A stretch of 64,000 nt of DNA, taken from assembly GCA_002118135.1 (NCBI GenBank), contig BDIU01000063.1:310439-374438 (forward strand). The letters run 5' to 3'. This document shows, one piece after another, positions 1-64,000 of this stretch. Both the position numbers and the translations under genes were made by a program. Position 1 is the first letter of the stretch. The number at the start of each line of letters is the position of its first letter. The notes under the pieces are model-generated. The model saw only the letters and a list, made by a program, of their open reading frames with translations, had not been told where the DNA came from and did not search any database. The stretch comes from Trebouxia sp. TZW2008. Its lineage: Eukaryota; Chlorophyta; Trebouxiophyceae; Trebouxiales; Trebouxiaceae.

Positions 1-395
1 TAGCAGGGCTGCCACCACCTCCACATGCCCCATCTCAGCAGCAAAGTGCAGAGCTGTCTGGCGGCTGCTGCAAACACTGCACACATTTGCCTTCTGCTGA
101 ATCAACATCTTGACCAGGGCCAGCCAGCCTGCACCAAACAAGCAAAACGCCTTAAATGCGCATGATTGAGGTTGGGCAGCTATAACAATGACCCAGACTG
201 CGTAAGCCAGCAGCATCCAGCAGGGCTGGCACCACCTCCTCCACATGACCCATCTCAGCAGCAAAGTGCAGCTCTGTCTGCCTGCTGCTGCAGGTGCTGC
301 ACACGTTTCCTTCTGCTGAATCAGCATCTTGACTAAGACCAGCCAGCCTGCACCAAACAGGCAAAGTGTTTTGAACGCAGTGTATGACCCTGTCA
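1..395 (-). repeat. Tandem duplicate of a terminal ankyrin exon, one copy frameshifted
   Basis: Bases 1-170 and about 212-395 are two copies of the same acceptor, exon and upstream intron. The copy at 128-1 is in frame with the ankyrin gene. The copy starting at the equivalent acceptor (347) has lost one base near 309 (TTTGCC became TTTCC), so its ankyrin repeat is out of frame. It is best read as a dead exon copy within the last intron seen here. Confidence 0.75.
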
Positions 396-3300
396 GCTGG
401 ACAGCGGTAATGATGGTCCAAGCTGGATGAGCTTACTGTTTGCACGCTGCGCTGCAAGTGTGCATTCATATGCCATTTGTAAATCAATCAAAGCGCACGC
501 TGGTGCCTGTCTGTCTGCTGCTGCCAACTGAGTGCAGTATTGCCAGCTGAGTCCAATTCCTCTTTGTGAATTCACATGCCAGCTTGGCGAGCACTGGCAG
601 CATGAGCACCACGTCTTGCCAACATGCAAAGGTAAACAAAAACTAGCATCGATGCAGCTGTGATGTCTGACAGGCACTGCAAGCATGGCCCCTGCTGTAT
701 GCCTGAAGAGGCGGGAAATAGTAGGTCAGCAAGGCTGTGTTAGATGTGCCAGGGAGCTGCATTTTGGGTATGTCCATACCTCCAGCACAAAGCATGCTGA
801 AGGCAGGTTGTTATGCATGAACAAATACCTGACTCCAGCATGCTTTTTGCTGCATGTATGAATGCGCCCAGGAAACAGCTGCCTAGGACATCAAACACAG
901 CCTTGCTGATTCAGATGGGGTTCCTACCCATGCAATAATCCTCGGTCTCCTACCGCTGAATCACACAAAATACAGCCTGGCCTCCGCTGGCGCAAGAAGC
1001 AATGTGCAAGGCTGTGCACAACAGCCTGGCTCAAGCATATTCTTTGCTGCTTGTATGCATTGCCAAAAGCAGCTCCCAGGCACGTCAAATACAGCCTTCT
1101 TGACTGGCTAATGATGCAAGACCTCGTTTTGCTTCCTCTAACAAGTGATGTCATAGCAACACTAAGAAGTGATGTCATAGCAACACTTGAGGCTGCTGCA
1201 TGTTTCATATAGCCTGAAATGACATGACACCCTGACTCCAAGCTGAGCGGGCAGCAATCTGCAGAGAGACAGCATTTGCCGCTGCATGTTTCATGTAGCA
1301 TGAGAAACGAGAGCCAAACTCCCACCTGAGCGAGCAGCAATGTGCAGAGCCGTGCAACCAGCAGCATTGGTAGACTCTAGCTGTGCTCCTTCCTTCAGCA
1401 GACACTGCACAGCCTCAATGTGGCCGCCCTCTGCTGCCACATGCCAGGCTGTGTTGCCGTCATTGTCTGTCACCTCCAGGCTGCAGCCCTGCTCGCTGTC
1501 TGGTGTCAGTAGGTAGTCCATGGCTGCACACGCCCCGCCTGAGGCACCAGAAACAGAATTGACTTGCGCAACACCTTATCTTTTGAGTGGCAAACGGGCC
1601 AGGGAGTCAAAACCAGCATTAAGCTCAACTTGCCAGATTGATGCTCCATGCACGTTGGCCATGATCTGCAGGCTACAGAGAGGCAAGTGATGCAGAGAGA
1701 TGCCAAAGAGCTTCTCAGCCTTGGCCAGCGGTACTGCTTGCCTTGAAAGCAAAGCCATTTGTCATCAATACCTCTGGTTGTCAGGCCAACCTGTCAAAGC
1801 AAACTCTACCTTGGACATCCCCGACAGTCCATGCAAACAGAAACAAAAAGCTTTGGTCGCCTTGCCGGACATACATCATCGATTCCTCATGCGCAGCATC
1901 AGGCAAGACAGCTTTGCCGTCAAGGCAGCGAAGATCATATAGAGCTCAAGCTAGCAGATTGCCAGAAAGTAGCACAGGCAGAGGGCTGTTACCAAGGGCA
2001 GCATAGTGCAGGCAGTCCCTGCCCTGTAGCGTCCTATCACTAGGGTCAGCACCCAAGTTCTGCAGCTCATTGATGATCTCCAGGCAGCCTCCCTGGCAGG
2101 CGCTGTGCAGGACTGATGACCCTGCATGATCCTGAGCCATGGGATCACACCCTGCTTGCAGCAGTGGCCTGAAGGGGCCGATGTGGCCCCCCTCAGCTGC
2201 ACACTGCAGGGCTGTGTATCCCCTTGCGTCCACCAGATGGACATTGGCTCCTGCCTCTATCAGTCTCTCAACCATCTGTAGGGCAAAAGAAAGACAGTCA
2301 GAGCATGGTCTTGGGCCAGGCGGGGTCACACCCTGCTTGCAGCAGGGGCCTGAAGGGGCCTATGTGACCCCCCTCAGCTGCACACTGCAGGGCTGTGTAG
2401 CCTCGTGCATCCACAAGATGCGCATTGGCTCCTGCCTCTATCAGTCTCTCCACCATCTGCGTAGCAAGCTCGCAGATGCTCAGAGCTTGTAACGGCTTGG
2501 CGTGCAGTTGGTTGTGAAGGTTGCAGCAGTGTAGGCCAACTTTGTGCCCACAAGGGCTGATGCAACTGCATGCATGCTTAGTTCTGCATTCTGTTCTGCA
2601 CTCTGCCAGTATTGCAACACCAACAGATCTGCTGCTGTGCTGGCCACAGCTGCCGCTTCTTAGCAGGGGTAGAGGACATGCACATGAAGGCTGTGCAGCC
2701 ACTTGCTTCAATCTATCTCTCCCTACAACACCTGTGCTGCCAGTTGCTTCAATCTATCTCTCCCTACAACACCTGTGCTGCCAGTTGCTTCAATCTATCT
2801 CTCTCTAGAACACCTGTGCTGCCAATGCATCAAACAGCAGAAATGGCAAACATGCGCCTCTCACCGTTATGGTTGATGCTGCATCAAGCTGCTGCAATCA
2901 AGCAGCAGCAAACCAAAACCAAGCTGCGACAAGCAACCAGCAGCACCCCATAAACAATGCAGCACATGACTCTCTGCAAAATGACAACCTCGTTGGTGGT
3001 TCTTGCACAATGCAATGCACAGAAAATGCATGACTCTACCAAGTGCCACATACCTGTCGATGCCCATTGCGTGCTGCAATGTGCAGTGCTGAGCTGCCAA
3101 GTGACCCATGCAACGCTGTCAAGCCAGCCTGCATGTCCAGGGCAAAGCCCGCCAGCAGCAGCTTGTCCATGACCTGATGGTAGCCATGCCGAGCTGCCAA
3201 GTGACCAGGAGACATGCCCTGCTTGTCATAGCTGGACACGTTGCAGCCTGCTATGACCAGCTTAGCCACTACGTCTAGGTGGCCGCCTTCTGCCGCGTGG

Positions 3301-6300
3301 TGGAGGGCTGCAGAACAAACATGGATTGGGTGGGTGGCTTGTCGATTATGATAATTATATACATGTCGAGGCAAATGCTAGGTGGGTGTGGCTCAAGGCT
3401 TGAGCAATGGCAAACTTTGTTGTGAAGGCATAAAGGCACTTCAAACTGCTCAAGCACCAGAAGACATGGCACTGTACAAATAGCACTCTAGGTACAAAGG
3501 CTGAATGTTTGTCCATTTGTGATGCAGCACATTCACACATTTTGGCAAGGCCGAGATATGTTTGACTGGTTTTCGATAGCGGCATGAACACAGTAGTGGC
3601 TCAAAGCAGTAATGCCGTGCTGCCAGGAAACAGCTGTACCTGTCCAGCCATTGGCATCAGCCAAATCCACATTAGCACTTTTTGACCAGAGCTCCATGAC
3701 CACACCATCGTGACCCAGTGCTGTGGCATGATGCAATGGCGTGCAGCCAGCATTATCCAAAGCATCAACCTCAATCCTAGGTACCCGGCATAGCTGGTTT
3801 ACGATGACAGCATGCCCCTGATGCGCTGCCATGTGCAGTGCTGTCAAGCCCTGCACAAACAGTCAAATACTCTGCATCAAAGACTGCGCCAGAGTCTGGT
3901 GCATGGCTGCATTCAAAGTGGTTCTGGAGTGTGGCATTAGCCCACACAAGCAGTGGTCCACGCTGTCAATGAACAGAGGGCACTGGCAACTGGGGTAGAT
4001 CGTGCAGTGATGACATGACCCTCTGTGCATGCCTCTATGTGTGCAGATGACGCTGAATCAACACTGTCAGGCAGGCAGGCAAAATTCTTGATGTAATGAC
4101 TGCATATTTTCCCAAGAAACTGTCCAGCCATCAACAAGTCCTGACTCAGACATACCACAAGCAACAAGGATGCAACAGTGCGTATGCTTCTTGCTTCCAG
4201 CGGTGTATCTGAGTCAGGACGTTTTGATTGAAGGATGCAGTCAAAATGCAGTGGTGGTTCTAAACTGCATTGTCATTACAAATGAGAGCGTCGCCATTTC
4301 CAATGTCTGCTAACAAAGAAGGTCCTGTGCAAGAACACAACAATATCAAGCCAAAGGTGAATGTTGCCTGACCTGACTATTGCGGGCTGTGACATCACAT
4401 GCACCAGCCGCCAGCAGCAGGTCTGACACTGCAAGGTGGCCATAGAAGGCCGCCAGATGCAGAGCAGTGGCGCCATGGAAGTTGACAGGCTGCACAAAGG
4501 GCCCAGACTGGGGCAGGGGCTTGGCGCCCCCTTGGGGGTCCAGCATGGGTAGGGACCCAGCAATGGCTACAAAGTCGTCAGCCCACAGAATGGGGGATTG
4601 GCTTTGGGCAGGGTCCTGTGAAAGGGCTTTCCCGCCATGAGCCATGTTCTCAAGTTCCCTGCGCATGCCAAGGGAGATCTATGCTGCTGGGCTTTTGTGA
4701 GTTACACCTGTTTAAAGGTAGCTGTTGTATCTGTTGTACATGCAGGAACAGGTGATGAGTGTGCGTAGAAGAAATCCTGTCTAGTCAGACAAGCTGTCTT
4801 TAGGCTTCATTGCAAGGACGTGTGAATTCAGCCATTGCTATGGCATCATATCGTTGCATGTGCTTCTAATTGTACGGGATAGCACACATCCCAGGCACAG
4901 GCATGAGCAGCATGCCCCAACGGCAATGCAGGGGCCATACATCTGCATCTTGCAGCTTTGAAACTTGCTAGATTCAATCAGCATCACGCTAACTGACTAA
5001 GAAAGAGCCGTCGGCATGGGCCTCCTTGCTTGATCGCCGGAAGCTTATTATGTGACATGACACCCATGGACAGCACCAAAGTGTACTGCTGCCGTCCGCT
5101 GCTGTCAGGTCACATGCCAACCTTCTGACAGCTAAGCAAGGAAATCATGGACAGGTGTTAAAAGGGAGACAGTCTCAAGCCTGACATGCTCAAATCAATA
5201 AAACCTTGCTGACATGCACCTTGCCTTTAGAGCAGCCACCGGAGCTGCTGCTGACTACACAAGCTCTGGTTATGAGGCTGAATGGCATAGGTTTTCATGT
5301 TTTGGATTTTGCCCTCAAGTACTGCCAGCCCTGCTCAAGCTGGAGTCTATGACTGCTCCAGATTGAGCAGAAGCTAGCAATATCGGCATGTGCGTTCTTG
5401 CATGCCAGCAAAATGCCAGGTCCCGTGACTCTCAACAAGATTGCTCATGCAACACAAGCTTGACACAGTGGACAGCTACGTCAATGGCAGCAAAATCTGG
5501 TGACGTTATACAATGTACATTGCAAGTATGGAGACTGTGTTGACACATGAGCAATTCATTGAACAAGGTTTGCTGCAGTCAGCACTTTGTCAACAGAAGT
5601 ACCTGAAGTCTGCCTGCAGTGCTTTTGTGAAGTCACAGCCACCCAGCAGGAGCTGCTGCACAACATCCACACGCCCAGCAGCAGCTGCAACATGCAGAGG
5701 CGCTCTGCCAAAGCCGTCCTCCATATCCAGCATCTGCTTGCCAACAAATGCATGCTTTACATGCACAGGCACTGCATCAGGTGCAGCAGCCTGTGTATTG
5801 CTATTGACAGGAGCCGCGTGATGCATCTGGGCAGGCAGAAACTGTGGTGGAACACTGGCTGGAAAGGGTATCCCAAATTCCTGTAGCCTCTGCCTCATTT
5901 GGGGCATAGCCATACCAAGAGAATTGAACATTGCATCTGAGCTGGCAAGGGCTGCTGCTGGAAAATGCCCTGAGCCCCAGCTGCCCTGAGGTACAGCTCG
6001 TTGCGAGTCATCCCCGCCAAAGCCGTTCTGCATCCCAAAGGGATGTTGCTGACGAGAAACAACATCAGCCTCTGATTCACTTGAGCTATCGCTACTGTCC
6101 ACAACCTCGCTGATGTCGCTTGAATTGCTACTGCAAGTGCTGTCTCGGCTGCTACCTTCCTTTGCCAACTGCTGTAGCATCTGCGGCGTGTTGACCAGTG
6201 TTGTGGGCGCTGAGCGCTTCTTGCTGTTCACTCTGGACCCTGAGCTTGGCTCCTCAGTCAATGCCTGTGGAGGGGGCTCTTCTGCGTCTGGCCCTCTGGC

Positions 6301-7806
6301 CTGTGCCCTGCTGGCTCGCTGTACCTGGGCCTGCAAGGACTCCCCAGGATGCAGGGGCCAGATCATGAGAGGGGCAGATTGAGCGCCCATCTGACCCCAT
6401 CTAGCAGCTGCTTTCCTGGCTTCTGCGTCAGCGTCAAGGGCAGAGGCTGGTTGGATGGGTTGCTGAGGGGTTGCAATTGGTCTGCCTGAAGTGGTTGGGG
6501 GTGGGGGCTGTGATGAGGGGGCCGCGCCTCTGCTGGCACCATCGTCCCGCTTTATGCGTCTGTATATGCGCCTAGGTGCTTGCTGCAAAACAGAAGACAA
6601 ATTCAGGGCCGCATGCAGTGTGCAGCTGAAGTAAATGCACAAAAGGCTGCAGATAGGGGCAGTCGTCACTGAACCTCAGTGCCAAATGCTGCTTGTGCAG
6701 AGCTGCCGTTCTTCAGGTGCTCAAGTTGCACATGCAGCTGATTATTGTTCATTCAAACACAAAATGATTACAGGAAAGTTTGTTTTGTACAAAACATGCC
6801 TCCTCATTGCAATGCAATTGCAGCATGTCGTTCAGGCTGTGGGTCGAGCATCCCACCTGCATTTGTGGCGCTTGCTTGATGGGCCAGTCAGCAATTGCAG
6901 TGAAGTACGGCAGCCGCTGAGGCCCATTGCTGCTAGAGGGAACACTGTCCTCGTCTGACTCTGCGCCAAACATGCAGTCCTCTGCTTCTTCAAAGCTCAG
7001 GCTTTTCAGGTTGTCAAAGCCACTGGCTGCTCCTGGGAAGGAATTTGATGCTGCAGCCATGAGGTTGCCAAAGTTTGGCTGTGGCCCATTTGAATGACTT
7101 GAGCTTGAGGCGTTTTGCAAGCCAGGGAGTGTGGACCTGCAGGGGGAATAAGATGCAAACCAGTCATATCAGAATGCCATTTGGGGCCAGGGCTTGTTCA
7201 GCCCTTGACTGAATTGGTTCCTCCAGAGAAGTACACAAGACATTGAGCAAATTACACCACATCAAAGACATGTACAATCATGTGCCTCGAATTAGATGCT
7301 GTCAATACTTTGGACACGAGCTGATAAGCTGTTGCATATATAGTATGCGCATTCTGCCCGCAACAATTGGCACAAGAGTCGAACAAGTTTTGCATATGCA
7401 ATATGCTTCTTGCTGATGCTGTATGTGCATTGGCGATGCTGAAAATGCCAGCAACAGTTCAAAATGGAGCGAGCTTGGACAGTGCTCAAATGAAGTCACA
7501 CCTAGCCCAGGAAGTTGAAGAATCCAGGTCATTGAGTTGTTGGCCAGAGTGCCTGCTGATTTTGAGCATTGCTGGCACTTCACCGCCAGCTGATTGCTTC
7601 CACTGCTTCCCAAATGTTGCTGTCAGAGCAGGAGCCCAATTGGCGTCAACAAACCTGTCCCAACTGTCCTGCATATTGCGCACAACTTCCTCACAAGACA
7701 GGCAGGACACAGCTTGTTTTCGCAAAAAGGGCTTGTGTTTGAGCAGCAGAATTGTGAGCTGCATCAGGCCCGCACCTTTGCAGGCTGTGAATATGGCGTC
7801 AGTCTG
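1..7806 (-). CDS. Ankyrin-repeat protein (3' end beyond the window)
   Basis: A protein with a long low-complexity N-terminal half followed by ankyrin repeats, which are protein-binding scaffolds; the partner is unknown. Exons on the minus strand: 7806-7502, 7136-6857, 6582-5603, 4658-4373, 3850-3640, 3307-3054, 2278-1993, 1523-1326 and 128-1. Every junction is GT-AG and keeps the frame. The 6582-5603 exon is rich in Ser, Pro, Gln and Ala with a basic patch (RRIYRRIKR) and ends in the first repeat (APLHVAAAAGRVDVVQQLL). The later exons each add one to three repeats, for example TALHHAAEGGHLDVVAKL. No catalytic domain is visible, and the C-terminus lies off the left edge. The N-terminus is uncertain: an in-frame ATG at 7764 is the simplest start, but the CpG-rich DNA at 8340-8480 suggests a further 5' exon. 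Several exons have decayed duplicate copies in the introns (separate entries). Confidence 0.8.
975..1345 (-). repeat. Repeated copies of an exon end plus 5' splice site
   Basis: The real exon ends at 1326 with coding for ALHIAARS followed by the donor. Similar segments recur downstream in the same intron at about 1262-1237 (reads SLQIAARSAW) and 1015-975 (reads ALHIASCA). Both are degenerate and neither is needed for the gene model. Confidence 0.55.
2318..2456 (-). repeat. Truncated duplicate of the 2278-1993 ankyrin exon
   Basis: It has its own acceptor and codes for MVERLIEAGANAHLVDARGY and onward, almost identical to the exon at 2278-1993. It loses homology after LLQAGCDP and reaches a stop with no donor. 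If included it would truncate the protein, so it is probably a pseudo-exon or a poison exon. Confidence 0.7.
2703..2825 (+). repeat. 41-bp tandem repeat, three units
   Basis: Three head-to-tail 41-bp units (2703-2743, 2744-2784, 2785-2825). The first two are identical and the third has small changes. They lie in an intron of the ankyrin gene. Confidence 0.9.
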
Positions 7807-9213
7807 CTGCAGTGCTCGCACATGTATGGGCTGTGCTGGCCGCTGTGTACTGCATGGTTATGTGACTGGGGTGTCCAAGCTTTACTGTGACCACTGTCTG
7901 TCATGCCCAGGCAGCATGCTGTACTACACAGTGGTGGAGCATGTCTCTGCAGGGCACAAGGTATGACTTACAGGAAAGAAGGCTCAACAAAAGCCAGCGT
8001 CTGTAGGTGCTTGACCATACACAGCACTAGACAGCATAGGTGCAACTCTGGTTGCATGATGAATGACAGTGGACCATGCAATCGATCACCACACTGATAC
8101 ACTGGACTCAGGTCAGTGCAAACACTACAAGTCGACTACGCGGGGCGTTTACCAATAACACGACATGGGGAACCAGGTGGTTGGCAACTGGACTCGCTCA
8201 CAACATCAAATCTGCACTGTGCATGCTGCAAGGTGATCGCAAATCACCTGAACACAATAGGGCAGCCAATAACAGACCGCACAGCATCAATATGCTGTGT
8301 TCACAGCGTTTCCCACAAGAATCGAGCTTGACTCGCGTGTATCTCGTATAGTATCGGCGCGCCCGCGAGCAAAGCAGATCAATAGCACTTTTTGCACTGC
8401 GTCGAGTACTTGCAAGCTGCCTCCTGTTGACAACGACCGCGACTATTGTGGCGTCAGTGCGCAGGCTTCCGGCTAAAGGGCCTCGCTAAACCCGTGATGA
8501 TCAGGGCACCCCCTGGCAATAGCCCCTGCATGCCAAGTTGAACCTTGATGGGTCAATGTTGCTGCTCTGACATGTCAACTTTCCTCTGTTGCCGGAACAT
8601 GCAGCATCCTGAAGCTCACTGTGTTAACACACGGTGCATACAGTGCACACAGGGCAAAGAATCAGGAGAGCAACACACTGCTTGTCTGGTGACGAGTACC
8701 TGAAAATGCTGCATGCAGCCGGTGCTACACATTGTGATGATACCAGATGCAAGTGTGACAGTAACAACAGTACGATAGGACAGTGTAGAAGTCTCCTGTT
8801 TACAAATATGATCGACGTAACATAGTGGCGTGACAAGGTCAAACAGTGATGACCTGCAGGAATCAGAAACAAAACAATGACTCAGAACCTTCAGGCTTTG
8901 AAAATTTATTGCTGAGTCATAAGCAGAAAGAGTATGTAGACAATTATCAGCAGCGTCCAAAAGAACTACGAAAACAAGTTGCAGAAGCAATACACATGTT
9001 TAAAATTGACGCTCTTGCATCAGTAAATGAGTTCAAGACTCACACTCTTCGATACTATTGCTGACCACACATGTCAGCGTGGTGATACCTGTAGGCCTGG
9101 AAAGGACGTACTGTGCATCATGAGAGACAAGGGCAGGTTGTGCATGACTAAGATTGCACCGCACTACCAGCTGAGTTTTGCACTGGCATGGACTATGGTC
9201 AGCGATGCGCTTC
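7807..9213. other. Intergenic stretch, 5' of the ankyrin gene and 3' of the 321-aa gene
   Basis: No gene can be modelled with confidence. Positions 8340-8480 are CpG-rich and probably mark the ankyrin promoter. Candidate ankyrin first exons begin at minus-strand ATGs at 8018 and 8287, but I could not choose between them. Positions 8846-9064 hold a plus-strand 72-codon open frame that is clearly more AT-rich than its surroundings and codes for a lysine-rich helical stretch (HKQKEYVDNYQQRPKELRKQ); its origin is unknown. Confidence 0.5.
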
Positions 9214-10574
9214 CTATGACAGACATCGATCAGCAACCTTCTGCTTTTTGGAAACAGGTCCAGCAGCGTCTGAAGTCTGCAAAAGTTCCTGTGTTTCATC
9301 TGCCTCACGTGAGACTGCTGACAGCCTGGATGGTTGCCTGGTGTTAGCTTGCAAAGGCCTTTTAAGCCGTACATCTGGTAAGCAGCTGTCTTCTGACTGT
9401 CCCTCTTCATCGCTTGGCAAAGAAGATGGCTGAGCATCGGCCACCATCTGGCCATCAGGTTGTGATTGCTCTCTTGCATGTTGAGCATTGACTGAAGCAG
9501 TCATGTGACTGGCTGCAGGCTGTGCTTGAGCTGAGGAGAGCATGTTCACAAGGCGCTCGGCTGCGTGCTCATGCGCATCCAAGGCATTATGATCAGGCAC
9601 TGTCACATTCAGGGCAGGCGTATTTGACGCCACTGCTACAGCCCCAAGGGGTAGGGTTGAAGGTGATGCTGAAGCACTCCGCTGCACATTTTGTCTTGGA
9701 CGAGAGCTGCTTCTTGGCTTGACAATTGCAAAGGGGAACTTGGGTACCTCAGGATCCACATCATGAAGCTTTGGGCTGCTGGTTGGTCCTACAATTTTTC
9801 AAACGCTTCTTGACAGTACTGGATGCATGCTGGAATGATATGAATAGCAAACAGGGTTTGCAACTCGAAGTTGCTCCCAGCACATAGTATGTTGCCTCAT
9901 TTGATGCCAGGTGTTCAGTTGTGACAGGTAGTGTTTGTACTGTATTACCTGCAGCATCACTGGTTGAGGGCCTAAGTCTAGACTTTGCTGTCATATGTGG
10001 CACAGAGGCATGTTCCTGAAATGCTGCCTGATGTTGTGAAGCAACCACTGGCTGCCCATGTGCATGCTGGGCCAGTCTGTCACTAGCCAGACCTTGTTGC
10101 TGGCGCAGATTGGTCACACGTGGAGCTGTAAATATCAAGTCATGTGTGAGTGTTGCTGCTTGGCATAGGCGTACGCTCAAACCAGAGCACAACATGAAAA
10201 GTGCCGTTATTGCAGGAATACCTCGTGATTTTGAGACGCCCCTGCTGATTTCTGCAGATGCGCACTGGGCTAGGTGGCAGTTGTGACCAAGAGCTTGCAG
10301 CTCTGCACAGACCAGGCACACCTTGTGCAAAAGATCAGAAGCTGCTGCAGACGCATATGACTGTACTTTTGATCAAGTCTAAGCGCAGGCCATCCGACTC
10401 AGCTTCTGTACCACAGGCCATCTGCAGGTACAGACCGTCTATTGCGACGTATTTGAACTCGTACTTCATGGCACAGAAATGGAGCTGACAGCTGACCTGC
10501 ACCATGACAGGCCGCAGCTCCTCAACGAGTTGTTGCACAGAAGCCCAACTGTCTGCCAATTTTTGACTTGTCAT
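9214..10574 (-). CDS. Unrecognised 321-aa protein, probably nuclear
   Basis: Exons 10574-10497, 10421-10367, 10302-10222, 10125-9949 and 9788-9214. All introns are GT-AG and the total closes in frame at a TAG (9214). The start is the first ATG in the CpG-rich 5' zone. The protein opens with a short predicted helix (SWASVQQLVEELRPVM) and continues through a Cys/His-containing patch. The second half is disordered and rich in Ser, Ala, Pro and Gln, with VDPEVPKFPFAIVKP as its only ordered-looking motif. It ends near a basic KKQK that could be a nuclear signal. I recognise no family. The second exon, only 55 bp, is the least certain. The gene lies tail-to-head with the ankyrin gene and is divergent from the weak gene at 11072. 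Confidence 0.6.
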
Positions 10575-11071
10575 AGCGCGTATAGCAAAGCCTTTTCTCA
10601 ACGATCGGGCCCGCAAATTCTGACTTCGTCAAGAAACTACCAAACTCTACGACTCCCGTCACTCGCAACGCTGCGCCAACGAATGTTTCGAGGTTGGATG
10701 AGAAAGTGTAGCGAGATCAATTGCTACGACGTTTTGTCTTCTTCTGCAACTTCCTGTCGGCCCCTCAAAATTAGTCATAGTTGATGTGGGGCACAGCCTG
10801 TCGTTTCGATTCCCGCACGTTTGTCACGCCTACAAAAATGGCGTCAAGGCAGAGCACTGCGTCTGACACATCCATTTGCCCTAGTATTTTCGGCGTTTTG
10901 GCTTTCTATTGCAGCCGCGTCAAGTACAGCTATTTGCCTTCACAGCCGCCGTACGGGAACGAGCGTTGAGCGCTGACCCTTTTGCTCCGGAGGTCTGCAG
11001 CAGATCACAAGCAGAGAGCCGCTGAGATACTCGGGACCCTTACAAGCAGCGTGTTTCATCGCAGCGCCATC
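10575..11071. promoter_or_regulatory. CpG-rich divergent promoter region
   Basis: CpG-rich DNA lies between the minus-strand ATG at 10574 and the plus-strand candidate ATG at 11072, in contrast to the CpG-poor flanks. No specific element can be named. A short plus-strand frame from 10838 (starts MASRQSTASDTSIC) is open but stops without a convincing continuation. Confidence 0.45.
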
Positions 11072-11566
11072 ATGATGCAGCGCGTCCGGTTCTGCAAGAC
11101 AAATAAGATCGAAGATGCAGTGGCAGAAAGTGGTTTCGAGGAAGAGCTGGAAGTGGATTCTGTGCCCAGATCTGTGCGACAGCAGGGTCTAGCACTGCTC
11201 GTGTCCCTGCAGCAAACACCGCAGCTCAGAGGACACACCTTGCACATGGAGGCGCCCCTAGGCAGCAGCACGATTTGGCGACCTCTGCAGGAAGTAAGGG
11301 TGATCCCAACAGGGGTGATCAATGTAAAAGCAGTCAGAGGTATGCATTGATCATGTGCAGCCTATGCTCAGTCAAGGCCTTGGCGTTGGGCTTGTGCATG
11401 TCACCTGTGTCCTTGTCTTTGTCAATAAGGAGACGTCACCTGATTTATCTCCAGAAAGTCACCATTGTTTATGTGTGCTGCTTGCCAGGACAGCAAAATG
11501 GTGTTGATGGGACCCTGTCAAGCGCTGCCAGCTTGCACACAATCAAGGTGGTCGCGGCATACATGA
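11072..11566 (+). CDS. Possible small gene of unknown function
   Basis: A candidate two-exon frame: 11072-11293 (starts MMQRVRFCKTNKIEDAV) spliced to 11489-11566, about 99 aa. Support is limited to CpG-rich 5' DNA, an acidic Glu-rich stretch that looks like protein, a plausible GTAAGG donor and a frame that stays open to a TGA. The exon-2 start DSKMVLMGP faintly resembles the end of a ubiquitin-like fold, but I would not assign that. It could be non-coding. Confidence 0.3.
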
Positions 11567-12731
11567 CTCACCATAATTGTCTTCAGGCTATGCTGCATCT
11601 GCAATCTGCACAGTGCACAATGTACACATGCAGTGTTACAAGTGTTTGATGGTGACTCTTCAGTCTGCATGCAGACTGCGCCGTCCCGAGCATCACCCGG
11701 ACCTCTGATGTACCGTAGAACAAGCAATGGCAGAACCAAGCTTGATGTACTCAAACAGGTGCCTTTGGAGCTGTCTTGAGCGACATGAAGGGGAAATGAA
11801 CGCTTGAAACATAAAGGCATTGAGAGAGTGAATTTCCAATTTCGTGAGATTGTGTGCGTAGTTTAGCATGCTGGCATTTGGTCTTTGCAAGAGCACTGTA
11901 TCTGCATTCTGTCCTGCTTCCCTCCCTGCTTTACCCCCTGCTTGCCCCCCTGCTTACCCTTCAGTGCAGCTACACAAGACACTGCAGCTACACAAGATCC
12001 AGACAAAATGCAAATTACTGCAACGACACCATCTGAACTTCTCGCTGTATAGGTGATAGCTGTTTGTGAGCAACTAGCAGATTGCAGCTCTTGAAATGAG
12101 CACTCAACGGTGCATTTGCATGCCAGACACACTTACTGGCTTGGGTCTACATGTAAAGTGACTTTCTTCACAAGATGTCCAGATTTGTGATGCCACCGGT
12201 TTATTCTGTGTGTTGACAGTGCTGATGCGTTGCAATTGGTCGAGGAAATCAATGTTAACAATGTTGCAGTCCATGCAGCATGCATGCTAGGCAATGCCTG
12301 ACACTGAACAACTGATGAACATTGAACATGACTCATGCAAAACAAGCAAGCCATGCGGCGACGTTCCATACCATGCTGTGCCAGTCATCTGAACACATCA
12401 TGCATCATGTCCGGTCCTAGTGTTACAGGATGCACACACTAGACCCTGATTCCGTGTTAACCAGTCCGGACTACCCATTGACAACCCAGTACTGTAATTT
12501 GCTCAATGACAGTTTTGCATTGCCAAAGCGTGATTCTTGCTGCCCAGTCGAGCTAGCATTCGAAACATTCAAGCATGCGATTTCTACTGTTGTGAAGCCT
12601 TGTGGAACGTCTTTTTTTGTGACGCGGGCGAAACACGTTTGTCGAAGTTTGAGAGGGGGAGTCGTCAAAAACTATTCAGCATACCGCTAGCCTGCTGATA
12701 ACACTTTGTCAGGCCCTGCATCTTGCGATCT
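11567..12731. other. Intergenic stretch upstream of SPCS2
   Basis: No convincing exon on either strand. CpG density rises at about 12540-12700, marking the likely SPCS2 promoter and leader. Confidence 0.5.
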
Positions 12732-14302
12732 ATGCTGAGCAACAAAAAGAAAGGTCTCAAGAAGCCACCTAAGAATGCCAGTTCCTCCCTAGCGGGATCC
12801 GCAAAGCAAGATAGCGAGCCTCAAAAGATTAATGTGCTGGACTCGGCAGCTGTGAAACGAGAGCTGGACGAAGCAAGCATCCGGGTCAGCTTGGGTTTGA
12901 GACTTGTCGAACCAGGTTGTCCCCACAACCATGTCATTGACTTGGCTTGTGGATTGTACAGGCAGCCAAATCTGCTGGATACAAGGAGGATCACTTTGTA
13001 AGCAATGTCAAGATTATGCTGGGCCTATTGACGTAAGCACTGGACACCAACACTGACTCAAAGCAAGGCACTTCCGGCCCAGCCATCAAGCTGCTGAGCT
13101 TGCAGGTGTCTCATCGCTCTTGTAGCTCAATTTTGGCCGCAGAAGCATCCAAATAATTGGTGGCTACTGTTCTGCTGCATTGTTGCGTATGCAGCCTGCA
13201 CGGCAGCACTGAATCTATTCCTATTGAGATTTGAAGGAGAAGCTTTTTTCTTCACGGTAGCCAGAAAGGTACGCAGCTGCGGATGCATGACATGCACACG
13301 TTGTAATTGATGTTTGTGCTTGTATGATAAATCTCTCAGCGACAGCAAGTCTTGACTAGACAATGCTTACAATTGCCTGCATGGGGAGCAGAGAATCGTA
13401 CTTGCTGTATGATACAGCACGTCGGAGTGCAAGCGTCGCTTGAATCACACGGCCTTGTTCCATGTCGCCCAACTGCAGGACATGCAAGACTGTGACTGGA
13501 CAGTGCATCTCAAAGTATTGCATGGGGAGCAGTTATCATGTTTGCATGCTGCAACATACATTACATTGGATCACAAGCATTGCTTGCATCACAAGCCTGA
13601 TCTGTGTCCTGCAGGAGCACCCAGCCCTCAAATTTGTATCAAAAATGCCTCGATATTCTGACAAATACACACTGCTCATCAGCAAAAGCAATGAGACAAA
13701 TCAGTTCAGCTCAATCTTGCAGCTCTGGCCCTGGATTGCCGCTCTGAAATCATTGTTTGCTAGCTGGCAGAACAGAAAGCAAGATAGCAGGTGAGTCGGC
13801 ACTGCCAGATCAGCTTGCTTGCACATACACTCAATGGCAGACACTTCCAAATGCAAACACGTTCAAGTGCAGCAACTTCCGAACACATTCAAGTGCAGAA
13901 ATTTTCAAATGCAGACGCTTTCAAGTGTAGACACTTGCAAATGCAGACAGTTTCAACGCATGAGCTTGACAGAGCGCTGATGTGCATCGTGCATCCACAA
14001 GTGACATCAGCCTAATTCTGCTACACATCATTTTCAGGAGTGCAATTCAGTCCATGTCAAGACAACGCTCAAGACAAACCTGCCTGTCGAGACAGAAGCT
14101 GTGCCACACATACCCAGCAGTATAAGACGTGTGATTCATCATGATTGAGCCAATGCTGTGCTGCAGTGATCAAGCTGAGATGACACATCCAGTCACAAAG
14201 TACTTTCACAGCGATGGCTACGTCAACGAGTCAGTCTTTGGTCAAGATGTGCAGCAGCTACTGCAGCATAGTGCTTTAAGCGGCAAGAGCAAACCATTGT
14301 AA
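12732..14302 (+). CDS. SPCS2: Signal peptidase complex subunit 2 (SPC25)
   Basis: Non-catalytic membrane subunit of the ER signal peptidase complex. Exons 12732-12884, 12962-13032 and 13106-13256 join in frame, followed by exons near 13615-13790, 14038-14119 and the last exon ending at TAA 14302. A lysine-rich N-terminus leads to VLDSAAVKRELDEAS and AAKSAGYKEDHFVSNVKIML. Two membrane spans around LLTCLIALVAQFW and LLFCCIVAYAACTAALNLFL come next, then the conserved KFVSKMPRYSDKYTL and a C-terminal TKYFHSDGYVNESVFGQD. The order and spacing match plant SPC25. The junction between the exon ending 13790 and the one starting 14038 leaves the wrong phase in my model, so a small exon may be missing there. 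The gene is convergent with the dehydrogenase. Confidence 0.9.
13838..13962 (+). repeat. 16-bp degenerate minisatellite
   Basis: Imperfect units of about 16 bp built around TTCAAATGCAGAC and TTCAAGTGCAG, inside an SPCS2 intron. The units repeatedly create AG acceptor-like sites. Confidence 0.6.
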
Positions 14303-14924
14303 TTTCTGTAAAAGCATGTGTTGTGAGTGAGAGTTTTGCTTTGTGTTGCGTGCGGACATGCGCTACCTGCATTGGCTTTCATGTCACCAACTGTCATTGA
14401 TCTTTTTGGTTATGCAAGATAGCAACTTGCAAGATTCAATGCTGTGCATGTCAGCAACAGCTGGTGTCATAGCTGCCACCTTACAATCTTACAAATGGCG
14501 CATGCTCTGATTGTACTCAGCATGCATGCCTCAATTCTGCAGTCAACAGCACACTTATGCCATTTGTGTGAAATACTCTTGGTGGTGGTCAGACAAGGTC
14601 CTCTTGTTCAAAGTCAATTCATTGTGGCAGGAAATTCCCATACAAGGGTACTATCTGATTTGTTTCCTATGCTGCGCTGTCTCTGCTGAGGCATCAGCGT
14701 TTTGACATTCACATGAATAGCAATTTGTTCAGAAGGCGCTGAAGAGCTGGCTGTACGTCTCCAAACCTCATTGTCTGGCTAGAACGGCTGCCTCTCAAAT
14801 CAACTTTTGTCAGTCACTACTGTACTGGTAGTGTCTGGTCATATCATGAAATGGCAAGCAGGTTGTATCAGCTGCGCCACATAACAGTGCAACATGCTGA
14901 AAGGCTCTGTGGCTTCGATGCGCC
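14303..14924. other. Convergent 3' region of SPCS2 and the dehydrogenase
   Basis: No gene seen. A TGTAA at 14307-14311 is a likely SPCS2 poly(A) signal of the green-algal type. Confidence 0.5.
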
Positions 14925-17900
14925 TCATAATGCATCTGGTACAGCCTTTCTGATTGAGTTCAGTTGTATGGTCGGCGGCAGCCCTTGCATGGTCCGCCTG
15001 ACCTCTTGAGCTACGACTTGCGCCATGGTCCTGTACGACACCTCTGTCACCCCAGCTACATGCGGTGTCATCACTACCCTGTAAGCACTCATCAATATGT
15101 GGCAGGGTTGCTGTGTGGCTGCCACATGGTCATCAATCTGCAACAGGACTGCTGTGTGACTGCACAGTGTGGTACATGGCCTGCAATGGCAATAGGTGCA
15201 GCTGTCATGTCATGCTGTCAGAGGCAACAAAGCAGCACTTGCTCCTGACAGCTCTGGCCTTAATACTTGAACAATGAGCAGACTCAACTTCCACTTGTTA
15301 CAGCATACAACAATGGTCATAGACAAAAGATTAACAAGTTCATGCTACATCCTGGGCTGCTTGTATTCACAAAGGTCCCCGCGACAATGCCCAAGAGCGT
15401 AGACAGCCTGGTAAACCAAGACTTGTGCCAGACACACCTAGCAACATATGCTGGAAAGCGCCACTTGTTATTGTCATTAAATCAATGTGCAGCAGACAAC
15501 CCACTTGGGATGGGTGGTGACTTGATCTTGAGGGTCCCAGGGCTCCTGCCACTGCACATCTAGTCCAAGGGCACCCAGGTGGTCACTGTCTAGCCCTTTG
15601 CGTACAGCTCCATAGTCTAGGAGGCCCCCTGCACCAAAGACTCCTCTCTCTACAACAAGTGCGTCCTTAATCAAGCAAATTGTTCTTATACCCAATTGTC
15701 CTTACTCAAAGATACCATTTCAGTCAGCAGGCAGTGAGTAGTTCCCAATTGCCTGGTTTAACAATGAGAATGTCCTTGCATCAGGTGTCCTTATAAGCGA
15801 AAGTTACTGTACAGGCATGTACATGGCATTGGACAAAAATGCTTGCCTGTCCTACAGCAGAGTCAAGGGCAGCGTGGAACCTCATCTGCAAGCATTAGGC
15901 CAATGACGTCCTGCATATGGTTTGATTGGCATGATTTTCTGCAGCAGATTGCAGTGGTGTTGCATGACGTAGCACACTGCTCATCATACGCTCAAGCAGT
16001 GCAACAGCTACAGTCAGGATTTACGGAGCGCCAGCGCAAACAGCAAGGCATGCTGACCAAGTAATTCTGCTGCTTTCTTTGCTGGTGTCAGTTGCCGGGC
16101 TGCCTTCAAATACAGAGGCTCCCATTATGACGCCTAACGGCATAGACCTGATCTTCTTTTTCTCTTGTCAGTTCAGTGCTGTTCCACATCATAGCAGTGC
16201 GCGTCAGCTCAGTCAGCAAGCAGGGGGCAAGTCTGAGCTGCACCAGTGGATGCAGCGTGAGAGCAACCAGCAAGGCGTACTTGGTGATCCCTTGGGCAAG
16301 AGGTAACACGTCATACCGCTCTGGGATGAAAGGATAGTGGCAAAAGGCTACGGGCTGAGAGGAAAGCGGTGAAAAGTAAGGGGCAGTATGGCTTTAAAGT
16401 TGCTGCAGCATATCACCTCACCTCGGGCTACATTGATGACCCGCACTCCTGGTTTGCACGCTTCCAGGAATGCTGTATTTACCATGCCTTTGGTGAGTTC
16501 AGTCTGTGAACATGTCAGGACCACCAAATCTGCCTGTTTTAGCAGCCCATGCAAATCCTGGAAGCTGCCTTTCTGCTGCAAATCAGATTCCAGTGGGGCA
16601 TCTGCTGGGTTGGTGCCCCAAGGGCTGCGCCGAACCCCTATCAGCTTGACATGGAAGGGCTTCAGCCTGCAGCCCCAGTCACAGGACGTTGTGAGTGCTG
16701 GTATGGTGGTTGACAACGCATATAGCTAGCTTGGGCTTGCAGCCTTTTTGCTGCAGATCAGATTCCAGTGGGGCATCTGCTGGGTTGGTGCCCCAGGGGC
16801 TACGCCGCACCCCTGTTAGCTTGATATGGAAGGGCTTCAACCTGCAGCCCCAGTCACAGGACATTGTGAGTGATGGCATGGTGGCTGACAGCGCATATAG
16901 CTAGCTTGCGCTTGCAGCCTTTCTGCTGCAGATCAAATTCTAGTGGGGCATCTGCTGGATTGGTGCCCCAAGGGCTATGCTGCACCCCTATCAGCTTGAC
17001 ATGGAAGGGCTTTGAACTGCAGCCCCAGTTGAAAAATCTACCATCTGTCTATACGAATGCATCCTAGTCAGGCTGAAAGGCCTTGCTAGGTACGTGTAGT
17101 CACCAAGCAACTGTCTTCAAGGAAGGTGCTTCAATGCAGTTGAAGGAAATTGTCAGTGATACCATGATGCATATAGCTAGCTTTAGCCTGCAGCCCCAGT
17201 CAGAGGAGAATTTTCATTTGTTTGATTTGGCATGTATCTTTGATAATGCATATAGCTAGCCTCAGCAACAACAACATTGGCAAGTTGTAGCCACAGAGGA
17301 CAAGCGCATGCAGACGATGGACAAGTTGCATGGCACTACAGCTTGCCAGTAGGCCTGATGTGTTGATGACTGCGGACAGTGTAATGGCTTGATCATTCAT
17401 GCCATGCGTGTGAGATCAAGAGTGCTGCGAAATCATGCCCTTGCACAGACAAGAGTACATGTAAATGTAAATATTGATAAAGGTAGCATGGAATTGAGCA
17501 AACGGAACATATGTCATGTAGACAGAGTATGCATGGCAGATGACATGAGCAGATGACATTGAAATGCATTGAACACAAAAGCACACGGAGTGAACTGAGG
17601 CTTGCCTGGGTATCAGCTCCTTTGCTATGTTGCCAAACCCCACAATGAGAACACACTTGCCGAACAGAGTTTCACCAATTGGGACTCCAACCCTTTTTTG
17701 CTGTATAGATTGCTCCATGACTTTCTGCTGCTTGAGGGTTGCCAGCATGAGATATATGGCATGCTCGGCACATGAAAGCGCATTGCCTGTGCTTGCGCTT
17801 GGGATATTACTCACCCATATTCCTTGTTCTGTTGCCTGCATAAACATGCAGAATGCATTTGACACATTGCTGATTCATGACGATCGCTGTGTATCACAGT

Positions 17901-18833
17901 CATCACATGCATCTGCTCATCTGCTGCAGTTTTTGTAGACATACAGCATTTCATGACTGAGAACTAGACAACTATAGCATGCTTGACAACAACATGCAAC
18001 TGTTGCAGATAGTGAATGAGCGCCACCAGCTGGTGCAACATCTTGCAGGCACTGAACTGCATTGATAACACGTCATACTTGAAGGGTTTGCAAAGCAATA
18101 GTTTACTTGTGGCACCAAACACAAGATATCAAAGCTGTCATTGTGCAGCGGTATCTCATATTTGACTGCAATCAACGCACGATGATTGTGAGAAAAGCTT
18201 GCAGCGTTGTGCTTTAGATGTGCTCAGTTGCTAGAGCTCAATGGCATTGAAGGTAGACTTGGAGAGGCCATGAGCAGCCGGTCAACCTACGCCAATGCTT
18301 CATGCAAATGACACTGATCATCTGTGACGTAATGTGCATATACCGTAGGGATGTCTATGCCTTCGATTCCTACACCGTACTGTATGATCAGCTTCAAGCG
18401 CTTGCTAGCGCGCAGCAGCGGTGCGTCGAGCCTGCACATCAATGGGACCGCCACATCTGCCTCTGGCAAGTGCTTGTGCGCGTCGGCGTTCGAGCATCGC
18501 GTCACCTGTTGTTCAGCACTTCGTTACGGCATGGGTTCTGCAGAGCTGAGCAGCTGCACCAACCTGCACGCTTACCTGCACTGTAGGGTCCTTTTCAAGT
18601 GCCTCAGAGGTATACTTGTAGCTGAAAGGCAATTCCTCACCACAAAACAGTACCTGCGTTGAGACCTGATTAGGCAAACGTCGAGCGTTTTGCTTATTGC
18701 AACCCCAAGCAGTATTGTTTGGCTGGGCGAGCTTTCGGGCGAACAGTGGATGCGTTGGTGGCAGTCCTACCTTGCAGACAGTTGACATGTTCCTGGTTGA
18801 GCGCACTGTCCCGACGCATTGCCGCAGCACCAT
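14925..18833 (-). CDS. Organelle-targeted D-isomer-specific 2-hydroxyacid dehydrogenase
   Basis: NAD(P)-dependent oxidoreductase of the phosphoglycerate dehydrogenase-like family. The substrate cannot be told from sequence. Exons 18833-18771, 18653-18576, 18505-18344, 17835-17606, 16666-16422, 15628-15505 and 15078-14925 sum exactly to 351 aa plus stop. The start MVLRQCVGTVRSTRNMSTVC looks like an organellar presequence. The protein contains the nucleotide-binding GFGNIAKEL, the substrate-side IIQYGVGIEGID, VINVARGG with the catalytic Arg, a WQEP loop supplying the Glu, and TPHVAG with the catalytic His. The intron after 17606 has a GC donor (CCCAG|GCAAG). It spans two decayed copies of the following exon. 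It shares a 181-bp divergent promoter with COA4. Confidence 0.88.
16097..16171 (+). repeat. Copy 1 of a dispersed ~75-bp element
   Basis: Contains the core CTCCCATTATGACGCCTAAC followed by GGCATAGACC and a pyrimidine tract ending TTGTCAG. Related copies occur at 40808-40860 (+) and 61841-61917 (-). It lies in an intron of the minus-strand dehydrogenase, antisense to it. Confidence 0.6.
16567..17045 (-). repeat. Triplicated NAD-domain exon of the dehydrogenase (~175-bp units)
   Basis: Units at about 16567-16740, 16741-16917 and 16918-17045, with 174- and 177-bp spacing. Each carries an acceptor and the coding segment for KLTGVRRSPWGTNPADAP or a variant. Only the unit with acceptor at 16666 continues into the rest of the exon (LKQADLVVLTCSQTELTKG). 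The copies with acceptors at 16841 and 17016 run into intron-like DNA with no GT donor. Fragments of the same unit persist to about 17260. Confidence 0.85.
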
Positions 18834-19014
18834 AGCTATTACGATCGTTTGCAATTGTCGCGTGTTTTGCACGGACCGCAGTCTGTTCGTATCTCAAGTC
18901 GTTCGTGCGATGTGTCATACATTAGTCATGCATGTAAGCTAGAATGCAGGCGTTACGGCTCTGACATTCGGCAGGTCCACGATGCTGCCGTTCATCAGGT
19001 CAAGCCAATCATAC
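18834..19014. promoter_or_regulatory. Divergent promoter, dehydrogenase / COA4
   Basis: Only 181 bp separate the two start codons, and the interval is CpG-richer than the gene interiors. No named element was identified. Confidence 0.55.
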
Positions 19015-19611
19015 ATGTCCACCACACAGCATGAGCACACAAGACGGACAACGTCTGCGGATGACGATGACATAGACCCACTCGTTGATCAACAGGTAGT
19101 AGTCAACGTCCCCAGTAGCTCAATGCAGTGTGCATGCATTCACCATGGTTGACACCGTGCCCTCATACAGCATAATGGTCTGCAGGGCTGCGGCAAAGTG
19201 TATGCTCGACTGGAGGTGCGGTTTGTCGATGCGTCTTGTCTTAAGGCCGGTTCTTTGTGATCCGTGTAAGATCGTGAATGTTGCTGACGCGCAGGAGTGC
19301 TTGGGAGACAACAATCGCGATTGGCGCCTTTGCCAAAAGGGTGAGTCTAATGTGCTTGCAATCCCTCCTTGAATAGAAAGCAAGAGACTGCTGGCGTCCA
19401 CAGCAGTCTAAGCTTCTCCTGGTGTTGCTGACTGCAGCAGTTGGTTCTGCTGTATGTATGATATGTTTCCAAGTCAGAATCAAGCAGAGAGCAACATGAT
19501 CAGTCTATACACTGTAGCTACAACTTTGAACCTCTCTGTGACATTGCAGAGGTCAAAGCACTGCGTGAGTGCTACGTGAAGGCACAACAAGCAAGTCAAG
19601 CCTCGAAGTGA
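19015..19611 (+). CDS. COA4: COA4-like twin CX9C mitochondrial protein
   Basis: Predicted intermembrane-space protein of the CHCH family, whose members help assemble respiratory complexes; COA4/CHCHD8 acts on cytochrome c oxidase. Exons 19015-19095, 19186-19215, 19295-19340 and 19550-19611 close in frame to 72 aa. After an acidic stretch DDDDIDPLVDQQ come two cysteine pairs. The first is C-GKVYARLEE-C, split by an intron. The second is C-QKEVKALRE-C. Both have exactly nine residues between the cysteines, and the spacer has DNNRDW as in COA4 proteins. The stop is only 42 bp before the ATG of the LYR gene, and no TGTAA signal lies between them, which suggests a shared transcript. Assignment to COA4 rather than another CX9C protein rests on the DPL...GC...RDW...CQ pattern. 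Confidence 0.85.
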
Positions 19612-19653
19612 AGCAGCCATCAGGCTTGATTTTTGTGGGGGACACTGCAGTGC

Positions 19654-20148
19654 ATGGCAAGTCAAGCAAACATTCCTAAGCTATACAGAGACATCCTGAA
19701 GGCTGCCAAGCGCTTTCCAAGCATCAAGCGCAACAAAATTTTGGAGGAGATCAAGGTCGAATTTCATGCAAACAAGGTAAGCCTTGCAGTCTGCAATGCA
19801 TTGCCCATGCTTTTTGTTGCAGAGCAGGTGTTCCTCTTGGGCTTGCTGCTTGTTTGGTTCTGACGTACTCAAATCTGGTCTGTTTGCCGTATGCAAAGAT
19901 ATGCATCAGTGACGACTCGTCTCAGCCGTTGATTTCTGTTGACTTTACAATAGCACAAGCCTGATTAGTTGACAAATGGGTCCTGCTTGTCCTCATTCCA
20001 TTGTTGATACATGCAGACAATGCAGAATGAGGAAGAAGTAGCCAAAGCACGCCAGGTGGCAGTCAGCAGTCTGCGGCAGCTGCATGAGTATGTCGGCATA
20101 GGGGGCTCTTCAGATTCTGCAGTGCAGCTGAGGGGTACAGCTCCGTAG
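19654..20148 (+). CDS. LYR-motif (Complex1_LYR) protein, 84 aa
   Basis: Small mitochondrial adaptor of the LYR family, whose members bind acyl-ACP and assist Fe-S cluster or respiratory complex assembly. Exons 19654-19776 and 20017-20148 join in phase. The motif LYR sits in IPKLYRDILKAAKRFPS, followed by a basic helix (IKRNKILEEIKVEFHANK) and a third helix KARQVAVSSLRQLHEYV, the usual three-helix fold. I cannot say which LYRM subtype it is. The start was chosen as the first in-frame ATG after the COA4 stop. It lies 42 bp downstream of COA4 on the same strand. A TGTAA at 20411-20415 could terminate both. Confidence 0.85.
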
Positions 20149-21085
20149 CCTGCAAGCTCCCACAATGCCATGCTAACCTTACGGACTCTTCAAAGAGAGT
20201 GCCTCTTGCTGAGAGTACATTTCAGCCCTGTTGAATGCTTGCAAGCATGGATCAATACAAAGCAATGACCTAAGATCTAGATGCACCAGGCTGGGATTTG
20301 TCTAGATGTGTTTATCCTTACAACAAAATGTTGCTGTACAGAGCATTGCTACGTGGCTGTACTTTCATATAGCATTGCTGCCTGTACTGGTACAGCAAAC
20401 AAGCACAAGCTGTAATGAAATTTGTGTTGACAGCAGAAACAAAGGACAGAGTTGTAAGCTGATGTGAAAAGGGTGCCAGCACGACCTGGAAAATTGTACG
20501 CACACCACCATGAGGTCAAAATTAAATAGGGTGTATGCCTAGCTGCACTGGTTGGAAAATTGCTGGTATGATAAGTCACGACTTTATTGGTGGTCATGCA
20601 AAAAATTGTCAGCACAGTTATTTGGGCTGTGTGCTGAAAAATGTATCCAAGCAACTGCCTTGCTGTTGCAATCCTTCAGCTGCAGTGCTGGCTGTCTGTC
20701 GTGCATCATCTGTTGACACCAACCTTTGCAGACACACGCTTGAGTGTTGACTCAATGTTGCGTGCACCATTTTGACCTGCACCAGTTTCACCTGCAGGTT
20801 CAGCAACACTGTTTTCATACAATTCCGCAACAAAGACATGAAGCACAGCGCCTAGAGCACATTGCACATATTGCCTTTTGACAAAATTCAACCTGTAATA
20901 GGCCAGCGTTTACTGTGCAAAGTGCCTCAAACAAGCGCCATTGCCAATAAAGATCTCAAAGTATGGATGGAGGAAAAGTGTCAAGAAACAGCATGAATTG
21001 GGAAGGTCCCATTATGGAACAGATGCATCAGTGATCAAAGCAGACCAGCTGTCACTTCCCAACTGCTAAGTAATTTTGCAGATGT
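20149..21085. other. Convergent 3' region of the LYR and citrate synthase genes
   Basis: No exon supported. It contains the LYR poly(A) candidate TGTAA at 20411-20415 and, near 20988-21066, a decayed copy of the end of the citrate synthase gene. Confidence 0.5.
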
Positions 21086-21206
21086 TCAAGCAAACACCCT
21101 CACGCATAACTGAGGAGGCGAACTGTGCAGAACAGCGTGAATTGGATATAAGCTCCCGCAACATGCAAGCATTAATAGCTGAAGCATACCAGCTGTGACA
21201 GTTGCC
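20988..21206 (-). repeat. Duplicated 3' end of citrate synthase
   Basis: The segments 20988-21066 and about 21126-21206 align along their length (shared ACAGCATGAATTGG / ACAGCGTGAATTGG and ACCAGCTGT). The second lies in the last exon, so the first is a decayed downstream copy. Confidence 0.5.
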
Positions 21207-24200
21207 TCAGAGTTGGTGTGGGGGAAGCTGTTACGCAGGTGGGCAGGCAGGTGGCTGTCATCTTTGGCCTTGCCTCCTCCACGCTTCTCCACTGGCACAA
21301 ACTCTCTCTCCATGCTGCCAGAGTAGATCTGTATACAGAAAGTCAGCTTTGTCTTCTGTAATGTAGTGATCGCTTTAAGTGAAATAGTAACATTCTTCTT
21401 CTTTGCATATTAGAATGATAAGGTCATCTCTCATACAACAACAGGTGTGATTTTCACGCCACCAAGGCGGAAGTCTCTAAGATCCGCTACACCTGCGCCT
21501 TGCATCTAGAGTTGTATCTGCAAAAACAATGAGATGTCCATTGCATTCACATGTGTGCAATTGTCTGCCTGTGGTGGCTGTCACGCTGCCAAAGGGCAGG
21601 CATCTAGGCACACATTCAGCATGACGAATGGTTGCAAGGACCGCATAAGCATTGCATGACACCATATCCTGACAGTCGTACAAAGCATACAACTACTATT
21701 GAAGCATACTGTTGGCCAAGTCCAAAAGCCAAGCCCAAGTTCTAAAGGAACTTGCCAACATAAGCAGACTGCCATGGCCATGCAAGTAATGCCATGAATT
21801 GTGAGGACAACTGACCTGTCTGGGTCTGGAGATCTTCTGCAAAGGCTCCTCAGCCATCTCCTTCCACTGAGCCACCCAGCCGACAGTCCTGGCCACTGCA
21901 AACAGTACTGTGTACCTGCATGCCCCCTCAGCACTATGAGCTTGATTGTGCCAAGCATGCAGGGCACTTTCTGTCTTTGGGATGCAAGCAAGCATGTCGC
22001 CTGCATTGCCTGATATGTCAGCTACTGAACATCTGCAGATTAACCCTGGCAAACAGGCATCATCAAAAATGGCAATGCAAAAGCCTGAAAGACAACAACA
22101 AATGCTTGCCCATGCCTTTTCAGCACCAGACCTTGTCAAACATGAGCGCGCCTGTATGACTATGTGACTTTAACAGGCAATCAGATCTGCACCAGTGAAC
22201 GCTTTGACCATCTACAACAGCTGCTGAAGAGACCACACGTCCATATTGAACGGCTCTTATGGCATGCTGGCCTCATGTTGCATATACAACCTGTTCAGTA
22301 CAATGAAAACAATGATACCTGGCAACACTCACAAGCACCAATCGAATTGGGACAAAGCAGTGAAAGCTGTGTAGACTGTAATTGTCTGAAATGCAGTGCT
22401 TACATGGAAATGGGAATGCCCATGGCCCTGAGCACAATGCCAGAGTAGAAGTCAACATTGGGATAAAGCCCACGCTTGACAAAGTACTCATCACTGGTGG
22501 CCACATGCTCCAGCTCCATTGCCACCTCCAGCAGCTCATCCCTGCATACCATATCAACATTTGCATAACCTTAGCAAGACGTTATGTCGCAGACATTGTC
22601 ACGTCAGGGGAACCTATGAGTCTAACCCCTGCAGACCATGGGTGCTGGGCTCGTGAATCCCCAACAAATAACATTTGCAGACAATTCAAGATGATCATGA
22701 CTGATGTGCTGAGGCGTAGAATCTGTTTGTGTCTTGAATGTCTTGATAAACAGACAAATATTTGGTTGCGCCATGCCAGCCTTCACGCCAGTGAGCCTGT
22801 GATGCAACGATGAAAGCACTGAAATGCAGATATGATGAGGAGTTTGGTAAGAAGTTGTCACGTTGCCCTCCAGAGCTTCTGTGATGATGCAGGGACTTGA
22901 GCCAGTGTCAACTTGTGTTACTGCCATGGTGATGCATGCAGACGGGAAGCTTTAGGGCAAAGGTAGTGCACCAGAAGGCATGCAGTTTGCTGCTTTTCAA
23001 CCCTAGCAGACACAGCTATGATTGAAACAAATGAGAATAAAGATTGGCGTTGCATTGCCAGTCAAGAGCTTACTTGATGCCGACGTGCTCCAACACCTGG
23101 TCACAGACCTGCTTCATGATTTTGGCTCTTGGGTCATATGTCTTGTACACACGATGCCCAAAGCCCATCAACCTGCAAGCCAAACAGACATTTGTTGCTT
23201 TGAAGCCAATCGTTCTTTGCCAGCAGGCACAGCATGAACAGCCTGCCTGTGACCCCGTTATGGATGCTTGGTAGCCTAGACACGACAGCACAAGTTGTCA
23301 AGTCCTCTGTAGAATACCTGCAGACAAACGGCTTCACCATTGCCTGAACAAAGCGCAGCAGCTACTTCACGCAGCGTTTGTGATACCACATTCAAACCAG
23401 CTGCAAATGCAAGACATCAAAAGCTGCTCCTGTGACACCCCTAGGGTCACAAAAGCTCCTCACACACTAGCGATGTGCAGGGTGTAGCGAGTACAAAGCA
23501 CACCTAAAGGAGTCATTCTTGTCCTTGGCGCGCTTGATGGCTTCAGGGATCTTGTCTCGGCTGCCGATGTCTTGCAGCATGCGCAGCACAGCCTCATTGG
23601 CACCACCATGTGCAGGCCCCCAGAGAGCAGCAATGCCTGAGGCTATGCAGGCAAAGGGGTTGGCCTGGCTGGACCCTGCATGGAACACAGGCAATGAAAT
23701 TGGTCTCCAAGCAGCACCTGAAGAACAGCACCATTGGCACCGTCGTGTGCAGGGCTCTACAGTGCTGCAATGTCCAAGGCTATGCAAGCAAGGGGCCTGA
23801 CTCAAGCGTGCATACAACACAGGCAATGAGCTTGGTCTCGAAGCTGCTAGTATCAACAGCTGAAGGTGGACTGCACTGCTGATGCGCTGATCCTGCTGCC
23901 ATGATGAGCGCTGACATACCTCATCCTGACACGATGCAGACTGAAGCATAGCAGCTGCTACTGCTCCAAACCATGTGTATTGTGAGTTTGGTAAGTGCAG
24001 CATACAATGCAAGGCGACGAGGCAAACAGCAGACAGTAACATGTCCTTGAGGGACACCTGAAGACACAAACTTATTACGAACTGCTCATGTTCTGCAATC
24101 TGAGCCTTACGTGTACAACTTACAGTCAAGCAGCTGCAGTGCTCTGCATGCATACAGCAGACCACAGTTTGGACTTGCAGGTGCTGCTTAGCTGGAACAC

Positions 24201-25660
24201 AAGCAGACGTCAACTGTGCACAGCACAAGGAGCATTGGGCTGTGACATACCTGCAACTCTGACTGTTGAGGTGGATGCATTCTGCTCATGATCCATGTGT
24301 AATATCAGAATGATCTCAAGTGCTCTTGACAGCACAGGGTCCACCTCATACCGCTCTGTGGGCAAGCTGAACAGCATGTGCAGGAAGTTCTCTGAGTAGT
24401 TGAGGTCGTTGCGCGGGTACACAATAGGTTGACCTGCAACACAGCAGAGAGGTCTTCAGCATCAGTGCTTGAGGTCTATACAGAAATCAGCATGAGCTGC
24501 ACTGCAGGATTGGCAGACTGCGTCACAGCTCAAAAGCATCACTGGAGATGGGTTGGTCTGACAGTTGCTGATGTGACTCACCCTTTGCAAACTTGAAGGC
24601 GATGGCAGCCAGGGTTGGCATCTTGGATATGAGCCGCATACATGACCTCAAGCGCATGGTTGGATCACTGCGGGCACACACACACACACACACACAATCA
24701 ATACATGCAGATGCATGAATTGTTGTAAGCTATGAAAGTGCATGCATCACCACCGCTGATGTCAAATGAAAATGCATCATTTCACAAAAAGCAGCAGACA
24801 ATGCTGTAACTATGTGCATGTATGGGATGTGACCTGATGTCAGATGCGCTAGCATAAAAGGCTGACAGTGCTCCTGTCACCCCAACCATGATAGCCATGG
24901 GATGCGCATCGTGCCGGAAGCCCTTGTAGAACTGAATCAGCTGCTCATGCACCATTGTGTGGCGGATCAGTTCCCTGTTGAACTCCTCCTTCTCAGCTGC
25001 TGTAGGCAATTCACCATGCAGAAGAGCAAAGCAACTGTCCGTGAAGTCTCCCTTCTCGGCCAAATCATCGATGTTGTACCTGAAGGACCACAAACATCGA
25101 CAATGTGGCAAAAAGCGATACTCAACCGCTCGGCAACCGACCCTGCTTACCCGCGGTACATCAGAACACCTTTCTTGCCATCAATGTATGTGATCTTCGA
25201 GTCGCAAGAGCCTGCAGCAAATTGAACAATATGACAAACTGCTGACAATAGCATGTAAAGCTTGCGGACGTACCTGTGCTCGTAAAGCCCGGGTCAAATG
25301 TGCAGATGCCGGTTCTGCGCGCACAACCAAAGCGACTTAAGATAACTGGCAAAGCAGGCAGGACGGATGCAACGCATGCTGAAAATTGATTTCCTTGGCA
25401 GAGATCGGCAACGCAATATGCAGGGGCACGACACGGCAGTTCGTTGCCCTTACGTTGGTTGCAGCTTTCGGACGTCAATGAACTTGTTGCCGGCGGCATC
25501 CTGCAGTGACAGGCTAGTCTGTCAGCAACAGCAGCATGCAGCAAGCCATGTTCGCAGCGCGACCCAGACATACCTGCAAAAATGGCAGCTCGAGCTCTTC
25601 ACCATCTGGCAGCTTAAGTTTCGCCATGCCGATATCCTTCACGTCCGTATGTGCAGCCAT
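21086..25660 (-). CDS. Citrate synthase, glyoxysomal (bacterial-like) type
   Basis: Condenses oxaloacetate and acetyl-CoA to citrate. Twelve exons: 25660-25574, 25500-25454, 25314-25274, 25211-25151, 25079-24834, 24667-24582, 24433-24251, 23675-23504, 23172-23074, 22541-22404, 21915-21816 and 21328-21086. All phases agree, giving 500 aa. Active-site blocks are present: GPAHGGAN, the family signature [13 protein letters not shown] and PNVDFYSG supply the two His and the Asp, and [10 protein letters not shown] is also conserved. The sequence is closest to plant peroxisomal citrate synthases, yet I see neither an N-terminal PTS2 nor a C-terminal SKL-like PTS1. The C-terminus may change if a possible donor after TVTAG is used. 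It shares a 290-bp divergent promoter with eS17. Confidence 0.95.
23580..23840 (-). repeat. Decayed duplicate of citrate synthase exon 8
   Basis: Positions 23712-23840 align with the real exon 8 and its upstream intron (23580-23705). They share landmarks such as ATTGGCACC, GGCTATGCA and ACACAGGCAATGA, but the copy has lost the reading frame. It sits in the intron just upstream of exon 8. Confidence 0.65.
24675..24696 (+). repeat. (CA)n microsatellite
   Basis: Eleven uninterrupted CA units in a citrate synthase intron, close to the acceptor of exon 6. Confidence 0.9.
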
Positions 25661-25950
25661 TGCGTTCAAGCAGCCAAGGAAACGAGCGAAGTCACTTCAA
25701 GCTTTATGCTACAGCTATGCTTGAGCTCGACTCTGCAAGACCTGTCGCGCTGATCGCTGAATAGTCAACTCTTGACAGGTCAGCATGACACAGATTCAAG
25801 TTTGGTTTCGTCCGCTTCTTCTTCACTTTGAAGCACTTCGTCAAACCTCTTCTTCTTATCGCCGCCTAAGTCGGGAAATCAGCAAGTTGAGTAGTCCCTT
25901 TGTGCCCGCACTGTGACGAGCTCGGTCGGTCGCATCAGAAGTACTACAGG
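25661..25950. promoter_or_regulatory. Divergent promoter, citrate synthase / eS17
   Basis: 290 bp between the two ATGs, CpG-rich. Pyrimidine tracts such as CCGCTTCTTCTTC and CCTCTTCTTCTTATC precede the ribosomal protein gene, as is common at ribosomal protein transcription starts. Confidence 0.55.
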
Positions 25951-27058
25951 ATGGTGAGTTGCCGGAGACTTGTAGCATGCCTGCATCTAGAGCTGCAGCT
26001 CTTGCAGATCCTGCTGGACTGACCAAGCAGCAGACCCTTGATCCTGAAGTGATGTTTTATGTGCGGATGTAGGGACGTGTCCGTACCAAGACCGTCAAAA
26101 AGGCGTCCAGGGTCATTATCGAAAAGTACTACAACAGACTCACACTCGATTTCCACACAAACAAGCGAGTTGCAGAGGAGGTTGCAGTAATCCAGTCAAA
26201 GAGGCTAAGAAACAAAATTGCTGGATTTACCACTGTAAGCAGCTGTCCACTCCCTTCTACTTGGTGAAGTGCACATGCCAGCTGTTAGACGTCTGATCAT
26301 GCTATGCAGCATTTGATGAAGCGAATTCAGAGAGGTCCAGTGCGCGGCATTTCACTGAAGCTACAGGTCAGCTGCTGATTGGCATCCATGCCGTTTAAGG
26401 CTTTCATCTAGCAGCAAGAACAGCACCTTGCAGCAGCAGCACGCAAGGGATAGCACGCGCCACGTGCTGGAAAGCGTGACGATTTATGCATTGTGCAGGA
26501 AGAAGAGAGGGAGAGACGTATGGATTTTGTGCCTGAGGAGTCTGCTGTTAACACAGAGACCATTGAGGTAAGCACGCCTTGTGTCACATCCAGTCAGGCT
26601 GGCAGCAAATGCAAAAATTGTGTTTACAAAACGCCATATGCGCTAGACATTATGCATGTTGGGTCATTAAGTCACCAGCATATATCCCAAGAAATCTGTC
26701 AGTTCTCATCAAGCTGACTTTGAATGCAATGCGCTGCAGATTGACCAGGACACCAACGATCTTCTGCGATCACTCAACATGGTCAACCTGCCTGGAGTCA
26801 AGATGGTCCCCGTAAGTTTGAGTGCCCTGCATTGATGCTCTGTATGCTCTGGCGTACACAGTTTTGGCCAATCATGCATATGTGGCTCTTGATGCATGTT
26901 GTTGGCAATCTTGGGTTTGGCTGCATTTTGTATGGCATTGTCAAATGCATGATTAAGGTTCATTCGCTTGTTTGCAGATCACAGCAGCTGCTCCCTTGCA
27001 ACAAGCTCAAGGAGGCAACAGAGGCTTTGGCCAACCTCAGTTTGGTCAGCGACAGTAG
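25951..27058 (+). CDS. RPS17: 40S ribosomal protein eS17
   Basis: Small-subunit ribosomal protein. Six exons: 25951-25953, 26073-26234, 26310-26366, 26499-26567, 26740-26811 and 26978-27058. The first exon is just the ATG followed by a GTGAGT donor, an arrangement common in ribosomal protein genes. The protein begins [19 protein letters not shown], continues [38 protein letters not shown] and [13 protein letters not shown], and ends in a Gln/Gly-rich tail. Length and order match eS17 throughout. A TGTAA poly(A) signal lies at 27096-27100. Confidence 0.97.
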
Positions 27059-27675
27059 GGTTTTGGCAGGGTGGCATCATAGAACGCTAGTCACCTGTAA
27101 AACATACACATGCTGCTGTCATCATCAACTTGCATGCAGCATGGCCAAGCAAGAGTACATCAAGCTGCAGGTCATTCTGTAGCACTTGCTGGCATGCTGG
27201 CAGCACAGCTTGTTTTGGCATGCTGTGCAATGCTGTTGAGGTCAACTCAGCAACAACATGCCATCTGACCAGCAGGAACCCAGCAATCGCTCTGCAGCAA
27301 CCGACACTGGAGCGGTAGACACCACAACGTTTCAATGTGCTCTTAATGCAGCTGAATGTCACATTATAAGTTTGCTTGGAGTACTGTGCACAGTACCTAG
27401 GTCGTAGTTTGGGCTTCATGCACAAGCGAAGTGGAGTTCCAGGGCTGATCAAGCCAGACGCTGACGCAGGCAGCATCTCACACAAGTTCACCCTGCAACG
27501 CCTGTCCCCTATGGTTTGGTTGTGCACCCTGGCACGAATTGCATGCATGAGTACAGCAAGCAGTAGGACAAGCTCAGCACAATCAGAGTGCCACGGAGCG
27601 TCTGGTAGTGCATGACAACACATCAACATCAGGTATTCCTGGTCTCATCATTGAAGAGTTGTCTTGCAATGGCAG

Positions 27676-27771
27676 CCTTTGTCACAGATGCAATGGCCTA
27701 CTTCAAACCTTTGTCACAGATGCAATGGCCTACTTCAAACCTTTGTCACAGATGCAATGGCCTACTTCAAA
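27676..27771 (+). repeat. 32-bp tandem repeat, three identical units
   Basis: Units at 27676-27707, 27708-27739 and 27740-27771 are identical, indicating a recent expansion in non-coding DNA. Confidence 0.95.
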
Positions 27772-27914
27772 CCTTTAACTTGCTATTAGTTTTGGCATGA
27801 AACAGGACCCAGTGGTATCTGCTTTATGCAGCTTGCCAGTGTGGCAGAGGAGTACGCTCCATGCACAGCAACCAAAAGGACTTTATGCATTGCACTCATA
27901 CACCTATGCGACAC

Positions 27915-27955
27915 AATAATAATAATAATAATGATAATGATAACAATAGTAATGT
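27915..27955 (+). repeat. (AAT)n microsatellite
   Basis: Seven or so AAT units followed by degenerate GAT/AAC variants. Confidence 0.85.
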
Positions 27956-28264
27956 TTACATTTGTCAGCATATACTGCTAGGTATGTGTGGCATAAGTCT
28001 TATCTTGCCAGGCAGGCTTGTCTTGAGCGTTGCGATATGGACGCACTGTTGAAAGTCAGACAAAACAATATTCGGATCTTCCTTGGGCGACCTGGAGGTT
28101 TTGATCCCTTGACTTGACCAAACAACATGACCTTAAGGCAGCCTATTGTCTAGCGTCCTGCTGGAAGTATACACTGATGAATCACCAGGCTCTGTGCCAT
28201 ATGCAATATAGTTGACCATTGCACAGTCAATCCATGCTAGCACTGGTCAGTACGCATCACAGGC

Positions 28265-29172
28265 TCAGATGGAGCCTTGCTGATAACCAGATCTGTCATA
28301 GCGACTACCATAATCCAGAAACAGTTCATCCCCAGCTGAGATGTCACAGCTTGTTTGAAACATCAGGTCCAAATCGTCCTTGCCATCAACTATTTGAACA
28401 TTGACGCTCTGGCCAACAGGTGGCTCATTCATGTATGCCATGCTTACATCAAAGTTCCAGCCAGGAAATGGTGACTGGCCAGTCAACTCACCCCTGCTAT
28501 CAGTGGGATCAAGCCAAACATTGGATGTGGTTTGAAACACGTAGCGCTTGCAATTTGGGGCAATCGTTGCTTTCTGTAGCATGCGCTCAGTGGTGCATGG
28601 TACACCAGGGTAGGCACCAATGACTGTGCCCTGGGATATGTCTCTATTGGCAAAGACCCCCTGTCCAGCTGTCTGAGATTGTGCCACCTAGCAGCAAATT
28701 CAGCCATGCTGATACCTTGACTTGAGTTGGGCCAGCTCAGCCTTGCAGCTTTACTCCCTGCTGCCAAGAGCAGGCGCATGCACCAACATGTAGCATCACG
28801 CACCTTGACAAAGGTGTGATTGCACCAGCCTCTAGGACGCTGCTGAAACACCAGCAGCAAGAGCGCTAACAAAGCTGCTACCACTGCTTCAAGCTGCAGC
28901 AAGCTCCCTGAAGGGAACTGCTCAAGGTATGCCTTACACGTTGTCTGAGTTGCAGCAGTCCGCGGGGCTGCTAGGTTGATTGCAGGACGACATGCTAGTT
29001 GTGACTGGTGTTTGACGCAAGACTTGAGTGGGGCTGGCTCGTTGACAACCCGAGCGTTGAGCAAAGTTGCGAAAGTATACCTCACGCTACAAGCAGCTTT
29101 GGCCGGACAACAGTGCTTATCAGAAAGTTGCCTGCTGTTATAGCTTCGCAAACGGACTTCAGACCTGAACAT
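28265..29172 (-). CDS. SET-domain protein with an N-terminal membrane span
   Basis: Predicted protein lysine methyltransferase of the small stand-alone SET type. Two exons, 29172-28804 and 28672-28265, join in phase (258 aa). The N-terminus (MFRSEVRLRSYNSRQL) is basic and could be an organellar presequence. One hydrophobic span, LEAVVAALLALLLLVF, precedes the catalytic region. SET blocks: TAGQGVFANRDISQGTVIGA, then YMNEPPVGQSVNVQI in place of the usual NHSCxPN, and GDELFLDYGSRY at the end. The Asn/Cys motif is altered, so activity is uncertain. The substrate is unknown. Confidence 0.8.
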
Positions 29173-29901
29173 GCCAGAGCATGCTTGCTGTTAACAGCTG
29201 TCAAGTTGTTGGCTTTGAGAGCCTTCAGACAAACGCACATGCAGTGTGCACCTCAGCTGGCACATGTTGCACAAGATGGTGGACAGATTACGACTGAGAG
29301 ACGCGTCAGCGTTCCAAAATGTGTGCAGTCTAGCTGCTCACACTACATGATAGCTCAGAGGGTGCCTTGATGACAGGTTGGCTCTGCAGCCACAGCTGCA
29401 TATCATGAAATGCTTTGAGACGTCAGGCCAATGTATGTGGGCTGGACATTCAATTATTGTGTTAAAGTCGCACTCTGCTGCTTTGGCTGACGTGCCTCAA
29501 TGTGCGTGATCACTGCGGTGCCAGCGCCAGCACATGCTGTTTTGCGAATGGCAGTTGCCTAACTGTGCAGAGAGGGTGCATTGCACACTAGATCTTGTGG
29601 CAAAGCCAGCCATGTCAGGCTGCATTTACAAGACAGACAAGTACAACTAGCTTCCTGACTGCCCACAAACCTTCGCTCTGCATGACACTTTGCCCTTGTC
29701 AATCCTCCCTGCAGGTCACATAAAGGGTCTGCAGGCTATCTTGATACATAGTGTGCAGACATGGACACAGCTTTTGTATTGTCAGTTGTAGCCGCTCAGC
29801 AGAAAGCTTGCCTGGCAAGCAGATGTACACACATGAGCAACTGAACGACGGAAGATGGAGTAGACAGCAAGAGATTGCATGCTTGAGCAAAGTGTCTTGA
29901 C
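29173..29901. other. SET promoter side and proteasome 3' side
   Basis: No exon supported. The two genes are in tandem on the minus strand, and this interval holds the proteasome gene's 3' UTR and the SET gene's upstream region. Confidence 0.45.
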
Positions 29902-31680
29902 TCACATGTCAGAATTGAGCGCATCCTTGGCAGCCTTATCAGCTTCTTCTAGCAGATCTTTTGGGATCTTCACAAACTGTTTTTGACTGTCATCACATAT
30001 CCACGCCATCTCCAGCTCAAATGGCTTCTCCTCGTCATGTACAGTATGCAAGCTGCATAATATCAAAACTGGTTTCAGCATTCAACTTGCCCACAAACAT
30101 CACATGCCACAGCAAACTTGACAGTCGAAGCATCGCTGACTGCACAAAGCTTGCTTTTGCATTGATGTCAGCATCCCTTGCCAACAGCTTTGTCATCATG
30201 CAGCAATACGAAATGGAAGATCACTGCACAGCAAGAGCGTACATCTTGGCGATCTCTTTGATGGCCTGCTTGCATGTAAGCTCTTTGAGATCTAGCCGCT
30301 CGATGTCAGTTTTGGCTCCTTGCCTGCCCTTGCCCACTGCTGTGCCAAAGAAACGCTGCAACAAACCTCTGCTGTCAATCTGGTGCATATGTGTCCACAT
30401 CAGCTAGTAAGACATGTGCCACACACACACTTCACGCCTTTGCTAGAAACTGTCATCTGCTATCATGACACAAGCAGGAGCTGTTCAAGGGACCACAAGA
30501 CAACAACATCAGCAGAGAGCTCCTGGGGCAACCAGGGCCCCATGCACCTTGCATCGAATGTGAAATGCATAAGCCTGAAAGATGCAGAGCTCACCAGAGC
30601 AATGCCAGTTGGCTCAATAAGGTATAGCTGAGGACCGTCACTGTCGTACACAGCCAGTAGAGTACTGGTCCCGCACGGTCTGCATGCAGAAGCTGCTTTA
30701 CATCAGTTGCACATGATGAGACCAACAGTGCCGACACAGCTTCAGCAATGCGCATGCTTATGACAAGTCTTGCAGGTCAGAACGAAACGAAATCTCAATG
30801 TAAGCAGCATGGATTAGCATTGATGCCATCGTGGTGAGTGCCACGTCTCGTCACTGCCTGGCTGATACTGCGGGAAATGCCTTACCTGACATACCAATAC
30901 AAGTTGAAGATGTGCACATAGCTGGCTATTCTGTCAGCTAGCACATGGCCTGGAATTGAGTTACCATAGACACTGCACAGAACAAGTTTCTTGAGTGCGT
31001 CTGTTGCAGCAGCAGAAAGTAACAGCATTTGAGTGATCTGCATACTCACTCATGGTACTGCTGTGCTTCCTGAATTGCTCTGTTGACTATCTGTCTGCCA
31101 TCAGCTGACAAGCCAGCTACAGCCTGTGTGAGAAAGTGTTATTGGCTAGGCCATGAAACTTCTATGCAAATCAGTACAATGTGCAGCTTACCACTCCTGC
31201 ATGTTTGTCAATAGCATATGTCCTCTTGTCAGATCCTCCAACTAGCATTTTAGAAATGATGGTTTTCTCTGCTCCCTGCCAAATTACACTGCCACAACTC
31301 AGACTGCTCTTGCTCAGCATATGTGTGTATGTTCAAAGCTTCACTGTTGATGTATAAGCAAGTTGCACACTGACCACAACGACTCCATCCTTGCACTTGA
31401 GACCCACAACAGTCCTGCATGCAGTTGCCATACTTCACTATCTGGGCACCCTCAGCTTCAGGCAGGAAAACAAATGAGGACATGACAGTATCACCCGCTG
31501 TTGTCAACTGCTTTCTGCGCGTAATCAGTCTGAAATACTCTTCCATCGGGAGAGAAGGTGGAAACCGAGAGATCGTACTGTGACCCACAGATACAAGTCT
31601 GAGAAAACACGCTACGGTGCTGTACACGAACAGACAGGCAGGAACATAAGAGTACTCACGCCGGTTCCTATGCCAGACAT
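29902..31680 (-). CDS. PSMA3: 20S proteasome subunit alpha-3 (PSMA3 / PAG1)
   Basis: Structural alpha-ring subunit of the 20S core. Nine exons: 31680-31660, 31577-31495, 31414-31375, 31275-31192, 31123-31050, 30972-30886, 30679-30595, 30355-30243 and 30052-29902, in phase to 245 aa. The N-terminus [20 protein letters not shown] and VFQTDYA form the proteasome alpha signature. [53 protein letters not shown] and [16 protein letters not shown] follow as in alpha-3. The usual acidic C-terminal tail is short (ends DALNSDM). It shares a 536-bp divergent region with the CPBP protease. Confidence 0.96.
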
Positions 31681-32216
31681 GCCTGCCGGGTGTCCCCTCT
31701 TGAATGCGCTGTTGTGGTTGCGCTGTGATGGCGAAGTTGATCAGTGAAGCGTACAAGCGCTCAGTCACCAAATGTACTTCGATGCCACTCAAGTGCTCGA
31801 TCCCGCAGCGACCGTTAAGACAAAGCGCAAGCTGAGAAATGTATCAACACGGCCAGCATTCACAACAGGTGCAAGACATGAGCCCAGGAGAGCAGTCTCG
31901 CGAGGTATCATCGACCCTCCCTTTCGTACCCCCTTTTCAGTCGAGGGGACCCCCCTTTGCCATGCTGCCCTTGAGTCCTGGGCCGTCTTGATTCAAATAG
32001 TCGTTTACAGACACCGCTTGTGATCCGAGCGACAAGCGACCAAACGACGATTCAAAGCATTGCAGACGGGCTGCGCATTGCGCCGCCCGAAGTGATTTGA
32101 CGGGCGAAGTATCGGACTGTGCACGCAAAAAGCCTTTTCCTTGAGACCTTGCACGACAGTTGTAGCAGTACTTTTGTGACTGACCGTGAAAGCATTAGGC
32201 TGCCTCTGGGCAGTGC
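31681..32216. promoter_or_regulatory. Divergent promoter, PSMA3 / CPBP protease
   Basis: 536 bp, markedly CpG-rich. Short open frames in it are GC-driven and were not called. Confidence 0.45.
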
Positions 32217-33794
32217 ATGGCTATTGCAATCTCTGGCAGCTCTTGCCACGGACCTCGTGCCCTTGCGCGGTGCAGCCAGCAGCAAGCACATCCCCAACTG
32301 ATTCGCAAACCACTCAGAGTCACAGCTGGAGCAGCTGCTGCACCAGGCATAAATTGGACAGCAGACAAACACAACAACAGCATTGCCAAGCGACTGTCCA
32401 ACAGGCAAACCGAAAGAGGTTATCTGCGGGTTGCCAGCACACATGAGCGCTGCCGTCTGACAGCTCACTGCTCAGCAGCACATGATGGTCCTGACATAGC
32501 CAGCACATCAGATCCTGAAACAGACCAGCAACCAGAGCAAACGGTCAAGGTACTGTTACTTTACCTATTATTGCTCCTGTGTCATGTCTCATACCTTGCA
32601 AGACTGGGGCAACCTGTCGCAGGATCAGTTTTTGAAAGTGCCATGGGATTGGGGGGAGACGTTGAATGTGAGGGTTTCCTTGCAAGAGAAACAATGTAGC
32701 AAATCAGAAAGCAGAGGATAGCTGTTGAAAGCTGCATACCTGCAATCTTGTTGCTGACTGCAGGTCATCTTTCTTTGGATGTTGCTACTGTGGATGCTGT
32801 GCACCAGCATAGGTCCAGTCACAATTCAATACTTGGGCCTTGATCCTGAACGTCTGTCAACAACAGCACAAGCTTTGGTGCACTTGAGCGTAGATTTTGG
32901 GCAGTTGCTCATTACAGTTGGCATACTCTGGCAGAAGCTGAAAAAGTGGAGGCCATGGAAATTTGGGTGGTTTCAGACCAAGCCATGGCCTGTTCAGCAA
33001 TGGCTTGTTCCGGTTGTGATTGCAGCACTGGCGTTTCCATTCTTTGATATCATTGCAAAGCAAGCTCAGGTAGCACACTGTGTCTCTGTGTTGCTGGTGG
33101 TTCACACACAAAGCTGCAGTCACCAAAGCGTGGTTCTGATTGCTTTGTTGACTCTGCAGCTCTGGTTTCCAGACGAGGATTCATGGATTGTGAACATTGA
33201 GCACTCTATGCGTGAGGGAGATCGGGTGTCTACTAGCCTCTATTTGGCTCTAGTCACCATTTGCGGGCCAATATGGGAAGAGGTAGGCTGGCATTGCTGC
33301 AGTGCTCCATTGCTTGCATAAGCTTGCATAAGCCAGTTGTTACATTGTAAGTGCTGTATTGGTACGTCTTTGTTCAGACATACCGAACTGTCACTTTGCT
33401 GCAGTGCTTTTTTGCTTGCATAAAACAGGTGTCAAAGTGTCAGCACTGCAAGAAAGCACTGCTAAATGGCTGTTCGTAGAGGCAGCCCCGGACCACTATC
33501 TCAAATCTAGATGCTGACTCAGATGTTGCTTTGCAGACCATGTTCCGGGGCTTCATGCTGCCATCCTTTGCAAGATATATACCTCTGAATTGGTCAGTCT
33601 TGTTGTCTGCCGTGGTGTTTGCCATGGCACATTGCAGCTGTCAGCGGTTTCCTCCACTGCTTGCCCTGGGCATTGCTCTTGGACTTGTGTACACTAGGAC
33701 GCAAAATTTGCTGTCACCTATTGCACTGCACAGTTTTTGGAATGTGTATATCTTCTGGAACCTGTCTAAAGCTGGTGCAAGTCCTTTTGGGTAA
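32217..33794 (+). CDS. Plastid-type CPBP (CAAX-like) intramembrane glutamic protease
   Basis: CPBP family membrane endopeptidase; plant members reside in plastids. Exons 32217-32549, 32764-33069, 33160-33282 and 33537-33794 give 339 aa in phase. The first exon (MAIAISGSSCHGPRALARCS) is rich in Ser, Ala and Arg like a transit peptide. Membrane spans follow at VIFLWMLLLWMLCTSI, LLITVGILW, WLVPVVIAALAFPFF and in the last exon. The catalytic motifs are complete: EExxxR (EE at the end of exon 3, TMFR at the start of exon 4), FxxxH (FAMAH) and HxxxN (HSFWN). The intron after 33282 therefore splits the active-site motif. The 32217 start is the first ATG giving a transit-like leader; an upstream frame from 32119 stops too early. 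Confidence 0.92.
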
Positions 33795-35343
33795 GATTAT
33801 GATTACCTGCCCTTTCCTTGATCTGCTGGAATCTTTATGATAAAAGTAGTGCATTATGTGGACCAGCCACGCATCACATCTATTTTGTTGACTTTGTCTG
33901 CTGTGGCTGCATTGCGTTGCATAGTGCTGAACAATTAATATTCCTCCATCAATTGCTCGTACCTGTTCACATATAATTGCATGCCTTTTGGTATGTTCAT
34001 GTCACCTTCTGCACGACTTGTACCTTGGCAAGAGACAGGCAGCACTGTGTCCTTAGCAGCTATAGCTAGCTACTGCTTGAATGCAATTCAATGACTCAAC
34101 AAGTCCATTGCAGTCTTGCAGTGGCAAACTTGACGAGTTTGTGCCAAAGGTCCTTAAAATGGGACACGTCTTCTAGACAGCAGCTGTTGTGATATCAGCC
34201 GTCATGGTCACTGCCTGTGCGGATACTTGACAGGCTGCATAAAGACTCATTGCGAAATTGCTGTGGTTCTGTCTGCTGTGCCATTCTACCTGCGTCTTAA
34301 GCTTGACATTTGCTACGCGGTCAGATCCTGATCTCCTCTCAAGCTACATCTAGACATCACTGTACTCTGCGACTTTGACTCAGACTGTAGTGTTGCTCCT
34401 GCTGGAGAGGCAACAGGCAATTCGTGACAACAGACAGCTCACCACAGGCATAGGCACACCAAGCAGAAGACACACACAGGAGGGCATACTGGCTGGGCTG
34501 CCAGTGACGCATCTACTGATGCAGAAGTTTAGGCGCACCCATGACGCTTCCACTGACTTCCGTTCGCTGTGTAAATGGCTGCAGTAATCCGCTACAAAGC
34601 ACACGCTTGCAAGAACATTTGTAGCTGCATGTTCTGGAGATGCTTATCAAGTGCTGAGCACTTTCTGACCCATGGGCTGGCACAAGCTTGCATCCTATAC
34701 TGCAAATTCTTTTCGACCATTGTTGTCGCTGCCTCAAGGAGCAAGTCGTCAGCAGGTGAGCTGACTACAGAAGTGCCTGCGCATACACAACAAGCTCTTC
34801 AGTCTTGACATTAGAGGTACAATCATGCTCCTCACTCGACATAAGGACATTCTTGATGACATTGTAAGGACAAAGTAATTGGAACCACACACTACATCCA
34901 GAATGCAGTGAGACCTCTGAGTACAGACAATTTGGTATAACAACTGTCTTTGACAACCAATGCAGTTGATACCAAGAGAAGATACTGTTTTGCAGAATTT
35001 GCGCGCAGAATATGTGACAGCATAATCAAGGATGTCAGCAAAGCGATTCCTTCCCTCTGCAAGCTCCTTCTGGAAGGGTCCACCATCAAGATAGTGCAAG
35101 CAATTGCAAAAACATTTGACTGACAATATGCCAATATCAACATAGGAAGGCAACCGCAGACAATACCATGAGAAAGCTTGTATTCAGCCGACGTGGCATG
35201 CATAAATGCTTGTGCATGGCAAGCATGGCGGGACTGCAGCAGAAGTCAGCAAGTTGTCAAGACGCAATCAGGACAGCTGCAGCATTGCACAGCACATATT
35301 GATAACCCACATCACTTCAAGTTTTGAAAGACTTAGAAGGGCA
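33795..35343. other. Convergent 3' region of CPBP and neurochondrin
   Basis: No gene established. A minus-strand open stretch at 34749-35153, including GRNRFADILDYAVTYS, could be a further neurochondrin 3' exon reached from a GTGAGT donor near 35346, but I could not confirm it. Confidence 0.4.
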
Positions 35344-38300
35344 TTACTCACCCTGGCCAAGCTGTAGGTGATGCACAGCATTTGCTATGTCCTCCTTGCT
35401 CATTGCACCCACTGACGCAAAGCCTGAGCCTATGGTCCACAAGACCACCTCAAACACTTGACTGGGGCCAACTGTAGCTTCTGGGCGCATCTGCCTGTGA
35501 GAGATTTCAGCTCCTAGCTGATCTCTTGACTGGGTGGTGGCTGATTGAGATGATGCCAGCAGGTAAGCAGCACAGATCAAGCCAATTGAGGTGAGCAACC
35601 TGTGACAGGTAGCAAAGCCTTTAGCCCAGTATGCTTTTTATGAATACTGCATGGAGGCACATCAGCCATTTGCATTGCCTTCAATCTTGGCTGCAATAGA
35701 TAGCGTAGCCTTTAGCTCAGCATGCTCCCATGCTCTTCAAATAGTGTTGATACTGCATGGAGGCACTCAGCCATTTGCCTTCATGCAGCATCCCTCTAAA
35801 CTTAGATGCAATCGATGGCAGAGCCTTTCACCCAACATGCTATGACACCCCTGACATGACCCTAATGCTGCATGGACGTGCAATGACCATTTACACTGCT
35901 GCGCAACTTGGCTGCACTAGGTTACGACATGCCAGACAAAAGCTTAGATTGGCTCACCCAGAGTCTGTGTCAACTGGCACAGCGCCTTCTTGACAGGCAA
36001 TTGCCCACGTGGCGAGGTCCTGCACTGCTGGCATCATGAGCTGCACCACATCAGCATCAAGCAGCTGACTCAACTGTACCCCTCTGCAGCAGCACCCCTT
36101 GTCAGCACCGTAATCACCTGTAACCACCTGTACAGATGCACCCCTGGTCAGCACCGCAACCACCTGTGATCACCTGTAACTACCCATGACCACCTGTACA
36201 GATGCATGCTGCCACAGGCATAGCATGCATAGATGGTTGAAATGCAACACAAGCATCAGCAAGCTGAGGTGTGGTTTGCCAGGACTGCTGCTGCTACAGT
36301 GACAAGTTGCAGCAAAGCAGATGCATGCAGCCACACAGTATGGACATGCTCAATCTTTGTCCCTGTTTGGATCCTCTGCTTTTACGCTGTTGCACTGTAC
36401 AGTCAGCACATGTGCTTGCATTAGGATGAGCCGCAGGTCGATTGTCGAGACCTACTCTGGAGCTGCTATACCCTGAAGCAGTGCTGCAGCAGCCGCTAGG
36501 TCAGCCTCACTTGAAGCTTGCTGATTGCTGCTGTACTTGGCTTGCAAGATTTGTGTGGCTGTGCTTGCAGCTTGGCATACATGCTGGACCATAACGCTTA
36601 GCACCTGCACAAACAAGCACCTGCTGAGACAGCTGCAGTCAGAGCCACACACATTATATGCTCTTTCCATCCTCCAAAGCTTGAGGGACCAGCCAAATGA
36701 CCTAATGATCATCACGTTATGAGTCATGTTCACTGCTCCCAACAGAAAAGATGGATGAGTTTGAAGAAAGCAAACAATGCAAAGCGCTTTGACAAGGATT
36801 GTGCATCAGCATCAGCAACAGATTGCTTGCTTGGAGGTGGATGGAGTGCTGCCAAGACTTGTCTGTGCCAGTTGCACTCAATACAAGGTCAACAGCATGT
36901 CAGTGCAAGCTTACTTGAGGCTGCAGCAGAGTCTCAAGCCAGCGCTTCTGGGTGCCAGGTTCACTCATGGCAATGTCATCATCAGAGGGCTGAAGACTGA
37001 GCAGCAGGCCTGGCAGCAGGAAGGGCAGGGCTGCTCCTGCAGTGCCCTGGACTAGCCAGGGCAGCAGCGCTTGCACCCTTTTTGCATGAGCATTTGGGAC
37101 CTCTGCCATAAATCTGCAGTATCAATCAAACTGTGTTTGGGCAAAAGGAGGGAATCAAACTATATTTTGGGCAGAAATGGGAGTTTGTTTCAACATATAT
37201 ATAGTGAACGTAGGCAGCAGGAAGGGCAGGGCTGCTAATGCAGCGCCCTGCACCAGAGCAGCAGCGCTTGAACCAATTTTGCGTGAGCAGCTTGGGTCCT
37301 CTGATGTAAATCTACAAGGTTACAAACCCTAAAACCAGAATATCAAGGCGTACTGCTTCATCCTGCCAGCTGACGAGGCATGGCTTCATTATCTTGACAA
37401 CACGCTAAGCACGACACATGCAGCTTCTTGGCATGGGCATTTTGAACCTCTGCCATAAACCTGCAGCATCAATCATATTGTGTGTGTTTGTCAATCTTGG
37501 TAGCAGGAAGGGCAGGGCTGCTGCTGTAGTGCCCTTGATCAGTCAGGGCAGCAGTACTTGCACCCTTTGGCATGGGCGTTTGGCAGTGTGCCAAGAACCT
37601 GCAGCATCAAGATCTGACCATGTTTTTCCAACATTGGCAGCAACAAAGAGCGGGGCTACTGCTGCTGTGCACTGCACCAGCCAGGGCAAAAGTGCTTGCA
37701 CCGGTTTGGTATGGGCATTTGGCACTTTTGCCACAAAATGTGTCTCATTTTGATGGTGTGCCTCTGGATATTGGCCAGGCAAAGGGCAGCTTGGCACACA
37801 ACGCAGCACAGTTTCAGGCAAGGAGCAAAGGCTTGCCTGCCATAGGCTCGAGTGGCAGCCAGCAGCCAGGTGGGATCTTGGCTTGCCTTGGCTGGGTCAG
37901 CACGCAGCAGCTCCAGGAACTGCAGCACTGTCTCAAAGGCCTCAGTCAGGCCCTGCATGGCCCTTTGTGCAACCCTGCATTGGAGGCACTTTGATCAGCT
38001 TTGCTTTTGACATTGTCAGTGCTTAATGCAAGAAGTCATGCGTTGCACTGCCCTCTGTGCAATTCTGCATGACGACATTGTGATGACCTTTCCTGTGACA
38101 TTTTCAATATGCAATGCTAGCAAGCTATGCAGCGCTCTGCTGTTTGTGCACTCCTAGCGGTAGGCTCAGCGATCCACTTGTATGCCCCTTGGTGCCTTGT
38201 ATTGGCAATGTCATACGTGACACATGAGCTATGCAGTACATTCGCTGCTGCATAGCTGACTCACAACTGTTTTGCTGCACAACATTGACGTTGCCTGTGC

Positions 38301-41300
38301 AGCAAGCTTACCTGTCGCTCAAAGCTACTGTATGTTGAGAGCTGCCTGCTTCTGCCATTTCAGAGTTTTCTGCATCACTGGCCAGCGCCTCAAGACAGCC
38401 CTCAAGCAATGACAGCACAGCTGGTAAGACACCAGCTACTCTGTACTGTACAGCTGCATTGCCAATGTGCTGCCTAGCACTACTTGACGGCTCTGTATCA
38501 GTGTCCATTGCTTTGTTTGTGCTGTCATTTGGGTGTTGACTGTCTCCCTGACTCAGCTGAACGTTGTTGTCTTGCATGCTTGAGGAAGAATCAAGTTGTG
38601 TGGTTGTTGGGCTGGCATGGGCTGGTTGCACAGCAGAGGCTGAACTGGCAGAAGTTGTTTTGTCTGGGAGATGATCATCCACACTGCTGCCAGGGTTCTG
38701 ATCTTCTGAATGGTTCTTGATGTTGCTGTCTGACAAGGGGTCAGATGTGCTGCCTTGTAGCAGCGCCAATGCATCATTCAGCAAGACAGAAGTTTCCACC
38801 TTGAGGATCTCAACCAGGATCTGTAAGAAGGACCCTGTTGTTGAAGCCTGCAAGGACCAGCAGCAAAGCTTTCACATGTCTGGCTATAGTTCTCAGCTAG
38901 CCGGGCTAGCAGGCTTCTGGTAAGAAGCAAAAGTATCAGTGCTGGCTGTATAGCTGCCATTTAGCAGGTCACTTGACATAACAGCAGCTGAAGTGCACTG
39001 GCAAGCAATGGTGGTCAGCTGCTACTTGACAAATCTTGTTGAGCTGACACAATGGCTGAATGAGTGCGTGTGGCATGCTGCATGTGCAGCAATAGAGATG
39101 CCAGCAAGGACGTGCACAGAGCCCTGCAGAAGCCAGACTCAACAGCCAGCGAAAGCAGAGAGTCAAACAGACTCACAGCAAAGACTGAGCCTGACAGCCA
39201 CACAGACAGGACTAGCTTCAGCACTGCAGCTACGAGGTGCAAGGCAACATGACAAAACTGCAGCATAGGTGCTGCAGGGAAGGGTAGAGGCTCACAGCAG
39301 AGACTGGGCACAACACCCAGTCAGATTGCACCAGCTCTAACTGCAGCAGCCAGACGCAAAGCAGGACGACAAAGCCAGTGGACAGTGCTGCATGCAGGAA
39401 GACAGCAGGGAAATGCATGCACTCACAGCTGAGACCGGGCCTACGAGCCAGTCAGGCTGAACAATCTCCAGCACTGCAGCAGCCAGACGTAGGGCAGAAT
39501 GGCGCTGCTGCTGCCCAACGCGGCTGCCGAGGATCAGGTACAGTCCGCTTCGCACGTCCCCTGCCCAGCCTCCGTTAGGCTTGGATGCAGCTGCTGTCAA
39601 AGCCAGTGCTGTGTCATTGTTCTGCATGTCATCAAGGGTCTCAGGCAGAGGGCAAGGTTACAGTAGACAATGGCAGCAGCAGCATCAAGCCAAGTTGCAG
39701 GATCGCTGCATTCCACAGAAGTCAATGTTGATTAGAGATATAGCACCTGCTTGCTAAGTGAAGAATCGCATAGACATGCATGGAGGTTATACCTGTGCAT
39801 CAGGCTTGACACCACTAGGGACTTGATGACTGCACTGCAGAATGGATGCAAAGATGACCAAAACTAGCACAAGAGAAAGGGCATCATTGGGGACATTACC
39901 TGTGACAGAGGCAAGGGCAGCAGCAGCAGCAAAGCCTGCAAGGCTTCTAGCTGCTCAGCTGCTGCATCTGTGCTTGAGCTTGCTGCTGCTTTTGACTGCT
40001 TGGCATCAGGGGCATCAGGCTGCTGCTGCTTGCCAACTGCTGGCTGTGGTAATGGGGCATTCAGCAGCTTTGCGAGTACAGGAATCGCTGTGCCAGCTGC
40101 TTCCAAAGTTTCTGCAAGAGCATTGTCAGAAAGTGAAGGCATGCACACATATGCGAGCCAGACAGCAGAAGCTTTGCAAGCCAGTTTGCCCAGATTGCAC
40201 ACAACGCCATCACTGGCAGCAGCTGGCTCAGGACAAAGCACCTCAGCTGGATTGCATCAATCCATGACCTGGCCCACAAGCTGTCATGACATCTTGAGCT
40301 AATGGGGCTGCTTGTTCAAGTAGAGACAAGCGTGGCAGTAAGATGTGATAGTGTTGTGGTATGAGACCTGGCAGCGACTCTGACCTCTCATCATGCTCAA
40401 GCAGGAGGGCTAGCAAGCGGACTGCAGCAGCTTTCCAGGGCTCGTTATGTGCAACTCCGACCTGCATAGCATCAGGTTCGGCCTGCCTGGCTTGGCATCA
40501 GAGACAACGCAATGATCTTCATCAGGCAACACTTGCTCATCCTTGCACTGGCAAAGCATCAGGAAGCACAGATTGTTACAGCAAATGAGGAATGTCCGTG
40601 ACATGCAGGACTCCATGCTTATTGACAAAGGCTGTAGAGATTCAACAGTGGCATGAGTTACCAAGGAGTAGTGAGATGATGACTGGAATGCAGCATGATC
40701 CACAGCACACATTCGTCCCAAGACGCAAGCCCTGCATCTCAGTACGCAAACATATTGAAGCTTTTGTGTTTAGGCGACAGAATCTCAATCTGCTTTTACT
40801 GACATAACCTCCTATGATGATGCCTAACAGCAAAGACCTTTTTATTTCTTTTCTTGTATGTGGCGCAGATTGAACAGGGAGCCCACTGACCTGCAAAGCT
40901 TGAGCAGCAGCCATGATGCCGCCAGACTCTTGCGTAATGACAAGGCCTTCATTGCTGGCAGCAGCAATATGCACCAAGCAGTCCAGAGCATCACCGACAG
41001 CACTGCTGTCAGCTTGCAATGATACTTCAGGTGACTCATCAGCTTGCTGCAGCTGCAGAACAGCACTGATGCCTCTAGCTCTGACAACCTGTAAGCAATC
41101 AGTCACTCATTGACAATCACTGTCTTAGTGACCAAACGAGGGGCCATACGAACAATGCCAAATAGTCATCTCGCATCCATGTGCACAGTGCAGCATGAAG
41201 CATTTGGCAGCTGGCGATTTTGTGCTGCTTGTATGTGGCAATTGCACTGTCCATGCATCACTGTCAAAGGCGCACATGCATCTTGGAATGTTGGAAGCTT

Positions 41301-42076
41301 CAAATGGAATTGGGACAGGCTCAGAATAGCTTTTCAGCCCTACCTGACAACCACATGTACCATCAAGCCCAATTCAATGTTGCAGGGTTTCTAGAGACAT
41401 TGCATGATGAGGCTAGCATATATTGCAAGCCACGCATGTCCCGACAACCATGCGCAAAATACAAACTTGTTCCTCACTGCTCAGCAACAGCAGCAATGCC
41501 AAGCTTCCAGCAGGCTTCAAAATACCTTCAACAGCAGTGGGATTTTTTCTACAGTGGAGCTGTCAGAAGCCAGCTTTGGCACTCTGCAGAATCCTGTCAG
41601 CACAGCAAGCCCAAGCCCAATGGCTGCAGTCACTTTCTGCTGATCATCATCACCCCTGCTTGGGCCCTGCAGCACGCAAAGCTGGTACATACATAACATT
41701 ATACAGTGTACACTTTGATCAACCCGGCTGCAATCGATACCCGCGATGACTTCAGAGGAAGCAAAAGACGAGAAAGGAAATCTGGATTGACGGCGCTATA
41801 GAGGGTGGTGAGGATGCGCTCATCTCCTGCCGGTAAGAGCTTGGTCGCCAGCAGAAGGCCTACAAACCTGTTTACACACGCCACGTTGACATGCGAAACA
41901 CTCACGGACGGAAATCAGGCATCCGTCATGCTGACATTTGCTGCCTGCGACAAATGCCGGGCGCTGACTGCGCACCTGCGTTCATCGCTTGGCCCACGCA
42001 GCAGCTGCATGCAGTGTTCCAAGCCAGCATCATTTGCAGCTGTACTCGCCGCAGTGCCAGGCAATGCAGACGCCAT
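35344..42076 (-). CDS. NCDN: Neurochondrin family protein
   Basis: Cytosolic helical-repeat protein of the neurochondrin family; its cellular role in algae is unknown. Fourteen exons: 42076-41976, 41867-41741, 41666-41526, 41088-40891, 40461-40269, 40111-39900, 39834-39793, 39621-39427, 38847-38312, 37962-37837, 37113-36915, 36604-36472, 36081-35958 and 35599-35344. All phases agree, giving 860 aa. The conserved N-terminus includes MQLLRGPSDERRFVGLLLAT and AVNPDFLSRLLLP; later blocks include AAIGLGLAVLTGFC and QILVEILKVETSVLLNDAL. A Ser/Asp/Gln-rich insert (38750-38450) makes it longer than animal or plant homologues. The intron after 37837 has a GC donor (GGCAG|GCAAG). The real 3' end may lie further left (see 33795-35343). 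Several exons have tandem decayed copies. Confidence 0.88.
35614..35930 (-). repeat. ~100-bp tandem repeat in a neurochondrin intron
   Basis: Three degenerate units begin at about 35614, 35709 and 35821, each starting AGCCTTT and containing CTGCATGGA and CCATTT. Confidence 0.7.
36945..37745 (-). repeat. Neurochondrin exon 11 array, one used and about four decayed copies
   Basis: The used exon is 37113-36915. Related copies lie upstream in the preceding intron at about 37205-37320, 37418-37475 (partial), 37499-37612 and 37620-37745. The last still reads VPNAHTKPVQALLPWLVQ in an open frame, while the others carry frameshifts or stops. The intron spanning this array uses a GC donor at 37836. 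Confidence 0.85.
37940..38160 (-). repeat. Repeated acceptor region of neurochondrin exon 10
   Basis: Three related segments containing GCCCTTTGTGCAACCCTGCA, GCCCTCTGTGCAATTCTGCA or a more degenerate TGTTTGTGCACTCCTAG version lie at about 37957-37980, 38048-38072 and 38137-38158. Confidence 0.5.
39170..39500 (-). repeat. Triplicated 3' end of neurochondrin exon 8
   Basis: The real exon end (LAAAVLEIVQPDWLVGPVSA then the GTGAGT donor at 39426) is echoed downstream at about 39290-39375 (reads SDWVLCPVSA, donor GTGAGC) and 39170-39250 (reads AAVLKLVLSVWLSGSVFA, donor GTGAGT). The donor is preserved in all three. Confidence 0.75.
40808..40860 (+). repeat. Copy 2 of the dispersed element
   Basis: Reads CTCCTATGATGATGCCTAAC then AGCAAAGACC and a pyrimidine tract. 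It is shorter and more diverged than the copies at 16097 and 61841, and lies in a neurochondrin intron, antisense to the gene. Confidence 0.45.
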
Positions 42077-42254
42077 TCAGTTCTTGTCAAGCCGCACAGC
42101 GCGCTTGCATGTTCATGCAGTGCAGTCGAGCTTGACATCAAACTCGGATTTGGAAAAGAAGCTGCTTCATGATCATCGTAGAGGCTGAGTTGCCGGAGGA
42201 GGCATCTGGTTCACGATGCTGCTCACACCGCCTTTTGGTTTTTGAGATTCTTCT
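42077..42254. promoter_or_regulatory. Divergent promoter, neurochondrin / unknown plus-strand gene
   Basis: 178 bp between the two ATGs, in a CpG-enriched stretch. Confidence 0.45.
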
Positions 42255-43841
42255 ATGATTGCAAGTCATACAGAAACCGCTGCCATTGCTGTTTCCATTG
42301 CTGCTACAATGTGCAGAGATGAAGCAGGCGCCTTGGAGTCAACAGGAGAGTTGTCTCAGGATACTTCGGGTATTGTCTATTGCACTCCACTGTGCAGCAG
42401 AACGCGCAGCGTGATGCAATGCTTGCAGCTGCAGTTTGGTAAACTTTGCTCCATTTTTGGCAATCTGTGCTGGACCTTCACATCTGACGCAGGGCACATA
42501 GTGGGCCAGTTATTGCTGCACTAGGACTTTTGCAGCATAAAATGCTTGCTCAAAGCGTCTGTTGCAGTGTGGTGATACCGTTTCTTACTTACTGCTTGTG
42601 TACATCGTGTCTTGCTTGTGGCAGGCCACAATGGTCTTCACATGCAGGAGCACAATGCATGGCAGCAATGGAACAGTGTGATGGCATCTCTGACAATACA
42701 AGCTTCTCCTCAAGCTACAGCCCGCAGACAGCTCAGGATGACCAGGATGACAAGTCCTAGGCCATCAGTAATGCAGGCAGTACCATCCTTAGCACAATCT
42801 CCTGCAACAGCAGCAATAGTGCTAGCAGTTCAGCAGAGACGGTAGAGTCTTTGGCAGAGACAGCTAATCTTGTTGAGGAGTTGTGGCATGGTTATGCCTC
42901 AACAGTGTGAGAGCAATGCTCAGCACAGCGCTCTGGAGTCAGACAACAGCTCAGAATCAGGCACCTCTTTGTCTGCCTCACACCCTGTCATTGATGGGCA
43001 CAACTCCAAGCTTGCAGCAGACATGCAGACATTGGTGAGCACCAGCCTGCACTTACCAGACGGCAGTAATGAACAGCACAGCATGCTGATGCCAGGTGAT
43101 GATTGTACCATGACCAGATCACAGCAAATTTTGTTGATACCTGATGATGGTTGCACCACGCCCAGAGTACAGCAGGGTATCTTGGTCCCTGTGGATGATT
43201 GCACCATGCCCAGATCACGGCAGAGCATGCTGATGCAGGAGGTTGAGGACCCCAAGCCCACTGCCATTGCAGCTCATGCTGCAAACAGGTGAGTGGGATG
43301 CTATAAGCCTCATAGATATTGCAGGATCATGCCTGCCTGTGTGAAGTAACATGGCAGTGCAGCATAGTCAGCAGACAATGTCAGCACTGATGCAAAACTG
43401 ATCACATGGCAAGCATTTATAGATCATGTCTGGTGTTGATGTAAGTCCTTGGCATTGATATCTTTGCTGTGTGTGATTCTCTGGATGTTTCACCTAGGTC
43501 CTGCATTTGAAGCAACTCATCCTGAGCCCTCCTGCATCCTGAGTGGTGTCATGCACAGCACAACTGCCATGAAGCTCGATTAGGCTGAATCGGTCTGTGT
43601 GATGATTGCGCAATTCATGACACCCTGGTGCAAGCGCACCTTCAAGCAGTATCAGCAGCACTGTTTGTATAGATTACAGCAGCAGTGCAGGGCTGTTTCA
43701 AACCAGCAGCTGTTTGGGACTGCTTACCACCCTTGGAACAAGCCATTGACAGCTCAGGAGGCTCCACTACTTGTGCGAGGCAGAAGAGTTCACAGTGTTC
43801 TGAGATTGTCAGAGATTGTCATCTGTTGCCGATACAGCTGA
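42255..43841 (+). CDS. Unrecognised protein with a 16-residue tandem repeat
   Basis: Modelled exons are 42255-42438 (MIASHTETAAIAVSIAATMC...), one from about 42625 (HNGLHMQEHNAWQQWN) to about 42840, and one ending at 43288, with a last exon somewhere up to a TGA near 43841. The first junction keeps the phase and the second is tentative. The third exon is Ser-rich (ESDNSSESGTSLSAS) and holds three 16-aa repeats, SMLMPGDDCTMTRSQQ, ILLIPDDGCTTPRVQQ and GILVPVDDCTMPRSRQ. No family recognised. The gene is divergent from neurochondrin and could be lineage-specific. Confidence 0.45.
43080..43244 (+). repeat. 48-bp coding tandem repeat
   Basis: Units at 43080-43127, 43128-43175 and 43176-43223 plus a partial fourth. 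The frame is kept in every unit, with a D-[DG]-C-T-[MT]-[TP]-R core. Confidence 0.75.
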
Positions 43842-44069
43842 ATGTGATGTCCAGCTGAAGCTTGCAACTTCAACATAAGGATGTCATAACAGCAGCAGTT
43901 GCGCACTGCTGCAAGCCTATCCTCAGCTCACAGACCTGTGCTCAACACAACGGAGAAATTTTGATTCTCACTCTTTGTTGCAAAGTTTGCACACCTTTTA
44001 TTCAGCACATGACACATGACATTGATGTTGTATAAGAGCATTCAAATGTCATCACAGCAAGATGTTATG

Positions 44070-44670
44070 TTACACAAATTCATTGACACGATTTGAACAT
44101 TCACGACCGGTAGCTGTAGATACAGCCTTTGTGATCGCCCTCTGGACTTCGATCCTGCTGCTACGTGCTTCCTGCCTGAAGAACAGGAGCTGAGCGCAAT
44201 ACAATCAGACAGTTTAAGATATAACAGCAGGTTCAGCAAAGACTGACGCTTCGCCAAGATCTTCACGTGAACACTGCAAAGAGAAATGTTGTTGCATGTG
44301 AGTTGGCCAGGTAATGCCTACAAGTGCTGTGTTGGCCATCCTCAATCAGCAACGGTTCATGCACATGCTCTTGTTCGTTTTGGCCCAATTCTGATGTGCA
44401 GACCATCTTCCCCGGGCCCGGATGCCAACTGCGCATCACTGACAGCACTGATCGAACCATCATCGGGATTTTATAGCGATTCTTTTTGACCGCCTCATCG
44501 GTGTCGGCTTCGCCGTGACGCCAGTCATTTTCATTTGCGTGTGCGTGCTCGGGGATCGTAAACCATCGTGACCGTGCGTGTGCTGCGCACTTACATCCCT
44601 GGGCACCTTGTGCTTTGCGGCTGACTCTGGCTTGGGAGTCTCCACGACTGTAGACTGCGCGACCGGCCAT
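44070..44670 (-). CDS. Unresolved small gene opposite V-ATPase subunit F
   Basis: Coding-like fragments on the minus strand: an opening frame from ATG 44670 (MAGRAVYSRGDSQARVSRKA), an acidic stretch DDGSISAVSDAQLASGPGED near 44420-44460, and a likely last exon after an acceptor near 44180 (EARSSRIEVQRAITKAV...) ending at TAA 44070. I could not link them in one phase, and the function is unknown. If the 44670 start is right, it overlaps the V-ATPase F start codon in a CCATGG palindrome. Confidence 0.35.
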
Positions 44671-45379
44671 GGCCGCACAAGCTGGGGGTGAAGATAGAGG
44701 GTCTCTTTTGGCTGTGATTGGTGACGAGGTCGGGCTTGATTGACATCATCCTCTTCGACTCATGCTGTTACTGTACGCACAACGCAAAACAAATATGTGG
44801 CCGTGTTGATTTACAGGACACAGTCACAGGGTTTCTCTTGGCTGGAGTTGGCAATGTTGACTTGAGGCGCAAATCCAACTTTCTGGTTGTTACTGAAAGT
44901 AAGCATGAAGCTTTGCCCCTTCTTATTGTGGTTGTTGCTTGCATTTGTAACAACGGGCGGCTCTGCAGAAACGTCTGTGAAAACAATAGAGGACGCTTTC
45001 AAGGAGTTCACCAACAGAGAGGACATTGCGATCATCATGATCAATCAATATGTGAGGAATGCAGACTTGCTTATGCATGGCCAGTATATTGCAGCAAATG
45101 GCAAGTATAAGTACAGCGTCGTACTCAGATCACCGTTGAATGCCCATGCAGATTGCGAACATGATCAGGCATCTTCTGAAAAACTATCTCAAGGTGAGGC
45201 TCTTGAACGGTGTTCAAATGTGCTACTTTGCCATAAAATTCCTGTGAGCATATCATCAGGCAACTTCATGTCTGCAGCCCATTCCTGCGGTCTTGGAAGT
45301 GCCCAGCAAAGATAATCCATATGACCCAAATCAAGACTCTATCTTGTCCAGAGTACAGCACATGCTGGGAGCTCAATAG
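44669..45379 (+). CDS. VMA7: V-type H+-ATPase subunit F
   Basis: Central-stalk subunit of the V1 sector that couples ATP hydrolysis to proton pumping in vacuole and endomembranes. Exons 44669-44728, 44817-44898, 44969-45051, 45152-45193 and 45278-45379 close to 122 aa. Family blocks are DTVTGFLLAGVGNVDLRRKS, KTIEDAFKEFTNREDIAIIM, IANMIRHLL, and PAVLEVPSKDNPYDPNQDSI with LSRVQHML at the C-terminus. Length is typical. A TGTAA signal lies 14 bp after the stop (45393-45397). Confidence 0.97.
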
Positions 45380-45392
45380 GCATTTGCAGACA

Positions 45393-45397
45393 TGTAA
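45393..45397 (+). terminator. TGTAA poly(A) signal of V-ATPase F
   Basis: TGTAA, the usual green-algal poly(A) signal, 14 bp after the stop codon. Confidence 0.5.
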
Positions 45398-46072
45398 AGG
45401 TCAGGGACTCAAGGGTGCCATGATTGGCAGCTGACAGCCATCATCATGCAGCAAGTGAAAAACGCCACGTAGGCGCTGGACATGAGGCATCTGTTTACAG
45501 TCTTTGTCCAACCACACACACGCCATCTTATTATCAGGATTGTGGCAGTTTGTTGATTGGTCTCAAAGCCAGCCCCCCATTCAATCTCCTGACTGTGTCA
45601 CTCTCTACTGCACATCATAATCGGAATGACAAGAGAGACCATGCAAGCGCACGTCAAGACCAGGATCAAGGTGGTCATCATCTCTGTTGTTCATATGTCA
45701 AATTTCAGTGAGCATCTGCACTTGCTAAAATTCTGCTGTGACTGCCCTGGTCACTCTGCCCAGGTCAATTGACGATCTCCATAGTGACGCTCGCTCTGAC
45801 ATGCGAAGTGGTGTTGTTATTACCATTGAATGCCAGCTAATGGGCTTGTCAGGCTGACTAGAGTTTGTATTCCGTTTCGGAAGGATAATGGTCTGCCTAT
45901 TGCAATCATCTCTGCCAGTTTGGCTTCGCAGCTGATCTTAGCACATTATGTGCAGAGGGACAAGTGAGCAACTCAAATTAGTCATGCAGAACATTTGCTC
46001 AATGCATCAAATCTGTGCGGCAGTTTCTGCAAGCACCGGCGCGATTGCCAGTCTGCTATCAAGGACGGCAGC
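45398..46072 (+). other. Coding-like fragments between VMA7 and USP
   Basis: Several short plus-strand stretches look like protein: MTRETMQAHVKTRIKVVIIS from about 45628, SIDDLHSDARSDMRSGVVIT near 45770-45830, and PFRKDNGLPIAIISASLASQ followed by LILAHYVQRDK and a stop near 45966. They could be a small unrecognised gene or 5' exons of USP. No joined model was reached. Confidence 0.3.
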
Positions 46073-49000
46073 ATGGTTCGTGCAACAGAGCAGACAGTGT
46101 TTCTAGGTACGCTTTGATCGCATTTCTGGACACCAATGCCGGCTTGACAGCGCTTCAATGCTTCAGTGACCATGTGCAGGTGCACTTGTTTTCGCTGGCA
46201 TTCTCGCGTTTAGGCATTACAGGTGAGTGCTTGTTGCTTTCTGGTTACTGCTCATCGCATTTGCTGGCATTGAAAGGGGTGCGAACGCGACGCAGGCAGA
46301 AAGGAACCAACAAGCAAGCTACCAAAGGAAATCGAACTACAGCAGCCTCAGAGACAAAGGCTCCAGGGAAGCAAGCAGAAGCAGTTGCAAGCATCAATAA
46401 ACTGAAAGGAAACGACGGACTGTTCGATGACGAGGTATGACTGCATCTGCAAGCTGATTCCTCTCACTGGAACTGGTCATGAGCTGAAGGCCTCATGCAC
46501 ATGCAATGCGACATGTGCATGCATTGCAGGAGCTTGATCTTGTGCGACAGCTCCTTGAGCATGATCAAGGCCATCTCTTTGCCCATTGGCCTCCTGCAGG
46601 TATGTGCTAACATTTTACTATCAACGGTTTCATGCGACTGACATGCTGCTGTAGCCACTGACAAAGCTGCTGAAGTGTAGCTGCATGCTGTTCACATGTT
46701 GCTGCCATTGTGTGTCAGGTAATGGTGACAGGGAGAAACGCAAGCTAGTTCAGCAGCTTCTCCACCTGAATGCCAGCTACAATGGCGGCCTGGCAGCTTA
46801 CATTCAGAATGCAAAGCGGCTTCTTGAAGATTCCAAAGAAGGTGATTTTGCTTGATTGATCACAGTGATGCATCAGGAGTGCTTTCGGCTCCTTGCTGCG
46901 AGATACACATGCTAGCCCTCGGAGCATTTGCCTGATGCAGCCAATTGTGTGAATTGCAACAACAATGCGCTTGCAGGCAAAAATCCATTCGAAGGGTATG
47001 TTCCTGAGGTCCCAGATGGTGAAAAGCTGGACTTTGGCAGTGACAGCTTCATTGACTACGAGCGTCAAGGTCAGCTCAATATTTGATGCACATGCTGCAG
47101 CTTTGTCTGCCCATGTGCTTGCCATCTGTGTCCCAAACTTCCCGTGATGTCAGGACATGCCATGCACATGCACCTGTCATGTCCGTGGGGAACAAAGTGC
47201 AAACAGCACTGACCCTTCTTCCATGGCTAATAAGCATCAGCCTTGTTCTAGGCATTAAGAGGGCATTCACAACCGACACGCTGATTAAAGCTTGCAAGCT
47301 TTTGCAAGTCAACATACTTTCCTTGTGCATGCATGAGTACTGTACAACCATTGTGCCACACATTTATGCTGTGCAGGGGTGAAAGCTTCTGGAAAGGCAG
47401 CCTTTGTGCTAGTAGCTGGAGGATTAGGAGAAAGGCTAGGCTATAGTGGCATCAAGCTGGCATTGCCGGTTGACAGTGCTAGCAACAAATGCTTTCTACA
47501 GGTCAGCTCTTGCTGCATTCCTGCGCAGTGTCTGGACCAATTGTGCATATCTTCACTTGCCCAATGCCTTCTGCAACAAGTGCGGACGGCATGCACTAAG
47601 TTGCTCAATGTACAGCATGCAGCTGTTTCAGTATCCTCTGTAAACCAGGAAGTGGTGAATGCGCTGCGCAGTTTCAGCCTGTTGTGACACTCATGACGTT
47701 TTGCAGATCTACATTGAGAGCATTCTAGCCCTTCAGCGAAAGGCTATCAAAAGTCAAGAGGAGGCAGTCAAGCTGGAGCTGGTGATCATGACCAGTGATG
47801 ACACACATTTGCGCACACAGGCCTTGCTGGATGAGCATGACTACTTTGGCATGGAGCAGGATCAACTCCATCTACTGAAACAAGAAAAGGTGGACCTTCC
47901 TGCTGTTGTGTCCTTGACTCCTTCACTACAAACAAGCTTGTCCTTCCTTGCTGTTGTGCCTGCAATTCACGATTGGGACTGCACTCAGCTGTCGCTTAAG
48001 CTGGAAAATTGGTTCCATGCCAGGTGTCAGCACAGGATCAGCAGCCAAGGTGTATGTCTCATCACAGTCATAGGAGGTGCATTTCCGATTCAATTCACAA
48101 GATGGTTTTTGGGCAAGCAAGGCAGCAACAACCAGCTGCTGCATAGCCTTCCTTCCAAAAAGTATTTAGCTTGTCAAAGTTTCAAAACAAACTTTCCACT
48201 CACTTTCTGCGTCACTGCCATACCACATAAGCAATACTGCTTGCTGGCAGGTGGCTTGTCTGACAGATAGTGCTGCTCATCTAGCGCTGGAGCCGCATGA
48301 CCCATATGTGGTGCAGCGTAAGCCTCATGGGCACGGTGATGTGCATGCGTTGCTGCACAGCACGGGCTTGGTCAAGCAATGGCAGCAGAAGGGTGTGCAG
48401 TGGGTTTGCTTCTTCCAAGACACCAATGGCCTGGTCTTCAGAGCTCTGCCAGCAGCCTTAGGTCAGATGCTGTTTGACCCAATTGCGCTGACCTTCATGA
48501 ATGCAAAAAGCATGTACTAGTCCAAAACCAGAGCAAGTTGCGTCATGGCAAATGGCGTTGCTTGTGCCTTGTGCAATGATTGCTGTCACATCATTGTCTT
48601 ATCTGCTATCACCCCACGCCTTGCTCAAACCGCCCTGCTGATTGTGCTGTCTGCATGCATAATCTCCTCTTGCATCAGAAGTTGTGAACAGATGACTAGA
48701 GCGGTGCATGTTGCCACACAGGTGTCAGCTCCAGGTATAGACTATGGTGTTGGTCTCTTTGTTGTACAGGTATCCGCTGCTTTGCTTGAATATGAATGTT
48801 CATCTGTTTGGTGAACAGGTGTCAACTACAACTGCAAGTATGATAGCAGTCTCTTTGCTGCACGGGCGTTTCCTCTGTATCTCAACGTTCCCTTGATCTT
48901 TCTATGGCGCAGGTGCCAGCTCCAAGTATGGGTATGACGTCAACTCTTTGGCTGTGCCTCGCAAAGCCAAAGAGGCCATTGGCGGCATTGCACGTCTGAG

Positions 49001-52000
49001 GCACCAAGATGGGCGATGCATGACCATCAATGTAGAGTACAATCAGCTGGATCCCTTGCTCAGAGCAACAGGTGATGGCCAAGGTGATGTCAACAATGAA
49101 GACGGCTGGTCACCGTACCCAGGTGCTTCCCTTCTTCTTCTTCCAGCTCATGCCGACAGTGTCTGCCAATGGTCCTTGTCAAAATACAACGGCTTAAAGC
49201 AACTTGGGCATGTGCTTTCATGTATTGTGGCATGCTTGGCAAGCTGTGCGCTTTACACACAGTGAGCAAGATTTGTCAGACGCGGTATTGAAGCAAAGCC
49301 CAAGCGGCATGTATTTGCTGCCCGTGGAGGCATTGCATGTCTACTGTCCTTTGCTGTCAGGCAGCTTAACTGCAGGAAACATCAATCAGCTCATCCTGAA
49401 GGTGGACTCTTATGTCAAGTCACTTGAAGAGACACAGGGGATCATTGCTGAGTTTGTCAACCCCAAGTACAAGGATGCCAGCAAAACAGACTTTAAGTCC
49501 AGCACGCGTCTGGAATGCATGATGCAAGACTATCCCAAGGCTCTGCCCCCCTCGGCTGCTGTGGGCTTCACTGTTGTCAATCAGGTCAGCATTTTTACTG
49601 CGGCTGTCCTGACCACTCAAGGCTAGCAAGCATATTCAGCTCGAAATATGTTTCAGTGGTATGTAAACCAAGAGCTTGACCTTGGCCACGAATTGCACAT
49701 CACAATAGCTTAGCTGCATCAGCATCAGCACCAGTGTGGCACAGTTGCTCCAACTACACCAGCAAACTTTTGCCTGTTTAACCAAACCCATCAGCAGCGT
49801 CTGTCCACCACGCTTGTTGCCACAAATTCTGCAAGGCCAAGCATATCTGCGACAGCTGCAATAACGCCTTGTTGCTGTCTTGCTGCATCCGGTCTGCAGC
49901 ATATGCCGGCATCTCACCAGCTTCACAGTCAATAGGACACCACAAGCCAGTCTCGTGTGCATGAACAAGCAGACAAGCTTAACAAAGTGCATGCTGCAGG
50001 TGTGGAGCACATATTCCCCAGTCAAGAACAACCCAGCAGATGCCCTGGCCAAGGTGGAGGCTGGCGGTCCCAGCCACAGCGCCACTAGCGGTGAACTGGA
50101 CATTTATCAAGTCAACTGCAGGTGAGGCACTGCCAACCACATTCCACCTACTTTAGGTAACACACCAATGTGGTTGCTGCACAGATTAGGATGCGCTGTA
50201 GCTGCAGTCACGTAAAGCGATCTCTGAGTGTGGGTCGGTTGATATCAGGACATCTGCTTTGCAAAGGCAATGCAGTCAAGGGAACCATGCTGCGCCATTG
50301 AGAGCCGACCTCTGCATGCTGACAGCAGCTTTAGTCAAGGATCTGATTCAGAAAGTATCTCATTGGTCATTGCTGCACTACAGAGGAAGTGCTGTACATC
50401 AATCATGATGGTGCTCAAAATTGCACCACTCTATGCTGGCAAACAGAATGTCAGCAAGTGCTGCTTTGCAGGGCACTGCAAATGCTTGGGGCTGACATTC
50501 AAGGCCCTCAACAAGCCATTTTCAATGGCTTGCATCTGGACTTCTACCCCAGGGTAACCTGGTCACCGTTCTTTGCCGTAACAGTGGACGACATCAAGGT
50601 CTGTCCAGCGCCAAACGCAATGTTGCAAGCACAATCAGCTGTTGTAACATGATCCTGTGAGAGGCATACAGCTGCATCATGTCGACCAAGAATTCACTCA
50701 CGGTACAAAGGCTGGAATGTTGCTCCAATATGTGGTCAAGGCGTTTTATCAAAGCTTGCTTGTCAGTGCGATTTAGGGAGTCTGCTTCCAGATCACCAAC
50801 TAAGTCAACACAATCAGCTGCTGCATTGACTATGTGCTTGATGACATCAGAACGCCTCTGCCGACAGAGCAACCTCTGCCCACAAGGCAGCCTTTGCAGA
50901 CTTTGCTGAGCTGCAATAAGCACAAGCTGTGAGGCGCGAGCACAGGCTCAAAGCTGTGCCGTTTGTAACTTACTGATGTGTTGTTTGTGCACAGGGCAGA
51001 TTCCCTTCTCCTCAGCAAGTTCTTTTGGAACAAAATGCTGTGCTGTGCATCAACCATGACGATGTAGAGGTGCGCTCCCTGAACCTCAAGGGCGCCCTTG
51101 TGGTGGATGAGCAGCAGAGCGGAAAGGTGGTACTGGACAACCTCAACATTGACAACAAAGGCTGGGAGTGGCGTGCAATAGATGCAGCGGATGATGCGGA
51201 AGAGCATCAGAGAATAAGGTAAGCTGGTGGACTGGCCTATATTGATACTGCTGATGCTTCATCTATCTGGCCATTCTTCACTTTATTCTACACGTCAGAA
51301 TCAATGTCCTGGCCTGGTTGGCTTTCGGCCAGCAACAAAGCTGAGCTCAGCAAAAAGTGAGCGCTGGTCTATGCATGCCCCGAAGTTTATGTGCTATGCA
51401 GGGGTTTCACAGTAGTCAGGCATGAGACAGAGCAAGCAAATTTTTCTGAGCCTCAGATGTTGCAAGCGCCCAGGCATGATGAGCCTGACACCCAACAGGT
51501 GAGGTTTTGACCTTCCTAGAAACAGTTTCTGCACAATCAGTTCGTGCATATGTACAGCCTGCTTGAGACTCGAAGGTCATGAGGGCATGCGGAGCACCTG
51601 TGACACAACTTACACCCAAAGTCATGCGTATTTGGCACGATCTCGGCCTTTTGCAGCACAAAAAGTCGGTGCATAGCCTGTTGACTGCAGGCTCAAGCTG
51701 AAGAAGATCAGAAGCCAGATTCAGAGCAGACCGATTCAGCTGATGATACTAAAGTCAGTGAATCTAAATCGTCTGCACCAACACGTTCTTCACAAGGTGA
51801 CCAAGATCATCGATCAGAGGGAAACCAAATCGTACCCGACACCTCAACACAGTCAGGCTTAGCAGACAGCAGTCAGCAACAGCAAGAGTCTTCCGACGCT
51901 TCCGTTGTCAAAGACCTAGTGCAAACCATCATGACAAAGGCTGCAGCAGAGGCAAAGGGAGCGGCAGCAGAGACCAAGGAAGCCGAGAAATTAGCCGCTT

Positions 52001-52680
52001 CTGCAGCCAAGAGTCCAAAGCCCAAAGACGAAGTCGCGCTGAAGAAGGGCACGACAGGTGAGCCTGACTCAGAGACCAGCAGCGTTTGGCACTCTTTGGG
52101 TCTTGTCTCTGATTGTGTTGTCGGATCGTCGCAGTCAACTTCTTGAGGTGTCGAACCGCTGTTGTCTGCCTTGCCTTGGCAGAAGGCCATGTTGTGATGG
52201 GTTTTTGCGGCCGGTCACTCTTGAACTGCTCGCTGCTACTTCTGATCTAGTGTACATCCTGCCATAGGAGCTGCTAAGGGAACCGAGGAGACCCCTGGGC
52301 ACGTCGTCCCCTCAGCTGACACAGCAGAGGCTGGCGACAAGCACGCCAGAACTGAGGTTCAGCCTTCTGGTTCCCCCACAAAGGGAGCCAAGAAGCCAAA
52401 GACTGACGCTGCAGAGGCTGGCAAAGATCAAACAGCAGAAAATGGTGCTGCTAAGGGACTAGCGAGTGCTGTTGCTAACAGCAGTGCAAAGCCTTCCAGT
52501 CCAAAGAAGGGTGGTCCAGCTGCTAGCAAGGAACCAGAAGCAGTGCCAGAAGTCAAAACAAACACAGACAGCCCTAAGAAGGCTGCTCCTGGTAGCCCCA
52601 AAAAGGGGGCCTCAAGCCCCAAGAAGGGCGCCATAGCAGAAAAGGTTGAGGCAGCGGTGCCATCAGCCAACAAGGCATGA
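46073..52680 (+). CDS. USP: UDP-sugar pyrophosphorylase with long SPKK-rich C-terminal tail
   Basis: Converts sugar 1-phosphates and UTP to UDP-sugars (plant USP type, broad specificity). Exons: 46073-46106, 46151-46222, 46277-46434, 46530-46599, 46719-46841, 46977-47069, 47377-47501, 47707-47889, 48251-48461, 48913-49122, 49376-49584, 50000-50121, 50472-50598, 50995-51218, 51402-51498, 51691-52057 and 52268-52680; all in phase, 945 aa. The catalytic core carries the nucleotide-binding [75 protein letters not shown] and [16 protein letters not shown]. The first three exons (basic, [11 protein letters not shown]) are least certain. The last two exons add about 259 residues of Lys/Ala/Pro/Ser-rich sequence with four SPKK motifs, absent from plant USPs of roughly 600 aa. 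Confidence 0.92.
48717..48962 (+). repeat. Three copies of a USP exon 5' boundary
   Basis: The real acceptor and exon start (CAGGTGCCAGCTCCAAGTAT at about 48911) are echoed upstream at about 48719 (CAGGTGTCAGCTCCAGGTAT) and 48818 (CAGGTGTCAACTACAACTGC). Spacing is about 96-99 bp. Each copy keeps CAG at the acceptor position and a following TCTTTG. Confidence 0.7.
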
Positions 52681-53413
52681 GGCATTTGCAACATAGTCAA
52701 CTGGGTGTTTTGACACCAACGGTGTGCGCCAAACAAGCGTGTTTCGTTCCGACTGAAAAGTCAGATTGAATTTGCGAAGTGCTGTTTGTTTGAAGTTGAC
52801 TGGTGACAACATACTTTCAACTTGCCACTGCGTTTGAGAATACAAATGACACAGTAATGTTCAAAAATGAATGGCAGAACATGATTGCCAATGCCCTGCT
52901 TGTCCATGTCAAGCGTGCATCATGTGATGTTGCTATGACTGCTGTAAGTAGTTGACTGGGTGAACGTTAGATTAATATTTGATGGGCCTTGACTCCAAGT
53001 CACTGTACAACTTTATTCTTCAGACCTGTGGCAGTGCATTGCACCATTCACCAAGTCAGCATCTCACCCAATATCTGGTATGGCCAGCTCAGGGGTGCTA
53101 CCTCACAAACACGACATCGTTCAATCAATCATCGTCTAAATGCACTGCATGCATATATTGTTCTTGTGACGCACCAAGCATGCTCTCTCTGTCCAGGGAC
53201 GGTGCCATGAAACACTCGACATATGTTTCAGACCACATGCACAGCAAAGCATGGTCTGCCAACATCTGTTGCTCAAATGATTACCAAGCTGAGCAAAATG
53301 GCTTTGCATGCATATATGACCGCCTGCGCATAGCAGCAAGGCTTTTGTCTGCTGAGCCCATCATGAGAGAACGCCAGGTGCATGAATGTCGTATGCTGGC
53401 CAACAAGCAGAGA
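52681..53413. other. Convergent 3' region of USP and LUC7
   Basis: No gene supported. A TGTAA at 52943-52947 could be the USP poly(A) signal. Confidence 0.45.
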
Positions 53414-55959
53414 CTAATGTCTGCTGCTGCGTGGGTACTCCCCTTCATACGCTCGGTCTCTTTCTCTTCGACGCTCATGTGACCTGCTACGCTTCCTGCA
53501 GAACATCATCAGCCTTCAATCAACATGGTGTTTCAACAAAATACATCACTGCATGTCAGAGCATCTCATGTCCACAAAGAAATGGGGCATCCTGCTGTGG
53601 TGATTGGTCAACTGCATGACAAAGAGGCAAGCGGGCAGTCCTGTACCTGTCTGACGTTTCGTCCCTGTGACTGCTGGAGCGCCGCGCACCATCTTGATGC
53701 CTATCTGATGCATGTCTGCTTTGATGCTGCTCCCTTGAGCTGTGCGACCGCTCCCTATCTCTTCTGTGGTCCCTGTCTCTGTGATCCCTTTCCCTGTCCC
53801 TGTGAGCTGAGCGAGGGTCTTCTGTTCTTGCAGCAGGAGGCGGTGGCAGCCTCTGACGGGCCAAGTGCTCCTGGAGGCGAGTTTGCTCATCTCTGATCGC
53901 CTTCCAGCCTAGATACTGCTTGCCTGTCAAGTGATCCTGCATATTGTATAGCTGGGATAAAATTGTGGAGGTTGCCACAAAGAGATGCACTGCTGCAGCT
54001 GCAATATCATGACACTCAACAAATGTGCAGTCATGGAAACAGTTGTACCACACCCTGCATGCTGTGGCAGGCTGCTGCAAAACAGTATGTGCTTGGTCTG
54101 CCCTGGAAGTTGCTTGTGTAGCAAACTGACTCAGAACGACCAGCACTACTTCAGGTGGTATGTAACATACGCGTGTCCTGCTGGACAACATGAGCAATCT
54201 AGTGCCATGCTTGCATGCAGATCAGCAATGTACTGGCAGCATGATGCGCATTGTACATGCAACACAGAGGTGGCGCTATTGTAGCGTTCACCTCTGTCAT
54301 CTTCCTCACCTGCCGCCGCTGGTCATTGTCAGTGCTGTTGATGAACACTCCACACACTTCACACACTGTCATGACCCTCTCAGGCGCTGTCAGCTGAGTC
54401 TGCAGCGTGTCATGCTGCTTCTTGTATGTCTCCGCTTGCTGCGCGCACACCATGCTGCCGTCTACATCACCAGCTTCTGCCATGGCTTGTGATCTGGACA
54501 TGGCATCCTTTTCCTGACCCTACACAATGGAGCAACAAGATTGGTCAGCTTGAATTTGGCACTGCAAACAGAATGTGCCATGTGCCATTCTGCATCAGCA
54601 CGAGCAGCAGCAGGCAACAGCAAGCACTCTACATGCATAGAGCACTACCACAGCGCAAATTGCTGTGAGCAAGCAGTACTCAATACTGTCAACAGCTTGA
54701 AGCTACATGATAGATGTCCATTGATATGTGTGTGACTTGGAGGCAAGTATGCCCGATATCTTATAAGGCCAGCACACAGCAAATTGGGGTGATCAGACAA
54801 TATCAACAAACTACATCCATGCAGAGCTGAGCAACTGGCCAAAAGCTTCAGAATTTGGGCAGAGTGGCAGACGTTGAGCTGATGAGTTTGCTTGAAAGCT
54901 CATAACACAAAGAATGTGTTTGTGTAGTCACACTGACAGTCAGAGCAGAAAAGTAGGCACCTTGATAGCATCCAGACGGCCTTTGTCTTCAAGAGTAAGT
55001 GGCCGTGCTGAGCTTTCAATGATTGCTCGCTCCTTCTGCCGCTCAATCTTGCGGTTCATGTCCCGCACTAGCTGGTTGAGCAGAGTCATCAGCTCCCTTT
55101 CATACCCATATCTGCACAACCAAGCACTCAGTAAACAGGTTCACTGCACAGAAATGTGTGGAGGCAGCTCACTGCTTCTGTATGCACCTAGCATGATCAC
55201 AGAATCCCACTAGCAAGCATGTGAATGATGAGTAAACAACAGCAGTTCACACAGCTGTTGCAACAACGCGCTGAACCAGCAGCTTCACCTTGGGTTGAAG
55301 CTGCAAGAAGGGCATGCCCTTTAGCATAGCATGACATCATAAGGAGCTTGGCGCTTGGCAAGAAGCTCTGAATCTGGCCTGGCAGGCAAGATGCATACGC
55401 TGGCTGTTGAAACTGTGTACGGTAACTTGAGAGGTCTTGCCTGTCTTTGTCCTTGGGTAGCAGCTTGTCCCACTCCTCCTTGACAACATCCCACTGTACA
55501 TCATCCTCATGCACGGGATACTTACAGTTGCCTGCATTCAGAAGAAAATCTGTCAGGTGCACGACTGACTGCGTACGAGCAGCGGTATGTGCTATAGCAT
55601 CATTGTCATCACATGACTGGTGCAGATCGCTTTGCTGTGCAATAATATGCAAATGCATGTGATCTCTCTTGCCTTCATGTTCAGTCAACGAATTGTACTG
55701 ATGTCAACAGCTGGACTCTGCAGAATGGCACACAAACAAGACATACCTCAGACACTCCAGGTCCAGTGCATGATTCCAAATACTCACCTAAATCACTTTT
55801 GGTGTTTTTGAACAACCCGTAGGGGCATAAACCGGCAAGGGCATATTTGCACACCTCCGGATCATTGAACTTCATGTCTGTGCCCTTCCTTTGATCTAAA
55901 GGCACATTCCTTTCCTTGCCCATGAGTTCGTCAAGCATGGCGCGCATAGCGTCCGCCAT
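53414..55959 (-). CDS. LUC7: LUC7-like U1 snRNP-associated splicing factor
   Basis: LUC7 proteins stabilise U1 snRNA pairing at 5' splice sites. Exons 55959-55788, 55531-55441, 55111-54961, 54519-54310, 53936-53647 and 53495-53414 close to 331 aa. N-terminus MADAMRAMLDELMGKERN. First (CCCH) zinc finger: VCKYALAGLCPYGLFKNT, then GNCKYPVH. A central helical region follows, then a second (C2H2) finger, VCEVCGVFI to DHLTGKQYLGW. The tail is RS/RE/RD-rich (HRDRERDHRDRDHRRDRERS). The intron after 55441 uses a GC donor (GACAG|GCAAG). An alternative reading through the last donor would end at 53556 with a different tail. Confidence 0.95.
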
Positions 55960-56565
55960 GCTGCTCTGCAAAAACTTTGAGCGTTTGAAGCGCGGCCATA
56001 TCATCAAGTGGGAAAGGCGTTCAGCACGACGCAATCTTACCTGAAGTTCGCTTGCCGCAGGATAGTAGTCGCTGTGTCAACGACGAGGCTGTCCCAGCGA
56101 CCTAGGCCTAGGCCGTGTGACGATTTCTCGTCACAAGGCCAGTCGATTGACTACAAGGCAGGCCGCGCGACTATCAAGGCAAGGCTGATTGAAGATGTTG
56201 CAAGCATCAAGGTTCATACGAGCGCGCTAGCGCAGCACTGACAGCATGCCGAAGCGCAACAGCTTGCAGCTAGGGTTTCTGCATGCTGTGTGTGTTGGTG
56301 CGTGACCGCAGCATGACAAGTCCCGCAGTGCGGGACCCGCACTGTGAATTCACTGCGAGCGCAATCGCGACAAGTATCTAGGCTTGTGCCGTGTACCTCT
56401 GGCCGCCGCTTGAACCACCGCTGCAGCGTGATGACGGACAAGTCGCAGAGATTTACGCACATAGCTGGTGACCGGAGCCCTTGATCACAGTGTCGTAGCA
56501 GCTTGTGATCTGAGGTCAAGGCAACGTCACACATCAGTTGAAGCTGTGCTGGCCTTCCTCAGACT
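55960..56565. promoter_or_regulatory. Divergent promoter, LUC7 / PIG-L
   Basis: 606 bp, one of the most CpG-rich parts of the window. No element named. Confidence 0.45.
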
Positions 56566-57818
56566 ATGGCGCAACCGGCTTCAGCGTTTCGAGGCATTGC
56601 AAGGGCTCTGCTGGTCGTGGCGCACCCAGACGACGAGACCATGTTCTTTTCACCGACACTGTTTCATCTCCTAGATCGCGCATGCAGGGTTCATGTCCTC
56701 TGCTTGTCCATTGGTGAGATCACTTCCCCGCCCCATGGCAGATTGTTGACCGTTCAAAAGCTGAGACTGACTTTGCTCAGGCAATCATGATGGGCTTGGA
56801 AAACTTAGAAAGAAAGAATTTGCTCAAGCATGCACTCTTCTCGGAGTAAGTTAACAAATAAATGCTAGAGGTTTCCATCACCCACATGTTTGATGTTTGG
56901 CATAGCCATATCAGGTTTCCTGCAGGTAAAACAGCAAGATATGTCATTACTGGACCACCCAAAGCTACAGGTTGGGTCAACCTGTCACATAGCAACAGGT
57001 TATTGATCTGTTGCAGCAACAGGACTTACATGCAGGACGGTCCCGGCAATGATTGGCCGCCAGAATTGGTTGCGTCCATCATAGCACATAAAGCTGTTGA
57101 CTGCCAATGTGATATGGTATGCTGCACAAACCAATATGCTTCCTTGAAAACTCCATCAGGATGGTACCCTTGAGTCCTTTTCGCTGCTGCAGATCGTTAC
57201 ATTTGATGCTCAAGGAGTGTCGCAGCATCCAAATCATATTGCTGTCTGGAAGGGTGCCATGTGAGGTCTACATGTTGGCTTGCAGGACAATGCATCAAGA
57301 AATGCATGGAAAATTAGATACTGCTTGCAGGACTGCTCTGCACAACAGCACAGGAGCAAATTGCTTGCCACCACACGTGCAAGCCTTCACCTTGGTATGT
57401 GCCTCATACACAGGCAATGCTGCAATTTGCCACAGAAGCATTTGCATTGTGGATCGTGAGCAAAGTTTATGATGCTGCAGCAATCAACCAGCCTACTGCG
57501 CAAGTTCTGCGGGCCATGTGACATCCTTTTATCTTTGTTACAAACATTATTGGGCAAAACACAATGCTGCATCAGCCCACGGCCGCAGCAGGCAATAAGA
57601 GCATTGAAGGCACACCACAGTCAATATGTCTGGTGGGAATTGAGCTTATTGCGCAAGCTGCGTCCCAATATTTCTTCCGTTAGCTGGACTGCCAAACAAT
57701 CAATGCAAGTTTGCTGCACGCGGCTATAAAATGCCTATGGTGTGCTGCTTGCAGGTACAGAAAACTCTTCATACGTTTCTCAAGGTATACATACGTGAAC
57801 ACCCTGACCAGGTTGTAA
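56566..57818 (+). CDS. PIGL: N-acetylglucosaminyl-phosphatidylinositol de-N-acetylase (PIG-L)
   Basis: ER enzyme for the second step of GPI-anchor synthesis; zinc-dependent LmbE-like fold. Exons 56566-56713, 56781-56845, 56926-56970, 57036-57116, 57193-57260, 57286-57394, 57481-57632 and 57755-57818 give 243 aa in phase. Zinc-site motifs are AHPDDE near residue 21 and QHPNH in the fifth exon. Other family blocks: GLGKLRKKEFAQAC, SLLDHPKLQDG, IVTFDAQGVS, and AHHSQYVWYRKLFIRFSRYT at the C-terminus. No clear N-terminal membrane anchor precedes the catalytic domain, unlike the mammalian protein. The stop lies 154 bp from the oligopeptidase stop on the other strand. Confidence 0.94.
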
Positions 57819-57972
57819 CACGTCATCGTGACAGGTTCATTGCGCCAGACTAACAACCAATGAGGGCTTCATGAAAAATGGCCAACAAACAATGTCAATA
57901 AGCGCTGCAAGAAACAAGGGTGAATGAATGTTTGCTGACATCAAGTGCATGCACAGTATGACATACAAGCAT

Positions 57973-60900
57973 TTATGTGTTGATCAAGCGTTGGCATTTG
58001 AGCAGGAAGGCATACTCAAGAGCTGTGTCTTTGAGCTTGTCAAAGCGTCCAGATTGAGAGAAATGACCAGCACCAAGGTCACACTTGAAGATGAGCATAC
58101 GCGTATCTGTCTTGTGCTCGCGTAACTTTGCCACAAATTTGGCTGGCTCCCTGAATGTCATGACAGCATGTGTCACCATGAGCTCAGTATCATACCATTC
58201 CAGCCTTGGCAGCAAAAAGCACGTCCAGAGCAGTTTGTGTCGATGATTCATCTCTGCAAAGCTGCTATTGCTTGTGACCTGTCTTCCAGGTGGCACAAAA
58301 CATGTTGCGGACAATGCCGAGCATAGAGCTTACCAGTATCCTACACGTGGATCATTCAGACCAGCTGTCACAAGGATGTTGGGGTAGTCTGCTCTCTGAA
58401 TGTTGTCCACTGGTGAGTAGCTCTTCATGTAATGATAAAAGTCGGCGTTCTGCAGCAAGAGGAATCGCTGTCAACAGCAGTCTAGACCCACTTGGGCAAC
58501 ATAGTCTGCCACGACGCCTTCACTGCTATGAGCTGTGTGTATGCACAAACACAGCCTGCCAACAGAAATGCCCAAAAACAATCAGCACTTGGTCATGAGT
58601 GGGATCTTACATTTGGATTGCCCCATTCTTCCCATTCTATGTTTGTGAGGGGTATGCTCTCATCCATCATGGTTGTTACCACATCCACAAATGGCACCCC
58701 CATAATGGCGGCATTGAACAGGTCAGGCCGCATGTTCAGGACTGCACCCATAGTCAGGCCCCCAGCACTTCGACCCTGTCAGCATGTACCAAAATTGACC
58801 ATTTTTGGGTACACGTAATCACTGCAGGTCTGTCCTGTTGTGTGGCGTCAAATCTGCCATGTCTCTGTGAGCAAATGCCTGGAGGCAAAATCACAAAATT
58901 GCAAAACAAGCATGCAAACATGAGACCCAGGCTTACACAGAGATTGCAACTGGAGGGGTCTACAAGGGTGCTGAAAGACTGCATGCGCTAAAATGCCACA
59001 AGATAGCTTGAAATGATGCCTACCTCAATACACAGGTGTGCGGGGCTGGTATACTTTTCCTTGACCAAGTGCTCAGCACAGGCTATGAAGTCTGTGAAGG
59101 TGTTCTTCTTATGTAGGTATTTGCCGTTTTCATACCAGTTGCGGCCCATTTCTCCTCCACCTCTGACATGTGCCAAAGCAAAGATGAAGCCCCGGTCAAC
59201 CAAACTTAGCCGGTTCGAGCTCAAGTATGGGTCATTGCATATCTCATACGAGCCGTAACTGCAGAACAAAATGGAGCTGGCCCATCAGACAAGTCATACA
59301 TGTCAGGCAAGATGCCAGCGTGTTGAAGTTGTGAATGCGAGCTGTTATGCAATGTACTCAAATGCTGGTCCATAGCTCCTTGCTCACCAGCACATGCTTT
59401 GACATCACACATTGCACAAATCAGAGATCATGCACATAACATTTGTATACATGCAAAATAAGCACATTATACTCTGACAATGCTGGTCTGCAATCAGATT
59501 TGGCAAGCAACCTGACTTGATTTACCATGAAAGGCCTGCAAGCAGCACTTTTGACAACAGGCCTGCAAGCAGCACTTTTAACAACAAGCATCGATTCTGT
59601 CTCATCTTGATCACTTACAAACTCACCCATTGAGCAGAAGGGGGTCACAGCCGTCCAGCTTGGCAAGCCCTTCTTTGTACACAATGGACATGGGCACCTT
59701 TGTGCCATCGGAAGCAGTGGCCCACAGTCTGTCTGTCCGGTATTTGTCCTTACTGAAGCCTCCCAGGACAGGCTGCACCTTCTTGACTTCCCTGCAGTCA
59801 AAGAAGAAAATGACTCTGATTGCAGGTCATGAATGATTGCTCAATGTGCTTCAGACATAGTGACATGCAGCAAGCGCAATGCAGAGTACAGTAAGTGCAC
59901 AACTTGCAACAGCAGACTGTCTCAAGCACAAGCTGAAAAGCACAACATGCAGAACAAAAAAGTACATATTGTGGACAACAGCAGCATCAGCACCAACAGC
60001 AGCGACGGCGCCAGCAACAGCAGCAACGGTAGACCCAGCAGCAAAGAGGCAGAATCAAGGGATGAATGGCATCAACACCTGTTGCCCGTCTGCATGTTGA
60101 TATCAATTGTGGAAGCTGGTGTGGTGAGTGAGGTGTATGCCACTCGCAGAACAGGGCTCTCAAAGTTCCCTTGGCTGCCAGCATGCAAGCTGTAGGCTGC
60201 CTCTGGAAACTGTATCTGTTCACCTGTGCCCAGGTTCTGAGGCATGCCCAGGTTGGGCGGTAGCTCAAAGATAGTGGCTTCCTGCAGTTACAGCCAGACA
60301 GTGAAACCCTATTGCGTTGGGTCGCTTGGAGCATTCAGCACCGCGCGATCTCGAGACAAATTGACTTTTGCATGCAGTCGCCAGAAGAGAGGCACGCTCT
60401 GAGATCAGAGCACACGCAATCAGCGATGCTGTTGAGTTGGGTTCTAAGCCCTTCTCAGGAAGGGCAGTGGAGTCAGCACTGGTGCAGGCATTTGTGATCG
60501 TAAAATGAACACACCACAACAGCCTGCAATCAGGTGCAGGTCTCAGCCACTACTGGAGATATCAAGCACAGTAGAGTGCAAACTGTGACAATGAAGCCAT
60601 GATGCTCTACACAATGCCAGTTGCAAATCAGACCTGCAAGCCTTTGATGCGCTGGAACACCACAAGGTGATTCTCTGAGGCTGTCAAGGACTCAATCTTG
60701 ACATCTGACCTGTGAGGTATCAGAACCTGCATGACAGACATTCAACAGCTGACTTGCCAGCATCTATGGCTGCTGTCAGCACCACAGCTGCAATGTCATG
60801 ATGGCGCTGTCTTGCAAGCATGATCAAGTCCCAAATGTGCAATGCAAAGCTATCAGCGCTTGAGGTTCAAACGGGGAGCATGATCAGCCACAGTAAACAT

Positions 60901-63900
60901 TGCAATGCAACAATGCTATGCATATGCAGCCACAGCCAAGTAACACAATGTAAGAGTGGCATTTTGAAGATGACCTTGGTCTTTGTGGGGTCAGATACTG
61001 GAGCAACTAGGACTTCTGAGTTTGGTCTGTCTTTGTCCCTGATCTCAATGAAGAAGTGGTCACCACGGTGCTTGACATCATACTCAACGTCATTCACACG
61101 TGGCAGAATGACTTTCCAGACAGCATCTGGCTTGTCTGCTGGCAGGAAGCGAGTCTCTGATGTCACAGAGGACCCTGCACCCGTCGGAGGAACATGAAGT
61201 CAGCCATAGTGTCATTTCAAGGAAGGCAAAAAGCAAGAAACTCAGGAAACACCTGTTGCCATCACAGCTGTGTGACTAAGAGTAAGAATTGGAGTTGGCT
61301 GATGTGATTCACAGGGTTTAGAACACGTAGCGAAGAACAAACCAGGCTCCGCCATGCAACCCTCAAGCTGTGTGCTGTTAGCTGATGGTGATACAAGTCA
61401 TGTGTGCTGATTTGCTCTGTCCACAGCTGCCATGTAGTGACTGAAGGTACAACACAGCAATGTGCTGTTGTTGGTGGTGTCATGCACCACTGTAACAGTT
61501 GCATGAAGCTCACCAACTTGAATGATCAGTAACTTGTCATCGCGAGACTTGCCAAGGCCTACGTACATCTGATCATCCTTTTCATGGTATACCAGCTTGT
61601 CTTCTTTAGCAGTGTCACCTATATGATGCCGCCACACCTGCCATACATTTGACAAGCCATAAAACAGGTGCATTTGATATGACTTCAGAACATCTATCAA
61701 ATTGTACAATGGTCAGCTCAACACACGCAATCAAGTTGGCTGGAGTGGACAGAGGCCCGGAGCTTGAGAATGATTCGGTGTATGTAATCAGAGATGCAGT
61801 TGAGGTGAACATTGTGTTTGTGCCTGAGTTGATGATCTGCCTATGAAAAGAAGGAAAAAGAAAAGTCTGCGCCGTTGGGCGTTATAACGGGAGTCTCTGC
61901 TTTCAGAGGCAGCCCGAGATATGCATACCTTGAAAGGGCGGTCAAGCTTGTCCTTGGTAACATAGAACAAGGTCTGGTTGTCGTTTGCCCAAGCCACATT
62001 GCCTGCTGTAGCCTGCAGCACTCAGCCGCAAGATCAATACCCATCCCAGAAGAACAAGGCTCACAAACTGTGTTGAGTACCTGCGCTCATTGAGAGCTGC
62101 CTGTTGTAAAAAGCTGCCTGTTGTAAGGAGCTGCATGTGACTGCATGTCAGCTTTTTAAATAGTCATCCATGTCAGTTGTGTGTGATCTATCCAACGTTG
62201 TTTGCTGTCACCAAGTACAGGTGAATATCATGTTCCTTGTGACGCCGCAATAAGCCAGAAAGGCGGTGATGATGTGCTTGCATCTAGCTTATAGCAGCAA
62301 TGATCAACAGCTCAGGCAGAGCCAATGAGAACGGCGCTGGCAGCAAGCTGCTGTCAGCAAAATTCAACAGTTCACAGGACAACAAGAGCAGGAAAACAGG
62401 AAAGAACTTGTTGCCCTGATTGTGATCAAGTCAGTTTCACGTGGAGCCAACGATGACGACAACTACAGCACGAGGGTTTGCTACCTTGATAGGCTCCCTC
62501 AACATCTCTTTGTCTGTGCCAACCTCCTTCACATGCAGGGTGTACTTCTCATTGCCTGAGGTGTCCTCGCCATATGCCACCAGCTTGTGGTTAGGGGAGG
62601 GCTCCAAGCCGCTAGTCATGTAGAAGTCATAATTTGCGGCTTCAGCATTCTCATCCAGCAGGATCTCTTCAGGCTCACTTTCATCCATTGTATCCGTTTC
62701 TGCATCATGCTACCAGGTTGCTACCCAAGGCAGGGCAAAAGTGCTTGCAGCAAGTCCAACACTGAGGTTTCAAATGAGTCTGTGGGCAAGCAAAAGGCAA
62801 GTAGCCGAGCAAAAGGTGGATGGCCTTGCATCAACAGCCAAAGTCTGCTGCTGCACTGACCTTGTGCTGCACAGGGATGCGCCTCATGTACACAGTAAGT
62901 CGCACAGCGGTCAACTCAACCAGCAGCTGTGTCTCGCCCTTGGAGAGCACTTGTGATATCAACAACAATAGCTGTGAGCACTGTTTTCAGTGATGCCAAG
63001 CAACTTTTCCTTCTTGTGTTTGCCTGCACACACCTGAAGGAGGTCCAATATTGGCTGGCAGCTTTCTTCTGCAGTGGACTCGGTACTGCTCGCCCTCCAA
63101 TGTGCGGCTGTAATAGAAGTAAGGGCCGTCCCTGCAGCAACAAAACTTCTAGATAAAAACAACAGGTGGAAAGCATGGCTTCACCATCAGGAAGTAGCCC
63201 ATTGACATGCCTAGCAAGGCTAATGACGCGCATGCCAGGGCGGACGACAATCAGCAACAGCTTCCTTTGAGCTGCAGGAGATGTCATGACGCTCTGTAGA
63301 AGACTGCATATTCAGCAAATGCTCACGAAGCCAACTTATCATCACAGTAACTACATCAGTACAGCTCTCAAGTGCAGCTGATTAGTATGCATTCAGGCAA
63401 TGAGTGTGTACCTGACTGGTGCAGACTGATCTGCCTCCTGGATTCTGGCTCGCAGCTCCCTGTACAGCTGCTCCTGCAGATGCTCTGTGTTCTCCAAAAC
63501 ATTGTGGCAGTAATCGGTCTCAGCCTGCATGACAGCCAGCCAACCAGGAAATCAACTGAAAGAAATCCATTATTGTGGCAGTAGTCATTTTCAGCGTGCC
63601 TGGCAGTTGGTCAATCAACTTGAGGAAAGCAATCATTGTGGCAGTACCCATTTCCAGCCTGCATGACAGTTAGCCAACCAAGAAATCAACTTGAAGAAGT
63701 CCATGATTGTGGCAGCAGTCGGTCTCAGCCTGCATGACAGCCAGCTAACTCAGAGATCAAGTTAAAGATACCCAATTTTGTGGCAGTAGCCATTTGCAGC
63801 CTGCATGACAGCCGGCCAAGGAAGAGATCAACTTGAAGATGTCCATTATTGTGGCAGTATACATTTTCAGCCTGCATGACAGCTGGCTAAAGAATAGGTT

Positions 63901-64000
63901 CAAACAAAGTGCCACGACAGTAGAATGGCAGAGCGCTTTCCGTCGTGAACATGTGCAAGAAAGTGCCAAGGAGTTAAGCCGGGTATGACAGCAAGCAGGA
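57973..64000 (-). CDS. Oligopeptidase B (prolyl oligopeptidase family S9A), 5' end beyond the window
   Basis: Serine peptidase cleaving short peptides after basic residues. Exons seen: 63524-63412, 63131-63034, 62699-62485, 62012-61929, 61637-61514, 61174-60975, 60726-60634, 60281-60079, 59791-59627, 59258-59024, 58775-58611, 58449-58334 and 58150-57973. They total 663 in-frame codons including the stop. The beta-propeller half holds [34 protein letters not shown] and [20 protein letters not shown]. The catalytic half has [15 protein letters not shown], the nucleophile [10 protein letters not shown], the Asp in [14 protein letters not shown] and the His in [10 protein letters not shown]. The window enters the protein at a residue pair equivalent to the early N-terminal helix; the first exon(s) lie to the right. 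The acceptor of the first visible exon is preceded by a six-unit repeat array. Confidence 0.93.
61841..61917 (-). repeat. Copy 3 of the dispersed element
   Basis: On the minus strand it reads GGGCTGCCTCTGAAAGCAGA, then GACTCCCGTTATAACGCCCA and ACGGCGCAGAC plus a pyrimidine tract. It is the best match to the copy at 16097-16171 and lies in an oligopeptidase intron, in the sense direction. Confidence 0.6.
63490..63900 (-). repeat. Six-unit ~70-bp array of an exon's 3' splice site
   Basis: The acceptor and first codons of the oligopeptidase exon at 63524 (CATGCAG|GCTGAGACC and TACTGCCACAAT) recur at about 63595, 63660, 63731, 63802 and 63870. The copies read variants of AETDYCHN such as [16 protein letters not shown] and AENVYCHN. 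Spacing is 65-71 bp, and an AG acceptor is retained in most units. Confidence 0.85.

Follow-up and report, generated by a model that had tools for sequence, protein, structure and literature searches.

Tandem duplication within genes is a described source of intronic sequence. One example spans an intron-exon boundary in a potato RdRp gene (PMC4974935), and tandem duplication appears as a source of new introns in Drosophila in the available portion of another (PMC2891723). Green algae offer a different case: in the part of the Micromonas report that could be consulted, introner elements are intron repeats that lie close to splice sites and form a dispersed family (PMC3488318). Here these systems are compared with repeats at the exon edges of a Trebouxia genome, beginning with a 64-kb stretch of DNA at C62:310439-374438 (the window) and extending to other contigs. 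Internal duplication of genes and of exons was reportedly treated by Gao and Lynch in 2009. The Trebouxia repeats share with it a local duplication within genes, but an entire exon lies in a duplicated stretch in only 5 of 193 internal exons, and most copies are partial. Whole-exon duplication, or the creation of mutually exclusive exons, is not the general case, and those five exons may qualify.

In the potato gene, as here, a tandem duplication over an acceptor puts exon-edge sequence beside an intron; the difference is that a single event created a new intron, whereas in Trebouxia many events lengthen introns that already exist (PMC4974935). More broadly, intron gain by AGGT tandem duplication resembles the present case in that a short tandem duplication inside a gene yields intronic DNA, to judge from the available parts of both reports (PMC4974935, PMC2891723). 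Its signature, a lag equal to the intron length with the donor aligned to the acceptor, was found in 0 of 227 Trebouxia introns, and AGGT intron gain is rejected as the origin here. The sequence-only reading knew of no description of recurrent exon-edge duplication in green algae, and a search of the open-access literature, outside which most subscription papers lie, found no description of it. In the accessible text of one Trebouxia genome report neither 'tandem' nor 'intron' occurs (PMC11523091); in that of another paper 'tandem' is absent and 'intron' stands solely in the title of a reference (PMC12712428). The first of these gives, in the part seen, sizes of 63.08-73.88 Mb and GC contents of 49.64-51.05% for six published Trebouxia genomes (PMC11523091); the GC content of the window is 49.7%.

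How common are such duplications? The 181.8 kb sampled, which come from 13 contigs of a single Trebouxia genome, contain 58 clusters of local direct duplications. The sample consists of the 64-kb window, 3 kb beside it, eleven 10-kb stretches of other contigs and a citrate synthase paralogue on contig C80; a duplication-free stretch (L009) is counted in it, and no extra sequence is counted for two loci of the citrate synthase family, L003 and the separate window pieces L002-L008. The repeats are almost exclusively direct: over the 13 sequences together, local pairs number 118 in direct and 1 in inverted orientation. A self-BLAST of the window shows 24 local direct pairs, 1 local inverted pair and 4 distant inverted matches. 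Local direct duplications recur in 10 of the 11 stretches from other contigs and inverted pairs in 0 of the 11, and a local duplication process that extends beyond the window is well supported within the sample, in which 10 kb carry between 0 and 11 clusters. Whole-genome HMM matches (18, 134, 98 and 25; 275 in total) were inspected by eye for neighbouring repeats of identical model positions. At least 6 clear neighbour pairs (contigs C73, C130, C352, C100, C44 and C328) and 3 doubtful ones (C57, C273 and C473) are present among the 275, the count being a lower bound because short decayed copies fall under the threshold.

The copies are mostly arranged head to tail. With loose extension, the aligned length is at least 0.9 of the lag, i.e. 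fully tandem, in 37 of 56 clusters, 0.7-0.9 of the lag in 6 and below 0.7 in 13. Two clusters at one locus (L014), with lags of 480 and 581 and perhaps part of a mobile element, are excluded from the lag and head-to-tail counts, which leaves the 56; the same locus is excluded from the flank, alignment-end, decay-simulation, intron-length, tile, placement and detection, AG/GT and AGGT counts.

Exon edges resemble their own introns far above chance. When 100-bp exon edges were aligned with their own intron at a Smith-Waterman (SW) score of at least 35, matches were obtained for 17 of 247 introns on the donor side and 21 of 247 on the acceptor side, as against 0 of 2,470 per side with the introns of other genes; these counts are derived from printed fractions and from gene models that predate decoy masking. 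Reverse-complement controls gave 0/247 and 1/247. The repeats are thus more than incidental, as had been claimed. Copies on both the donor and the acceptor side are confirmed as well, and the further claim of both strands holds for the sample: the window's 10 exon-edge matches, 7 at acceptors and 3 at donors, all belong to genes on the minus strand, and plus-strand cases occur in other loci, with 24 of the 42 splice-site-crossing clusters on the plus strand and 18 on the minus strand. Among the 13 clusters of the window, 9 touch an exon, 3 are confined to introns and 1 is intergenic.

Might the repeats instead be a dispersed family, an introner or some other mobile element that sits in introns and merely resembles local exons? 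The four distant inverted matches in the window are weak and dispersed, as such a family would require, but they lie away from the relevant exon edges. The copies moreover hold the gene's own coding sequence, and each of three stretches searched across the 68.5-Mb genome (527 contigs) matched its own locus only, in a search that skipped very common words. For these three a dispersed family is ruled out, their units being private to the locus, unlike the Micromonas introners as presented in the available part of that report (PMC3488318); as a general account it is scarcely credible.

Exon positions come from a purpose-written gene finder, an explicit-length HMM with splice-site matrices and unsupervised training on sampled sequence. 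The sites it learned are CAG/GTAAG for donors (the slash marking the junction; 8% are GC donors) and TGCAG/G for acceptors, and its model proteins match in part the Pfam families Neurochondrin, 2-Hacid_dh_C, UDPGP, Peptidase_S9 and ankyrin. Without masking, the finder called several decoy copies as additional exons. Once a single copy in every pair had been masked, canonical proteins returned for the ankyrin gene, the dehydrogenase and the citrate synthase on C80; masks at three places in the window were placed by hand from protein evidence. After masking, internal exons have a median length of 154 bp (n = 193) and introns one of 352 bp (n = 227); boundary counts were made mostly without genes having fewer than 300 coding bases. 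This behaviour is a warning for annotation, as a gene finder takes decoy copies for exons. It also invites the suspicion that the whole pattern is an artefact of home-made models, which did initially accept decoys, or of the assembly. Most of the best pairs share 67-92% identity and are therefore not assembly stutter; the spectrum of lags described below is free of annotation; and the tested exons are backed by Pfam matches and Trebouxia homologues. An artefact is very improbable.

The window illustrates the forms that the duplications take. In the ankyrin gene, on the minus strand, the acceptor at 128 with the start of its exon (2-146) has a copy at 347 in the upstream intron (219-365), at a lag of 217 (feature 2..365). 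That feature is clipped by the left end of the window. The same gene has an intron-only direct pair (828..1098, lag 197), a donor-side pair on the minus strand (1192..1349) in which the donor is at 1325 and the copy at 1242 is without GT, and, also on the minus strand (2124..2459), an acceptor with exon start whose real copy extends to 2275 and whose duplicate, 89% identical at a lag of 179, extends to 2456. An intron-only tandem repeat with a 41-bp unit in 3.3 copies is located at 2691..2833. The 2-hydroxyacid dehydrogenase gene (16564..17207, minus strand) carries 2.7 head-to-tail copies of a 175-bp unit over the acceptor at 16666, with copies of that acceptor at 16841, 17016 and 17187; a short additional copy on the same strand (17180-17207) falls within the feature. 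In the citrate synthase gene (23574..23847, minus strand) the acceptor at 23675 has a decayed tandem copy at 23807, with a lag of 137 and two stops. Between genes, a 32-bp unit occurs in 3.2 identical copies (27676..27776).

The neurochondrin gene has an intron-only pair (35644..35841, lag 106) and three edge duplications on the minus strand. The acceptor at 37113 has four copies in the upstream intron, at 37311, 37460, 37598 and 37635-37737 (feature 37011..37737); the acceptor at 37974 has a copy at 38064, 70% identical at a lag of 90 (37944..38150); and the donor at 39426 has a copy at 39295, 67% identical at a lag of 119 (39169..39497). In the oligopeptidase gene (63497..63897, minus strand) the acceptor at 63524 has five copies in the upstream intron, a 71-bp ladder with lags of 71, 134, 205, 276 and 347. 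Of the six genes that the sequence-only reading had named, these five carry exon-edge copies, and the USP gene (44905-52677, UDPGP family) yielded none at an SW score of at least 34.

The proposal that one copy fits the conserved protein and the others are decayed is borne out in the citrate synthase gene, whose model is 88% identical to a Trebouxia sp. C0005 protein: the real copy scores 172 against a Trebouxia homologue and the decoy, with its two stops, 89. It fits the dehydrogenase less well. The piece of this gene that was compared shares 62% and 75% identity with Trebouxia A1-2 and C0010 proteins, and its three copies score 150, 147 and 134. As all three are free of stops, the real one can be identified only because it is joined to the remaining exon.

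A favoured unit size near 150 bp is the most interesting new element, and it is the density of the duplications together with this size mode that is new relative to the systems above. The lag of the best pair is 125-200 bp in 34 of 56 clusters, 60-124 bp in 14, 201-275 bp in 5 and greater in 3, where a truncated exponential expects 27% at 125-200 bp (P = 2e-7). An ungapped lag spectrum that uses no annotation (26/32 identities at lag d) has its minimum at 100-119 and its peak at 120-199, falls at 200-239 and climbs slightly at 240-299; a block-shuffled sequence control gave zero runs. As shorter lags are also detected, a limit of detection does not by itself account for the peak. The favoured size is presumably about that of a nucleosome repeat or an Okazaki fragment. 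The median exon, at 154 bp, is also close to the size mode.

Are the duplications biased toward exon edges, as was proposed? The tile test gave no clear bias. In this comparison, which the sequence-only reading had itself named as its refuting check, boundary segments of 50+50 bp and intron tiles of equal length were searched for copies in the adjoining 250 bp of intron; on the donor side the proportions are 20/172 (11.6%) for boundaries and 46/485 (9.5%) for introns (Fisher p = 0.46), and on the acceptor side 28/172 (16.3%) and 54/485 (11.1%; Fisher p = 0.08). Exon-only segments had a copy in 19/190 and 25/188 cases. A boundary bias drawn from raw placement, with 35 boundary-spanning cases against 24.6 expected, was abandoned when decoy masking reduced it to 31 against 24.3 ± 3.4 (P = 0.026).

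Counting events, with copies collapsed, gives a moderate excess on the home-made gene models. An exon is touched by 39 of the 52 in-gene clusters (75%), as against 49% by geometry, since with exons of about 154 bp and introns of about 352 bp about half of such units will touch an exon. Pairs that touch an exon also stay detectable longer because their exon side is conserved; simulated detection favours them 1.19-1.45 fold and raises the expectation to 54-58% (P = 0.001-0.01). The excess lies at lags of 119-260 bp, where 32 of 37 clusters touch an exon against 53% by geometry, or 63-69% once detection odds of 1.5-2 are allowed for (P = 0.001-0.014). Below 110 bp there is no exon excess (5/12), and in the window alone the excess is not significant (9/12 against 53% expected, P = 0.11). 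Duplications confined to an exon number 0 of 58 clusters, against 2.9 by placement.

The ends of the alignments bear on the same question. With strict scoring, 29 ends fall inside the intron, 1-20 bp from a real junction, against 9.2 ± 3.1 expected (maximum of 300 shifts, 19), and 0.54 of the ends within 100 bp fall in that 1-20 bp range, compared with 0.19-0.40 in simulated decay. Loose extension weakens this to 17 junction-side ends against 9.7 ± 3.1 (maximum of 400 shifts, 21); with the same extension, outward ends from 40 to 1 bp before the junction, inside exons, number 7 against 19 expected. In 19 gapped cases the intron flanks of the real site and of the copy are alike in 7 (p ≤ 0.02, loose scoring) and show no clear likeness in 12, though the exon parts are 72-91% identical. 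The junction ends had raised the idea of an exon-limited, RNA-templated copying, which is rejected: looser extension removes most of the effect and simulated decay explains part of it.

Two of these observations, the exon excess at lags of 119-260 bp and the ends just outside splice sites, together with a size mode that we take to be near the nucleosome repeat, would suit a duplication that truly prefers exons or their edges. For example, nucleosomes might sit on exons and breaks fall in the linkers just outside them, such that about one nucleosome repeat is copied head to tail, repeatedly, into the intron beside the exon. If this chromatin-templated process were real, one mechanism would give the 125-200 bp mode, the exon-touching excess and the ends outside splice sites, and introns would grow as a side effect of where nucleosomes lie. 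The tiles, unbiased for donors and marginal for acceptors, the window taken alone and the short lags all tell against a true preference, which is doubtful; the chromatin version of it is likewise a tentative suggestion. A bias toward exon edges is not established. Geometry, purging and unequal decay account for much of what looks like bias, and they leave a moderate remainder that they do not explain away.

What becomes of the copies? The AG is kept in 27 of 43 junction-spanning copies, against 24.6 expected from flanking identity, and the GT in 16 of 29, against 17.4. Retention at about the level of the flanks indicates neutral decay, and selection was seen neither to destroy nor to keep decoy sites among these 43 AG and 29 GT copies. 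Of the copies that span the junction, 25 of 43 at acceptors and 9 of 28 at donors still have a splice-site-like matrix score of at least 4, and the suggestion that the duplications supply decoy sites is upheld. Copies might then be kept for a function, as alternative or regulatory splice sites; the 25 acceptor copies that score like real acceptors and the open frame of the dehydrogenase copies would agree with this. But AG and GT are retained no more than the bases around them, the citrate synthase copy has two stops, and copies are present at all levels of decay, all of which makes a function improbable.

The median length is 608 bp for introns that include 30 bp or more of duplicated DNA (n = 49) and 307 bp for the others (n = 178), an association to which the greater room that long introns offer to duplications may also contribute. 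To this extent the claim that the process lengthens introns is supported. In the sample, duplicated stretches account for 16.3% of the bases in introns and 8.5% of those in exons.

The observations are probably best explained by frequent local head-to-tail duplication of short units, mostly 125-200 bp, placed without proven regard for splice sites. Such units would be duplicated across the genes of the nuclear genome. A duplication wholly within an exon would break the protein and be lost, and one within an intron or crossing a splice site could survive. From the anatomy of the loci we infer that the crossing kind is tolerated because a complete site stays on the full exon and the spare edge leaves with the intron. 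The spare copy would then decay neutrally while the real exon is conserved, and exon-edge copies of all ages would come to lie in lengthened introns. Survival through splicing and the mutational step, for which slippage or short-patch repair had been suggested, are putative parts of this account. Some figures stand against a plain tandem model, namely the exon-touching share (39/52 against 54-58%), the junction-side ends, the 12 of 19 unlike flanks and the 13 of 56 clusters whose alignment covers under 0.7 of the lag.

A size mode of this kind suggests a physical ruler, for which the nucleosome, the Okazaki fragment and paired nicks are candidates. Should the density and the favoured size prove general in Trebouxia, local tandem duplication would be among the main sources of intron length in this common photobiont of lichens, and its genomes would provide many graded cryptic sites with which to study how the spliceosome ignores near-identical decoys.

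The sampled sequences L013, L014 and L017 lie outside the window and carry their own local coordinates. In L013, three stretches within or close to a gene (4601-5630, 6604-7752 and 7768-8643) hold satellite-like arrays, whose units measure about 192, 180 and 163 bp; neighbouring units are 79-89% identical. In L014, long repeats with lags of 480-607 bp include exon-like sequence (3793-4906 and 8518-9511). A mobile element is one possible source of these repeats, a tandem gene another, and most duplication counts exclude them.

The sole local inverted pair found is in an intron of the ankyrin gene (window 725-817 and 1015-1104, 75% identical); direct pairs are also present in this intron. Self-BLAST of the window gave four weak, distant inverted matches of 71-84% identity, situated away from the exon-edge repeats: 14063-14124 with 27971-28032, 15406-15453 with 27966-28013, 15682-15777 with 34843-34944, and 16096-16170 with 61844-61916. 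A dispersed element or low-complexity sequence might account for them.

Over all introns modelled by the home-made gene finder, the acceptor consensus is strong (TGCAG|G), and about 8% of donors are GC rather than GT. The finder joins the oligopeptidase gene and a downstream gene, which we take from its sequence to be LUC7-like, into one model (window 53417-65175) that is probably two genes.

Duplication can also encompass an entire exon. In L017, a 181-bp exon together with both splice sites is copied head-to-tail (3951-4131 and 4150-4331), with just ~18 bp between the copies, either of which is a candidate spliced exon.
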